Virus record (IMG/VR): IMGVR_UViG_3300008116_000097
Location: 1-48,782 of that record
Source: a virus
Length of the DNA: 48,782 bases
Strand: one strand, 5' to 3'
In this document: positions 1-48,782 of the stretch, piece by piece
Position numbering within the stretch: the stretch's first letter is position 1
Layout: every line of letters begins with the position of its first letter
Position numbers and translations under genes: made by a program
Notes under the pieces: model-generated
What the model saw: only the letters and a program-made list of their open reading frames with translations
What the model was told of the DNA's origin: nothing
Databases searched by the model: none

Positions 1-882
1 TATGCTAAGGGGAACACGATTTCTAGGGTTTGTTATTTGGAGAGACTGATAAGATCGTACAACATTTTAAGGATTATGGAGAACACCAGAATCATTTGGA
101 ATGTTATGAATGCTTCTTACCGTCTGAAATTTATTATTCCGGTTGGAAACCAGTCACCGCAGAAAGCTTTGAATACTCTTGGGCAACTTATGTCCGTATA
201 CAAGGAGGAGATTGATATTGACGACAATTCTGGTGAATTAACAATAAACGGTAGACCCAAGATACAATTTTACAAAAATTACCTCTTCCCGGATAAAAAT
301 GGACAATCCCCGCAGATTGATTCTTTAAATCCATCTGGTCCTGATTTTAATATTATGGAAAGCGTGACCTATTTCTACAATAGGTTGAAAATGGATTCGA
401 AAGTTCCCTATGCAAGATTTGCTTTTAGAGGTGCACCAGCTTCCAACTATTCTATCGGTGTAGATCAGCTTGAAAGAGATGAGATTAGATTTGAGAAGTT
501 CCTCTCCAGAATGAGATCAACTTTCCAGGAGATAATCATCAAACCGTTATACCTGCAAATGATTTTGCAGTACCCAGAACTCAGGAAAGATAGGGATTTC
601 AAAACAAACCTTGGACTCGTTTTCACTCGTGAAAATCAATTTCAGGAATTCGTTAAACTTGCTAACCTAACCAAAAGAGTGGCTTTCATCAATTCCATGT
701 CTGAACTGCAAGTAAGCTCAGGTGAGGAACAAACCCCGTATTTCAGCAAGGATTTCCTCGTCAGAAGATTCTTAGGCCTTTCTCCCGACGAGTACAGCAT
801 GAACAATAAGTACAAGGAAGCCGAGAAAATCATGGCCGAGAAAAAGGAAAAAACTGAAACTCCTGAAGAGCCAACAGCTTAA
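1..882 (+). CDS. 20: Portal vertex protein, gp20-like, C-terminal part (cut by window edge)
   Basis: The reading frame is open from base 1, so the true start lies outside the window; 293 residues are visible. T4 gp20 forms the dodecameric ring at the head vertex through which DNA enters and leaves. The visible part has the family's portal-body features: a stretch beginning NTRIIWNVMNASYRLKFIIP followed by VGNQSP (the region T4 uses for its 'FYIDVGNLP' strand), then the loop FYKNYLFPDKNG, the LNPSGPDFNIMESVTYF segment and KVPYARF, which matches the 'LNVPVSRL' region. The C-terminal tail is charged (AEKKEKTETPEEP). In T4 the protease, scaffold and capsid genes follow directly; here about 7 kb of replication and repair genes intervene. 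Identification is from remembered motif order, not an alignment. Confidence 0.85.
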   Translation, partial: YAKGNTISRVCYLERLIRSYNILRIMENTRIIWNVMNASYRLKFIIPVGNQSPQKALNTLGQLMSVYKEEIDIDDNSGELTINGRPKIQFYKNYLFPDKNGQSPQIDSLNPSGPDFNIMESVTYFYNRLKMDSKVPYARFAFRGAPASNYSIGVDQLERDEIRFEKFLSRMRSTFQEIIIKPLYLQMILQYPELRKDRDFKTNLGLVFTRENQFQEFVKLANLTKRVAFINSMSELQVSSGEEQTPYFSKDFLVRRFLGLSPDEYSMNNKYKEAEKIMAEKKEKTETPEEPTA

Positions 883-1054
883 TTCTAACCTTTCTTTTTC
901 TCTAACGTTTTTTCAAAACGCATTTTAACCGTATTTTTATACCTAGATCAATAGTTTGTAACTGGGTATAGGCATTCTACCACATTTATTTTTATGTCTT
1001 TTTTACCCAGCCCAGGGATGAAATTATATGCGTCGAAATCGATAAAATAAAAAT
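883..1054. other. 172-base intergenic region with inverted repeats
   Basis: No gene is visible between the portal stop codon and the clamp-loader start. The region contains a short hairpin (CGTTTT at 906-911 with AAAACG at 915-920) and a perfect 7-base inverted repeat, CTGGGTA at 962-968 with TACCCAG at 1004-1010. The run just before the next start codon (about 1040-1054) is A-rich. It probably separates the late virion gene from the replication block and may hold a terminator and an early or middle promoter, but no recognised consensus was found. The GATATATA box seen before other units is absent. Confidence 0.4.
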
Positions 1055-2002
1055 ATGGTACAGGAGTTATTAACGGAAAAGCTAAGACCGAAGGAATTAA
1101 AATTCTTAATTCTTCCAGAAAGGATCAGAAGACAGTTTAATGATGGGCTTCAGCAAAATGTTTTACTTTCAGGTTCTCCTGGATGCGGTAAAACGTCAAC
1201 AGCAAAAATACTTGCCAAAGATCATCCAACGCTATTCATCAACGTTTCTGATGAATCATCGGTAGATGTAGTAAGGGAAAAGATTAACAACTTCTGTATG
1301 ATGTCGTCCGTCATGGGCGGTAAAGCTGCAACCAAAATAGTTATCCTGGATGAGTTTGATGGAGCATCGGATCAATTCTATAAAGCACTGAGAGGAACTG
1401 TTGAAAAGTTTGCCGTAAATACGCGTTTTATAGCAACATGCAACTGGATCAATAAAGTACCAGAGGCAATACAATCAAGATTTGAAGTAATTGATTTTGA
1501 CCCAATCACTCCAGAGGAAGAGCAATACGTCAGAAACGAATGGAAGAAAAGGGTTTCACTCATTCTGGCTAAGCTTAAAATCACCATAGAAGATGAAGCG
1601 CTGGAAGAATTTACTAAGATGTACTTTCCGGATTTCCGTTCAGCACTGAATAAGATCCAGAGCCTGAACATCGGTGGTATCTCGGAAATAAATTCCAAGA
1701 ACATCAAGAATTTCGGATGGTCATTCGAAGAACTATATCAGCTTATTGTCGAGAGCAGGGACCCTATCAAAAATTACCAATTCGTAGTTTCCAATTTTTC
1801 CGGAAAGGTTGATGATGTCATGTCCGCACTTGGATCTGAGTTTATAGACTGGATCATTAGTAAGCATCCAGACAAATCCAAATTTATCCCCTCGATTTTA
1901 GTGGAAACTGCTAATCACCAATCGCAGAGAAATCTGGTAATCGACCCGGTGGTTTCCTTACTCTCGCTCATCTTCACAATTCAAAAAACTTTACTAGGAT
2001 AG
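1055..2002 (+). CDS. 44: Sliding clamp loader large subunit, gp44-like AAA+ ATPase
   Basis: Predicted ATPase that opens the DNA polymerase sliding clamp and loads it at primer-template junctions, working with the gp62 small subunit. Of 315 residues (T4 gp44 has 319), the Walker A motif GSPGCGKT is at 40-47, Walker B VILDEFDGA at 97-105, the sensor-1 strand FIATCN at 125-130, and an SRF arginine-finger motif at 141-143. The C-terminal third is helical, as expected for the clamp-loader collar. It opens the replication block and is followed after one base by the next gene. A candidate partner subunit lies about 2 kb downstream rather than immediately next to it as in T4. Confidence 0.92.
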   Translation: MVQELLTEKLRPKELKFLILPERIRRQFNDGLQQNVLLSGSPGCGKTSTAKILAKDHPTLFINVSDESSVDVVREKINNFCMMSSVMGGKAATKIVILDEFDGASDQFYKALRGTVEKFAVNTRFIATCNWINKVPEAIQSRFEVIDFDPITPEEEQYVRNEWKKRVSLILAKLKITIEDEALEEFTKMYFPDFRSALNKIQSLNIGGISEINSKNIKNFGWSFEELYQLIVESRDPIKNYQFVVSNFSGKVDDVMSALGSEFIDWIISKHPDKSKFIPSILVETANHQSQRNLVIDPVVSLLSLIFTIQKTLLG

Positions 2003-2003
2003 A

Positions 2004-2345
2004 ATGCAATTATTAGAACCAAAAATTAGAAAAAACGGATTTGATTACCGGCTTATCAAGAAAGGAGAGAAAGCTTACATTTATGAGCAGTGGGACGATG
2101 AGTTTGAATTCACCGTGGCTTATGAGGTTTTCAAAATTAAGATAGAGAAGGAAAAATTGGTTTTCGGAGACCTTATGCCTGAAAGGGAGGTTTTTCCTGG
2201 AAATGAGGATTTTGGAAAATGGGCTTGGACTTACAGAACACTGGAAAAAGCGGAACAAAGATATGAGCATATTGAACGAGGATTACTTTCGGATGAAGAA
2301 CAAGAATCCGAAGATATCGACGAAGATACAGAGTTACTTACCTAA
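2004..2345 (+). CDS. Hypothetical phage protein, 113 aa
   Basis: Small acidic protein whose start follows the clamp-loader stop codon by one base. Its body contains KNGFDYRLI, VAYEVFKIKI and FGKWAWTY, a pattern I associate with a widespread but uncharacterised phage family. The C-terminus is strongly acidic (EEQESEDIDEDTE). No catalytic motif, signal peptide or membrane segment is visible. Its 3' end overlaps the guanylate-kinase gene by about 50 bases in another frame. Position right after gp44 would fit a clamp-loader accessory role, but the sequence gives no support for that; function is unknown. Confidence 0.7.
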   Translation: MQLLEPKIRKNGFDYRLIKKGEKAYIYEQWDDEFEFTVAYEVFKIKIEKEKLVFGDLMPEREVFPGNEDFGKWAWTYRTLEKAEQRYEHIERGLLSDEEQESEDIDEDTELLT

Positions 2346-2865
2346 AAAAAGACTGATAATAGTTGGAAAGGGAGGATCTGGAAAGGATCACCTAAAAAAC
2401 TTATTAGTAGATTACGGAATAAGATATTCTGTCAGCCATACAACAAGACCGGCCAGAAATGGAGAATCAGATGGCACTGATTATCATTTCGTGACTGATG
2501 AGAAGTTCTACGAAATGGCCAACGCCGGTGATTTCTTGGAACACGTTAGTTTCAATGGATGGCATTACGGAACGTCTAAAAAAGAATTTGAAATCAGCCA
2601 ACTTCTTATCATGACGCCTTCTGGATTGCCTAAATTGGGCGATGACCTAAGATCAGAATCATTTGTCCTTTATATCGACATAGAAGAGGATGTCAGGAGG
2701 AAAAGACTTTCTACAAGAAGAGATGCTGACGACGTTGAACGCAGATTGGCAGCAGATAAGAATGATTTTGAGAATTTCTCTGACTACGAGGCACGCCTAA
2801 CCAACCCCGATTTCACCATCGACACACTGATGGAAAATATAATAATGAAAGAAGATGAAGATTAA
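2293..2865 (+). CDS. gmk: Guanylate kinase-like nucleotide kinase
   Basis: Predicted to phosphorylate GMP or dGMP with ATP, feeding dGTP synthesis for phage replication. The P-loop GKGGSGKD lies near residue 25, followed by the guanylate-kinase signature SVSHTTRPARNGESDGTDYH, which carries the GMP-binding Arg and Glu positions, and YIDIEEDV further on. I chose the ATG at 2293, which gives about 190 residues, the usual length for the family, and lies about ten bases after an ACGAGG stretch. An in-frame ATG at 2263 and one at 2203 are less likely. The gene overlaps its upstream neighbour by about 50 bases and the RNase H gene downstream by 11, suggesting translational coupling. Confidence 0.8.
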   Translation: MKNKNPKISTKIQSYLPKKRLIIVGKGGSGKDHLKNLLVDYGIRYSVSHTTRPARNGESDGTDYHFVTDEKFYEMANAGDFLEHVSFNGWHYGTSKKEFEISQLLIMTPSGLPKLGDDLRSESFVLYIDIEEDVRRKRLSTRRDADDVERRLAADKNDFENFSDYEARLTNPDFTIDTLMENIIMKEDED

Positions 2866-3988
2866 TGTTATTTTTGACGCGAACTACCTTTTCAGAAAAA
2901 CCTTAGGTATATTCGCTGGATATGGAGCCGTTGATCCTAATGAAGTTTTTGCTAAAACTGAGGATAAAGCAGCTTTCATTAGAAAGGTTACGATGGATAT
3001 GTGTGCGACATTAAGATCGCTGCCACCAGCAAATAGAATTATCATGTGTCTTGATAGTTCTTCATGGAGAAAGAAAATCGAAATAGAGGGTGGAGGATAT
3101 AAATCTGACCGAAAGAAAGACGAGAACATTGACTGGTCTATATTTTATTCATTGATCCACGAATATTGTTTAAGATTAGAGGATCTCGGTTATGTCTACA
3201 CCAAGGTAACAGGTGCAGAAGCTGATGATCTGATTTATTTCTGGACAAGGTACCTTATGAAGGCAGGAGAAAATTCTATCGTAATTACCGGGGACAGGGA
3301 TTTGCACCAGCTTATAAAGATCAACGAGAATGATAACTGGGTATGTGTGCTAAATAACAATTCAAAGAATTTGGCTTTCTATACCCCGCACGATTGGAAG
3401 AAGAATATCGGTAATGATGAGGTCTCTATCTTTAATATGTCAGGAAGCATAGATCCAATTAAAGGTAAGCTAAGAGAATTTGCAAATTCTTTTGAGACTA
3501 ACGAGATAGATTCGACCGACATTCTCTTGGAAAAGGTTTTATCCGGAGACAAGGGTGATTCAGTCCCTCCTGTATGGAGTATTTTGAAAAACGGAAAAAA
3601 TCACGGTATCACACCCAAGAAAGTGGAGGCTTTTTCACAGGAGCTTAAAAATTCAAAATGGTCAGCAATGCCTGTTAATCAACTTTTATGCGATCCCGAA
3701 TCGATAGATTTTATTGCAGGGTATTGCCTCAGATCCTTGGGCGATGTTGATTCAGGTGAAAACAGGATTAAGGTGTCTGAAAATCTAGAGAGAAATAAGA
3801 AACTTGTTTGGTTGGAGAAGGATATGATACCCAAAGAAATTTCTCTTGAAATACTTTCCAGGATTTCAGATGATTCAGACAAAGCAGGTAAAACCCAAGT
3901 TCCAATCGATAGGGATACGATATTGAACGGTACTGAATGGGTAACTGAAGGATATGTCCCGAAAAAATTTGACCCATTCAATCTATAA
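2855..3988 (+). CDS. rnh: RNase H / FEN-family 5'-3' exonuclease (T4 Rnh-like)
   Basis: Predicted flap/RNA-primer exonuclease that removes RNA primers during lagging-strand synthesis. FEN/T4 RNase H metal-binding signatures are visible in order: FDANYLFRKT near the N-terminus, IIMCLDSSSWRKK, GGYKSDRK, GAEADDLIYFW, ITGDRDLHQLI and SGDKGDSVPPV (helix-hairpin-helix region). The acidic residues in these motifs are the expected ligands for the two catalytic metals. At 377 residues it is longer than T4 RNase H (305), with an extended C-terminal half. It overlaps the guanylate-kinase gene by 11 bases and belongs to the same replication operon. Confidence 0.9.
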   Translation: MKINVIFDANYLFRKTLGIFAGYGAVDPNEVFAKTEDKAAFIRKVTMDMCATLRSLPPANRIIMCLDSSSWRKKIEIEGGGYKSDRKKDENIDWSIFYSLIHEYCLRLEDLGYVYTKVTGAEADDLIYFWTRYLMKAGENSIVITGDRDLHQLIKINENDNWVCVLNNNSKNLAFYTPHDWKKNIGNDEVSIFNMSGSIDPIKGKLREFANSFETNEIDSTDILLEKVLSGDKGDSVPPVWSILKNGKNHGITPKKVEAFSQELKNSKWSAMPVNQLLCDPESIDFIAGYCLRSLGDVDSGENRIKVSENLERNKKLVWLEKDMIPKEISLEILSRISDDSDKAGKTQVPIDRDTILNGTEWVTEGYVPKKFDPFNL

Positions 3989-4006
3989 GAAAAGATTATT
4001 TACCAG

Positions 4007-4426
4007 ATGGAATTATTCGATATCGTAAAACGTATCTTCGATAAGAAGGGGTGGGAAAAAGTCAGTACCAACGACAAATCACGGAACTACTTCATGATCA
4101 ATAGAATTATGTCTATTCAGTTTCCGGTGCAGGCAAATCAGTTCAATAAGAACAAGATAAATCCTGCTCCGGTAGTTGACTGGTGGCACGATACCATGTC
4201 TGTCCACTTCAAAGGAGTTCCGCAGTGGATCTATACCAAGACAAAAAAACAATCTGTCAAAGACAAGAAAGAGGATTCGTTCGATGAAGCGGAGATGTTC
4301 GTTAGGGATAAACTCATGATCTCAAAAAGAGAGATTCTTGAACTAAAAAAATTCTTCCCAGATAAATACAAAGAATGGATCTCGGGGGTCAATAACCAAA
4401 TGAAAGGAAATTCTAATGCAAAATGA
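4007..4426 (+). CDS. 62: Probable clamp loader small subunit (gp62 / clamp loader A-like)
   Basis: 139 residues. The N-terminal half contains NYFMINRIMSIQFPVQANQF, resembling the 'F-[VM]-[VI]-NR-x-[LM]-S-x-x-P' segment of the short gp62 proteins of T4-like cyanophages. The C-terminal half has WIYTKTKK and then ISKREILELKKFFPDKYKEW, matching their terminal helix pair. gp62 has no ATPase site and bridges the gp44 subunits. The location within the gp44/rnh operon supports the call, although gp44 itself is 2 kb upstream. This rests on recalled motifs; an uncharacterised phage protein is the alternative. It overlaps the next gene by 11 bases. Confidence 0.55.
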   Translation: MELFDIVKRIFDKKGWEKVSTNDKSRNYFMINRIMSIQFPVQANQFNKNKINPAPVVDWWHDTMSVHFKGVPQWIYTKTKKQSVKDKKEDSFDEAEMFVRDKLMISKREILELKKFFPDKYKEWISGVNNQMKGNSNAK

Positions 4427-4973
4427 TTATAGCCATTTAACAAATGCGGTCATGAGAAATCTTGACTGGGATATGATTTTGGGCGTTTATAAAATGTTCA
4501 ATAAAGGGGTAGGGTGTGAATCGATGATCATACCTGGCGTCAAAAGAAAACCGAATGCAGATGATCTAACTGTCAAAGACATCAAGCATGAACTTAAGTC
4601 ATTAATCAAACTTGTTATGACGAAGGGTAGCGGTGAGATTAATTACGGGCTATGGATAATTAATTGGTATAATAGCGACGAGGAAGGTATGATAGAATTT
4701 CTCGATGAAGAAAATGAAGAATTTGACGAGCAAGACGAGGAAATTGAATTTGAACCATGGTTTCCCACTAAGCTGCAGGTGATTTTAGCACCTCAGATAA
4801 TCTCAGTAATTGAAAATATGCAGGCGATTGAGGAGACAACACATATACCTTCTACAACTTCACTAGACAACATGCTAGAAGAAGCAATCAAAAAGGAGGA
4901 TTATGAATTGGCCAACAAATTGAAAGCTGTGATATCACACAAAACAAAAAACAAAAATAAAGAAGATAAATAG
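4416..4973 (+). CDS. Hypothetical acidic protein with C-terminal UVR-like motif
   Basis: 185 residues, not recognised as a whole. The middle (about 85-110) is very acidic (EENEEFDEQDEEIEFE). Near the C-terminus (about 150-172), LEEAIKKEDYELANKLK closely fits the UVR motif of UvrB/UvrC and Clp-associated proteins, a helical hairpin used for protein-protein contact. The final residues are basic. It overlaps the gp62 candidate and sits between replication genes and repair genes, so a role as an adaptor on a DNA-repair or replication complex is possible; that is inference only. Confidence 0.65.
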   Translation: MQNDYSHLTNAVMRNLDWDMILGVYKMFNKGVGCESMIIPGVKRKPNADDLTVKDIKHELKSLIKLVMTKGSGEINYGLWIINWYNSDEEGMIEFLDEENEEFDEQDEEIEFEPWFPTKLQVILAPQIISVIENMQAIEETTHIPSTTSLDNMLEEAIKKEDYELANKLKAVISHKTKNKNKEDK

Positions 4974-4978
4974 TCTAG

Positions 4979-5461
4979 ATGAAACACATTAAGCATCTCG
5001 ACGAGTTTTTTGACCCAGGAGTATTTGGTGATTCACCAGGATACGGCGGTGCTAATGGTGTATTCAGGGTTTCCTACAAACCTTTTCATGATTTGTCAGT
5101 ATCTGTTGGTCCAGATCCCAATGTTCCTAGAATTATTCAGGGAGCACAATATCAAGTTGGTGATCTAGTCATAGGAATTCCTGTTGACAAAAAAGATAAA
5201 GTAGCGGGCATGATTGTTAAGTCCTATCTTGCACCGGATAGCAAAACCTATCGTTACGATGTTATGGTTCAATCTATTGGACACGAAGATCATAAAGTGG
5301 TTGAGTTGAATCCTGAAACCATCCAGTTCATTGACCAGGGTGATAAGGGTCACAAGGAGATTCTCAATAAATATAGCATTGCGAATTTACCTGGATCTAT
5401 CTACAACCTCCCGACAGTATTCAACGATCCCGAACTGGGAATCGAAAGGATATCTCCATAG
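4979..5461 (+). CDS. Hypothetical protein, 160 aa
   Basis: Begins five bases after the previous stop codon. The N-terminus MKHIKHLDEFFD resembles the head-targeting peptides found on other proteins of this phage (hydrophobic, then [FY]xx[FY]) but lacks the [L/I]NE ending, so packaging is uncertain. The central part (about 50-125) is rich in beta-strand patterns (YQVGDLVIGI, VAGMIVKSYL, YRYDVMVQS) and looks like a small barrel or SH3-like domain. No catalytic motif is visible. It is the last gene before the three DNA-repair-like genes. Function unknown. Confidence 0.6.
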   Translation: MKHIKHLDEFFDPGVFGDSPGYGGANGVFRVSYKPFHDLSVSVGPDPNVPRIIQGAQYQVGDLVIGIPVDKKDKVAGMIVKSYLAPDSKTYRYDVMVQSIGHEDHKVVELNPETIQFIDQGDKGHKEILNKYSIANLPGSIYNLPTVFNDPELGIERISP

Positions 5462-5494
5462 GAACTTTCTTCCAATCTTTCTCTTTAATAATTG

Positions 5495-6388
5495 ATGCAG
5501 CCAAAAATCAATTATTCGCAGCCAAGGATCGGGTGGTTAAACGCCGATACTGATGCTCAAGGATGGAAAATAGAGCATCCCGCTGATTTTCTAGAACTGA
5601 TAGAGATGCAAATACTCGAATCCGTTTCTAACGATGTAAAGATTGTATCTGTCAATATTTCCAATATACAGGAACTGGATTCTCTACTTGAGGATTTACT
5701 GGATTCCAAAGACGCTATGGTCAAGCATAGAATTCAGACAATCACCAATCTGATTTCATACCATCAGATACGTTTAGTTTTTTCTCTGACCAAGACTTAT
5801 TTGCTAGTACACAATTTAGAAGCCAAGAGGGAAGCATGTGTGGATATTATAAATTCACTTGGTTTATTGATGGATATTTTTTCTCCACAGCAGGGGGACA
5901 TTTTGATTCGCGTTGGTAGCGCATACGGTAACAGAAGGAATTCCATCAATTTATTCAATAACGAGATCAAAAAAATATCGGAGTCTGCTTTTCAACGTTT
6001 AGCTATAATTAACGATGAGGAGCCCAGCTTATTTTCCGTTACCGATATCCTTGCAGGGATTTTCTTCAGTAACAAAATACCGATAGCATTCAGGACGTTA
6101 TCCCACCTATCACATAACGGTGGATTGTCTTCGAGAGAAGCTTTCATGTTGAGCTATTCGACCTGGAAAGAAGGTAGAAAGCCACTTTTTGTTCATGCCG
6201 AGCCTCAAGAGATTTCTACCAAATATAAGTCCCCAATTCAGATCAAGAGTATCTTAGAGCATAGAATACCTTCTTTCAACGTAGAGTTTGATTGCTTAAT
6301 TCAAACACAGGAAGGAGCGAAGGCATGCAACGTCTATAGGGCCAACTGGAAATCACTTCCGCCCATTGTCATTCCTAAAGAGGATTAG
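5495..6388 (+). CDS. UvdE-like TIM-barrel protein with degenerate metal site
   Basis: 297 residues, the usual UvdE length. Strand and helix order follow UV-damage endonuclease: RIGWLN at the N-terminus (family: RLGY), DILIRVGSAYGNRR (family: LHLGGAYG), LAIINDEEPSLFSVTDIL (family: LENDD/ER...), IAFRTLSHLSHNGG (family: VDTLHH) and STWKEGRKPLFVHAE. UvdE nicks DNA 5' of UV lesions using three metals. Here the expected ligands look replaced: His to Arg at 139, Glu to Ile at about 172, Asp to Arg at 200, and the last Glu to Gln near 271. It is therefore probably inactive as an endonuclease or has a new role. An ATG at 5495 was chosen over the adjoining TTG at 5492. Confidence 0.65.
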   Translation: MQPKINYSQPRIGWLNADTDAQGWKIEHPADFLELIEMQILESVSNDVKIVSVNISNIQELDSLLEDLLDSKDAMVKHRIQTITNLISYHQIRLVFSLTKTYLLVHNLEAKREACVDIINSLGLLMDIFSPQQGDILIRVGSAYGNRRNSINLFNNEIKKISESAFQRLAIINDEEPSLFSVTDILAGIFFSNKIPIAFRTLSHLSHNGGLSSREAFMLSYSTWKEGRKPLFVHAEPQEISTKYKSPIQIKSILEHRIPSFNVEFDCLIQTQEGAKACNVYRANWKSLPPIVIPKED

Positions 6389-6428
6389 AACTTTTTTATT
6401 AACGGGTTAATTGATGTAATTTTGGGAA

Positions 6429-7238
6429 ATGCCAGAATTAGCGGAAGTACGATTAACCGGAGATTTCATCAACCAATCAGTTACCGAGGAGATGAGCTTC
6501 ATCGGGACCTGGAAAAACCCTGTCCACAAGTTAGCCGATTTAGATCTAACCAATGTTCTCTTACCAGACGAGGAATTTAAAATCAGAGCTGAATCGAGAG
6601 GCAAAGAGTTAAAGCTCTCTATCACTCCTCAAGAATCCCACCCCTTTTCTGTGATGTTCACCCTAGGAATGGGCGGGCACTTTTCTTTCGGTGAGGTACA
6701 AGAACGTCCTAAGCACACACATTTTTCATTTCTGACAGCAGATGGTGAAAGGGAACTCCAATTCGTAGATATCCGCCGGTTTGGAAGATGGAAGATCGGG
6801 GATTGGAATCCAGATAGAAGCCCTGATCTTACAATAGAATTTGAAGCTTGGAGCAGAAACATAATGGAAAACATTCATCATAAGGATTTGGCTAAACCAT
6901 TCTACGAATTTTTAATGAACCAAAAGTGGATAAATGGGTATGGCAATTACCTGCGTGCTGAGCTTTGCGAAAGACTGGACATCAACCCATTCTGGGCAGC
7001 GAAGGATGTGGTCAGATACGATTTTGAAAGATTCTGTGAAATAGCAGCTCGCCTACCCATTGAAGCATACTTCTTAGGCGGAGGCCAAATATATTCTTGG
7101 AACAACCCTTTAGGAGTTACCAGGGATTCCGTTGTACAGGAATGGAATCAGTGGATGAAAGCATACAAGAATCCTGGATTTGAAAACTTAATTGATAACG
7201 GTGGTAGAAGATTCTGGTACCATCCCAAATGGAAATAA
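6429..7238 (+). CDS. Fpg/Nei-family DNA glycosylase, zincless type
   Basis: Predicted bifunctional glycosylase/AP lyase that removes oxidised bases. The N-terminus MPELAEV gives Pro as first residue after Met removal and Glu next, the catalytic pair (family: PELPEV). A catalytic-type Lys is in SRGKELKL (about 59), followed by LGMGGHF, FVDIRRFGRW and the helix-two-turn-helix INGYGNYLRAE. The C-terminal Cys4 zinc finger is missing; the end reads NGGRRFWYHPKWK with a conserved Arg, the pattern of zincless-finger family members. It lies between a UvdE-like gene and an exonuclease gene, with which it forms a repair cluster. Substrate (8-oxoG, formamidopyrimidine or a modified phage base) cannot be decided. 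Confidence 0.85.
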   Translation: MPELAEVRLTGDFINQSVTEEMSFIGTWKNPVHKLADLDLTNVLLPDEEFKIRAESRGKELKLSITPQESHPFSVMFTLGMGGHFSFGEVQERPKHTHFSFLTADGERELQFVDIRRFGRWKIGDWNPDRSPDLTIEFEAWSRNIMENIHHKDLAKPFYEFLMNQKWINGYGNYLRAELCERLDINPFWAAKDVVRYDFERFCEIAARLPIEAYFLGGGQIYSWNNPLGVTRDSVVQEWNQWMKAYKNPGFENLIDNGGRRFWYHPKWK

Positions 7239-7239
7239 T

Positions 7240-7938
7240 ATGATAAAGAAGAAAAACATAACAAAATATCTCCTTTTAGATATTGAAACTGCCTCTCAGT
7301 ATCCCACGCTTGAAGAATTGCGAGAAGCAGATCAGAAGTTAGCCGATCTTTGGGTTAAACGACACGTCTACTATTCTGGGAGCTATTTCGAGTTCAAAGA
7401 TTCAACCCCAGATCAAACATATAAAGCTAAAGCCCAATTAGAGCCTGAATTTGGAAAGATAGTTTGTGTGACATTTGGAAGTTTCAAGGATGAATCGGAA
7501 GATGCAAGGATCATGAGTTTCAGTGGTTCCGAATTGGATATACTAGAGAAGGTTAAAAAAATCCTACAGAATGCCATGGTCATGAATTTCCTTCTTTGTG
7601 GACACAACATAAAGAATTTCGACATACCATGGATAGGAAAGAGGATGCTTTACAACGGGATAAATCCTCCTGATATCATTAAAGTCGGTAATAAAAAACC
7701 ATGGGAACTTTCTTTTGTTGATACCGCCGAACTACTTTCTTTTGGAAGCTGGGTCCAGCAAAAATCCCTGAGTTTAGATCTTCTGTGTCATTCATTAGGG
7801 ATCAAGTCACCCAAGGGAGGGATGGACGGTTCTATGGTTAGCGAATCTTTCCATGACGGAAGAATCGAAGAGATCGTCTCATATTGCGAAAGAGACGTCG
7901 AAGCACTAGGCTCAATTTTACAACGTATAGCAGACTGA
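7240..7938 (+). CDS. 3'-5' exonuclease, DnaQ-like / PolB-exonuclease-related
   Basis: Predicted RNase H-fold DEDD exonuclease. Residues LLLDIETAS (Asp14, Glu16) form Exo I, CGHNIKNFDIPWIGKRM is Exo II, and YCERDVEALGSI is Exo III. The stretch KPWELSFVDTAELLSFGSWV is typical of the stand-alone family related to the PolB proofreading domain. The ATG at 7240 is chosen because it overlaps no domain and places Exo I near the N-terminus; 232 residues fits the family. It begins one base after the glycosylase stop. Likely acts in repair or recycling of host DNA. A palindrome with a promoter-like box follows its stop codon, so it is probably the last gene of the block. Confidence 0.82.
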   Translation: MIKKKNITKYLLLDIETASQYPTLEELREADQKLADLWVKRHVYYSGSYFEFKDSTPDQTYKAKAQLEPEFGKIVCVTFGSFKDESEDARIMSFSGSELDILEKVKKILQNAMVMNFLLCGHNIKNFDIPWIGKRMLYNGINPPDIIKVGNKKPWELSFVDTAELLSFGSWVQQKSLSLDLLCHSLGIKSPKGGMDGSMVSESFHDGRIEEIVSYCERDVEALGSILQRIAD

Positions 7939-7940
7939 TC

Positions 7941-7974
7941 TTTTTTTTCTACGATATATAAAGTAGAAAAAAAA
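7941..7974. repeat. Perfect 12-base inverted repeat with promoter box in its loop
   Basis: TTTTTTTTCTAC at 7941-7952 is exactly complementary to GTAGAAAAAAAA at 7963-7974. The 10-base centre is GATATATAAA, the same box found before other late units. Read on the + strand the hairpin ends in A, not T, so it is not a normal + strand terminator. Confidence 0.75.
7953..7962 (+). promoter_or_regulatory. Candidate late promoter box (GATATATAAA)
   Basis: The box starts 30 bases before the GTG start of the nucleotidyltransferase gene and matches the GATATATA[A/G] motif before six other units in the window. It resembles the T4 late promoter TATAAATA in composition and position. Here it sits exactly in the loop of a 12-base inverted repeat. 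Confidence 0.5.
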
Positions 7975-7982
7975 ACTGAGCT

Positions 7983-8765
7983 GTGCTGTACCGTTTCCAC
8001 CAATATATTAACGAGAAAAAAGTTTCTGAATTTTATCACGATGAACTAAATCCTAAGTTTTGGACTAAAAAAACTAACAAGGATGGTTCTATCGATTGGG
8101 TATTCGATAAGAATATCAGAAAAAAGCTATTAAAAATAGCGGATGATTTCTATTCCAAATTTGAAGATACGATCGGCAAGCCCAAAATCGTAGATATTCA
8201 ATTGACAGGCTCCCTGTCAAATTATAACTATACAGATTATTCGGACCTCGACGTCCATATTTTGGTTGATTTCGATAAGATCGATGCACCTAAAAAGGTT
8301 TTGAAATCTGCGATTGACGGAATCAGATTTATTTGGAATCTCCGCCACGATGTCAAATTGAGAGGTCACGAGGTAGAAACATACATGCAAGATGAGGATG
8401 AACCTCATACAGCATCTGGCCTTTACTCGTTAATGGACGATGAGTGGATAGTAAAGCCACAATTCGATCCGCCAACAGTTGATCCTGCAGACGTTCAAAC
8501 CAAGTATGAAGGTATTGCTTCGGACATCGATAAGTTAGAATCTAAACTTGCCAAAGATAAATTACCCGCCGACCAGGCCAAACTTCTTTTCAGCCGAGCT
8601 AATAAGCTAAAGGATAAAATCATGAAGATGAGAAAGGAAGGATTGAGCGAGGAAGGTGAGTTCTCCGTAGGTAATCTTGCTTTCAAGAAGCTTCGTAATA
8701 AGGGATATATAGAAAAATTGATCGATACGATCAGTTTGGCTTACGACAAAATTTACTCTGAATAA
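7983..8765 (+). CDS. Nucleotidyltransferase-fold protein with head-targeting peptide
   Basis: 260 residues starting at GTG. The N-terminus MLYRFHQYINE-K fits the phage's putative capsid-targeting peptide with cleavage after Glu11. The body carries a Pol-beta-type nucleotidyltransferase signature, IQLTGSLSNYNYTDYSDLDV, with GS at 76-77 and the catalytic-type Asp pair at 88 and 90, followed by HILVD and a later HEVETY. FYHDELNPKFW upstream is, as I recall, shared by an uncharacterised myovirus family. Such enzymes transfer a nucleotide to RNA, protein or small molecules. Placement beside head genes and the peptide suggest it is packaged and acts on the new host early; substrate unknown. TAATG overlap joins it to the next gene. 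Confidence 0.75.
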   Translation: MLYRFHQYINEKKVSEFYHDELNPKFWTKKTNKDGSIDWVFDKNIRKKLLKIADDFYSKFEDTIGKPKIVDIQLTGSLSNYNYTDYSDLDVHILVDFDKIDAPKKVLKSAIDGIRFIWNLRHDVKLRGHEVETYMQDEDEPHTASGLYSLMDDEWIVKPQFDPPTVDPADVQTKYEGIASDIDKLESKLAKDKLPADQAKLLFSRANKLKDKIMKMRKEGLSEEGEFSVGNLAFKKLRNKGYIEKLIDTISLAYDKIYSE

Positions 8766-11353
8766 TGATATTACTTCTACCTAATAAAGGCAGTTTAGGC
8801 GCTGGCCAAACGATGCCAATGATTCAAGTCCCTATCAGTGCGATTGAAGGCGGGGAATTTGTCGAATTAAATGATTTCCAGTGGTGGGCAAAGACCTCAG
8901 ACTGGCAGAATTGGTTGAAATCCAATCCTAGAACTTGGCAGGCTGAATCGGAAGATCATGGATATTTGAAAGATCTTTTTGATTATCCTCACCATAGCGA
9001 AATAAAAAGACTCAAGACTTTTGAAGATTTTGCAGCAGACTTTGATCTGTTAAACGAGGATGAGGAGGGCGATCCACAAATGGGAGAGGCATACCTTAAA
9101 TTTCTCAAAGCAAAAGATAATTTAGAGAAATCCGGAAAAATCGACGGACAGATTGAATTCGAAAACGTTCAGACCGGAGAGGATAATGCTTGGTTTCTTT
9201 CATTCTCTGATGAGGGAGGAACTGATTCAACTGAATCTGAAATGGCTTATAAGATCAAGAAGAAGTATTCTACAGGAGGTCAATTTGCTATTTACGATTT
9301 AACTGAAATCCAGCCACTCAATAAAACTCTTGATGACAAAAGTACATTCAAGGAGATATTCGAAAAGTCAGCAGATTTCTTTGGTAAAGCCTTACCGTAT
9401 GCCCTAATGGGTCTTTCTGGTTTTGTCGCATTGAAAGCAGCTGGAGGATTATTCAGATTGGTTGGTCTTTCTTCAAGTGTCAAAAATTTTGCTGGCAAAA
9501 GAAGAGCAGCTAAATCATTAGCTAATGCTAAATCCATTTTAACCAAAGGTGGAAAATGGGCATTTAGAGGTTTGAAGAACACCGGTAAATTACTGGCTGG
9601 CGTTACTCAGGGATTGGGTAAGGGATTCAAATGGGCTAAGCAAGGATATAAATTTTCAAGAAATGCAGCTAAGACCCGCCCAACCGCGGTTATGAACAGC
9701 ATTAAAGCTTTTGGAAGGGGTTTCTTAAAAACCGCTTCGAAGGCATTACCAAAAACTGCAGTCGAGGCAATACCAGTGGTTGGATGGATCCTAGCAATAG
9801 GTGATGTTGCACAGCAAACATATAACTGGTTCAGCGACAATCAAGCACCAAGATTTGCAGACTTTGATGGATCAGCGATAGCTCATGATTCTTTTGAGCC
9901 TGGAAAAATCCCAGCTGGAGAAATCATAACTATCTGCTGGACACAGGAAGGAAAATTGAGTAGTGGATGGGAAGGATTCCTACCATTCACAGCAGACGAC
10001 ACCAGAACAACTATGGATATTGCCAAGATTGGCGATTTTTCAAATTCATCTCTGTTTATTCTACTCAATGTCGGATCAAAAGGTATGTCGGAAGCTCTTG
10101 CCAAGAATGATATCACATTTATCGTATTTGAGAAATCTTCTAAATTCGAACACGGGTTTACAGACAATGACGATCTACAGTTCAGAATAGTAGGCATTCA
10201 AAATGCTTCAGAACACGCTGAAGCAATGTATTTCCACGGAATCTGTCCATGGGCAACTTTCATGGACGCATACGATACAGCTTCTCCACAATTGGTTGAA
10301 TTAGACCCAAGTGCTCCAGATAACTTTGAATTCAATTTTCAGCAAGGCGCTTCTAGAGTCAATGTTTCCGGAGAATTGGTTGATTCAAGCTTTGTGAATC
10401 TTTCTAATCCAGAATCGGGATTGAATAAGATGGTTGAAAAGGGAACGGAGAAAGAAATTGACGAGGAACCTGAAGTAGCTCCTGTTAAGTCAGCGAGCAC
10501 CGAAGAAACACCTCAGCAAGCTCCAGCCGATAAGCCCGCACAGAGTGAACCGCAAAAATCTCCAGAATTACCTAAGCCGGAAGAAGTATCACAGCCGAGC
10601 GAAAGCCGCGTTCTAAATTTCAGTTCATTCATGAGAATTTACGAATCAGCAGAACTAATAGTTGAAGCTGATGCTGAAGAGGCAGGGGAAGAAATTGATT
10701 TCAACTCTGTGAATGTTGCAATTTATAGAGTTAACTCGATAGAGAATGCAGATAGGAATTCTTCTACTGCTCCTCCAAAATTTGATTACTTTGTCGTAGA
10801 TGCAACACCTGAAGTATGGGGCGCACAGGAAGGAGACCCAATCGACGTTGCTTCGGATGAATATGACATGGAGGATACCCGTAAAGGATTTGCTCCTGTA
10901 ATCGGTAGACACGAAAGCGAATGGCTATCGATTGAACCAATCGAAGCGGCAGGCGAGGATGATGCAGCGTTAGATTACACAACTGAGCCTGATGAGGAAA
11001 TAGCTTCTTCTTACATAGAAGTAGCTGATGATCAGGTAAAGCTGAAAATCAAAGACGATATCCAGAAAATGAAGGATACAGCAGTCGGAGGGTTTAATCT
11101 TTTGAAAGAATTGACCACCGAGGATGAACGCAAACAATTGGGCATCGACAAATGGGAAGAAGTTGATGTGATCAAGGTTAAAGGAGATCCTTTAAAAGGC
11201 GAGGAAAGATCCATTAAGATGAGAGAGAAAAAATCTTTCGGTGGATTCATTCCCAACGGAGCAAAGAAAACATTCACGCCAAAAGATGGTGAATTATACT
11301 ACCTAGCTACCAGTATCTTCAACAGAATGAAGAACAAGGTTAGGGTAAGATAA
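8765..11353 (+). CDS. Large presumptive virion protein with amphipathic core, 862 aa
   Basis: Not recognised as a family. Visible architecture: acidic N-terminus; a targeting-peptide-like stretch at 80-98 ending in LLNE; a hydrophobic helix region near 207-235 (ALPYALMGLSGFVALKAAGG); a long basic, Gly/Lys-rich amphipathic stretch to about 330; a second hydrophobic helix AIPVVGWILAIGD near 334-348; a beta-rich middle; a Pro/Glu linker near 555-612; then a second targeting-like stretch VLNFSSFMRIYE at 616-627 and IVE at 632-634. The two stretches look like prohead-protease sites. Between portal and protease genes, this fits an internal or ejection protein able to contact membranes. That role is inference. 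Confidence 0.65.
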   Translation: MILLLPNKGSLGAGQTMPMIQVPISAIEGGEFVELNDFQWWAKTSDWQNWLKSNPRTWQAESEDHGYLKDLFDYPHHSEIKRLKTFEDFAADFDLLNEDEEGDPQMGEAYLKFLKAKDNLEKSGKIDGQIEFENVQTGEDNAWFLSFSDEGGTDSTESEMAYKIKKKYSTGGQFAIYDLTEIQPLNKTLDDKSTFKEIFEKSADFFGKALPYALMGLSGFVALKAAGGLFRLVGLSSSVKNFAGKRRAAKSLANAKSILTKGGKWAFRGLKNTGKLLAGVTQGLGKGFKWAKQGYKFSRNAAKTRPTAVMNSIKAFGRGFLKTASKALPKTAVEAIPVVGWILAIGDVAQQTYNWFSDNQAPRFADFDGSAIAHDSFEPGKIPAGEIITICWTQEGKLSSGWEGFLPFTADDTRTTMDIAKIGDFSNSSLFILLNVGSKGMSEALAKNDITFIVFEKSSKFEHGFTDNDDLQFRIVGIQNASEHAEAMYFHGICPWATFMDAYDTASPQLVELDPSAPDNFEFNFQQGASRVNVSGELVDSSFVNLSNPESGLNKMVEKGTEKEIDEEPEVAPVKSASTEETPQQAPADKPAQSEPQKSPELPKPEEVSQPSESRVLNFSSFMRIYESAELIVEADAEEAGEEIDFNSVNVAIYRVNSIENADRNSSTAPPKFDYFVVDATPEVWGAQEGDPIDVASDEYDMEDTRKGFAPVIGRHESEWLSIEPIEAAGEDDAALDYTTEPDEEIASSYIEVADDQVKLKIKDDIQKMKDTAVGGFNLLKELTTEDERKQLGIDKWEEVDVIKVKGDPLKGEERSIKMREKKSFGGFIPNGAKKTFTPKDGELYYLATSIFNRMKNKVRVR

Positions 11354-11357
11354 TTTT

Positions 11358-11373
11358 TCTTTCACGTGAAAGA
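11358..11373. repeat. 16-base perfect palindrome, possible operator
   Basis: TCTTTCACGTGAAAGA is a perfect palindrome centred on CACGTG. Its right end overlaps the first two bases of the promoter-like box at 11372. It could be a binding site for a dimeric regulator of the capsid operon, or a short hairpin ending the upstream transcript. Confidence 0.6.
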
Positions 11374-11380
11374 TATATAA
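11372..11380 (+). promoter_or_regulatory. Candidate late promoter box (GATATATAA)
   Basis: The box begins 32 bases before the GTG start of the protease-scaffold gene, the same spacing as at other units. It would drive the protease-scaffold and major capsid genes, which end at the terminator at 15112-15141. Confidence 0.5.
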
Positions 11381-11403
11381 AAGAACAAAAATAAACTGTA
11401 TAA

Positions 11404-13368
11404 GTGAAAAATCAGGACTTAAACGAAAATTTGGTTTTCATCCTCGAGAGACAGGAAGCTGTCTTAGAAGCGAAAACCAAGGATGATGAGGTAGTTCTAG
11501 AAGGTGTTGCTGCTGTTTTCGGCGAAGAAAACAACAACGGACGAATCTACGACGAAACCGAATACCTTCCGCATTTGGAATACCTTAAAGAAAAAATCGC
11601 TCAGAATAGATTGGTTGGTGAACTTGACCATCCTGAGAAATTTGATGTTTCTTTGAAAAACATTTCTCACTTGATCCAAGAGCTTGATTACGATAAAAGC
11701 AAGAGATGCTTGAAGATCAAAGTAAAATTGTTGGATACCCCAGCTGGTAAAATTGCTAAAAGTTTAGTTGAAGCAGGAATTCCTATTTCAATTTCTTCAA
11801 GAGCAGCTGGTAATGTTGGTCCAGACAAGAAGGTTCAGATCAAGAAAATTTTCACTTATGATCTAGTTGCTGATCCTGGTTTCAAGAATGCACAACTCTA
11901 TAGAGTTAATGAAAGCGTAGATTTCAGCTTCGAAGAATTCAAAAATTACAAAAAAAATAGCGTTGTAGCATCGCTTTCGTTAATAAATGAGAGCTTAGGA
12001 TTAAAAAATGATTCCTTGACTCAGATATATAGCGTATCGAACAACGAAGAGTTCGAAAAATTAATCGGTATAGACAAAATAAAACAAGCACAAATGGATA
12101 ATAACAAAGAATTCGTTACTGCAGACGAGCTTAACAAATACTCAGTGTATTTGAAAGAGCAGATGAAAGCAATGAAGGAAGAGATCAATTCATTGAAATC
12201 TGCAGCTGATGTTTCTGCTACACTCGAAGTTTCTGAATCAGAATCAGGTTCTGAAGCAGACGCAAGAATCGCTAAATTAGAAAAGTATTGCGCCTACTTG
12301 GGAGAGAATTTAGAAAATTCGATCCGTTACGGAGAATACGTTGCTAAGAATTTGGATGATTCAATTTCTTACTCAAAGTATTTGGCTAAGAGTTTAGATG
12401 AGAGCATTAGTTATTCTAAGTACTTGGCTGAGAATCTTGATAAGACGATCGGCTACAGCGAATATGTTGCTGAAAGCGTAGACAAGAACATCGAATACAG
12501 CAAGTATTTGGCTGAGAAATTAGATACTAACATTTCTTACTCTGAGTACATTGCAGAAAATTTGGATAAGAATATTTCTTATTCTGAGTACATTGCAGAA
12601 AACGTAGAAAATAACATTGCTTACTCTGAGCATCTTTCTGAAAAGATCAATCAAGGTATCTCTTACTCTGAGTACATTGCAGAAAACCTCGAAAAAGGTA
12701 TCTCTTATTCAGAATACGTTGCAGAGAATGTTAACAAAGGTCTTGCTTACTCTGAGTACATCGCAGAGAAATTGGATTCTTCAATCCGTTACACCGAGTA
12801 CATCGCTGAGTCTGTAGACACCAAAGAAACAGCTCCTGCTTTGAATGAGCAGGCTAAATCTGAAGCCGAATTAGCTTCTGCATCAGATTTGAATGAGTCT
12901 GGATTTGCTGGTGATTATGCAGATTTAGGAACTAAAATTGACAAACTTATTGAATCAGTTAATACACAGAAGACTGAAAGTTTAATAAAGGAAGCTGAAC
13001 AAAAAGTTTCCAAGGCCACAACACAGAAGGCTATCAACGAATCTCAAGATGCTGATGTGAACGAAGGCGAAACCCCTAAATCAGGTTTCAAATTTATTGA
13101 CGAAATGCCTGAAGAATTCCGTCCCGCATGGGAAGGTTTGAATGAGTCTCAACAGCACTCAATCAAAGCACAGGCTGCTCTTCGTAAACTTGACACCGAC
13201 TACCAGATCAGAAATTTCTGGTCTACACGTCAATTGGGTGTTGAACCTATCGGTTTACAGAAGTTGAATGAGAACGCAGAAATCCCAACTGCTGCAAATT
13301 CAAAAGAAATCTACGGTAATGGTTACTTGGATTTCTTAAGTAAAGAGTTGGAGAAACGCTTCAAATAA
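11404..13368 (+). CDS. 21: Prohead protease fused to scaffold (gp21-gp22-like fusion)
   Basis: 654 residues from a GTG start. Residues about 20-170 are the gp21-type serine protease: NNNGRIYDE, VGELDHPEKF with catalytic-type His76 (T4: GELNHP), and ISISSRAAGNV with catalytic Ser131/132 (T4: VSSRGLGS). T4 gp21 ends near here at 212 residues. This protein continues with a coiled-coil-like region, twelve 14-residue repeats (306-473, consensus NISYSEYIAENLDK) and a C-terminal domain (about 560-654) ending LDFLSKELEKRFK, which recalls the T4 gp22 scaffold end 'VASRF'. It thus seems to be protease and scaffold in one chain; no separate gp22 gene exists before gp23. Most repeats hold an [L/I/V]-x-E site, so the scaffold would be cut to small peptides. 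Confidence 0.85.
   Translation: MKNQDLNENLVFILERQEAVLEAKTKDDEVVLEGVAAVFGEENNNGRIYDETEYLPHLEYLKEKIAQNRLVGELDHPEKFDVSLKNISHLIQELDYDKSKRCLKIKVKLLDTPAGKIAKSLVEAGIPISISSRAAGNVGPDKKVQIKKIFTYDLVADPGFKNAQLYRVNESVDFSFEEFKNYKKNSVVASLSLINESLGLKNDSLTQIYSVSNNEEFEKLIGIDKIKQAQMDNNKEFVTADELNKYSVYLKEQMKAMKEEINSLKSAADVSATLEVSESESGSEADARIAKLEKYCAYLGENLENSIRYGEYVAKNLDDSISYSKYLAKSLDESISYSKYLAENLDKTIGYSEYVAESVDKNIEYSKYLAEKLDTNISYSEYIAENLDKNISYSEYIAENVENNIAYSEHLSEKINQGISYSEYIAENLEKGISYSEYVAENVNKGLAYSEYIAEKLDSSIRYTEYIAESVDTKETAPALNEQAKSEAELASASDLNESGFAGDYADLGTKIDKLIESVNTQKTESLIKEAEQKVSKATTQKAINESQDADVNEGETPKSGFKFIDEMPEEFRPAWEGLNESQQHSIKAQAALRKLDTDYQIRNFWSTRQLGVEPIGLQKLNENAEIPTAANSKEIYGNGYLDFLSKELEKRFK
12277..12822 (+). 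repeat. 42-base coding repeats (14-aa units) in the scaffold region
   Basis: One degenerate unit (12277-12318) and twelve clear units (12319-12822) of 42 bases, encoding 14 residues with consensus NISYSEYIAENLDK. Fourteen residues is two heptads, expected for a regular helical rod. At least nine units carry LAE, IAE or VAE, the kind of site cut by T4 prohead protease. Confidence 0.9.
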
Positions 13369-13386
13369 AAAAAACAAAACAAAAAA
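13369..13386 (+). promoter_or_regulatory. A-rich translation leader before major capsid gene
   Basis: The 18 bases between the protease-scaffold stop and the capsid ATG are all A except for two C, with no Shine-Dalgarno sequence. In Flavobacteriia the anti-Shine-Dalgarno end of 16S rRNA is occluded on the ribosome and A-rich leaders favour initiation, so this fits a strong start site in such a host. Confidence 0.55.
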
Positions 13387-15090
13387 ATGAAACTCATTAA
13401 CGAATCTGAGATTTATGATACCTGGGCGCCTATTTTGGAATCAAAAACCGGTATCAGCTCTCCCGAGAAAAAAGAATGGTTGGCTAAATACTGCCACTAC
13501 CACTCATTAAACGAATCTGCCGGTGCATACAACACTTTGGGTGTATTGAACGGTATGGGTCCTGTTGCTCCTCCTTTGTACCCTGGTATGAGCAGCTTCA
13601 GCGGTTCAAACGCTAACGCTGGTTTCTACAACAGTGCAAACTTTGGATCTGGTGACAAATTCCCTAGCTTATTGCCTTTGGCTATTCAGGTTGCTGCTAA
13701 AACCGTTGGTTTTGACATCGTTCCTGTAATTCCTATGTCAGGACCTACTGGCGTATTGTCTTACTTGGATTATGTTTACGCTGGTGGTAAATTGAACCCT
13801 AGCCAAATCAGCGCATCTTCAACTTCTGCTGAAGCTTTGGCTGCTGCTCCTTCAATGATTAAAGTTGAATTGTCTTCTGGCGCTTCTTCTTTGACCGTTG
13901 GTACTACTTACTACTTGACTTCAGCTACTTCAGCTGCTGCTTACATCACTACTGCTTTCGTTGGTTACTCACGTATCGATGGCTTCGCTATCTTCCGTAT
14001 TACCGACATGACAACAGGTGAAACAGTTGCTTCTACAGTTGCTTCAGGTACTAAAGTTGGTACTTCAATCGACACTACAACTGGTGGTGGTACTGCTGCT
14101 GGAACTGCACAATTGGTTAAAACTTTGGAAGATCACATTCAAGGTTTCTCTGGTGCTGGTTTCAACAACAACCAAAACTGGCAAGGTCCTTACGTAGATG
14201 GTACTAAGACCTACAACCCAATGTTGAGAGGTACTGCAGAATCTACCTACTACAATTCACTTGGTTTGAACACCTTCACCAAATTCGTTGAAGCTGACAC
14301 TTTCCAAGTTGCTGCATCTGTAACTACTGAGCAAATTCAAGATTTGAATAAGCAATTCGGTATCGACGTGATCAGCATGATCGAGAACGCTTTGGTTAAC
14401 GAAGTATCTCAAGCCATCAACAAGCACATCTTGGCTCGTGCATTTGCCTTAGGTTGGTCTAACTGCTTCCAGTTCAACGCTACCGAAGGTCAAAACATGA
14501 ACTTGAACTTGGTTATCGGTGGTACTGCAGGTTCTTACACTATTCCTTCATACGTAGGTAAAGCAGATGCTGCTTTGACTATGACTGGAGTAGCTGGTCC
14601 TTCTTCAGGAACTTACGAGAACTTGTCTACTCTTCAGCGTCGTTTGTTCTCACGTATTTTGGCTGCTGCCAACGTCGTAGCAAACCGCGGACGTCGTGGA
14701 CCTGCTAACTTCATCGTTACTAACGCTAACATCGCTAGTGCTTTGCAAGATATCAGCCAGTTCACTTTCGCTCCTTTCACTAACACCTTGACTCAAAACA
14801 ACGGTACTTTGTATCCTGTAGGTTCATTGGCTGGTATGACTGTATATGTTGACCAGAACATGGCTTTCAACGATACTCGCGTATTGGTTGGACGTAAAGG
14901 TGGTGATGACGAACCAGGTTTGAAATTCATGCCTTACATGATGGCTGAGTCAATTCAGACTATCTCAGAAGGTACTATGTCTCCTAAAATCGCAGTTAAG
15001 TCTCGCTATGCTTTGGTAGAAGCTGGACACTTGCCTGAGACCATGTATTTCTGCTTCAACGTTAACATCCCTGCTGGTGGTATTAACTAA
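13387..15090 (+). CDS. 23: Major capsid protein, gp23-like
   Basis: 567 residues (T4 gp23: 521). The N-terminal ESEIYDTWAPILESK corresponds to the T4 start 'AELLNKWKPLLEG'. SLNE-SAGAYNTLG gives a predicted prohead-protease cut after Glu43 (T4: after Glu65 in LTE-A). Downstream are NLALPLAIQVAAK-like helix PLAIQVAAKTVGFDIVPVIP and MSGPTGVLSYLDYVYAG, matching 'FDICGVQPMNSPTGQVFALR', then TTEQIQDLNKQFGID and NRGRRGPANFIVTNA, a gp23 P-domain hallmark. Residues about 140-250 are Ser/Thr/Ala/Gly-rich and may be the insertion domain. Arg is mostly CGT/CGC and Leu mostly TTG, unlike the AGA-rich neighbours, as expected for a very highly expressed gene. A strong terminator follows. Confidence 0.95.
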   Translation: MKLINESEIYDTWAPILESKTGISSPEKKEWLAKYCHYHSLNESAGAYNTLGVLNGMGPVAPPLYPGMSSFSGSNANAGFYNSANFGSGDKFPSLLPLAIQVAAKTVGFDIVPVIPMSGPTGVLSYLDYVYAGGKLNPSQISASSTSAEALAAAPSMIKVELSSGASSLTVGTTYYLTSATSAAAYITTAFVGYSRIDGFAIFRITDMTTGETVASTVASGTKVGTSIDTTTGGGTAAGTAQLVKTLEDHIQGFSGAGFNNNQNWQGPYVDGTKTYNPMLRGTAESTYYNSLGLNTFTKFVEADTFQVAASVTTEQIQDLNKQFGIDVISMIENALVNEVSQAINKHILARAFALGWSNCFQFNATEGQNMNLNLVIGGTAGSYTIPSYVGKADAALTMTGVAGPSSGTYENLSTLQRRLFSRILAAANVVANRGRRGPANFIVTNANIASALQDISQFTFAPFTNTLTQNNGTLYPVGSLAGMTVYVDQNMAFNDTRVLVGRKGGDDEPGLKFMPYMMAESIQTISEGTMSPKIAVKSRYALVEAGHLPETMYFCFNVNIPAGGIN

Positions 15091-15111
15091 TCTAGCTAGA
15101 ATATAAGCAAC

Positions 15112-15141
15112 AAAAAAACCCGGGGAAACTCGGGTTTTTTT
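15112..15141 (+). terminator. Intrinsic terminator after the major capsid gene
   Basis: AAAAAAACCCG at 15112-15122 pairs with CGGGTTTTTTT at 15131-15141 around an 8-base loop. The GC core followed by a run of seven T is a typical rho-independent terminator. Confidence 0.9.
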
Positions 15142-15182
15142 GTGGTCTTTCCGCTCGGGGTTTCTTTTCATCTTTCTGTGTG

Positions 15183-15192
15183 GATATATAAG
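15183..15192 (+). promoter_or_regulatory. Candidate late promoter box (GATATATAAG)
   Basis: Located between the capsid terminator and the next start codon, 31 bases before the ATG at 15214. It is the only promoter-like sequence that could serve the five genes 15214-19514. Confidence 0.5.
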
Positions 15193-15213
15193 ATCGATAA
15201 ATAATCTATTTGT

Positions 15214-15924
15214 ATGAAGAAAATATTGGAGTACCGCGAATACCTTGACAATAAAGAATTATTGGAGGGTTTCAGCCAAGATTCACCTGTTCTTGCTGAA
15301 TTTTCCGAATTCATTTCGGAATCAATTAACGAATCTTCGTTTGTTCGTGGTGGTGACCAAATTCTAAACAACCTATCAAAAGCACTCTTTGGATCTCTTT
15401 CTAAAGTTTCGATGATCGATCAGACGGTTGATAAGATTTATCAGTTGAAAGCAAAACTAATAGATCAAGAGTATAATATGATCAAGGAGTTTGATAAGAT
15501 CCAGGATAAGGTTAAAGAGCTCAGAAGCAGCGGTGCTAGTCCTGAAATGGTCAGATCAGTACGCAAGCAGAGAGACGCAAAGCAAAATGAATTTGAGGCT
15601 TTCGAAAAAAGGACCAATCTTGAGATCGAAAGAGGAATGAAACTTCTCGGAGAAATCATTGGGAATAATAAAAGAAGGCAAGAATATTCAGATTCAGTAA
15701 TCTCGCAAGCAGAAGTTAATCTGGCTGATTATGAATATAAGAAAGCAAAAAAAGAAGGTAAGGCAAGCGAGGCAGAACTGAAACAATTACTCAGTAACTT
15801 AGAAGACAAAAAAGAGGAATTGAAAGACGAAACCCAAGATTTAAAAGATCTTGCTGCAAAACAGCAAAATCCTAAGCCTAAAGTTCCTGTCATGAAAGTA
15901 AGCAAGCCAATAAAGACAGCATGA
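15214..15924 (+). CDS. Presumptive internal head protein, coiled coil, 236 aa
   Basis: The N-terminal 40 residues hold several targeting/cleavage-like stretches (EYREYLDNKELLE-G, FSEFISESINE-S); the best predicted prohead-protease cut is after Glu40. The rest is highly charged and helical, with long Lys/Glu coiled-coil segments from about 65 to 205, and a short Pro/Lys-rich tail (NPKPKVPVMKVSKPIK). No enzyme motif is seen. First gene after the capsid terminator and promoter box, in an ATGA overlap with the next gene. It resembles T4 internal or core proteins in character, not in sequence. Confidence 0.65.
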   Translation: MKKILEYREYLDNKELLEGFSQDSPVLAEFSEFISESINESSFVRGGDQILNNLSKALFGSLSKVSMIDQTVDKIYQLKAKLIDQEYNMIKEFDKIQDKVKELRSSGASPEMVRSVRKQRDAKQNEFEAFEKRTNLEIERGMKLLGEIIGNNKRRQEYSDSVISQAEVNLADYEYKKAKKEGKASEAELKQLLSNLEDKKEELKDETQDLKDLAAKQQNPKPKVPVMKVSKPIKTA

Positions 15925-16799
15925 AAAATTTAGTAAGTTTCTCAGATTATAACCTGAACGAATCGGTTCTATCGGATTTATACAATTCGGTGAAGAGACT
16001 ATTCGGAGGTCAAAAAAGCAAACTTGATTCTCTCGCATCTGAATACGAGGAGGAAGAAATGAGCTATGCTAAAGAATGGAATGATATCGTAACGGATATT
16101 GACGAGCTTCAATTAAAAGAAACCGAGCCCGATTTAACTCCGGGTGAAAAAAGAGCTTATACACGACAGATTTCAAACAAAGAAAAATTGTTGAAGACTC
16201 TGGAGGTTAAAAGAGATCGTGAGATCAATTTTATCAATAAAAAAGCTCAGGAGATCGCCGGTAGCGATCCTAAAATCTCAGCGTATTGGGAAGTTAAAAA
16301 AGCTGGAATTGAATCAAAGATAGCTAAAAAACTTTTCGATTATGGTAAAAAGGTATCGAGCAAAACGTATACGCAAGGATTGAAATCCAGATACGAGAAT
16401 GCAGCTCGCAATGCACGCAGTGCAGAAAGAACATTCAAGAATTACTTCAGCCAAATTGACACTGGCGGAAAGAAAAGTTCAGAAAAGACTGTTAAGGAAG
16501 AAGATATCAAGACAAGAGAACTGATCGACATGCGTTTGAGTGATTTTCCTGACGCAATCAAGAAATTTCCTCAGTCTAAGATTAGAGAAATCCTTAGGGA
16601 TCTAAAAAAAGAAAGAAACGAGACACTTCTTGCTTCTGATCTTGAAAGAGATGAGATTTACAAAAAATCACAAAAGATCTCCGATAATAAAAAAGCTAAA
16701 GAATTCACAGAAGAGGAATTTAGAAAAATCACAAAAAAGTACCGTGATAAAATTTCTGATCTGCGATCTAAAATAACAATAGCTCAGCGATATGATTAA
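15921..16799 (+). CDS. Presumptive internal head protein, helical, 292 aa
   Basis: The N-terminus MKNLVSFSDYNLNE-S is one of the clearest examples of this phage's head-targeting peptide, with a predicted cut after Glu14. The mature protein would be rich in Lys, Glu and Arg and predicted almost entirely helical, with coiled-coil stretches around 35-70 and 200-290. No catalytic motif or membrane segment is visible. It shares ATGA with the preceding gene and overlaps the next by eight bases, so the three are probably co-translated. It may be a core protein or a DNA-associated cargo protein; which cannot be told from sequence. Confidence 0.65.
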   Translation: MKNLVSFSDYNLNESVLSDLYNSVKRLFGGQKSKLDSLASEYEEEEMSYAKEWNDIVTDIDELQLKETEPDLTPGEKRAYTRQISNKEKLLKTLEVKRDREINFINKKAQEIAGSDPKISAYWEVKKAGIESKIAKKLFDYGKKVSSKTYTQGLKSRYENAARNARSAERTFKNYFSQIDTGGKKSSEKTVKEEDIKTRELIDMRLSDFPDAIKKFPQSKIREILRDLKKERNETLLASDLERDEIYKKSQKISDNKKAKEFTEEEFRKITKKYRDKISDLRSKITIAQRYD

Positions 16800-17046
16800 A
16801 AGATATAATCAATTTTTGAATGAGGCTTCAAACGAAACCGAAATCAAAACTTTAGAGGTAGACATCTCCAAATTGAGAGATCAGATTGCCACAGCTAAAG
16901 ATGCGGTTAAGAATGCTGCGAATGACGCAGCCAGAAGAACAGCTCAGATCAATGCGTATAATGTTGAATCGACCGTTCTAACCCAGATAGCTGCTAAGTT
17001 AAAAGAACTTGCCCGTTTGATGGCATTACCAACTACAACTACATAA
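16792..17046 (+). CDS. Small presumptive internal head protein, 84 aa
   Basis: The N-terminus MIKRYNQFLNE-A is nearly superimposable on the T4 internal-protein targeting peptide MKTYQEFIAE-A, with a predicted cut after Glu11. The remaining about 70 residues form one long amphipathic helix rich in Ala, Lys and Asp (LRDQIATAKDAVKNAANDAA), ending in LPTTTT. T4 IPI-IPIII are also small, helical and packaged by the hundred; some act on host defences after injection. Here no function can be read. It overlaps the upstream gene by eight bases. Confidence 0.65.
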   Translation: MIKRYNQFLNEASNETEIKTLEVDISKLRDQIATAKDAVKNAANDAARRTAQINAYNVESTVLTQIAAKLKELARLMALPTTTT

Positions 17047-17047
17047 G

Positions 17048-18250
17048 ATGAAGAATTATTTTGAAATAAACCCAGTTGCAGCTCAATTCATGAAGAGCGG
17101 TTCTGTTTTCGAAAGTCAGAAAACGGATGCTTTACTCTCTAATGGTGTTAAGATGTTTTGCGATGGATTGTATAATTGCATTTATGCATACGCTCCGAAG
17201 AGAGACAAAAACACTGAAGTCGTAACGAAAAAATTTGAAAGCATTACAACATCGAAAAATCTGAAGTCTATGCTTTCTCAAGCCATCGAGCTTGCAGAAG
17301 ATAACGACTTGGTTACCCCGATGTATTCCGAACCACGGAGACTGTCTGTTGACAGCATGCAAAAATTCTCTGATGCTCTTTTAAGATCTACAGAGATCGA
17401 CAACAATAACACCAAAACGATCGTTAAGGAATTAAAGGATTGTTTGAAAGCTATTCTTCATACCATCGGTGAAATCAATGACGAGGAAAAGAAATTAAAT
17501 GAATCTTTCGGTTTTGCAATGAAAACGCAGGATCTGAAAAATAGAATTAATGATCTGCTTGTCAAATCTGAAGGGAAGGAAGGAAGCAAGGGATACCATA
17601 AGAACTGGAAAAACATTTTCACAGCTTTCGATCAGAAGATCAAGAGTCTTTCTGAAAGACCTGGTATTGCCGAGAAGGACTATGTACTTCTTGATACGTT
17701 AAAGAAGGAGATAGACAAGCACACTAAGAGCTTCAATCAGAGTATTGTTGATTCTTTCGACAAAGTTAAAAGCGGAATCGAGGACGACGAAGCTTACGAA
17801 AAATACGGAGACGTAATTTCAGGATTGAAGAAAGGAACAGAAATCTACAATAGATGTATTGCTTCGGAAGAAAGTGTGAAGCAGGAAATGGACGATAAAA
17901 AATCTGATAACGAAGAATCGACCATATCTGCTATCTTTCCATTGAAGTCCGGCGATTCAGACGAAAAACCACGCTTCAAAGGTTATGAGGTAATCTCATT
18001 ACTTAGAGATGCATTGTCTTCGGTACCAGAATTTGAAGAACTAATCAGTAAGGATAAAAAATCTACTTTCGGTAAAAATCTTAAGGTGGTGATCCAGGTG
18101 ATTCAGAAGCAAACCGGAAATAATAACCCAACAGGAGAAGTTGATGCGGCTTTGTATACAGCTCTGAAGAATTCTGATTGGATTGAAGATGATCATAGAA
18201 CCAAAATGGATCGTATCATTCTCGATATTATTAAAGATAAGAAAAAGTAA
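17048..18250 (+). CDS. Presumptive internal head protein with PG-binding-like C-terminus, 400 aa
   Basis: Begins with MKNYFEINPVAAQFMKSGSVFE-S, a longer variant of the head-targeting peptide. Residues 30-300 are mostly helical and charged. The C-terminal 75 residues (about 313-388) read ISLLRDAL, STFGKNLKVVIQVIQK and TGEVDAALYTALKN, the spacing and key residues of the peptidoglycan-binding domain found on cell-wall hydrolases (family: FG-x-x-T...V-x-x-FQ-x-x-x-G-x-x-x-x-G-x-[VI]-D-x-x-T-x-x-x-L). No hydrolase domain is attached. If the match is real the protein may contact the cell wall during DNA entry. Alternative: a purely structural helical bundle. Confidence 0.6.
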   Translation: MKNYFEINPVAAQFMKSGSVFESQKTDALLSNGVKMFCDGLYNCIYAYAPKRDKNTEVVTKKFESITTSKNLKSMLSQAIELAEDNDLVTPMYSEPRRLSVDSMQKFSDALLRSTEIDNNNTKTIVKELKDCLKAILHTIGEINDEEKKLNESFGFAMKTQDLKNRINDLLVKSEGKEGSKGYHKNWKNIFTAFDQKIKSLSERPGIAEKDYVLLDTLKKEIDKHTKSFNQSIVDSFDKVKSGIEDDEAYEKYGDVISGLKKGTEIYNRCIASEESVKQEMDDKKSDNEESTISAIFPLKSGDSDEKPRFKGYEVISLLRDALSSVPEFEELISKDKKSTFGKNLKVVIQVIQKQTGNNNPTGEVDAALYTALKNSDWIEDDHRTKMDRIILDIIKDKKK

Positions 18251-18251
18251 T

Positions 18252-19514
18252 ATGAGCAAAATTTATAACATAGCGGAGTATAATTCTCTGATCTTGGAGA
18301 ACAAAATCAGTCTCAATAGATCTAATCTATCTGATGATCTCAAGTCATTCTTGGGAGCGGGTGAAACATCGAACGAGACTCCTTCAGAGGAAGATAAAAG
18401 TTCAAATAGTGTAAGCGAAGCTCTTTCCAAAGTATTGAGAAAGAAATGGAAGATGCAGGTTGAGTCTGAGGATTTCCATCGCAACGGGGATGGTCAATTG
18501 AAATCATCATACACCGAGGATTTCTTGCAAGCTTGGAAAAAAGCTGCAGACGAGGGAGAACCCGGAGAAGATAAGTTTTTTTACTACGATGGCGGGATTT
18601 ACGATATGACCAATCCTGACACCAGTTTGAAAATTCCAAAGAACTATCTCAAATGGGCGGATGTCCGCGGAATCGAATCGATGAATGAGGAAGACAGTGT
18701 AGATTTCATGAGAAATTATATGTCTTCGTTCGAAACATTCGGTGGAGTAGATGCAAAATCTAGAAAGGTTTACGCCAATAAACTTTCAGAGGTACTCGAG
18801 AACATGGCCAACGAATTAAATGAAGATGAGGACACTCCTATTTTTACTGCTTACGACGGGGTAATGAAATTGAAGAAGAACGACGAGATCCCATTCGTTG
18901 GATACGATGATCTGAAAGGTCCAATCACTAAATCTATCAAAAAGATTGTCGATGAGTGCATGACCAATGACGATTACCAGAATAGAGACGTTGCCTTCTT
19001 AAATAATGCGATCTGTATGATTGCTCCGTGCGTTACCCATGATGGTGAAAATTTTGTACCTGCTTACAAATACGTTCTGGACAAAGTTTTGACACCCGAG
19101 GTAATGGAAAATAGCAATCTGTATCTCTTGAAAGAAAATTCTAACGATCCTATGATGTATTTCACATCAGATAATGGAGTTGATCTTTTCAATCCAAACA
19201 CACCAAACGCAAAGCCGGAGAATATCTTCGATCTTTCAAAAATATCTGGCAATCTCCCAGGTATGAAGAAAATACACCCATCTTTGCACTTCTTACATGG
19301 TGTTGATCCTGATAACTATAAAGGAGCAGTAAAAACCCAAGATAGCGGTAAGTTCAAAACCCGCACTTCTAACATCTTCTTAAGAAATCTAGTGAATTCT
19401 TCTAGGGTGTTGAATAAGGTTAATACCCACTGTAAAAGAATTAATGCTGTAGAATCTGAGGACATTCCTCAAAAGGTAACTGGCAACAAGTGTATCATCA
19501 TAGATATTATCTAA
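18252..19514 (+). CDS. Presumptive head-associated protein, 420 aa, unknown
   Basis: Starts at the ATG at 18252, one base after the previous stop codon; a longer in-frame extension back to 18183 would overlap the upstream gene by about 70 bases and is less likely. The N-terminus MSKIYNIAEYNSLILE-N resembles the targeting peptide family with a weaker ending. The middle contains EDFHRNGDGQL and a mixed alpha/beta region; the C-terminus is hydrophobic (KCIIIDII). No known domain recognised. Last gene of the internal-protein operon; a strong terminator follows 20 bases later. Confidence 0.6.
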   Translation: MSKIYNIAEYNSLILENKISLNRSNLSDDLKSFLGAGETSNETPSEEDKSSNSVSEALSKVLRKKWKMQVESEDFHRNGDGQLKSSYTEDFLQAWKKAADEGEPGEDKFFYYDGGIYDMTNPDTSLKIPKNYLKWADVRGIESMNEEDSVDFMRNYMSSFETFGGVDAKSRKVYANKLSEVLENMANELNEDEDTPIFTAYDGVMKLKKNDEIPFVGYDDLKGPITKSIKKIVDECMTNDDYQNRDVAFLNNAICMIAPCVTHDGENFVPAYKYVLDKVLTPEVMENSNLYLLKENSNDPMMYFTSDNGVDLFNPNTPNAKPENIFDLSKISGNLPGMKKIHPSLHFLHGVDPDNYKGAVKTQDSGKFKTRTSNIFLRNLVNSSRVLNKVNTHCKRINAVESEDIPQKVTGNKCIIIDII

Positions 19515-19534
19515 TTAATATCAAAAAAACGAAG

Positions 19535-19562
19535 AGGAGGCTAGCCATTAGCCTCCTTTTTT
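19535..19562 (+). terminator. Intrinsic terminator ending the internal-protein operon
   Basis: AGGAGGCTA at 19535-19543 pairs perfectly with TAGCCTCCT at 19549-19557 around the loop GCCAT, followed by TTTTT. Confidence 0.9.
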
Positions 19563-19588
19563 ATTGTCGCTGATAGATGTTATATTTG
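19557..19588 (+). promoter_or_regulatory. Possible host-type (Bacteroidetes) promoter
   Basis: TATATTTG at 19581-19588 matches the Bacteroidetes -7 element TAnnTTTG. Twenty bases upstream is TTTT (19557-19560), three of four for the -33 element TTTG. It lies 35 bases before the kinase start codon, between a terminator and a gene unlike its structural neighbours, so the cassette may be transcribed early by host polymerase. Chance matches in AT-rich DNA are common. Confidence 0.35.
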
Positions 19589-19622
19589 GAACATCAAAAT
19601 CAACATAAGATATAATAGACTC

Positions 19623-20177
19623 ATGATTTATTTAATAGAAGGAGCTAGAAATTCAGGTAAAACATTCATCACCTCTTTTTTCAAAGAATCCAAAGATTAT
19701 AAATTTCCGTTCACCCGATGGTTTGGTGATCTCGGTTACAATGATGAAAAGAAAGAAACCCATGATTTTGCATTGGGTAAAGAGATCATGCTGTTAGATC
19801 TGAATAAGAAAGGGTTTATCGAAGAAATGATATGCGACAGAGGAATCATCACGGTTTTTGTCTGGGCAGTTCTCTCCGGAAGAATTTCGGAACAGAGAGC
19901 TCTGGAGGAACTCAATCTCGTAATCAAGGATGGACTATTCGATAATGTTAAGATCCTTTGGGTAAAAGGTAAAAACCCGGATCAGACATCCCGCAATAAA
20001 GATTTCTGGGACAGAAGAGAGCAGGAGAGGGAGAAAGAACATTTGCTTTTTAATTCATTTTTAGGGAAACTGAAAGGGGATAGTGCACATATAGATATTA
20101 AAGAGATCGAAAATACTTTTGACGAGCAGGTAAAATCAAGATTGGAGGAAATCAAAAATGTGTGGAATATTAATTAG
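19623..20177 (+). CDS. P-loop nucleotide kinase (dNMP or thymidylate kinase-like)
   Basis: 184 residues. Walker A is GARNSGKT at 7-14 and the LID/DRX-type motif ICDRGIITVF lies near 78-87, the Asp-Arg pair that positions the phosphate acceptor in thymidylate and deoxynucleoside kinases. KVKILWVKGK-like strand and the Arg-rich RNKDFWDRREQEREKE segment (lid) follow. Predicted to phosphorylate a nucleoside, nucleotide or a modified base in DNA. It opens a two-gene cassette flanked by a terminator upstream and a late promoter box downstream; its last 20 bases overlap the asparagine synthetase gene, implying translational coupling and a joint function. Exact substrate unknown. Confidence 0.7.
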   Translation: MIYLIEGARNSGKTFITSFFKESKDYKFPFTRWFGDLGYNDEKKETHDFALGKEIMLLDLNKKGFIEEMICDRGIITVFVWAVLSGRISEQRALEELNLVIKDGLFDNVKILWVKGKNPDQTSRNKDFWDRREQEREKEHLLFNSFLGKLKGDSAHIDIKEIENTFDEQVKSRLEEIKNVWNIN

Positions 20178-21558
20178 TTTAGATAATTCTGAGAAAAGAA
20201 TAATGTCAATCTCTCACAGAGGGACTGAGCATCTAACCATCGAAAGCAACGGGGTTTATCTAACCCATCACCGACTACCTATCCAAACCTATGACGGAGA
20301 CTCTTGGCAGCAGCCAATCGAAATACAAGAAAATGTTTATTTACTTTTTAATGGAGAAATTTTTAACTATGATACGAGCCTTTATTCATCAGACACAGAA
20401 TATTTGGTTGATCTCTTCAGAGGATGGAGGGGTGATAATATCCAACTATTTACCGCCAATTTTTTACCTCATATCCTGACATGGGACGGATTCTGGTCTA
20501 TAGCAATAATTGATACAAACACTAAAGATATTATTGCTTTCACAGATCCTCTCGGGAAGAAACAATTATACAGGAACAAACAAGGAGAACTTTCCTCTGA
20601 GATAAAAGGTGTTAGAACAGCAGATTCCAAACTGAATCAACACTTCATCAGCACCGTTCTAAAATTCGGCTATAATACGGATAGCAACACAACTTGGGAA
20701 AATGTTGAACGACTCAAGCCGAACACCATCTATCATTGGAACCTTGCAGCAGCCGACTTTGTTACCACGTTCAGCAAATACTACAACTTCAATCACCCGA
20801 TTTCTGATTTAGCCGGATCTGATTACGAAGCTCACATGGAATGGCTTTGGACTGCTATGTTCAGAAGCGTTTCTAGAAGAGCATTAGTTTCTAAGTATCC
20901 AACCTCTCTGTTGGTTAGTGGAGGATTGGATTCTGCTATTATTGCTGGAATCATGCACCACCAGAATATTAATAGCCAGTGGTTCAGTATTGAAAACGGA
21001 GAGACCGAGTATGTCAAGCTGCTGGCTGAAAAATTCGACGCCAATCCTTTTTATCTTACCTATTCTATGGAAGACGATCATCGTTTCATTTATGATAAAT
21101 GGAATGAATCGCCTATAGATCTTGGTTCTGTAATCCCTCAATTTTACCTATTTGATTCAATTAAAAAGAACAGTAATTTCCGGGTAGTAATTTCCGGCGA
21201 TGGTTCTGATGAATTATTTGGAGGATATCGAAGGATTGATGAATACGATTCCCAGTCATCGGATATTTTTGATGAGCTAAGTTACTACCATCTTCCTAGA
21301 TTGGATAAGATGTCTATGGCTCACACAATAGAGCTCAGAAATCCATTCCTCGACCACGAAATAATCAGATTTGCATTGAATCTTCCTTTTGAATGGAGGA
21401 AGAATAAAAAGATACTAAAAGACACATTCGGTCCAATTCTTCCAGCTGAAATAGTGGAAAGGAAGAAAGAGGCTTTGAAAAATCCGCAAATCAAGCAGGA
21501 TGCAATCCAGTATAGATACAAAGTTGTAGGCGATTTCATTGACCGCAGGGATATATAG
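20158..21558 (+). CDS. asnB: Asparagine synthetase B-like, glutamine-hydrolysing amidotransferase
   Basis: 466 residues. The N-terminal class II glutaminase domain begins MCGI, with nucleophile Cys2 exposed after Met removal, and has SHRGTEHL, THHRLPIQ and LFNGEIFNYD. The C-terminal PP-loop synthetase domain has LVSGGLDSAI near 251-260 (ATP binding), GDGSDELFGGY near 348-358 and IELRNPFLDHE. Both active sites look intact. It would make asparagine from aspartate, or, like some family members, amidate another carboxylate such as a peptidoglycan residue. E. coli AsnB has 554 residues, so this copy is compact. Its start codon lies inside the kinase gene. It is a metabolic gene set among virion genes, a likely acquired cassette. 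Confidence 0.9.
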   Translation: MCGILISLDNSEKRIMSISHRGTEHLTIESNGVYLTHHRLPIQTYDGDSWQQPIEIQENVYLLFNGEIFNYDTSLYSSDTEYLVDLFRGWRGDNIQLFTANFLPHILTWDGFWSIAIIDTNTKDIIAFTDPLGKKQLYRNKQGELSSEIKGVRTADSKLNQHFISTVLKFGYNTDSNTTWENVERLKPNTIYHWNLAAADFVTTFSKYYNFNHPISDLAGSDYEAHMEWLWTAMFRSVSRRALVSKYPTSLLVSGGLDSAIIAGIMHHQNINSQWFSIENGETEYVKLLAEKFDANPFYLTYSMEDDHRFIYDKWNESPIDLGSVIPQFYLFDSIKKNSNFRVVISGDGSDELFGGYRRIDEYDSQSSDIFDELSYYHLPRLDKMSMAHTIELRNPFLDHEIIRFALNLPFEWRKNKKILKDTFGPILPAEIVERKKEALKNPQIKQDAIQYRYKVVGDFIDRRDI

Positions 21559-21574
21559 GGTAAAATAATCCCTG
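21546..21574 (+). promoter_or_regulatory. Late promoter box flanked by inverted repeat
   Basis: GATATATAG at 21550-21558 overlaps the stop codon of the asparagine synthetase gene and begins 26 bases before the next ATG. CAGGGAT (21546-21552) and ATCCCTG (21568-21574) are a perfect 7-base inverted repeat around it. Confidence 0.45.
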
Positions 21575-21575
21575 T

Positions 21576-22217
21576 ATGGAATTGAATCCAAAATATATTC
21601 TGACCCTCGAGAATTTCACTCCCGAAGATCATTCAACCAACGAAAACGACCTAGTAGATTTCTTCTCTGGTCTGGTTGACATCGGAGGTGATGCTCTCCA
21701 GCGTCAGCTCAAGCAAAAAGTTACAGCTCTTCTTCTTGATAAACTTGGTATTAAAGAAAAAAGCAAGTTTAGCAGAATCGTACAAGAAGTTGTTGAAGAA
21801 ATTGAAATCGCAGATTACTACGATATCGTTGCTGGAAGAAAGGATGCCAATTATTGGGCACCAAAACTCGCTAAATCTTTCCAAGGTTTTCTTTTATCCG
21901 AAGGATTAAACGGAATGGCAGAAAGCTGGGGTCTTGACACAACTGGATTTCTATACGGAACAATCAAAGAAGCAATGGAGGAATACTTCACAGACCCAGG
22001 ATTCCAAAAGAAATTTGCTGAGTCGGTTGTATCTTTAATCTCTCCTCTGATTGGAGGCGAATCCACGGCAGCTAAACCATTTAGTTCTACCGATTCAGGA
22101 ATCAGAAGCGAAATTGAAGAATTCGTTAAGACCAAAAAACCTAACGAAAAACCTTCAAAGAAGGAAGCTGAATCCCTGGTAAATTCGATGATGACAGGAT
22201 TTAATTTTAATAAATAA
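21576..22217 (+). CDS. Hypothetical protein, possibly head-associated, 213 aa
   Basis: Not recognised. The N-terminus includes ILTLENFTPEDHSTNE-N, loosely like the head-targeting peptides. The body is largely helical with amphipathic stretches (FFSGLVDIGGDALQRQLKQK, KVTALLLDKLGI) and a moderately hydrophobic segment ESVVSLISPLIGGE near 150-163. The C-terminus is Lys/Glu-rich. It is the first gene after a promoter box and heads a three-gene run ending at the bidirectional terminator, a run that also includes a clear head-targeted protein, so a virion role is plausible. Confidence 0.6.
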   Translation: MELNPKYILTLENFTPEDHSTNENDLVDFFSGLVDIGGDALQRQLKQKVTALLLDKLGIKEKSKFSRIVQEVVEEIEIADYYDIVAGRKDANYWAPKLAKSFQGFLLSEGLNGMAESWGLDTTGFLYGTIKEAMEEYFTDPGFQKKFAESVVSLISPLIGGESTAAKPFSSTDSGIRSEIEEFVKTKKPNEKPSKKEAESLVNSMMTGFNFNK

Positions 22218-22225
22218 GAAAAACA

Positions 22226-22576
22226 ATGAATATAACAGATGTTTCTAAAAGAGAGGTTCTAGATTTCAAACAGTTCCTCGGAAAAGTGCACGATGATAAG
22301 TACAAGCCATTAGCTCCAGAAAATCAACCAGATTCGAGCGATAGAACAGGCTTGCACCGCATCCAGCGTCAGCCACAGTACGATTATGTTGGATATGCAA
22401 ATGCAGCATTCAATAATACCTCTGGCATTGATGTACCAGGTTACAATTCTCATGGAGATCGTCAGTACGTTAACGGTATCGGTGGTGATATTGGAATCAA
22501 TGGATCTGTGTTCAATATGGATACCAGCGAATCTGTGAAAGAATCTCGCATCTCTAGTTTCAACGATTTCGAATAA
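22226..22576 (+). CDS. Hypothetical protein, 116 aa
   Basis: Short protein with low helical content, rich in Asn, Asp, Gly and Tyr in the middle (NNTSGIDVPGYNSHGDRQYV), suggesting an extended or loop-rich structure. Near the N-terminus is VLDFKQFLGKVHDD, resembling the core of the head-targeting motif, and the protein ends RISSFNDFE, again with the F-x-x-F pattern. No catalytic motif. It begins eight bases after the previous stop and belongs to the same transcription unit as its neighbours. Function unknown. Confidence 0.55.
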   Translation: MNITDVSKREVLDFKQFLGKVHDDKYKPLAPENQPDSSDRTGLHRIQRQPQYDYVGYANAAFNNTSGIDVPGYNSHGDRQYVNGIGGDIGINGSVFNMDTSESVKESRISSFNDFE

Positions 22577-22584
22577 TCATAATC

Positions 22585-23076
22585 ATGCAGAATCTAAGAT
22601 CCTTTTCAGACTTTTCAATTAACGAAAGTAAGTCTGATCCTAAATCAAACCCAAGTTTTAGAATTTGGTCTCAGTGGAGATCATGGATCAATATGTCTGC
22701 AAATGAAATTGAGAAATTCCTAAATTCAGATCAGGGCAAGGAAGCTGGACTATCCAGAAAAGAGGCAAAGAAAGAAGGCGGGATTAAGACTGGAAGAGAT
22801 TCAGCCCGTGCTTTAGTTAGAATGATACCTAACGGTGGAAGTTGGAGATCTGCTTTGGATAATTGGAGTCCTAACGATTGGGAGTGGGCTAGAAGACAAG
22901 TTTCTTTTAACTCAAGAATGAGTGGGATGAAGCCCACTACGAGAGACCCGCATTTTGAAAAAAATGGTGAATACACCGATTGGATGAAATCCATGCTTAT
23001 ATGGGGACATGATCCCAGAAAGCCAAAGAGACAGGTTGCTTCCGAACCAACAAACCTTAAACCAGAATACAAATAA
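22585..23076 (+). CDS. Presumptive internal head protein with Trp-rich phage domain, 163 aa
   Basis: MQNLRSFSDFSINE-S at the N-terminus is a textbook member of the head-targeting peptide family here (predicted cut after Glu14). The mature part (about 28-155) has a dense pattern WSQWRSWINMS, GKEAGLSRKEA, KTGRDSARALVRM, DWEWARRQVSF and MLIWGHDPRKP, which I recall from uncharacterised proteins of many phages. It is basic and Trp-rich, which would suit nucleic-acid binding, but that is a guess. Last gene before the bidirectional terminator. Confidence 0.65.
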   Translation: MQNLRSFSDFSINESKSDPKSNPSFRIWSQWRSWINMSANEIEKFLNSDQGKEAGLSRKEAKKEGGIKTGRDSARALVRMIPNGGSWRSALDNWSPNDWEWARRQVSFNSRMSGMKPTTRDPHFEKNGEYTDWMKSMLIWGHDPRKPKRQVASEPTNLKPEYK

Positions 23077-23106
23077 AAAATCCCCTCGAAAGAGGGGATT
23101 TTTTTT
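23075..23106. terminator. Bidirectional terminator between convergent genes
   Basis: AAAAAATCCCCTC at 23075-23087 pairs with GAGGGGATTTTTT at 23092-23104 around a GAAA loop. T runs occur on both strands, so it can end the + strand unit and the single - strand gene whose stop codon lies within it. Confidence 0.9.
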
Positions 23107-23821
23107 AGAATAGGTTTATTGCTTTTTCCTTTGCTATTTTAACTAATTCTTCGTTAGAATCTATATCTGCATCAATCTCGGCGATAAAGACTCTTGGCGT
23201 ATATAATTTTGATTTGATCCTGTCTAGGACCTCGTGGATTATAAATTCATAATCCGAAGAGAATTTATAATCATATTCCATCTGTACCTTCTTCATGATT
23301 ACACCTGACAGTGAATGACCATCCTGGTTGATTATGCTTTCTTTCATGAGGTAAGCGTGGATACGATTTGTTTTCTTAGATCTGATCAATAGAAGAGAAA
23401 ATGAATTACCTGAATTTTTTTGATCTACTGCTGGGACAAATTCCTTCACTTCTACTAACTTTTCTAAATTTTTCAAGATATTAAGCATTTCTTCTCCGAA
23501 TCCATACAAAATATCTTCAGAATCAGCTACGATACGATCTACCAAAGCCAATTTTTGATCTAAATCCTCTTGCTCAAAAAATTTTGTTTTTGTGTTTTCT
23601 TCTTTTTTAGTTATTTTTTCAATCCTTTCAGGAGATAAGCTTCTGTTCGTCCTGAAATTTTTCAAGTCATCAAGGCGGAGAAAAATCTCTCTCGCACTTT
23701 TTCTTGTACTTCTTTCATTCAGTTCTATTCTTAACTCTTGAAGAAAATCCATCAGCACATAATACTTATGTTCCGGATCGAGCGGTTCCTGTAGAAACCA
23801 ATACGGGCTTAATCTTTTCAT
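23105..23821 (-). CDS. Hypothetical protein, only minus-strand gene, 238 aa
   Basis: Starts MKRLSPYWFLQEPLDPEHKY and is mainly helical and charged, with a coiled-coil-like stretch (ERIEKITKKEENTKTKFFEQ) near 65-84, then a beta-containing region SFSLLLIRSKKTNRIHAYL and RVFIAEIDADID near the end. No known motif. It is convergent with the head-protein unit and shares its terminator; its start faces a 106-base divergent region containing AATATATAG on the minus strand about 45 bases upstream of the start. Being the only reversed gene in nearly 49 kb, it may be expressed at a different time from its neighbours. Confidence 0.75.
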   Translation of the reverse strand: MKRLSPYWFLQEPLDPEHKYYVLMDFLQELRIELNERSTRKSAREIFLRLDDLKNFRTNRSLSPERIEKITKKEENTKTKFFEQEDLDQKLALVDRIVADSEDILYGFGEEMLNILKNLEKLVEVKEFVPAVDQKNSGNSFSLLLIRSKKTNRIHAYLMKESIINQDGHSLSGVIMKKVQMEYDYKFSSDYEFIIHEVLDRIKSKLYTPRVFIAEIDADIDSNEELVKIAKEKAINLF

Positions 23822-23903
23822 TTACTCAGACAAATTATTTTTAAACCCCAGTAGTAAATCATACTATATATTTATGGAAATTATTCATAGGCAACGATAC
23901 TCG

Positions 23904-23912
23904 GATATATAG
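23904..23912 (+). promoter_or_regulatory. Candidate late promoter box (GATATATAG)
   Basis: Begins 24 bases before the ATG at 23928, in the divergent region between the minus-strand gene and the next + strand unit. A second partial copy, GATATAT, lies just before the ATG. Confidence 0.45.
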
Positions 23913-23927
23913 AAAAAAATAAGATAT

Positions 23928-24356
23928 ATGGCAAGAATATATGATTTCAATAATTTCTCCAGTAGCTCGGGCTCGAGAGAAGATTATGAATTCAGATACG
24001 AGTTGGACTTTACTGATACCACCGTGGTGAATCCTCCAGAGGAATTAAAAAATCTCGACACTGCTTCGGTTAATGTCACTTATAAATCTAGTGTAAAAAT
24101 TGATAAAAACGGTATCTATGATATCGATTTTTCTATCTCTGAGATGGAGATAAGATTCGAAATGGATGATTATCCCAATGAATCAATTATTGAAGAGATC
24201 GAGCTTAAACCCGGTGTTAACATACCCGAAGATCAGATCAAGATCACCAAGGGAGATTATCTAATACCGACATATCCATCATCGATTACGATCGATATGA
24301 AAAAGGCAAACGATTCTGGAAAATTTTATATCGAAATCACATTTGGTAAGGACTAA
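23928..24356 (+). CDS. Hypothetical beta-rich protein, 142 aa
   Basis: The N-terminus MARIYDFNNFSSSSGS has the hydrophobic-FxxF start of the head-targeting peptides but no NE ending. The rest is strongly alternating polar/hydrophobic, typical of a beta sandwich (YEFRYELDFTDTTVV, NVTYKSSVKID, IYDIDFSISEMEIRF, KFYIEITFG). No Cys, no catalytic motif. First gene of the long unit that runs into the tail genes; it is separated from the next start by one base. It could be a small virion decoration or baseplate accessory protein; function unknown. Confidence 0.6.
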   Translation: MARIYDFNNFSSSSGSREDYEFRYELDFTDTTVVNPPEELKNLDTASVNVTYKSSVKIDKNGIYDIDFSISEMEIRFEMDDYPNESIIEEIELKPGVNIPEDQIKITKGDYLIPTYPSSITIDMKKANDSGKFYIEITFGKD

Positions 24357-24357
24357 A

Positions 24358-25269
24358 ATGAATTTACTCAGATACGATCAATATAGAATAAATGAAGGTT
24401 TCAGCTGGGAAGACGAAGAAATCCTCCTGCCTTGTTTAACCGGAGAGGAGCAGCCAGACTTTTTCCCTTGCTTACACCTGGTCACTTCGGGTGAGAAAGA
24501 TCATTTGAATTGCTGGAATAAAAAGGGAGAGATGGTTCTCGATTTCCCAATAGCACGGTCTTCTTACGAAATAGCCACAGACAACCCGGGAAATTTACAA
24601 ATGCTGAAAATGAATCCATGGAGTACATGGATGAGAAATGAAGCTAATAGGGAAAACATTTTAGATCTGAAAGAGATTCTAGATGACACCGAAGAAGAGG
24701 ATGATTTTAATCCAACCGACGAGGTTTTGCTATTTTTAGATCTTTGCGGACTGAATTCACTGAAAACTAATTCTCACCAGAAATTAGAAAACGGAATCCA
24801 CCTAATTGGATTGGATAACGGAATGGAGGCTGAGGTTGACTACGACGAAGAAAATAGGCTCATGAAAAAGTTAGATATTTTTTCTGCACCTAATGAAAAA
24901 TACCCTGCAATCAGTATTTGCATCAAGCCGAAGTTAAAATGGGGTTTCAGAATTGATGACATGAATTACGAGATTAATGATGTCAAGAAGATCTCTGATC
25001 GCCAAAATTTGATTAGCTCATTAATCACTGCTGCTTTGGGCAAAACTCAGGATGATGAATCGATTGGGAATATCAGATCGTATTACGAGGAGCAACTCGC
25101 ATCTCTGAAAAAACTTGTTAATTTACCAAATTTCCATAGATCAAATCTCGATCAAAAAGACGAAGAGATTTATAGATTCAAAAATCTTGTCTCTAAATAC
25201 ATAGGAGAAAAAACTGCTGACGAGCTTTACAAGAAAGCAAAATCTGAAATATACCAACATTATAAATAA
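24358..25269 (+). CDS. Presumptive internal head protein, acidic, 303 aa
   Basis: The ATG at 24358 was chosen because it produces MNLLRYDQYRINE-G, a clear head-targeting peptide with a predicted cut after Glu13; an alternative GTG at 24343 would bury the motif. The mature chain is acidic, with DDTEEEDDF near 120-130, and contains a Cys/Pro-rich start (LPCLTGEEQPDFFPCLHL). The C-terminal third is helical (YYEEQLASLKKLVNL, IGEKTADELYKKAKSEIY). No enzyme family recognised. It is followed after one base by another gene of the same unit. Confidence 0.6.
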   Translation: MNLLRYDQYRINEGFSWEDEEILLPCLTGEEQPDFFPCLHLVTSGEKDHLNCWNKKGEMVLDFPIARSSYEIATDNPGNLQMLKMNPWSTWMRNEANRENILDLKEILDDTEEEDDFNPTDEVLLFLDLCGLNSLKTNSHQKLENGIHLIGLDNGMEAEVDYDEENRLMKKLDIFSAPNEKYPAISICIKPKLKWGFRIDDMNYEINDVKKISDRQNLISSLITAALGKTQDDESIGNIRSYYEEQLASLKKLVNLPNFHRSNLDQKDEEIYRFKNLVSKYIGEKTADELYKKAKSEIYQHYK

Positions 25270-25270
25270 T

Positions 25271-25945
25271 ATGTACGGAATTAAAAGTCTACCAGGCGGA
25301 TCCCACAAGGGCAAATCCAAATACGCTTACGAAGATCTCGATTTGAGCACCTACCAGAAAGAGGTTTTTACCACTTTGGTCCGTGCACTAAGTAAGGATT
25401 ACGAAAAAAGCCAGAAAGAAACACAAAAAGAGGTTTCCTCTGTTAAAAAGAAAATATTGGATATCATAGAAGATTGCTATCCAGATATGAGCGTGACCAA
25501 CTGTGTGAAGAAGATATTGGACAAGTATTCAACCTTCTTTAATAAGGAGCTGAAGGAGAACAATATATTATCACTTGATGAATTTGGGTACTGGATGGAA
25601 ATGGATGAGTCGTTAGAAGACGTTGAATCTTTAGATGAGGCGGCATCAAATCTGGACGCAACCATCCAAAAGTATGCTGAAGACTATTCGAAAAAGGTCG
25701 TTCGCGGTAAGACCGTACCAGTATCAACTCTTAAGAGAATCCTGAAGAAAGTACATTCTAGAGGGATGCAAGCTTTTAGAAATGCTCCGCAGTCTGTTAG
25801 ACCATGGATCAGACAAATGGGAGATCCAGCAGGTGCAATTGTCTGGGGAACATCCAGAATTAAGGCTTTCTTGAGAAAAAGCAAAGGGACTTGGTACAAA
25901 TTTGATTCCGACCTAGCTGAAGACGTAACGAAAGCAGCTAATTAA
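25271..25945 (+). CDS. Phage protein with DUF5824-like C-terminal domain, 224 aa
   Basis: The N-terminal half is helical and lysine-rich. Residues 99-114 (ILSLDEFGYWMEMDES) look like an internal copy of the head-targeting pattern. The C-terminal domain (about 140-224) has VVRGKTVPVSTLKRILKK, VHSRGMQAFR, PAGAIVWGTSRIKAFLRK and KGTWYKFDSDL, which I recall from a domain of unknown function (DUF5824-like) frequent in marine and T4-like phages. It is basic and may bind nucleic acid, but no function is established. The family name is from memory and should be treated as tentative. Confidence 0.6.
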   Translation: MYGIKSLPGGSHKGKSKYAYEDLDLSTYQKEVFTTLVRALSKDYEKSQKETQKEVSSVKKKILDIIEDCYPDMSVTNCVKKILDKYSTFFNKELKENNILSLDEFGYWMEMDESLEDVESLDEAASNLDATIQKYAEDYSKKVVRGKTVPVSTLKRILKKVHSRGMQAFRNAPQSVRPWIRQMGDPAGAIVWGTSRIKAFLRKSKGTWYKFDSDLAEDVTKAAN

Positions 25946-25987
25946 GTCGAAACTAATTTTCCTTCTCGAGTCTATAACTGTTCATCT

Positions 25988-26221
25988 ATGGATAACGAGA
26001 TTCTAAAAATAGACGAAACCATTAGGTTTAAAGCCAAAAAAGGCTTTACCGTCCATGAATTCCATAGGCTAGGTAAGGAAGAAGAATTTCTTTCCGAAAC
26101 AGTAGAGTATTTCAAGTATGATACAAGGAAAAAAGCTAAAGGAAAGAGCTCTTGGATACTTCTGAAAGATCTACAGGGTTGGATCGATATGTTAAACGGA
26201 ATGGATTATGAACAATTTTAA
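25988..26221 (+). CDS. Hypothetical small protein, 77 aa
   Basis: Short, charged protein (LKIDETIRFKAKKGFTVHEF, DTRKKAKGKSSWILLKDLQG) of alternating strand and helix pattern. No motif recognised. It follows a 42-base gap that contains no copy of the GATATATA box, only the weaker TCTATAACTG, and precedes the next gene by 14 bases. Coding potential is supported by regular spacing within the unit and codon use like that of neighbours. Confidence 0.55.
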   Translation: MDNEILKIDETIRFKAKKGFTVHEFHRLGKEEEFLSETVEYFKYDTRKKAKGKSSWILLKDLQGWIDMLNGMDYEQF

Positions 26222-26235
26222 TCACGGATATTCAT

Positions 26236-26937
26236 ATGTTCGGAAAATTGAAAAGACTGTTTAAAAGTGAAATTAAGAAACCAATTTCAAAAATGAGTAA
26301 TTATAGCGAATTAAGTCCCGAAGAATTGCACGAAAAATTTTCTGCATTTGATTTTACTTGGATCAAGGGCGATAATACCGGTAACACAGAAAGGTTCGTC
26401 AAAGTATCTGCCAATGACCCAAATGGTCCTAAATTTATTGTTTTCCAAGGCGGAAATCGGATAAACGTCGATCTCATGGACGAATATATGGCGATGTTCC
26501 CTAAAGCTCCATCTGATGTTATCTTCGAGTCAGCTCAAAATCAGGCTCCTCAGCTTACACAGCCACTACCGATACCAAGTCAGCAAAATAAATCAAGGGT
26601 AGAAACTTCTGTCCAATCGATTTCATATGCAGATCAGAATAACATAAATTCCGACTCACCCATTTACAAGCTTCTTGCTAAGCAAAAGAAAAACCTGGTT
26701 GATGTCAACATCAAGTTGAAGATTAATCTTCCTTCCCGCGATCTTTATAACGTTTTAATAGATTCATTCGAAGGTGCGGAGGACGATGTTATTGATTTCA
26801 TAATTAATGGTATCGAGATTGACGATATCAAGAAAAGTCTTGCTGATTCTATCAAGAAGAATTATTACAATAAGGTAATAGTAGAAAAAAATACATTGCC
26901 TGCTAAATTCAAAAAACCCTTAACAGAAACCGAATAA
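26236..26937 (+). CDS. Hypothetical protein, 233 aa
   Basis: Begins with a basic amphipathic helix (MFGKLKRLFKSEIKKP). Residues 30-95 appear to be a compact alpha/beta domain (YSELSPEELHEKF, WIKGDNTGNTERFVKVSAND, FIVFQGGNRINVDLMDEYM). A Gln/Pro/Ser-rich linker (about 98-135) leads to a C-terminal helical domain with VDVNIKLKINLPSRDLYNVL and ENTLPAKFKKPLTE-like ending. No enzyme signature. One base separates it from the Nudix gene. Possibly a tail or chaperone protein given the downstream genes; function unknown. Confidence 0.55.
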   Translation: MFGKLKRLFKSEIKKPISKMSNYSELSPEELHEKFSAFDFTWIKGDNTGNTERFVKVSANDPNGPKFIVFQGGNRINVDLMDEYMAMFPKAPSDVIFESAQNQAPQLTQPLPIPSQQNKSRVETSVQSISYADQNNINSDSPIYKLLAKQKKNLVDVNIKLKINLPSRDLYNVLIDSFEGAEDDVIDFIINGIEIDDIKKSLADSIKKNYYNKVIVEKNTLPAKFKKPLTETE

Positions 26938-26938
26938 A

Positions 26939-27463
26939 ATGGAGAATATTTTAGGAAAATATCGTGGCTTCAATGTGGTCGAAAGAGATGGAAAAGAAGG
27001 AATTCAAGTTCTATTTGACAATGTTGTTATCATGCCATTCGTTAGAGATGATAAAGGACTTCCGCTGATGATCGGAGTTATCAAAGAGCCCAACCCATTT
27101 AGAGAGGGCGGGCAGACTATTTCGTTAATCACAGGAACGAAAGATCCTTCGGACGGAGATTATTTAACTACAGCCATGAGAGAATTGAAGGAGGAATCCG
27201 GATATGACGTAACCGATTCTGATCGCTGGTTTTACATGGGCAATGTCTTTTCATCCAAACTGGTGGATCACGAACAGCCATGCTTCGCTGTAGACGTAAC
27301 TGGTGTTAAAAGAGGTGAAGCAACAGGAGATGGATCCGAATCAGAGGCACAGCAGGAGTTCATCCTAATCCCGGCTAATGATGTTGTTAAGGTGAAAGAT
27401 ATTTTTATCCCTGGACTTTTCATCAAGCTATTTAAATACGTGATGGGAATTGATATCCACTAA
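26939..27463 (+). CDS. Nudix hydrolase-like protein
   Basis: 174 residues. The Nudix box core RELKEESGY at 81-89 matches REUXEEXGU, with the two metal-binding Glu residues present. Upstream, the usual G-x5-E part is not in register; G66 and Asp72/Asp74 occupy the area, so the loop differs from the standard family. N- and C-terminal strands (VVIMPFVRDD, LPLMIGVIKE, EFILIPANDV) fit the Nudix fold. Members hydrolyse nucleoside diphosphates linked to another group, such as ADP-ribose, NADH, capped RNA or oxidised dNTPs. It sits among virion-unit genes one base after its neighbour, and might be a decapping or ADP-ribose enzyme; the substrate cannot be predicted. Confidence 0.8.
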   Translation: MENILGKYRGFNVVERDGKEGIQVLFDNVVIMPFVRDDKGLPLMIGVIKEPNPFREGGQTISLITGTKDPSDGDYLTTAMRELKEESGYDVTDSDRWFYMGNVFSSKLVDHEQPCFAVDVTGVKRGEATGDGSESEAQQEFILIPANDVVKVKDIFIPGLFIKLFKYVMGIDIH

Positions 27464-27487
27464 TAAAGAAGACAAAACCGCATAGTC

Positions 27488-27796
27488 ATGAGTTTATCAC
27501 GAAAAGAAAGAAGACAAGCAGCAAAAAAAATGGGATTCCTATCGCAAGATAACTCATTCAAGAATTTTGCTGAACGACTTGGTAGATCTAACCAGGCTGG
27601 AAGCATGATACACCAAAGGCATTTAGAGGACCAACGATGGGATCTGAAGAAGCAGGAAGAGATCAGAGAGAGGGAAAGACTCATGAGCGAAATAAATGCA
27701 AGGAAAGAATCGCACAAAGAAGAAGAGTTCAGACTCGACGTTTCATCATTTGATTTCCTAAATCAAATGGAAAATGGTGAAGATCAACCTCAATAA
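27488..27796 (+). CDS. Hypothetical basic/charged protein, 102 aa
   Basis: Highly charged helical protein: basic N-terminus (MSLSRKERRQAAKKMGF), then a long Arg/Glu/Gln helix (WDLKKQEEIRERERLMSEIN) and an acidic end. No domain recognised; low complexity makes homology uncertain. It ends directly against the next gene's ATG (stop at 27794-27796, start at 27797). It may be an assembly chaperone or scaffold for the tail genes that follow, by analogy with small charged proteins in this position, but nothing in the sequence shows it. Confidence 0.55.
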   Translation: MSLSRKERRQAAKKMGFLSQDNSFKNFAERLGRSNQAGSMIHQRHLEDQRWDLKKQEEIRERERLMSEINARKESHKEEEFRLDVSSFDFLNQMENGEDQPQ

Positions 27797-28126
27797 ATGC
27801 TAACTAATTCCGTAAGATTGACGTTTTTTGTAACAGAACAGAATCTGAAAGAAGCTAAAAAAAGGCTTGGTAGCCGAGAACTGTACATTGTAGACATCTC
27901 GAAGATCATTCGAGATCTGGGTTATAGCGTTTGTGATTTAACTCCTGAAAGTGAATTCGTGATCAATTTTTCTGTAATGAAGAAAATCCAACAAGGAATA
28001 TATAATACGAAGAGTAAAGATATACTTGTGATCAATAAAGAAATGAGTGACGGATTCATGGAAGGACTACAATTCTTTCTGGATGGTTTCGTAGAAATTG
28101 ATTATGAGATAGATTTACTCGAGTAA
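27797..28126 (+). CDS. Hypothetical protein, 109 aa
   Basis: Small alpha/beta protein starting MLTNSVRLTFFVTEQNLKEA, with YIVDISKIIRDLGYSV and DILVINKEMSDGFMEGLQFF. The alternating strand-helix order (VRLTFFV, helix, LYIVDI, helix, KDILVIN, helix) resembles a small ferredoxin-like or nucleotide-kinase-substrate-like fold, without a recognisable active site. It abuts the preceding gene and lies 14 bases before the first large tail protein. Function unknown. Confidence 0.55.
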   Translation: MLTNSVRLTFFVTEQNLKEAKKRLGSRELYIVDISKIIRDLGYSVCDLTPESEFVINFSVMKKIQQGIYNTKSKDILVINKEMSDGFMEGLQFFLDGFVEIDYEIDLLE

Positions 28127-28140
28127 ATCAATCATATTGA

Positions 28141-30009
28141 ATGGCTACCGGAAAAATTACACCAGCTTCGTCAGGTAATTATACAGCAACCCAGCAGAAT
28201 GGAATCATTCAATCGCAGGGGACTGAATCTGAGCTAAAGACAAAATCAACCAAAACTCTTATCGATGCCGCTTCGAATCTGGGAGCGGATAACCCATTCA
28301 AGAAATACAACCCGAAGTCTTTATTCTACGACGGGGCAAAAATAGATTCACCTATTGCGACTGGTGCATTTTTATTTTATGCTTTTGACGGCAGCAGGGG
28401 TAACAATCAGGTAATTCAAAATACCTATAGTAATTCAGAAAGTGCTGATAACAATAAGAAAATCTCTTCTCTAGAATCAAGAAATCCAACGGCAGCAAGT
28501 TTAGTAAGGCAAGCTGATCAGTTAATTCAGAGATCTGTTGGAGGCAATCCTACTGGAAGGGGAATTAATAACTCAATTATAGGCGGAAGATCAGCTCCAT
28601 ATTATTGGAAAGACTTTCTTTACTGTAAATATTATGGCATGATTCCTAATAATTACATGGTCACTCTGAGGAGATATCCAACTCCGATGAATGACAATTT
28701 AAGTCTCCCGAGATTTGTCAAAGATAATCCCAAGCTTTATGAGCAGGGAACGGGAGTTCCAGTTTCCCAGATAGTGACTTGGGTTGGAGGTAACACTGGA
28801 AATAAGCTGAGCGATTTATTAAAATTCTCTACCGGCCTGAAGTTTACACCAAAAACTCAAAACACAACGGTTGAGCAAAATGCTTTTAGCAAAGGATTTT
28901 TCCAAGATCTTGTTCAGATACAGGCTTTTACCGACGCAGTTCAAAAGGTAGTCCCAACTTATGACCCTGCTCAAACTCCGATTCTGGATCTTTTAGACGT
29001 TATTTTGGGCTCGAGCACGGATCAAGCTTTCAAAGAAACTATTGCGCCCAGAATAAATTACCAATTACTGAATAAGCTGGTTGGTTCTCAGTCGGAACCT
29101 GGACCGCTGTCTGGATTTAATATTTTTACTCCATTGGATGTAGTAACAAGTACGTATGTTAGAGACACTGGACTAGATTTCACCTGGGAGGGTTTAAATA
29201 TTAATGTTTCCTATGAATTAACCTCTGTTGGGAATGTTAATACTAAAGCTGCACTTCTTGATATCATGGGTAATATTCTTTCAATGGGTACTAACTATGG
29301 AAATTTCATTACCCCATTTACGAGATATAATTCAGAATTCCCTGCTGTTGGATTCCCTGGTGGAGATGCCGGATTAGAGGAATTTTATAGAAATCCAAAA
29401 GCTTTCTTTGATAAATTTATTAAGAATTTCAACGAATCCGTAACTGGAACAGCTGCTGGAGATCTGAAGGTAAGTTTAGAAAATAACAAAGAGAAAATTT
29501 CACAGCTAATAGCAAAACTCAAAACCGATAATAACGGGTTGGGTGGCGGAGTGGCGGAACGAGGAGCATTTTCTATAGTCAACTATGACCAGGGTAACAA
29601 TTTTGCATCTAAGGTGCAATTACCACAATCGTTATTGACAGGTGCACCGATCGGTGAATGGCATTTGACAATAGGAAACCCCATGAACCCAATAGCAATG
29701 ATAGGAAATCTTATTTGCACAGGGGTCGAAATAACATTTGGCGATACTCTCGGTCCGGACGATTTCCCAACAGAGATCAATGCTAAATTCACGATGAAGC
29801 ATGCCAGACCTAGAGAAAGAGGTGAAATAGAATCAATCTTCAATAGAGGTGACGGAAGACTTTATCAGGCTACTGTTAGAACTCAATCACAGAATGTTTC
29901 TGCAGGTTCTATTACGACAACAGAGGGTGGATCACCAATAGACAGGAAGGGCCAGATAAATTCACTAACTGGACGCACGGATTATCAGACAAACACTTCC
30001 GGAAATTAA
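28141..30009 (+). CDS. Large tail/baseplate structural protein, 622 aa
   Basis: Not assigned to a T4 gene with confidence. Features seen: a Ser/Thr/Asn-rich start, YYWKDFLYCKYYGMIPNNYM and VTLRRYPTPMNDNLSLP near 170-195, a central region of alternating helix and strand, and a conserved-looking C-terminal block GEWHLTIGNPMNPIAMIGNL, ITFGDTLGPDDFPTEINAKF and MKHARPRERGEIES near 510-585. I recall similar blocks in uncharacterised virion proteins of large myoviruses. No signal peptide or enzyme motif. It opens the tail-hub gene run (gp53-, gp27- and gp5-like genes follow), so a baseplate or tube-associated role is most likely. Confidence 0.7.
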   Translation: MATGKITPASSGNYTATQQNGIIQSQGTESELKTKSTKTLIDAASNLGADNPFKKYNPKSLFYDGAKIDSPIATGAFLFYAFDGSRGNNQVIQNTYSNSESADNNKKISSLESRNPTAASLVRQADQLIQRSVGGNPTGRGINNSIIGGRSAPYYWKDFLYCKYYGMIPNNYMVTLRRYPTPMNDNLSLPRFVKDNPKLYEQGTGVPVSQIVTWVGGNTGNKLSDLLKFSTGLKFTPKTQNTTVEQNAFSKGFFQDLVQIQAFTDAVQKVVPTYDPAQTPILDLLDVILGSSTDQAFKETIAPRINYQLLNKLVGSQSEPGPLSGFNIFTPLDVVTSTYVRDTGLDFTWEGLNINVSYELTSVGNVNTKAALLDIMGNILSMGTNYGNFITPFTRYNSEFPAVGFPGGDAGLEEFYRNPKAFFDKFIKNFNESVTGTAAGDLKVSLENNKEKISQLIAKLKTDNNGLGGGVAERGAFSIVNYDQGNNFASKVQLPQSLLTGAPIGEWHLTIGNPMNPIAMIGNLICTGVEITFGDTLGPDDFPTEINAKFTMKHARPRERGEIESIFNRGDGRLYQATVRTQSQNVSAGSITTTEGGSPIDRKGQINSLTGRTDYQTNTSGN

Positions 30010-30019
30010 ATAAACAGAT

Positions 30020-30601
30020 ATGCTACGAATTGATACTTTACAGAAGGGAAAAAGAATTTTCAACCCTAATCAGGGAGAGCAGAGGGAGGCTGATGGTATT
30101 TATGATCTCACTATCGGTTCGATGACGTTCGAGAACGTTACACTTCGTTTTACAGACACCTATTTGGTACCTGATGATTATAGAATGAGACCAGATCTGA
30201 TCGCCAGAGATACCATGGGGGATATTTCTAAGCTTGGATCACTTCTAAAGGTAAATTCAATTTCAAACCCATTTGCTATTGACACAAGATTTTTACTTCT
30301 TGTACCAAATGCTGGTGATATCGATTACTCTTTTCAAAAGAAAAATGAGCGGGACCAAAACAAAAAAGATATTCCAAATAACGCTAACAACTTTAGAAAG
30401 ATCCAACAAAATAAAGTTTTCGAGGTTTCAACCTCTAGAAAAGCTTTTATTGAAACACAGAATAAATCAAAATCTCCCACTGCAATGGCTTTGCCTCCGA
30501 ATGTACTTCAGCCTGGACAAACCCCAGTAACTGTAGAAAGCGGTGCAATATTCCTCGGAAGAGATTCTGGTGGTGGGGCTAACCAACAAGCATTGATCTA
30601 A
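30020..30601 (+). CDS. 53: Baseplate wedge protein, gp53-like, with LysM-type fold
   Basis: 193 residues, close to T4 gp53 (196). The core YRMRPDLIARDTMGDISKLG followed by LLKVNSISNPFAIDTRFLLL has the LysM-like pattern 'RPDLIA...G....L......N.I.NPF.....LLIP' found in gp53-type wedge proteins and tail LysM proteins of other myoviruses. The C-terminal half is Asn/Lys-rich, probably disordered. T4 gp53 helps join wedges into the hexagonal baseplate. It precedes the hub gene by three bases. Sequence similarity to T4 gp53 itself is not evident, so the symbol is provisional. Confidence 0.45.
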   Translation: MLRIDTLQKGKRIFNPNQGEQREADGIYDLTIGSMTFENVTLRFTDTYLVPDDYRMRPDLIARDTMGDISKLGSLLKVNSISNPFAIDTRFLLLVPNAGDIDYSFQKKNERDQNKKDIPNNANNFRKIQQNKVFEVSTSRKAFIETQNKSKSPTAMALPPNVLQPGQTPVTVESGAIFLGRDSGGGANQQALI

Positions 30602-30604
30602 TAA

Positions 30605-32110
30605 ATGGCTGACTATAAGATTTCATCCTTTGCAAATCCTACGATCAAACTCGACGAAATAATAATTTCGAATAGAAGTGCTGGGCAGGAGGTTCTCGAT
30701 AGGGGACTCAAAAATACTGACTCAAATTCAATTGGTATATTTGCACCATGGGTAGTCATAAACGGTCTTCCTTTAAATCCCGGATTGACTTATTTTCAAT
30801 TGGATCTTAACGAGAGAATACCTGTTGTTAGGCTCGAATATAAAATGACAACTTCACTTTTCCTTGGAATGGCTTATCCAAAGGACGGTGATATAGTTTC
30901 GGTTTTTCTTTCCTCCCCTGGCAACATTTACAAACCGATCAGGATGGATTTCAACGTTTTAACTGTTAAGAGTTCTAGCCGTCCAAAGGGTAATGATCCT
31001 CGATTTCAGGAAGGTCTGGAAATGACATTTTCTATTATGGGTGAAACGAGAATACCCAGATTTTACTCTACGCTCTGTAAGTCATTCCCAGCTCATACTT
31101 CATATAACACTATTTTTGAGGTGTCACAAGAATTAGAACTCGGATTTTCTACCAATGATACTGAAATGACAGACTCGATGACGTGGATTGCACCAAATAT
31201 TTCACGTTGGGAGTTTCTAAATAGTGTGATCCGCCATGCTTATAAAGATGATGAATCTTTTTTCGACTATTGGATTGACCCATATTATAATTTGAATTTT
31301 GTAAATCTTGCCCCTTCTTTTAATAAGATTGATACGGTGGTTGACACAATCATGGTTGTAGCAGGGCAGAACAAATCTCTTCCAGAAACTCAATCCCCTG
31401 GCGTTTCATCCAATGCACAAGAATATTCATTACTGCTTACGAATTCCCCTGGATTTGATGATTTTCCTTTCAAGATCAGAACATATACTCTCATATCAAA
31501 CGCTGGCCAGCATACCAATCTAACAGGTTATATCCAAGACATAATCTATTATGATCAGAATGAGGAAGACGTAGAAAATATCGACGAAAGATTTATTGAA
31601 TACCAGATTGAATCCACCACTATCCATAACGTAGAAGACGGCCAGCAATTGCAGAAGGGAAGGGGAGCGGAGAATATCTACAAGGACGAGATTAGAAAAA
31701 GATGGCTCGGTGTTTTGAATAAGGGTCCGGTCGGAAGTACACATGCCAATTTTTTTCATGCACAGGTGCAGAATCCTATGAATCTATTGGATGCGACTAA
31801 GTTCATACTCAGGGTAGAACTGTCCGGTTATCTACCGTCAATATATAAAGGGCAGGTCATTCCGGTAGAAATATACACTTTCGAGGATGGCCTTAAAAGA
31901 GAAAATACAGGAAAAGCAAAGGGAGGACAGAAAACGACTCAGCAAACCCCGATAATAGATGTGTTTCTTAGCGGAAATTATGTCCTTATGGGTTACGAAG
32001 TTGTTTTCACGCCTGGACAGGGATTGAGACAAATTCTGAATCTATGTAAAAGGGTTTGGGATCTCAATACTGCAGGGTCTCTTCCCAAGGTTTCTCCTAT
32101 TGAATATTAA
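30605..32110 (+). CDS. 27: Baseplate hub protein, gp27-like
   Basis: 501 residues. The middle region has the layout of hub proteins of the gp27/VgrG-N family: SYNTIFEVSQELELGFSTND, then MTWIAPNISRWEFLNSVIRH, and FFDYWIDPYYNLNFVNL, where a barrel domain carries a Phe/Tyr-rich strand pair. N-terminal beta-rich domain (LDLNERIPVVRLEYKMTTSL) and C-terminal barrel (KFILRVELSGYLPSIYKGQV) complete it. In T4 the gp27 trimer is the torus that holds the gp5 spike; the spike-like gene lies 2.3 kb downstream. The family call rests on domain order and context, not on alignment. Confidence 0.6.
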   Translation: MADYKISSFANPTIKLDEIIISNRSAGQEVLDRGLKNTDSNSIGIFAPWVVINGLPLNPGLTYFQLDLNERIPVVRLEYKMTTSLFLGMAYPKDGDIVSVFLSSPGNIYKPIRMDFNVLTVKSSSRPKGNDPRFQEGLEMTFSIMGETRIPRFYSTLCKSFPAHTSYNTIFEVSQELELGFSTNDTEMTDSMTWIAPNISRWEFLNSVIRHAYKDDESFFDYWIDPYYNLNFVNLAPSFNKIDTVVDTIMVVAGQNKSLPETQSPGVSSNAQEYSLLLTNSPGFDDFPFKIRTYTLISNAGQHTNLTGYIQDIIYYDQNEEDVENIDERFIEYQIESTTIHNVEDGQQLQKGRGAENIYKDEIRKRWLGVLNKGPVGSTHANFFHAQVQNPMNLLDATKFILRVELSGYLPSIYKGQVIPVEIYTFEDGLKRENTGKAKGGQKTTQQTPIIDVFLSGNYVLMGYEVVFTPGQGLRQILNLCKRVWDLNTAGSLPKVSPIEY

Positions 32111-32121
32111 TAATATCAGCT

Positions 32122-34395
32122 ATGGCAACATCACAAAATAGGTTGAATTTTCTAAGCGGGTTCAAAAATACACCGCAGGGAGGATACGAGGATCCAACCT
32201 ATCTTGGATTCAAAATTATATTTGATTTCGAAGGAGCTCTTCCGATTGGAGCAGATGACGGGTTACCCCCTAGCCCTTTATTTAAGGATAGCGCATACGG
32301 AACCTCTGCGAATGGAAGTATGGCCGGTACGAATCCATTTGGATTAAATGAATATAATTTCAGAGGAAATAATATAGATTTTCATTCTGCCCAATCTTAT
32401 CTTGTACAAAGAGAGGATGGATATAACAACGGACAGGGTGGAAAAAGAGCTGATGCCCTGAATCAATTTAAAAATCTTCTCAAACAAATCAATAACGAAT
32501 CACCTTGGTTTTTCCAGAGTATTCAAGGACTTGATAAATTAGCAAGTGTTGCTAAAACCGGCTATAATGGTGCAGCAAATGCGGAGATTGGATTCAATTC
32601 ACACAGAACTTCTGGCAAGTTTCTAACTTTTTCGTGTTTGGAATCTTTAAATCTTAGGGTTTCTACACTTGCTGAATTATACAGGCAGTCTACCTTCGAC
32701 TTCGATTATATGAGAGAGGTGGTACCACGCAACCTAAGAAAATTCAAAATGTTTATCTATGTTTCGGAAATCCGAAACCTTAATAAAACTAGTAGACTCA
32801 GTGCGCTATCAGCTTCAGCACAAGCTTTAGGAGCTACCACCAATTTATTGACAAACGGGATGAATCCCGGAAACTCACTTGGTGAAGGAAGCACACCGAA
32901 CGCTGCCCAGAATTCTTTAGTTTCTGGAATACTTAATAAAAGTGGTCTTCAGAGTGATTTCCAGGCATTGTCTAACTTCGGTAATCAAACTGAACAATCC
33001 GGCGTTACCCCATACATAATTTTTGAATGTGGGCAATGTGAATTTGATTTTGATTCAACAACTCCGATAAAAAATACAATGGATAATGGTTCTGGACAAG
33101 CCACCCCGGAAACAGCATCCTTTATCGTTCATGTTGGAAAAATAAGAACTAAAATTCAGGCTCCGAACATTAGGGATGACGGAAATTTCTTGATTGTTGC
33201 GGACAACTTCGAACTTGCTTCTTCTAGTGTCAAAAAAGTAAATAGAGAGACAGACGCTCTTAATAAAGAGGGTTCTTTCCTGGATGGACTTTTAATACAG
33301 GGACAAAATGCTTTAACCAATTTTGTTGGTAATTCAATAAATAATTTTGTCAACACCCAGGTTAGCCGACTATCAAATATCTTAGGTGGTGTTGATAGGT
33401 TCCTTTTGGGTAACGTTTACAGTTTTGCCCCAGGAGCTGCCTTATCAAACCCAAGTTTTGATAACATCACAGATCTCGCTCAGCAGTTCAACAATGGATT
33501 GGACCTTCGCGGATTAATAAGAAATGAATCTAAATTACCAAATCCCCAGACTTCTGGACTAGGAGGTCCGCCTCAAAGAGCATATGCGAATCCAGAAGGT
33601 GATAGTTATTCAGGAGTTCCTGGGAATGATCTAGGCGTACCCAACCGCATATATCAGCAACCTAAAGGAGATGCCTATCCAAATGTTCCTGGTGGCGACC
33701 TGGGGGTACCTCAAAGATCTTATCCATCCGTGGAAGCTGACGTTTACGCTAATGTACCAGGATCAGATCTTGGCGGCCCACAAAGGATTTATCCATCTCC
33801 TCTTGATGATTTTTATCCCGATTCTCCTGGAAGCAGTTTAGGTGTTCCTGACCGCATATACCCAGAACCAGAGGGCGATTTTTATCCAACCAATCCTGGT
33901 GAAAGCTTAGGAGTGCCTGATAGAGTTTATAGCCAGCCAGAAGGTGATGTTTATACGAGAGTACCCGGATCAGATCTAGGGGTACCTGACAGAAGATACA
34001 CATTAGATAACACCGATGTATACCAAAAATCACCGGGAAGCGATCTAGGTGTACCTGATAGAAATTACGATTTCGATGGCGGAAAGGTTTATCCTGCGCA
34101 GGATCAGAATCTGAGATCACCACAATTTGGTGCAATCTATGAGGAATCACCTTTGCAATCTTCTGGTATAAAGGAGAGAGTTTACAGAGAGGCTGAATCC
34201 AACAGCCGATTCGATACCCCTGCGGGAAATCTTTATGGTCCGCAGCCTCCTGACTACAATTCAAAAAACCTTGGTATGGTTTATTCGAAATTAGCCGAAG
34301 ACTTCCAACCTGATACCCAATCTTTAGGGAACCTTAAGCCGGCTGACGGATATAATTTCAGTCTCGGAGACATAAACGGAATTGACGAAGATTAA
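32122..34395 (+). CDS. Virion protein with C-terminal 23-residue tandem repeats, 757 aa
   Basis: The first 480 residues form a tail/baseplate-like body (DPTYLGFKIIFDFEGALPIG, ESPWFFQSIQGLDKL, VVPRNLRKFKMFIYVSEIRN). From about 485 to 645 there are seven 23-residue repeats with core PGSDLGVPDR-Y and a preceding [PE]-x-GD-x-Y, Pro/Gly/Asp/Tyr-rich, followed by degraded units. Such repeats probably form an extended or beta-type spacer. Its stop codon overlaps the ATG of the spike-like gene (TTAATGG). Context between hub and spike indicates a central tail part, perhaps a tape-like or hub-attached fibre. No T4 counterpart recognised. Confidence 0.65.
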   Translation: MATSQNRLNFLSGFKNTPQGGYEDPTYLGFKIIFDFEGALPIGADDGLPPSPLFKDSAYGTSANGSMAGTNPFGLNEYNFRGNNIDFHSAQSYLVQREDGYNNGQGGKRADALNQFKNLLKQINNESPWFFQSIQGLDKLASVAKTGYNGAANAEIGFNSHRTSGKFLTFSCLESLNLRVSTLAELYRQSTFDFDYMREVVPRNLRKFKMFIYVSEIRNLNKTSRLSALSASAQALGATTNLLTNGMNPGNSLGEGSTPNAAQNSLVSGILNKSGLQSDFQALSNFGNQTEQSGVTPYIIFECGQCEFDFDSTTPIKNTMDNGSGQATPETASFIVHVGKIRTKIQAPNIRDDGNFLIVADNFELASSSVKKVNRETDALNKEGSFLDGLLIQGQNALTNFVGNSINNFVNTQVSRLSNILGGVDRFLLGNVYSFAPGAALSNPSFDNITDLAQQFNNGLDLRGLIRNESKLPNPQTSGLGGPPQRAYANPEGDSYSGVPGNDLGVPNRIYQQPKGDAYPNVPGGDLGVPQRSYPSVEADVYANVPGSDLGGPQRIYPSPLDDFYPDSPGSSLGVPDRIYPEPEGDFYPTNPGESLGVPDRVYSQPEGDVYTRVPGSDLGVPDRRYTLDNTDVYQKSPGSDLGVPDRNYDFDGGKVYPAQDQNLRSPQFGAIYEESPLQSSGIKERVYREAESNSRFDTPAGNLYGPQPPDYNSKNLGMVYSKLAEDFQPDTQSLGNLKPADGYNFSLGDINGIDED
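33574..34056 (+). repeat. Seven 69-base coding repeats (23-aa units)
   Basis: Seven consecutive in-frame units of 69 bases; each encodes Gln/Asp-Arg-x-Tyr, then a variable stretch with GD-x-Y, and ends in VPGSDLGVP or a close variant. Units differ at many third positions and in the variable stretch, so they are old rather than recent duplications. Weaker units continue to about 34300. Confidence 0.85.
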
Positions 34396-35075
34396 TGGCA
34401 TTTGACACCGTCCTACTTGGTATAGTCGTTGATAACAACGATCCAACACGAACAGGAAGAGCAAGAATTCGGGTAAGAGGGGTTTTTGACGATATACCTG
34501 ACGAAGATTTACCTTGGGCAAATCAGAGTTCAGTGGTAAGCTTTGGTTCCAAGGATGGAGGAGGGATGATATCAATCCCTAAAATAGGATCTCTTGTGAG
34601 TGTTCAGTTCGACGATGGTAACTGGTATGTTCCTTATTTCACTTCGACCTGGGATACCGACCCTACTTTAGTTGAAGCATTCATGAAGAGTGAAAATGGC
34701 GAATCTTATTTTGGAGCTCATTCTATTATTTATGACACCGAAGCAGTTCCCGGTCCTCTTAAATTAATTTACCAGACAGATAATGGATTGCTTATCGAAC
34801 TCGGTGAATCCAAATTCCACCTGTCATACGACGGGCAGGATTTAAAGGTTGTGATCAAGATAAAGCAAAATGAAATAGTGATGGACGGGGATAAAGTAAT
34901 TGTTGATTCTTCAAATATCGAATTGGGGAAAAATGCTATTGAAGCTTTGGTGAAGGGAGATTCCTTCCTAACATTCTTCAATTCACATGTTCATGCTACA
35001 CCAGCAGGTCCTTCCGCACCACCAACTGTTCCTATGACTGACGTCTTGCTCAGTCAGGTTTCTAAAACCCTTTAA
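34395..35075 (+). CDS. 5: Baseplate spike protein, gp5/gpV-like, without lysozyme domain
   Basis: 226 residues. The N-terminal OB-fold domain (5-95) has LGIVVDNNDPTRTGRARIRV, DLPWANQSSVVSF, ISIPKIGSLVSVQFDDGNWY and VPYFTSTW, the pattern of gp5/VgrG/gpV spikes (DP-x-x-x-GR, DLPWA, P-x-x-G-x-x-V). The C-terminal part (about 130-190) is a beta-helix-like run (KLIYQTDNGLLIELGESKFH, VVIKIKQNEIVMDGDKVIV) ending with a His-x-His segment FNSHVHATPAGPSAPP, typical of an iron-binding spike tip region. T4 gp5 carries an internal lysozyme domain; here none is present, so cell-wall degradation during entry must use another protein. Confidence 0.82.
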   Translation: MAFDTVLLGIVVDNNDPTRTGRARIRVRGVFDDIPDEDLPWANQSSVVSFGSKDGGGMISIPKIGSLVSVQFDDGNWYVPYFTSTWDTDPTLVEAFMKSENGESYFGAHSIIYDTEAVPGPLKLIYQTDNGLLIELGESKFHLSYDGQDLKVVIKIKQNEIVMDGDKVIVDSSNIELGKNAIEALVKGDSFLTFFNSHVHATPAGPSAPPTVPMTDVLLSQVSKTL

Positions 35076-35076
35076 A

Positions 35077-36015
35077 ATGGCAGTAATCTGGGCAAATTTT
35101 ATCACGGAGTTAAGCCAATTTCTCTCATCTAAGAAAAGTAGCGGAGCTCAAGAGACTGGAAGTAAAATAGCCACGATCTACATTAATTCTCTCAAAACTT
35201 CTCAGACGCCAACCGGAAATTTATTTAGCTCAGCACCTGGTGAGGAAGCACTGAAGGTTGCTTTTGGTGCGGTTTTCGAAAAATTGAGCAAATCAACTTC
35301 ACCCACAGCTGAAGAAAAATCGCAGGATCCAAATTTCAAGCCTGCCCCAGAAGAGGATATACCTTCCGGATCATCTCTTTCCGAAGAGCAGGAACAGGAA
35401 TTTAAGGATTATCTGAAATCAAGCCAGCAGGTTAAATTCAGGTTCTATGAGTTAAAAGAGGGAGGTTCCGAATTTGTTTTAGAAACTGATCCAGCAAAAT
35501 TGGAAGAGGTCTTGAAGAAGAGAGGTTTTGGAGTAATGGGACAGAAATTCAGAGAGGAATTATTTAATAAGGAAAAAGTCGTTTATGCTGAACTTCAAAA
35601 ACGATATTTCGAAGAATCCGCTGCTGAGGAGAATAGGAAGGCTAAACAGGACGAGAAGAAAGAAAAAGATCCTTATGATGATCTGGCAGCTGCCATAATC
35701 GCTTTTTGGATTACTTCCGGTCCTATCGTGTTTTCATCGCTCCCGCCAATTCCTCCTGCAACTCTAAACACACCAGGAACATATACTATTCTATATCCTG
35801 GTAATCCCTCTGTTCTAGCAGATGGTATAAGAAGATCTTTCAATTTGGGTCTAGATTCAAAATTTAAAGATGACCCGACAGGGATACTTTCGGCCACTGC
35901 AATTTCGAAAGCATTGGCTGTGGTTTTGGCCAAGCATCTTCTCACTCTGAAGTTCATTTACTCCGGTGCAACACCGGCTTCTCCGATAGTTGCTGTGGTT
36001 CCGGGGATATTTTAG
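35077..36015 (+). CDS. Tail-associated hypothetical protein, 312 aa
   Basis: Begins one base after the spike gene. N-terminal helix (IWANFITELSQFLSSKK), then a disordered Ser/Pro/Glu region, a Lys/Glu-rich coiled coil (about 160-205), and a C-terminal domain with DPYDDLAAAIIAFWITSGPI, FSSLPPIPPAT, PGTYTILYPGNPSVLADGIR and a hydrophobic tail. That last part has a pattern I associate with uncharacterised virion proteins encoded next to baseplate genes. It is the last gene before an inverted repeat and promoter box, and its stop codon lies inside the left arm of the repeat. Function unknown. Confidence 0.6.
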   Translation: MAVIWANFITELSQFLSSKKSSGAQETGSKIATIYINSLKTSQTPTGNLFSSAPGEEALKVAFGAVFEKLSKSTSPTAEEKSQDPNFKPAPEEDIPSGSSLSEEQEQEFKDYLKSSQQVKFRFYELKEGGSEFVLETDPAKLEEVLKKRGFGVMGQKFREELFNKEKVVYAELQKRYFEESAAEENRKAKQDEKKEKDPYDDLAAAIIAFWITSGPIVFSSLPPIPPATLNTPGTYTILYPGNPSVLADGIRRSFNLGLDSKFKDDPTGILSATAISKALAVVLAKHLLTLKFIYSGATPASPIVAVVPGIF

Positions 36016-36059
36016 GATTAGCTTTGTCCGTTGATATATAAGGGCAGGTACAATCCTAA
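36012..36059 (+). promoter_or_regulatory. Late promoter box within an 8-base inverted repeat
   Basis: GATATATAAG at 36033-36042 is centred between TTAGGATT (36012-36019) and AATCCTAA (36052-36059), a perfect inverted repeat. The box starts 31 bases before the ATG at 36064 and would drive the S1-like, amidoligase and neck genes. Confidence 0.5.
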
Positions 36060-36063
36060 TAAA

Positions 36064-37233
36064 ATGAACGAAATTGAAAACGCAAATTTAACAGAATTCG
36101 ATTGGAATTCAACAGGCCGTTACACAAGAAACACTGGAATCTACACACCTAAGGGGATAAAAGTTTATTCCCATGAAGCTTACGCAAAATCTTTACTATC
36201 CGTTTATCTTGGAAATTTCAGTCCAGAAAATTCAACCATTTCTCTGGCGAAGGATCTTTCAGATGGTGAAACTTACGAGTGCCAGGTAGTTAGCATCAAT
36301 CAAAAGTTTGTGATTGCACAAACAGGAACTGGACAATCAATTTTTATTGATTTAGTTAAGGAGCAGAAAGATGCTGCAAGATTGGAAATCGGTGGTCTAG
36401 ATTTCAGGATTGGACAAAATATTCAGGCTACCGTTCGCAATGTGAATGGTAATTACTATGGATCTGTCATCGATAATCTCATAGGCAATTTGAAGCACGA
36501 ACTCTTTTCACAAATCAAAGAGCAAAGTTCAGCTTATCGTGTTAAGATTGAATCTATCAATAAGGGAGGTTACATTGTTGATCTATCTGGAATTAAATGC
36601 TTCTTGCCAGGTTCTTTGGCAGCTGCCAATAAGATTACTGACTTCAATTCTTACATCGGAAAAGAAATCCATGTAATGATGGAAGGATATGTTGAAGCGA
36701 AAGATATGTTTGTCGTTTCATATAAGAAGTATTTGAACAGAATCATTGATTCTAAAATTCAAGATCTTGATCTTACCAAAAAGTACAGTGGTCAGGTTAC
36801 AGGAACCTCTGAATTCGGAGTATTCGTTGAGTGGGAAGACATCTATACAGGTCTTCTTCATAAAACAGAGTTTGAAGACGATCAGCAAATCGAAAAATTC
36901 CAACCTGGCGACACAGTTGAATTCTACATCAAGGAAATTAAAGATAAGAATCGTTTAACCCTTTCTTTTAACGAGCCATTGGAAAAAAATATTAGATTGT
37001 CTGAGATCGCTAGTGAAATCGAATCAGGACAGGAGAAAATTTTCAATGCTAAGATTAAGCACAAGAGAAGAAACGGTTGTTTGGTAGAAATTACTGAAAT
37101 TGGATCATTTGCTTTAGTTCCTCAAGATAAATACAGTAAAGACATGAAGAGCAAGAAAACCGGTGATGACTTACTGGTTAAAATCTACGAAGTAGATTTG
37201 ATTGCTGGAAAACTATTCGCAGAACCATTATAA
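36064..37233 (+). CDS. Ribosomal protein S1-like RNA-binding protein with four S1 domains
   Basis: 389 residues from the ATG at 36064; an upstream TTG at 36031 would start within the promoter box. Four S1/OB-type domains can be drawn: about 69-137, 157-221 (YRVKIESINKGGYIVDLSGI, CFLPGSL), 238-303 (GQVTGTSEFGVFVEWED, GLLHKTE, FQPGDTVEFYIKEIK) and 324-389. Domain 3 is the best match; GQV-x4-FGVFV and GLLHKTE are the classic S1 RNA-binding residues, and domain 2 resembles the FLPGSL type of bacterial S1 repeats. Likely cytoplasmic and RNA- or ribosome-binding. It may redirect host translation to phage mRNA or protect transcripts; a virion role is less likely. TAATG overlap joins it to the next gene. 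Confidence 0.85.
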   Translation: MNEIENANLTEFDWNSTGRYTRNTGIYTPKGIKVYSHEAYAKSLLSVYLGNFSPENSTISLAKDLSDGETYECQVVSINQKFVIAQTGTGQSIFIDLVKEQKDAARLEIGGLDFRIGQNIQATVRNVNGNYYGSVIDNLIGNLKHELFSQIKEQSSAYRVKIESINKGGYIVDLSGIKCFLPGSLAAANKITDFNSYIGKEIHVMMEGYVEAKDMFVVSYKKYLNRIIDSKIQDLDLTKKYSGQVTGTSEFGVFVEWEDIYTGLLHKTEFEDDQQIEKFQPGDTVEFYIKEIKDKNRLTLSFNEPLEKNIRLSEIASEIESGQEKIFNAKIKHKRRNGCLVEITEIGSFALVPQDKYSKDMKSKKTGDDLLVKIYEVDLIAGKLFAEPL

Positions 37234-38630
37234 TGGAAAATGGAAACTATTTCGACGATGCTCACGCTTTAAGTTCGGCAAATATTGGGTTCGAATTCGA
37301 ATTCTTTTCACCTATGATGAAAGGCAGGTTAGCTGAAATCATATCGAAAGAATTAGGAAAAAAAGTACAAGTTTCTGAGAAATATCATTCCGATCTTCCA
37401 GTAGACAGGAATACCTTCAAGTTAGAGGCTGATTATTCAGGCGGTTCAGATATGGTTGAACTGATCACTGGACCTATGCCTTATCAAGAAGCTATTCCTG
37501 TCCTTTATAAAATTCTGGCCATCATCAAAGAATATGGCTACACAAATGATCGCTGTGCTTTCCAATTCAACGTTTCGTACGATGAGATGAGAAAGGATGT
37601 TAGAACACCACTCCAGCATGTCGACAAACTCAAATTTGTTTTGTCTTTAGATGAAGGACTTATCTATGACAAGTTCGGATCTAGATTCGGAAATGTTTAT
37701 GCTAAGAGCATCAAGAAGATCGTGCCTAGAAACAGGTATATGATCCTCGACAATATTCAAAGCATAGATCCTACAATGTTTAGGTTACCCAATGAAAAAT
37801 ACTACGGGGTAAATTTCACTAAGCTGAAAGATGGGTATTTGGAATTTAGATATCTAGGCGGAAGAGATTACGAGAAAAAAGGATCATCGATCGTCAAGGT
37901 TATTGATTACATCGTTTTGCACCTATATAAAATTCTTGCAGGTGATTCCAACTACACAAAAAGAGATGTGGAGGTTCTTCAAAATATCATGAACCAATAC
38001 AAGAAAGTGGTGAGAAGCTTTTCGAATCCCGACCAATTCTTTATGAACTATCCGGATATCCATATAATGGTAGATCTGAAAGGCTGGGACGAAAACATCA
38101 AATCTCTTTGGAGTACGATCCGCGATAAAATTTTCGATTTGATCGTGGAAGGTGGACTTAGGAGAGGATATTTCAATTACGATACTTCAATAGGAAAATT
38201 CCAGATTAAAGAGGGTGAGTTCAAGGATGGAATGATCATTTCTGATGTTGACCTAGTGGAATGCAAGCTCAAAAGATGCAGCATCAATAATTGCAGGATT
38301 TTCTATTCTGAAATCAATAATTCAGAATTGAATGAAAGTCAGCTTTTCAATAACAACCGTGTAGAGAAAAGTAAAATTAAGGACACATCAATAGAATTCT
38401 CAAATACCTGTATCGATTGTTACGTTGATAGCAAAGGTAAAAAGATCGGAGGTAAATTAGTTGGCGGCGTTTTAAGAAATGGTAACGTTACAGAATACTC
38501 TGAAATCAGTTCTAAAACTAAAATTGTTAAGACGAAAGACGAGAGCAGACAATTCATTTCCAGTAAATCGTTTGGCGACGACAATCTTAAGCCTGTAAAG
38601 ATACAGAAGTTCAAAGATCTAAATTATTAA
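37233..38630 (+). CDS. Amidoligase-like enzyme with pentapeptide-type C-terminal repeat
   Basis: 465 residues. N-terminal domain (about 15-230) resembles glutamine synthetase/GCS-type amidoligases: SANIGFEFEFFSP at 15-27 (the E-x-E metal motif), FKLEADYSGGSDMVELITGP at 62-81, RCAFQFNVSYDEM at 107-119 and YYGVNFTKLKDGYLEFRYLG further on. Such enzymes join an amine to a carboxylate with ATP. Residues about 330-395 form a run of five-residue steps (DVDLVECKLKRCSINNCRIF, SEINNSELNESQLFNNN), as in pentapeptide right-handed helices. Encoded directly after the S1-like gene (TAATG) and before a neck gene. It may amidate peptide, protein or cell-wall targets; the substrate is unknown. Confidence 0.65.
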   Translation: MENGNYFDDAHALSSANIGFEFEFFSPMMKGRLAEIISKELGKKVQVSEKYHSDLPVDRNTFKLEADYSGGSDMVELITGPMPYQEAIPVLYKILAIIKEYGYTNDRCAFQFNVSYDEMRKDVRTPLQHVDKLKFVLSLDEGLIYDKFGSRFGNVYAKSIKKIVPRNRYMILDNIQSIDPTMFRLPNEKYYGVNFTKLKDGYLEFRYLGGRDYEKKGSSIVKVIDYIVLHLYKILAGDSNYTKRDVEVLQNIMNQYKKVVRSFSNPDQFFMNYPDIHIMVDLKGWDENIKSLWSTIRDKIFDLIVEGGLRRGYFNYDTSIGKFQIKEGEFKDGMIISDVDLVECKLKRCSINNCRIFYSEINNSELNESQLFNNNRVEKSKIKDTSIEFSNTCIDCYVDSKGKKIGGKLVGGVLRNGNVTEYSEISSKTKIVKTKDESRQFISSKSFGDDNLKPVKIQKFKDLNY

Positions 38631-38631
38631 C

Positions 38632-39420
38632 ATGACAGAATTAGAATTAATCCGAGAAATTGAAGACGCTTTGTCTTACTCTTGCTCTCTTCCGTACAAT
38701 TTGAATCAAACCGAAATCCAGAGAATAATCAAAAGGGCTCGGGATTATTTCTATGACAATTACCAGTACTCGGTTGAGAAAAGAATCATAGTTTTAGGTA
38801 GATCTATTTTTGCAAATGCAAATTTTAGAGCTACCCGTCAGATTAAGCTTCCTGACAATATAGTTTCGATATTTGATGTTAGAGAGACCAATGGTAGCGG
38901 GATTTCTGGAAACCCTGACCGAGATTTTGGCGATTCCAAACTTTTAGGATCGGAATTGCTTTTATCACCATTTGTTGGTGATAACCTCGTTTACCGTACC
39001 GTTATGTATTCATATTTTGATTTGGCTAAAGCATATTTGCTTGAAACATTCGCTTATAACTGGAACAAGAACACCAAAAAACTAACAATTCTGGGAAGAG
39101 ATCCAAACCGGGTTAATACCGGAGGGGTTAATGGTGCAGGAGTTAATGGTGATTATCCCGGCGGTGTTGATGTAGCGATCTCTTGTTTCGTAAAAATCGT
39201 CGAAGATGATCTTTATGCTGACGAGCTTTTCGTTAGATACTGCATAGGAAAAAGCAAGGAAGCATTGGGTAACATGCTTTCGGTGTTTGACTATAATCTT
39301 CCAGGCGGAGTAAAAGTTAATGCTCAAGGTATAATTAGTATGGGTAAAGAAGAGGTTCAAGAGGTCATGCAGATGATAAATGACGAGAACACCCCGAGCT
39401 ATTTCCTGCAATGGAATTGA
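38632..39420 (+). CDS. Probable neck/head-completion structural protein
   Basis: 262 residues. N-terminal helices (LELIREIEDALSYSCSLPYN, IQRIIKRARDYFYDNYQYS) lead into a beta region (RQIKLPDNIVSIFDVRET, LVYRTVMYSYFDLAKAYLLE) and a C-terminal helix ending with LFVRYCIGKSKEALGNMLSV followed by YNLPGGVKVN. This 'YC-x-G-x-x-KE-x-LG...LPGGV-x-VN' ending recalls neck or connector proteins in other T4-like phages. It precedes the wedge cluster (gp25, gp6, gp7 types), where T4 does not place the neck genes, so the assignment is by pattern only. The gene is followed by the 197-base structured gap. Confidence 0.5.
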   Translation: MTELELIREIEDALSYSCSLPYNLNQTEIQRIIKRARDYFYDNYQYSVEKRIIVLGRSIFANANFRATRQIKLPDNIVSIFDVRETNGSGISGNPDRDFGDSKLLGSELLLSPFVGDNLVYRTVMYSYFDLAKAYLLETFAYNWNKNTKKLTILGRDPNRVNTGGVNGAGVNGDYPGGVDVAISCFVKIVEDDLYADELFVRYCIGKSKEALGNMLSVFDYNLPGGVKVNAQGIISMGKEEVQEVMQMINDENTPSYFLQWN

Positions 39421-39617
39421 AAAATTAATAGGTTTATGGCATATAAATATAGAAACATATATTTATGCCCTGTGTACTTGACAACATTGAATACTAGAGA
39501 GATAAATCTTGGGTTATCTTTTGAATCCCTGATTTATGATTCTAAAAGGAATAGAACCATAAAATAGCTTATGTTTCTAAAATTGCACACTCTCAATAGG
39601 CTGATATATAAGTAGCC
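39421..39617. other. 197-base gap with hairpins and promoter box
   Basis: No gene fits here. Three potential hairpins are seen: GGCATA-TA-AATATA at 39438-39451 with TATATTTATGCC at 39458-39469 (12 bp with a two-base bulge; it contains TATAAATA at 39442-39449, identical to the T4 late promoter core); ATAAATC at 39502-39508 with GATTTAT at 39531-39537, enclosing GGG/CCC; and TTCTA/TAGAA at 39540-39556. The last bases hold the box GATATATAAG. No tRNA is recognisable. Possible roles: promoter region, transcript end, or a structured non-coding RNA. Confidence 0.55.
39603..39612 (+). promoter_or_regulatory. Candidate late promoter box (GATATATAAG)
   Basis: Flanked exactly by GGCT (39599-39602) and AGCC (39614-39617). 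It lies only 15 bases before the gp25-like ATG; other copies are 24-32 bases from their starts, so the transcript would be almost leaderless, or the Met codon at 39654 may be used instead. Confidence 0.4.
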
Positions 39618-39989
39618 ATGAGGGAAATTTACAACCGGGATCCTAACGATCCCATGTATAAATCAGATATTATAGAGGTAACTGATCCGGTAGAAATTTG
39701 TATCGGCCAGTTAAAAATGTGTTTGCTCACTAATAAAGGTGAGGTCTTGGGCGATGCATCATTTGGTATGGACTTAGAATCTATGCTTTTTGATCTTGAA
39801 TTATCGGAAGATGGGCTTAGAAACGAACTAAATCTCCACTTGACCACATACGTACCGATCTTTTTTGACCTTGGAGGATACTATAACATTGAATTCTACC
39901 AGGGAACACAGAGGGATATTGCATATTTCGATTTTTTTCTTCCTGTAAATGGGGGAGAAAGTCCGGTAGTTTCACTAAAATTCACATAA
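39618..39989 (+). CDS. 25: Baseplate wedge protein, gp25-like
   Basis: 123 residues (T4 gp25: 132). The lysozyme-related gp25 fold is recognised from EICIGQLKMCLLTNKGEVLG, then FGMDLESMLFDLEL (family: L-x-T-x-x-GE...FG-x-x-L-x-x-x-LF), a helix ELNLHLTTYVPIF and strands. gp25 is a core wedge piece conserved from T4 to type VI secretion (TssE). The usual position directly upstream of the gp6-like gene is kept, with three bases between. The promoter box lies unusually close to the ATG. Confidence 0.85.
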   Translation: MREIYNRDPNDPMYKSDIIEVTDPVEICIGQLKMCLLTNKGEVLGDASFGMDLESMLFDLELSEDGLRNELNLHLTTYVPIFFDLGGYYNIEFYQGTQRDIAYFDFFLPVNGGESPVVSLKFT

Positions 39990-39992
39990 GTA

Positions 39993-40568
39993 ATGAATAT
40001 CTTTAGAAAAAATAATATCCTAATTGGCGGATTGCTCAGGCAATCATTCGATTTTTTGCAGCTGACTTATAACCAGACAAGAAATATTTTCACCGTTGCA
40101 TCCGCTTGGGGACAAATCCTGTTTGTTATTCAGAATCTTTCACAATTGATTTTGTATTTTATCGAGGATTCAATCACCGAACTTAATATTAATCAAGCTA
40201 CTAGGGACTATTCTATAAGATCTTTAGCAAGAATTGCTGGATATGATGCAGGAAGAGCTTCTGCTGCTAGGGGCGAAATAACCATTTCATGGAATAGGAA
40301 AGAAGGAGATGTTGGTGGAGGTGCGGTTCTAATCACAAATAACACTGGGATTAGAAACGAGCAAAATGGACTTACATACGTAATGAGACTAGCAGGTCCG
40401 AATGCTCGTATAAATTTAACCGCTGACACATCGTTGAGATGCACCATAATACAGGGAGCTATAACGTTCCTTCCAGATCTGGAATTTACGTCGACCAATT
40501 CAACATCGACGTTTATGTCAACAATGAGCAGTGGAAGAGATATGATTCACTCTATGACATACCTTTGA
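39993..40568 (+). pseudogene. 6: Baseplate wedge protein gp6-like, N-terminal fragment (frameshifted)
   Basis: The 5' half of a gp6-type wedge gene. The first 155 residues are natural-looking (LLRQSFDFLQLTYNQTRNIF, QNLSQLILYFIEDSITELNI, YSIRSLARIAGYDAGRASAA, then TADTSLRCTIIQG). After about 40456 the frame gives an odd Ser/Thr/Met string and stops at 40566-40568. The sensible continuation is in the next frame. Adding one G to the GGG at 40454-40456 would fuse both halves into a 556-residue protein running to 41662, near T4 gp6 (660). The break is either a sequencing/assembly error in a G run or a real mutation. gp6 forms the inner wedge ring and is normally essential, so an error is more likely. 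Confidence 0.7.
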
Positions 40569-41662
40569 ATGGAAAGGGATACCTAGTGAAAACCGGAATT
40601 TCAGAGGGCATCGATGTTTACTTCGGTAACGTTAACTTCGGAGCTACGCCTCCTCCTGGATCTGTGATTCGTGTAGATTTCATTCAGACATCAGGATTCG
40701 CTGGGAATATAGCTTCAACCAAAGACAAACCATTAACCTATACTTTCGTTAGCCAAGGCAGCGATTTATTTGGCAGAGAGGTTAATTTGAATAACTATCT
40801 GCTAATCCAGTCAACGATCGATCCGAGCTTCGGAACTGATCCTGAGCCAATACAATTGGTGAGACTTGTTGCACCTCAAACCAGTAGAGCTTTTGTTTTT
40901 GCCAATACCGCTAACTACGAAATCTACCTCCAACGTTTAGGTATATTTTCTCAAGTTCAGGCATTTACAACTTTTGATGATCAATATTTAGATGACGATA
41001 ACGTTGTTTATCTTTTTCTGGTTCCTGATGTGACTTTAACTCTGGAAAGCAATGAAGACTATTTCAATATAGGTCTTAACGAATTCCTTCTAACAAAGGA
41101 ACAGCGTTTAGCTATTCTAAACTTATTAGAAGAATCTGGACAAATGATAGCGACCACAGTGGTAAAAATCGTTCAGCCATCAATCTCTAAATACGTTGGA
41201 ATTGCAGTTATAGATATTTTCGAAGGCTATGACCCTGATATCATCGAGTCAAAAATTAGACAAGGTATTTCAGAATACTTCATAAATTTGAAAAGAAGAG
41301 ATAGAGTTCCTAAATCTGACATGATTGCTTTAATAGAAGCAATCGATGGAGTTGATTCGGTAGATTTCAGCTTCCTAGGCGATCAAAACGAGGCAAACGC
41401 AATCAAAGCTTTAAATGCTGGTAATACCCCAAGTTCACTTGTTGGTATTGATCAATTTGGGAATATCATAATTGGCAGAAACGAACTTATAGTAATCCGC
41501 GGAGGATGGACAGACAGATACGGTACCCAATATGAAGAAGGTATCGTTCCAGGAAAACCTAGTGCTCTGAATATTACTATTCGTGGCGTTGTTCCCATGA
41601 ACTATAACGCAGAAAGAAACATAGCTCAAAGAAGAGCATTAATCGACAGCATCAATGGTTAA
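40439..41662 (+). pseudogene. 6: Baseplate wedge protein gp6-like, C-terminal part (frameshifted)
   Basis: The frame is open from 40427 and the first ATG is at 40439, but the first seven codons read as chance sequence. From about 40457 it is convincing: SYNVPSRSGIYVDQFNIDVY, VNNEQWKRYDSLYDIP, ISEGIDVYFGNVNFGATPPP, the region where gp6/gpJ-type wedge proteins carry their central beta domain, then KEQRLAILNLLEESGQMIAT, KYVGIAVIDIFEGYDPDIIE and FINLKRRDRVPKSDMIALIE with IDGVDSVDFSFLG, the conserved C-terminal half of the J/gp6 family. No usual start site precedes it. Stop at 41660-41662 overlaps the next gene by eight bases. Confidence 0.75.
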
Positions 41663-42185
41663 CAAATATAGCCAATATCTTCCGGACAATCCGGAATTAG
41701 CCTACAATGCCACTGGTGTTAAATTCCAGTCATCTGTAACTTCGCCCTTTAATAAAGAGGACCTGTACACGGATGAAGCAGTAGCATTGGCAAGGTCGGA
41801 GAGCATGGGATGTTCGGGTGCAAGAACTATTTTGGTTTCCAGCACCGGCCAATATAAATATGCGCCATGCTCAGATATTACTACGTATAGAACTATTTCT
41901 AAGCAGCTAACACAGACACAGGAAGAAAGACGTTATTACGCATTCTTCCCAGACGAGAATTTAACCGATATCAAAAATAGCATCAACGACCGTGTTTATT
42001 CTGGATTCGACTATAAAGAGGTCATTCTAAAAAGAAGCATGTCAAATGTTTTCTTCAGAGATCCTGTCAAGGACTCGATCTTAGCTACTTTTAATCGTGT
42101 TATTTTCGGTGTGATTGAAAGCGTAAAGGAAATAAAAAACTATTTTAATTATACAGTACCAAGAAATAACAAAAGGGTGTTCTAA
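41655..42185 (+). CDS. Baseplate-cluster hypothetical protein, 176 aa
   Basis: Starts MVNKYSQYLPDNPELAYNAT inside the end of the gp6-like gene and ends in a one-base overlap with the gp7-like gene (TAATG). Middle: ALARSESMGCSGARTILVSS and TGQYKYAPCSDITTYRTI; C-terminal helix with FNRVIFGVIESVKEIKNYFN. No T4 protein is recognised. Its locked position between the gp6- and gp7-type genes, with overlaps at both ends, indicates a wedge component or chaperone made in step with them. Confidence 0.65.
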   Translation: MVNKYSQYLPDNPELAYNATGVKFQSSVTSPFNKEDLYTDEAVALARSESMGCSGARTILVSSTGQYKYAPCSDITTYRTISKQLTQTQEERRYYAFFPDENLTDIKNSINDRVYSGFDYKEVILKRSMSNVFFRDPVKDSILATFNRVIFGVIESVKEIKNYFNYTVPRNNKRVF

Positions 42186-45100
42186 TGTCGAATTCAGTCA
42201 ATTTAAACTTAAGATTTTTTGATAAGAGCGGGAGCCCTTTAAATTTCGAATACGTCGGGCCTACTGGATCATTCCCTAGTGTAGACAACTCGTCCTATTT
42301 TATCACCAGTCTTTCATCGTCCTCACCCGGGCAGATTAATCTTTCTACCCTAGGGTCAGGATATTTTGAAATTAACCATTTCGATAGAAATAGCTATAGT
42401 GTGCTGGCCTGGTCTCAGCGGATTGAAGAGTGGCTAAATTTCGGATCAAGCATCACCGTGGTTTTAGAAGTTCAAGGCGGACAAAGCATTGAAATCTATG
42501 TTGATTCTATTTCTATATCGGCTAACTACTCTACCCTTAATTTTACCAGATACAATGGTAACCTGATCGTTAGTTCCGATAGAACGGTAACTGTTAAAAC
42601 CGCTTATCGTGATGCACCAGGTGGTTATTATACTGGATTTATTTACTTTGACAATGTCAGCGCAGGTCTATTCGAGAACGAGCAGATCTTTATCATCCAG
42701 GAATTCAAAGACACTTCAGGTAATACTATCTTTGGATATCCACACTCTGGATTAACCGGAACTTCTGAGCCTGTCCAATGGAGAACACGCTGGAATAATA
42801 GCTCGTACGGTAATGTCGATGTAACAGACATTATTTTCACGTATCAGATCACGGAAAGCGACCCTACAATCGGCGGTGATCCTAGTATCAGCAATTACCC
42901 CAACCTCATCTATACCATTCCCGTTGAGTCTACCGATTCTTTGGCGGATGGATTTGCAGTTACCTCTTATAATCTTGAAGCCCCTATCACAATTAGTGCA
43001 GCTATCAATTCATCAAACGTAGCTGCAGACGTTTATGAGAGACAGCTTATCATCGAGCAAATAGTTGGTTTGACCGGAGCAGCTCCTCTAAAAATTGCGG
43101 AGATAAATTTCTACGGACAGATTGAAAGCGAGGATGAAAGATTTTCCACCCTGCTAGAGAATCTGGGAAGAACCCTAACAGCGGATGAAACTATGGTTTT
43201 CAGAGACCATGACCCATCAGAACCCTTGCCTAACTACGTTGAGCTAAACGTGAAGCGTAAGGAGCTTATGGTGGCTGGTGAGCAGATATTCCCATATCTC
43301 GGATCGTATAAAGGTCTGATCAATGCTCTAAGATTTTTTGGATATCAGGACTTAAGGATCAAAGAATATTGGCTGAACATAGATTACAAGACCAATACAA
43401 CTCCTGGGGTATCAGTACTTGAAAATCAGAAATATCTAGACTCTCTTAAAAAGCTTCCATACTCTAATTCTTTCATGATTGATGAAATCATAAACAGCCC
43501 TAATTCAGGGAAGTTTAGGATGGTTCAAACATATGGCCCGGATCAGGATGGAGTTTATCGATTAGATGTAGCAAATGAGGATACTATCGTTCCCAGCGGA
43601 ACGTATAAGAAAACAGCCTTATTCGGACTATACTATGACCTGAATAAGGTAACCAATACAGAAAACGAATTCGGCTATCCGATAGTTGATGACTCTTTCT
43701 TATTTTCACAGGAGGAAGTTTTAGTTAAACTTTTCTCTCTTAAGCAAATTCTAAAAAACAAGTACCTCCCGATTAATGCGAGAATAATCGATATTACCGG
43801 AGAGGGAATCTATTTTAACGTTTATAACACTAAAAGCTGGTCCGATGTCATGGACCGCTTTGAGATCAACCTAGGAAATGATGTTGATTTCATAGTTAAT
43901 CCAGATTTCGGATATCTTGAAGATCTACGAAATTTCGGTGTACGATATTCAACGTCATCTATCCAGATCCCGATGAATTATGGTGCTACTGGAGGATTTG
44001 ATGTAACACTAGCCGGATCTACCGGTGGAACTTCTGCTGGCGGGGCTTTAAAATTTAGTGGCTTTTCTGGTAACAATCCAACAATAGAATTGACCCGTGG
44101 TAAAGAATATGAATTTACCAATCTTACTGGTTATGGGCTTTACATTACTACTGAGTCTTCTCTTACACAGGTTGACCCGCTTGGGATCATTTCTAACGGA
44201 GCAACAGGAGGACAAATTATTCTGAATGTTAACCCACAGGAACAAAACTCACTCTATTATTACCTGGATGTAAATTCGGTTGTACTTAATGGACAGATCA
44301 ATATTGTCAACGCTTCAATTTCTGATCTTGGCAATACCATCCTTCCTTTAGACAGCGGACAACAGTACACGGGAGACCAGAACCTGGCAATGATTCAGGC
44401 TATCTCTGAATTCTATACTCTTAAACAGAATGGACAGATAGTCGAGTTTATGGATTCCAAATGGGATCCGGAGGCTTATATCAATCCAGACACAGGAGAA
44501 AGATGGGTGAATCCTGTCGGAATGCCCATAGTTTTTGAATATGACGTTGATCAATGGATGTGGGACGAGATGGACGTAAATTGGAAATCTCTGTATTCAC
44601 CATATAGTTTAGGACTTACCGGTTCGACACCAACTAATTTCAATTCTATTTTAACTTGGAATAACATTAATTTCGGAAACTGTAACGAGATTGAATGGAT
44701 CATCACAAAAAGCGCAAGCAGTGCAGGAAGTCCTTACTATTTCTCATATCGAGGTTACATAATGGATTTCTATAGACTTGCTCACTTTGTTCCTTATACG
44801 GGCATCTACGACGTGCAATGCAACGTTTATGATGCCAACAACTCAATCCTAAGAAAGATTGAAAAGCAAGTCTTACAGGTTGCACCCAAACTAATCGATC
44901 TTCAGGCTTGGACAAGATACAGAGAAAACGAATTTTATACCTGGGACTACACCATTAAGGATTGGGATACTTACGAGTCTAAATGGCTTTATCCTGCCGA
45001 GGGTATGACCGAAAAACAATTGGAGCAAAGACTTCCACCCGATCTTTTGGACTTTGCCTTTTATGGTAACAATGCTTCAGAGGGAGAAGAAATAGATGTT

Positions 45101-46252
45101 GAAATAACATCAGGAGGTCGCGGTGCAACTGGCTCATTCAGCATCTCACAGAACGTATTAACCGTAACTTCTATAGGCGGTCCTAGAATAACAGGGACTC
45201 AGTTTGGATTATGCACAGTAACCACAACAACACCTCATGGACTTTCCAATGGAGATTATGTTTACATCAAAAATTCTATCGAGGTTGTCAACGGAAAGTG
45301 GCAGATAATCTACGATAGCACACTTGCTTCTAATCAATTCAAGATACCAGTAGTACTTTCACCACAAGCTGGAATCCTTGTTACCCTTTCGCAGATCACT
45401 GTCGACACATCTCTTTACCCGAACATGCAAGTTGTAGGTGAAGGGACTATATCGGTATCTGTGAATGGTAGGGTAATTGGTGCTACGGCTGGAGGATCTA
45501 CGTTACAATCGACTGCAAATTCTATAGTAACCCAGATAAATTCAGTCATCACACAGCCTGATTTCTTTGCTACGACTTTTAATCCAGCTGCAAATCCTTG
45601 CTCGATTCTAATTTCATCACCATCTACTTCTGGTGCAATCTATAATGGATATCCGCTATCAATAACTGCTACCGGATCTATTCAGGTAGTTTCACAAGAT
45701 ATAATTTTAAATGGTGGACAAAACATCGACAACGTGTATGTTCAATGGGACGAAAGCCAGGAGGAACTACCAAATGCTAATTTGAAGTATTGGGGAACAC
45801 AAAATCTCGTCTGGAAGAATTTCAACGAGGTTACGTGGGACGCAGGATATGCTCATTCGTGGTGGGATTTTGAATACAATAATACTTGGTTGGGAGGATT
45901 TGAAATCCACTCTTCCTTGGTTGGAGATAGTATCAAAGTTGATACAGGAAAACAAACAACTCCGTTTGCTAACGGAGTTACTTTCGTTGGATTTGGTGCT
46001 ACTGGGGCAAGCGGGTATTTAACGCTAGGTCAGGTGGCAGATCAACTTAACGCATCTACCGATCCACATATTACCAATTTCTACTATAGAGTTTTCCCGT
46101 CCGGATATGATGACTTTTTGACCATCACCGGACCTAGCAATCGTGTTATCACGAATGTATCATCACCAACAGGTACCTACCCTGCTCCTCCATCAGTTTT
46201 GGGAGCAAATCCAGTACTCTGTGTTGATTTCACTTACGCAACAGGACCATAA
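42185..46252 (+). CDS. 7: Giant baseplate wedge protein, probable gp7 counterpart, 1355 aa
   Basis: Largest gene of the window. Placed after the gp25- and gp6-like genes as gp7 is near gp6 in T4 (gp7: 1032 residues). The N-terminal third is beta-rich (VTVKTAYRDAPGGYYTGFIY). Near 335-400 a compact region NLGRTLTADETMVFRDHDPS and YLGSYKGLINALRFFGYQDL then LRIKEYWLNID looks like the conserved wedge core. Downstream are several beta domains, Trp-rich stretches (WMWDEMDVNWKSLYSPY, NTWLGGFEIHSS) and GATGG/GLTG turns. The C-terminal 300 residues look like added sandwich domains. It probably bridges the wedge to peripheral fibres. Assignment rests on size, order and the core block. Confidence 0.6.
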   Translation: MSNSVNLNLRFFDKSGSPLNFEYVGPTGSFPSVDNSSYFITSLSSSSPGQINLSTLGSGYFEINHFDRNSYSVLAWSQRIEEWLNFGSSITVVLEVQGGQSIEIYVDSISISANYSTLNFTRYNGNLIVSSDRTVTVKTAYRDAPGGYYTGFIYFDNVSAGLFENEQIFIIQEFKDTSGNTIFGYPHSGLTGTSEPVQWRTRWNNSSYGNVDVTDIIFTYQITESDPTIGGDPSISNYPNLIYTIPVESTDSLADGFAVTSYNLEAPITISAAINSSNVAADVYERQLIIEQIVGLTGAAPLKIAEINFYGQIESEDERFSTLLENLGRTLTADETMVFRDHDPSEPLPNYVELNVKRKELMVAGEQIFPYLGSYKGLINALRFFGYQDLRIKEYWLNIDYKTNTTPGVSVLENQKYLDSLKKLPYSNSFMIDEIINSPNSGKFRMVQTYGPDQDGVYRLDVANEDTIVPSGTYKKTALFGLYYDLNKVTNTENEFGYPIVDDSFLFSQEEVLVKLFSLKQILKNKYLPINARIIDITGEGIYFNVYNTKSWSDVMDRFEINLGNDVDFIVNPDFGYLEDLRNFGVRYSTSSIQIPMNYGATGGFDVTLAGSTGGTSAGGALKFSGFSGNNPTIELTRGKEYEFTNLTGYGLYITTESSLTQVDPLGIISNGATGGQIILNVNPQEQNSLYYYLDVNSVVLNGQINIVNASISDLGNTILPLDSGQQYTGDQNLAMIQAISEFYTLKQNGQIVEFMDSKWDPEAYINPDTGERWVNPVGMPIVFEYDVDQWMWDEMDVNWKSLYSPYSLGLTGSTPTNFNSILTWNNINFGNCNEIEWIITKSASSAGSPYYFSYRGYIMDFYRLAHFVPYTGIYDVQCNVYDANNSILRKIEKQVLQVAPKLIDLQAWTRYRENEFYTWDYTIKDWDTYESKWLYPAEGMTEKQLEQRLPPDLLDFAFYGNNASEGEEIDVEITSGGRGATGSFSISQNVLTVTSIGGPRITGTQFGLCTVTTTTPHGLSNGDYVYIKNSIEVVNGKWQIIYDSTLASNQFKIPVVLSPQAGILVTLSQITVDTSLYPNMQVVGEGTISVSVNGRVIGATAGGSTLQSTANSIVTQINSVITQPDFFATTFNPAANPCSILISSPSTSGAIYNGYPLSITATGSIQVVSQDIILNGGQNIDNVYVQWDESQEELPNANLKYWGTQNLVWKNFNEVTWDAGYAHSWWDFEYNNTWLGGFEIHSSLVGDSIKVDTGKQTTPFANGVTFVGFGATGASGYLTLGQVADQLNASTDPHITNFYYRVFPSGYDDFLTITGPSNRVITNVSSPTGTYPAPPSVLGANPVLCVDFTYATGP

Positions 46253-46254
46253 TT

Positions 46255-48093
46255 ATGCCAGATCCAATATTGAATATTTTACAGGGAGAGCAGGTTTACT
46301 TCGATCCAGATTCTACGGTCGGAGCTACCGCATCTTATTCCTGGACGTTTCCGGGTGGAACCCCAGGAAATTCAGCATCACATTACCCTGTGGTGACCTA
46401 CAATAATATTGGCGATTATAATGCAAGTTTAACCGTAACTGATACCTACGGTACCTCAAGAACTTTAACTAAATACCAGATAATTAGTGTAGATAAGAAC
46501 GTACTCACAGTCAATTTCACAGTTCCTGGATCACCGGTTGAAATGAACGAATTGTTCACCATCACCGACACATCCTCACCGGTTCCAACCGATTGGGAAT
46601 GGGTATTACCAGGTTTTGCAAATATTGTTGGTGTACAGAACCTAACAAACTATCAATACGGAGACTGGTATGACGCTACAGGCACTTATCTGGGTGATCC
46701 CGGGGCTACTGCTTCAATTCCGATTCAACTGACAGCAGCGACGAACTTCGACATAGGAACGAAGACCCAAAATATGGTTGTTAAAAAATTAGGAGCTGGT
46801 CAGGATGAATTTGATCTTAGCTACGAATGGGTTTCCGTTTACGGTCCAACCGCTTATGTGATGACCTCGTCATTGGGAACAACCGCTGGCGCTCCATTTA
46901 CATTAGGCTCTTACGGTCTTACAGGAAATTCAACTGGATTTATTGTTGTCGTGGATCTGACTGCTATGAGAACTTTGGGCCCGGCAGTACCAGGAACCGG
47001 ATTTCAAACGAATAATTATTTCCATTCTAACGAAGAGATTGCCCAATATACCGGACACTTTGGCTATGTTGAATCGACGTCTCCATATCCATTTGGATTA
47101 ACGGGATATGTGATTGTAGATTCTTCTGCATACACCACAGCTTTATTTTCCCTTAATACACCGATCACAGCTGGACGCTATATGCTTAAAGACTATGTTC
47201 TTGGTAACAGAGGGGGAATGTTCGCTGACCGTGGTGCATTTCTTAGAACCAAATGGAACGCAGTTTCTTCAGGCGGACGTGCTTGGCCTTTAGCTCTACT
47301 GAATGAGTTCCTGAATATGGCAGCAAAAGTAAGAATGCTTTCTCGGGACGTTGAAGAACCTTATTTGTCTGTTGGCGGAACCGGGGGAGGATTCCCACCT
47401 TTACTTTACACGAACGTTTTGTCGTCCGTGCACGGTAACTTTACGATTTCAAATTATGGGGTAGTTGCTATTCCTAGCTCAGGATTTATGCTTCCCAGAA
47501 CAAACCCCGCCGGAGACCAATACTTTAAGATTTATATCACTGTACACTGGTCCAATGGTGTTGACCTGGTTCAAACCAATTTTGATGCGTCTGCAGGATT
47601 GTCCGGTAATGACGGATATGGATTTTTTAAAGCCCAGGACGTAGGTCCAAATCTTGGTATTGCATCGGTGTTAAACCAGTCGATAACGAGTTATTTCACA
47701 CCTATCGGTAGTGGTATAATTCCAATTAGAGTTAAAGAAAGCGAAGATTACAATCCTTATTTCGTTCCTACAAATTTTGTCTATGGACTAACGGGATACA
47801 ATAACAGATCTGATTACCACGGTATTCTAATCGAATCAATTGACGCAACAGTTACTAGAATAGAGATCACTGATAATTCATCACTCGTACAATGGACAGT
47901 TGTCGTAGCACCTTCAACCGGTGTAGGACTATCCGGACCTGCTGCATTCCCAAGCGATTGGCTGAATCCATCTAACGCAAGGTTCAGGTATGCTTCATGG
48001 CTTGGTTGCGTAGATGATCAGACCCAGCTTAACCCGATGCCTGGTATCATCCCAGGTCCCAGCGGAGGATGGTATTATGGTGGAAGTTTATAA
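46255..48093 (+). CDS. PKD-domain tail-fibre or adhesin-like protein, 612 aa
   Basis: Begins two bases after the gp7-like stop. Residues about 12-80 form a PKD-type Ig domain: QVYFDPDSTVGATASYSWTF, PGGTPGNSASHYPVVTYNNI and GDYNASLTVTDTYGTSRTLT, with the typical W-x-F...G-x-Y-x-x-x-L-x-V-T-D core. A second partial domain follows (FTITDTSSPVPTDWEWVLPG). The remaining 450 residues are Gly/Thr/Ser-rich beta structure without recognised enzymes. Glycan-binding or fibre-attachment roles are usual for phage PKD proteins. Position after the wedge genes fits a peripheral baseplate or fibre protein. Confidence 0.7.
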   Translation: MPDPILNILQGEQVYFDPDSTVGATASYSWTFPGGTPGNSASHYPVVTYNNIGDYNASLTVTDTYGTSRTLTKYQIISVDKNVLTVNFTVPGSPVEMNELFTITDTSSPVPTDWEWVLPGFANIVGVQNLTNYQYGDWYDATGTYLGDPGATASIPIQLTAATNFDIGTKTQNMVVKKLGAGQDEFDLSYEWVSVYGPTAYVMTSSLGTTAGAPFTLGSYGLTGNSTGFIVVVDLTAMRTLGPAVPGTGFQTNNYFHSNEEIAQYTGHFGYVESTSPYPFGLTGYVIVDSSAYTTALFSLNTPITAGRYMLKDYVLGNRGGMFADRGAFLRTKWNAVSSGGRAWPLALLNEFLNMAAKVRMLSRDVEEPYLSVGGTGGGFPPLLYTNVLSSVHGNFTISNYGVVAIPSSGFMLPRTNPAGDQYFKIYITVHWSNGVDLVQTNFDASAGLSGNDGYGFFKAQDVGPNLGIASVLNQSITSYFTPIGSGIIPIRVKESEDYNPYFVPTNFVYGLTGYNNRSDYHGILIESIDATVTRIEITDNSSLVQWTVVVAPSTGVGLSGPAAFPSDWLNPSNARFRYASWLGCVDDQTQLNPMPGIIPGPSGGWYYGGSL

Positions 48094-48111
48094 TAATGAA
48101 TAAATACAGCA

Positions 48112-48782
48112 ATGCCCGCTAACGATTTAAAGATAACACAGATAAAGCTCGACAACAAGAATAGGGTTTGGGCAGTAGGACAAGATATTTCTTATTTTGA
48201 TGGAGATAATTGGACATACCTAAACTATCAAAATTCTGCTCTTCCGAGCAACGATCCATATTATCTAGATACCCGGTGCTTAAGCATTGATGCTGATCAG
48301 AGCAAATGGATTGGATGCGCTAATGGACCATGCATTTCAGATGTTGCGGTCACCAAATTATATGGTCAGGACAATGAAAAATCAGAATCCTGGACATTCA
48401 CCGAACTTGGCTTCACCGGAGGATACTATCAATGTCCGGTAATCGAGGCAAGCCCTTATGGATCAGAAGTTCTAGCTTTCATCAATTCTTTGAATGATGG
48501 CATAGGTGTAACCGGAACAACAGGATTTATTGGAGCCACCGCGGGTAATTTATTAATCTATAACACAGAGGCGAGGGAGTGGAGAAATATTCTGGGAGAA
48601 GGTAATACTATTCCTCGTGTTTATACTATTCAGCCAAGAGGTTTAGATGGATTCTCTTATGAATATTGGATAGGAACATCTAACGGTATCTGGATCCTTA
48701 AAGATTCTTATTACCAGACAGAAAATTTATACTCGGAAAGTATCTACGTACCTCACGTTAAGGTTCTTACCACTGAGAATTC
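48112..48782 (+). CDS. Beta-propeller tail protein, partial (runs off right edge)
   Basis: Frame open from an ATG at 48112 to the window end (223 codons, no stop). The sequence repeats a blade pattern: LDNKNRVWAVGQDISYFDGD then NWTYLN, later DQSKWIGCANG with WTFTEL, and YEYWIGTSNGIWIL. The order 'D-x-x-x-x-x-W-[AI]-G-x-x-x-G-[IV]-x-x-[FL]-x-[GD]-x-x-W' is that of two-component-regulator-type beta-propeller blades. In phages such propellers occur in fibre or receptor-binding proteins. It starts 18 bases after the PKD protein's stop; a nine-codon frame at 48096 in between is not considered a gene. Confidence 0.6.
   Translation, partial: MPANDLKITQIKLDNKNRVWAVGQDISYFDGDNWTYLNYQNSALPSNDPYYLDTRCLSIDADQSKWIGCANGPCISDVAVTKLYGQDNEKSESWTFTELGFTGGYYQCPVIEASPYGSEVLAFINSLNDGIGVTGTTGFIGATAGNLLIYNTEAREWRNILGEGNTIPRVYTIQPRGLDGFSYEYWIGTSNGIWILKDSYYQTENLYSESIYVPHVKVLTTEN

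Follow-up and report, generated by a model that had tools for sequence, protein, structure and literature searches.

Several proteins encoded in one stretch of a viral genome begin with the same kind of short peptide (hydrophobic-x-x-[FY]-x-x-[FY]), and the question raised by this locus is what purpose such a peptide serves on proteins that differ in the rest of their sequence. The stretch analyzed, 48,782 nt of IMGVR_UViG_3300008116_000097 (hereafter the window), derives from a huge T4-like phage. The peptide is quite likely a T4-type capsid targeting sequence at the N-terminus, employed much more widely than in T4 itself, with about 40–50 proteins per genome loaded into the head. The tagged proteins may then be ejected with the DNA, by analogy to T4.

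The tag in the window and in related genomes

Genes were called with our own simple caller, in which the motif plays no part. A profile of the tag was trained on the N-termini of three records (G001, G002, and G008), so counts in these records are in-sample, and LR756500 serves as the out-of-sample test. Proteins scoring at least 8 were regarded as tagged, a score that 73 of 38,886 control windows inside proteins also attain. The tags and tag-like copies in the window are as follows.

7983..8015 (+): N-terminal tag MLYRFHQYINE (then K), gene 7983-8765, GTG start; in frame, profile
9008..9058 (+): internal tag-like copy RLKTFEDFAADFDLLNE, 862-aa protein 8765-11353; profile, score 18.1
10607..10645 (+): second internal tag-like copy RVLNFSSFMRIYE, same 862-aa protein; profile, score 13.5
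15214..15246 (+): N-terminal tag MKKILEYREYL, gene 15214-15924; profile, score 10.5
15301..15333 (+): second tag-like stretch FSEFISESINE (then S), residues 30-40, gene 15214-15924; score 8.1
15921..15962 (+): N-terminal tag MKNLVSFSDYNLNE (then S), gene 15921-16799; in frame, profile
16792..16824 (+): N-terminal tag MIKRYNQFLNE (then A), gene 16792-17046; in frame, profile
18252..18299 (+): weak N-terminal tag MSKIYNIAEYNSLILE (then N), gene 18252-19514; score 10.5, doubtful
22547..22573 (+): C-terminal tag-like copy RISSFNDFE, very end of gene 22226-22576; profile
22585..22626 (+): N-terminal tag MQNLRSFSDFSINE (then S), gene 22585-23076; in frame, profile
23928..23957 (+): N-terminal tag MARIYDFNNF, without nearby cut site, gene 23928-24356; profile, score 13.7
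24358..24396 (+): N-terminal tag MNLLRYDQYRINE (then G), gene 24358-25269; in frame, profile

The initial annotation had named six peptides (7983, 15214 (internal), 15921, 16792, 22585, and 24358), all of which were recovered in frame at their positions, and the five N-terminal ones score 12.8 to 17.6. Of its two looser members, the one in 18252 is retained as doubtful because only 1 of its 52 best matches in related loci is tagged, and the one in 17048 was dropped, with no N-terminal profile match and 0 of 52 matches in related loci tagged; the two genes are related, so their hits in related loci are shared. It had overlooked the tag of 23928, both internal copies in the protein of 862 aa (internal copies are also present in its G001 and G002 orthologs), the C-terminal copies in 22226 and 37233, and gene 21576, untagged in the window but with a tag on 38 of the 44 matches from related loci. 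The RISSFNDFE of 22226 is preceded by VKE-S, and the FSEFISESINE stretch of 15214 contains two candidate cut sites. Internal profile matches in 17048, 25271, and 36064 and an N-terminal match at 41655 (9.1, tail region) are probably due to chance.

Orthologs of the window genes keep the tag unevenly. The ortholog counts took in 73 of 80 capsid-gene loci (those over 3 kb), and one further comparison took in 54 of the 80. By profile, 37 of 60 matches of 15214 and 16 of 25 matches of 23928 are tagged. Among matches of 7983, the profile reaches 8 in 11/54 and the regular expression matches in 34/54, and the corresponding values for 15921 are 10/62 and 31/62. The aromatic pair is retained in 36 of 37 aligned orthologs of 7983. 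Structure predictions were based on alignments of 37 and 23 sequences; relatives of 24358 sought for this purpose in a scan of viral contigs came only from the same phage. In the AlphaFold2 model of the 7983 protein, residues 1–11 have pLDDT under 50 and most of the remainder folds. The protein may have a nucleotidyltransferase fold, for which a palm with a GS...DxD motif is characteristic; the matches obtained are a weak one in Pfam (NTP_transf_2, 0.012), a best Foldseek E-value of 2.2e-3 to ANT enzymes with low TM-scores, and VIA matches to nucleotidyltransferases (Z about 6) in the N-terminal part. VIA matches to CorA, spectrin, and BAG involve only the helical C-terminal half and were treated as common arrangements.

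The profile search extended the set well beyond the eight proteins of the initial annotation and spread it over whole genomes. The N-terminal tag occurs on 113 of 1373 proteins of the three training records (in-sample; 2.6 expected) and, with the same profile, on 37 of 696 proteins of LR756500 (out-of-sample; 2.0 expected). Grouped without their first 25 residues, these 150 proteins fall into 110 families. A clustering set of 162 tagged proteins, five of which crossed piece ends and had no reference, gave 157 references, and 88 of the 117 clusters consist of one protein. In the three largest tagged records, 37–50 proteins per record are tagged, scattered genome-wide, and 92 of the 113 tagged genes are located over 30 kb away from the capsid gene. 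The spacing [FYW]xx[FYW] peaks at residue 7 (75/1373 proteins compared to a background of 1.2%). Within the window, the regular expression matches 6 of 663 positions in the first 13 residues compared to 21 of 14,958 inside proteins; one of the six, at 26939, is probably spurious. That a loose motif is simply common at N-termini has a negligible probability. The pattern is short and degenerate, and the 26939 match and the profile match of the G001 DNA ligase probably are coincidental, but 113 matches were observed against 2.6 expected, and only 0–2 were found in phiKZ, PTm1, MaF61, and PAU. Chance is rejected as the origin of the whole set; individual weak members may have arisen in this way.

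It is very improbable that the shared N-terminus acts at the level of the mRNA or translation start, as a late-gene leader with an incidental peptide. The tag is indeed encoded by the first codons of genes, and many of these genes share one promoter type. However, synonymous codons at shared tag residues are used at about the background rate (identity 0.498 compared to 0.485 expected; 0.694 compared to 0.777 in LR756500), and F and Y, as well as I, L, and V, interchange at fixed positions. Codon identity near or below expectation indicates that selection acts on the protein. Copies of the motif are also found inside proteins and at C-termini, the latter in 22/1868 proteins compared to 5/1868 (p = 0.0015 with kinship ignored; the 22 represent 17 families), and the late motif described below precedes only 4 of 15 genes with a C-terminal copy. 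One of the families with C-terminal copies is endolysin-like, and its C-terminal end may be natural.

Scaffold, capsid protein, and predicted cleavage

The window encodes head genes that carry sequences resembling the tag.

11404..13368 (+): gp21-type prohead protease fused to gp22-like scaffold; Pfam (S80 3e-8, S77 1.6e-7), phrogs (phrog_207 head maturation protease, 3.4e-31)
12271..12816 (+): scaffold array of about 13 tandem repeats of 14 residues each, with a consensus like ISYSEYIAENLDKN (YSEYIAEN); pattern count
13387..15090 (+): major capsid protein (Gp23); Pfam Gp23 1.2e-40
13489..13515 (+): YCHYHSLNE at the end of the capsid propeptide, with the protease predicted to cut before the S that follows; sequence

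The scaffold repeats share the tag pattern [FY]xx[FY][ILV]xE, and of 12 strict matches to this pattern beyond residue 20 in window proteins, 11 fall within the repeats. This likeness suggests, but does not prove, that the tag is a mimic of a scaffold repeat. In the AlphaFold2 model of the fusion protein (mean pLDDT 49) the repeats are largely helical at pLDDT of about 30–40, values too low for any claim on docking geometry. A short ORF starting with a scaffold repeat in another locus (L303) lies at the locus edge and was taken as a cut scaffold gene. A more speculative reading, which we consider possible but somewhat doubtful, is that the tag amounts to a scaffold repeat detached from its array, so that proteins with one imperfect copy, usually N-terminal and sometimes internal or C-terminal, co-assemble with a rod of about 13 units. 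The tag would then be a general address code of huge phages, placing a first-strike load of effectors (40–50 accessory proteins, or 5–8% of the proteome) in the head for delivery along with the DNA.

The SLNE-S site that the initial annotation assigned to the capsid protein is present as HSLNE-S at residues 39–44 of 13387-15090 and is the same in G001 and G002. A candidate site of this kind also follows many tags, as [ILVMF]xE occurs within 13 residues after the tag in 104 of 150 tagged proteins compared to 497 of 1861 untagged proteins (here, those with a profile score under 4). The next residue is A, S, or G in 53 of the 104 (background 17.5%, p = 8e-15) and, with one protein per family, in 36 of 72 (p = 3e-10), and 45 of the 104 sites have the exact spacing of T4. 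The motif [LIVMF]xE[SAGN] is found at residues 5–34 in 52/62 matches of 15921 and 51/52 matches of 17048, compared to 0/62 and 4/52, respectively, at residues 61–90. The preference for a protease site in tags is thus shown statistically, and the cleavage itself is a prediction.

It is rather improbable that the peptide is instead a signal for another site in the infected cell, such as the membrane, a compartment for replication, or a chaperone or ribosome factor of the phage. In favor of this explanation, 46 of the 150 tagged proteins lack [ILVMF]xE in the 13 residues that follow the tag, and some tagged enzymes, such as adenylate kinase, could serve replication. However, a signal of this type does not predict the excess of cut sites with a small following residue, the T4-like spacing, or the association with late promoters. 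Among 84 homologs of 38 named T4 proteins from the replication, nucleotide, and virion classes, 82 are untagged, although this control alone is weak because about 6 tagged homologs are expected at random (84 × 150/2069). The two that score as tagged, UvsX of LR756500 and the DNA ligase of G001, are both doubtful and probably chance matches, since the ligase ortholog in G002 is untagged. The initial annotation had named equal occurrence on clearly cytoplasmic enzymes as evidence against head targeting; the homolog count goes against such an occurrence, but an adenylate kinase and a RimK-like ligase, enzyme types that are usually cytoplasmic, are tagged and on this view would count partly against head cargo. 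In the adenylate kinase, the domain begins at residue 26 and the tag is an N-terminal extension ahead of it, and in the ligase a weak RimK_N match begins at residue 23, likewise with the tag ahead of the domain.

Proposed late promoters and the probable fate of tagged proteins

The octamer GATATATA, a proposed late promoter element, was located by motif search at five positions near these genes.

7953..7960 (+): GATATATA upstream of gene 7983, which is tagged
11372..11379 (+): GATATATA upstream of the gene for the protease-scaffold fusion
15183..15190 (+): GATATATA upstream of the operon whose first gene is 15214
21550..21557 (+): GATATATA upstream of gene 21576
23904..23911 (+): GATATATA upstream of gene 23928

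The element lies within 60 nt upstream of 56/113 tagged genes compared to 86/1260 others (p = 1e-29), and for genes over 30 kb away from the capsid gene the values are 46/92 and 68/1120. In LR756500 the link is weak (4/37 compared to 24/659, p = 0.055). Among eight rearranged control motifs, ATATATAG, which overlaps GATATATAG, precedes 32/113 tagged and 41/1260 other genes, and ATGATATA (9 and 13) and GAATATAT (7 and 16) are also commoner ahead of tagged genes; the other five precede 0–3 of the 113. Each gene was also assigned to the nearest upstream motif in its operon, late-type (GATATATA) or early-type (TATATTTG). By this rule, tagged genes are 86 late, 6 early, and 21 neither; untagged genes 272, 294, and 694; structural homologs 10, 1, and 4; and replication or nucleotide homologs 3, 7, and 32, respectively. 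Since GATATATA is enriched ahead of both tagged and structural genes, we infer from the genes it precedes that it is late-promoter-like. Together with the residues after the cut site and conservation at the protein level, this association supports the proposal in the initial annotation of a modular, T4-like peptide for head targeting and cleavage; all three lines are independent of the residues by which tags were selected.

In the proposed mechanism, tagged proteins would be produced late from GATATATA promoters together with the head proteins. The aromatic pair [FY]xx[FY] would dock the cargo on the helical core formed by the scaffold, perhaps as an imitation of one 14-residue YxxY[ILV]AE scaffold repeat, and the capsid shell would close around core and cargo as in T4. 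In tags as well as in the scaffold and the capsid protein, a gp21-type protease would then cut behind the Glu of [LI]xE and favor sites followed by a small residue. Freed cargo may remain in the head and enter the next host with the DNA, in the manner of the T4 internal proteins and Alt. Entry of the T4 internal proteins into the host with the DNA, as described in parts of PMC9391042 and PMC7411985, is the source of this analogy. A literature search found no virion proteomics of these phages.

Head targeting may also be correct for proteins that are scaffold or core components degraded in the head and not delivered cargo, which we regard as unlikely. Genes 15214 and 15921 are matched in 60 and 62 of 73 capsid-gene loci, and the core proteins of T4 are cut up inside the head (PMC9026906, section 9). 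This explanation fits less well with the distance of most tagged genes from the capsid gene (the 92 of 113 noted above), the predominance of single-protein clusters (88 of 117), or the enzyme and lysin-like domains among the tagged proteins, which are expected of accessory cargo. These domains were identified by Pfam scans of 137 (101+36) of the 157 references, 20 having been dropped by eye as spurious-looking, weak, or redundant, and by a phrogs scan of 101 tagged references.

If the tag marks delivered head cargo, it would be a readable label for some of the many huge-phage genes without known function, and could class dozens per genome without homology as made late, head-loaded, and probably delivered at infection. 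IPI of T4 acts by blocking a restriction system, and IPIII is required in one strain of E. coli (part of PMC9391042). As T4 internal proteins are tied to host range, the tagged genes are candidate early-acting counter-defense factors. The tags would also provide naturally occurring loading peptides for use in protein delivery, and they offer a testable idea for T4-type targeting, namely that the tag copies a scaffold repeat.

Comparison with known systems

The capsid targeting sequence of T4 (IPI-III and Alt, with gp21 and gp22) is likewise N-terminal, 10–14 residues long, with an aromatic pair three apart and [IL]xE followed by a small residue. Residues 4 and 7 function in targeting and residues 8 and 10 in processing (part of PMC9026906), and the spacing of both pairs equals that of the tag. 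T4 also shares the gp21-type protease, the Gp23-type capsid protein, and, by inference, late expression. In contrast, T4 has a handful of tagged proteins compared to 37–50 in the largest tagged records here. The tag profile finds none among T4 proteins, and a regular expression finds six, three of them MKT-type starts. The present system further differs in having zero to several residues between the aromatic pair and the cut site, tag copies inside proteins and at C-termini, and a protease fused to a scaffold with about 13 tandem tag-like repeats.

In phiKZ-like phages and SPN3US, as described in part of PMC5694885, many head proteins have propeptides cut after Glu by the prohead protease and cargo is ejected; the cut after Glu is similar here but only predicted. 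Several of these propeptides exceed 100 residues and only that of gp45 (20 residues) is of T4 length, whereas the tags here have 10–25 residues and one shared motif. With the same gene caller, phiKZ has 2 profile matches (0.5 expected), not a comparable excess, and PTm1 has 1 (0.7), MaF61 0 (0.5), and PAU 2 (0.9). A general count also gave no clear excess in PTm1 (3 compared to 1.7 expected), MaF61 (0 compared to 1.2), or 400 of 540 kb of Lak-C1 with TAG read as Gln (5 compared to 3.2), so the tag system is not general in these phages. MA9V-1, with three MKxF-type starts by regular expression and a general count of 3 compared to 2.0, is not claimed as a carrier. Small excesses are found in KVP40 (4, 0.7 expected) and S-PM2 (3, 0.2 expected).

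The Sphingomonas phage PAU carries a different tag, MK[TS][LI]xxL[YF]E, on 17 of 301 proteins, two of which are annotated in the record as 'internal capsid protein'. Its core is leucine-based without the aromatic pair, and the proteins richest in YxxY units do not include the PAU scaffold. Many of its tagged genes lie near the protease and capsid genes, and A, S, or G is next in 14 of the 17, so that PAU and the present phages have in common a short shared N-terminus with a predicted cut after Glu before A, S, or G.

Phage origin and gene content

The window is a 48.8-kb piece of the genome of a T4-like huge phage and encodes, among others, the following proteins:

Within the window: portal protein, C-terminal part only (phrog_213)
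11404-13368: gp21-type protease fused to a scaffold (Pfam S80, 3e-8, and S77, 1.6e-7; phrog_207, 3.4e-31)
13387-15090: Gp23 capsid protein (1.2e-40)

Based on the capsid protein, LR756500 (462 kb), at 45%, and Prevotella Lak phages, at 43-45%, are the nearest phage records; phages of Flavobacterium, Sphingomonas, Tenacibaculum, and Chryseobacterium are more distant. A 116-kb viral contig (G008 = L002) has a 100% identical capsid protein, overlaps the window from approximately base 4650, and extends it; more complete relatives are G001 (430 kb) and G002 (373 kb). The start of the gene at 1055-2002 is similar to the T4 gp44 homologs found in G001 and G002, and the placement of this gene between the portal and protease genes differs from T4.

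The N-terminal tag, its predicted cut site, and its carriers

The initial annotation named six peptides, all of which were found in the window as stated, and proposed that they form a family (hydrophobic-x-x-[FY]-x-x-[FY], hereafter the tag). A profile search over related phage genomes agrees, as the motif is strongly enriched at N-termini: an 8-column profile matched 113/1373 proteins at a score of 8 or more (G001 50/692, G002 45/549, G008 18/132), where the match rate in internal windows of these proteins predicts 2.6. In LR756500, which was outside the training set, 37/696 proteins matched (2.0 expected), and the score was reached by 58/957 genes in 54 of the 80 loci of its clade. Aromatic pairs three residues apart peak at residue 7 (75/1373 proteins vs 1.2% elsewhere). 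In a motif-blind search for over-represented gapped triplets in residues 2-19, hydrophobic-x-x-aromatic-x-x-aromatic was the top-ranking triplet of G001 (62 vs 15.5 expected); in LR756500 it came second (63 vs 18.6), behind aromatic-x-x-aromatic-x-x-E (34 vs 5.7). Both triplets were absent from the top twelve in nine other genomes. The 150 tagged proteins fall into 110 families once the first 25 residues are cut off.

Four tests drew on features other than the columns used for selection: the cut site, the upstream motifs described below, codon agreement, and an ortholog alignment. A putative cut site, [ILVMF]xE within 13 residues past the tag, occurs in 104/150 tagged and 497/1861 untagged proteins (p 3e-25), a figure somewhat favoured because the profile seeds already had such a site. 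The next residue (P1'), which played no part in building the profile, is A, S, or G in 53/104 cases compared to a 17.5% background (p 8e-15), and in 36/72 counting one per family (p 3e-10). Codon agreement at identical residues is close to that predicted from genome usage (0.498 vs 0.485; LR756500 0.694 vs 0.777), and the motif is therefore kept as protein. When the protein starting at 7983 was aligned with 36 orthologs, 36 of the 37 rows had the aromatic pair within the first 16 residues (the exception is locus L045), with variable linker length and letters; the profile alone reaches 8 in 11 of 54 matches. AlphaFold2 predicted pLDDT < 50 for exactly residues 1-11 (MLYRFHQYINE) and a folded body behind them (mean pLDDT 85). 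On weak support, this protein looks like a nucleotidyltransferase.

At most 42 of 101 tagged proteins in the main Pfam set (sum over families) can have a match. Across this set and the 36-member LR756500 set, matches include adenylate kinase, a RimK-like ATP-grasp ligase, a putative metallopeptidase, polynucleotide kinase 3'-phosphatase, transglycosylase, CHAP, further cell-wall domains, L,D-transpeptidase-like, OmpA-like, and leucine-rich repeats, the last in six tagged proteins of LR756500. Mapped domains begin behind the tag: adenylate kinase at residue 26, a weakly matching RimK_N at residue 23, and weak P-loop hits at residues 15-21.

Internal tag copies occur in an 862-aa protein (8765-11353) and its G001 and G002 orthologs. 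It lies between the putative nucleotidyltransferase and the protease, contains Gly/Ala-rich hydrophobic stretches, and matched 52 loci (median identity 28%); no PHROG match was found at E 0.01. It is perhaps a core or DNA-ejection protein. Copies also occur in the last 14 residues of 22/1868 proteins, compared to 5/1868 at a control position (p 0.0015). This case is weaker because the 22 copies represent 17 families, one endolysin-like family supplying three, and a late motif precedes only 4/15 of the genes. C-terminal tag-like peptides are located at 22547-22573 and 38598-38627 and in G001 and G002, one preceded by VKE-S, which by sequence could be a C-terminal targeting and cleavage arrangement. 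T4 Alt, too, reportedly undergoes C-terminal processing (PMC9026906).

In Sphingomonas phage PAU (L142, L168-L178), 17/301 proteins share a leucine-based start, MK[TS][LI]xxL[YF]E, followed by A/S/G in 14/17. Among them are gp142 and gp154, annotated as internal capsid proteins. Several PAU proteins have a second LNE site behind the start (SKLNES, AKLNEA). Different lineages may thus use their own variants of the tag.

Promoter-like motifs and scaffold repeats

Two promoter-like classes are found upstream of G001, G002, and G008 genes, the late-like GATATATA and TATATTTGC. In the window, such elements include:

GATATATA: ahead of the protease-scaffold gene, 36064, and 39618
19581: promoter-like element, ahead of 19623

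GATATATA, mostly 10-40 nt ahead of gene starts, occurs within 60 nt upstream of 56/113 tagged and 86/1260 untagged genes (p 1e-29), and at > 30 kb from the capsid gene the counts are 46/92 and 68/1120. Each gene was also classed by the nearest upstream motif in its operon:

Genes classed by operon rule (late, early, neither)
T4 structural homologs: 10, 1, 4
Replication or nucleotide homologs of T4: 3, 7, 32
Tagged genes: 86, 6, 21
Untagged genes: 272, 294, 694

Among eight rearranged controls, ATATATAG, which overlaps GATATATAG, preceded 32/113 tagged vs 41/1260 untagged genes, ATGATATA 9/113 vs 13/1260, and GAATATAT 7/113 vs 16/1260; the remaining five preceded 0-3/113 tagged genes. The link is weak in LR756500 (4/37 vs 24/659, p 0.055). 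TATATTTGC resembles the Bacteroidota -7 element TAnnTTTG, a likeness that would fit a Bacteroidota host and early transcription by host polymerase.

The protease-scaffold fusion contains a tandem array of approximately 13 units, each of 14 residues (consensus near ISYSEYIAENLDKN) and predicted to be largely helical at low confidence. At least four units occur in 64 proteins across 73 related loci, and at least five in 43/44 LR756500-clade loci having a scaffold ORF > 500 aa. Past residue 20, the fusion holds 11/12 occurrences of [FY]xx[FY][ILV]xE in the window, 13/33 in G001, and 12/22 in G002. When the pattern is relaxed, the fusion has the most tag-like units of any protein in each of five records (the window, G008, G001, G002, and LR756500), an agreement that is suggestive only, because these genomes are few and related; the scaffold tied first in KVP40 (3 units) and was outside the top three in PAU, PTm1, MaF61, MA9V-1, S-PM2, T4, Lak-C1, and phiKZ. 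We infer that the tag imitates a single scaffold repeat. The two differ in the position of the hydrophobic residue that precedes the first aromatic, -3 in tags but -2 in repeats.

Comparison with the T4 targeting sequence

The tagged proteins probably represent an expanded T4-type capsid-targeting system, and by analogy their delivery into the host is plausible. The T4 targeting sequence is already known, and a review has proposed that T4-like phages can use it to bring diverse proteins into the head (PMC9026906). In literature covered by title and abstract start, including few subscription papers, we found no paper surveying tags of this kind among huge phages of Bacteroidota and no report of likeness to a scaffold repeat; neither is described in the passages covered from PMC5694885, PMC7824862, PMC9723584, PMC9391042, and PMC7411985.

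In T4, MKTYQEFIAE begins two ORFs, which we take to be IPII and IPIII, and the hypothetical gp61.1 (NC_000866, 18966-19130) begins with the closely similar MKTFKEFIKE. Within the ten-residue IPIII propeptide, residues 4 and 7 are reported mainly to govern targeting and 8 and 10 processing, and gp21 reportedly cleaves after L/I-x-E (PMC9026906). The T4 arrangement of Y4, F7, I8, and E10 has the same spacing as YNQFLNE and FHQYINE in the window. Overall, 45 sites match the T4 spacing exactly, which is the shortest, whereas the remaining sites have extra residues before the cut, and the targeting and cutting parts therefore look separable.
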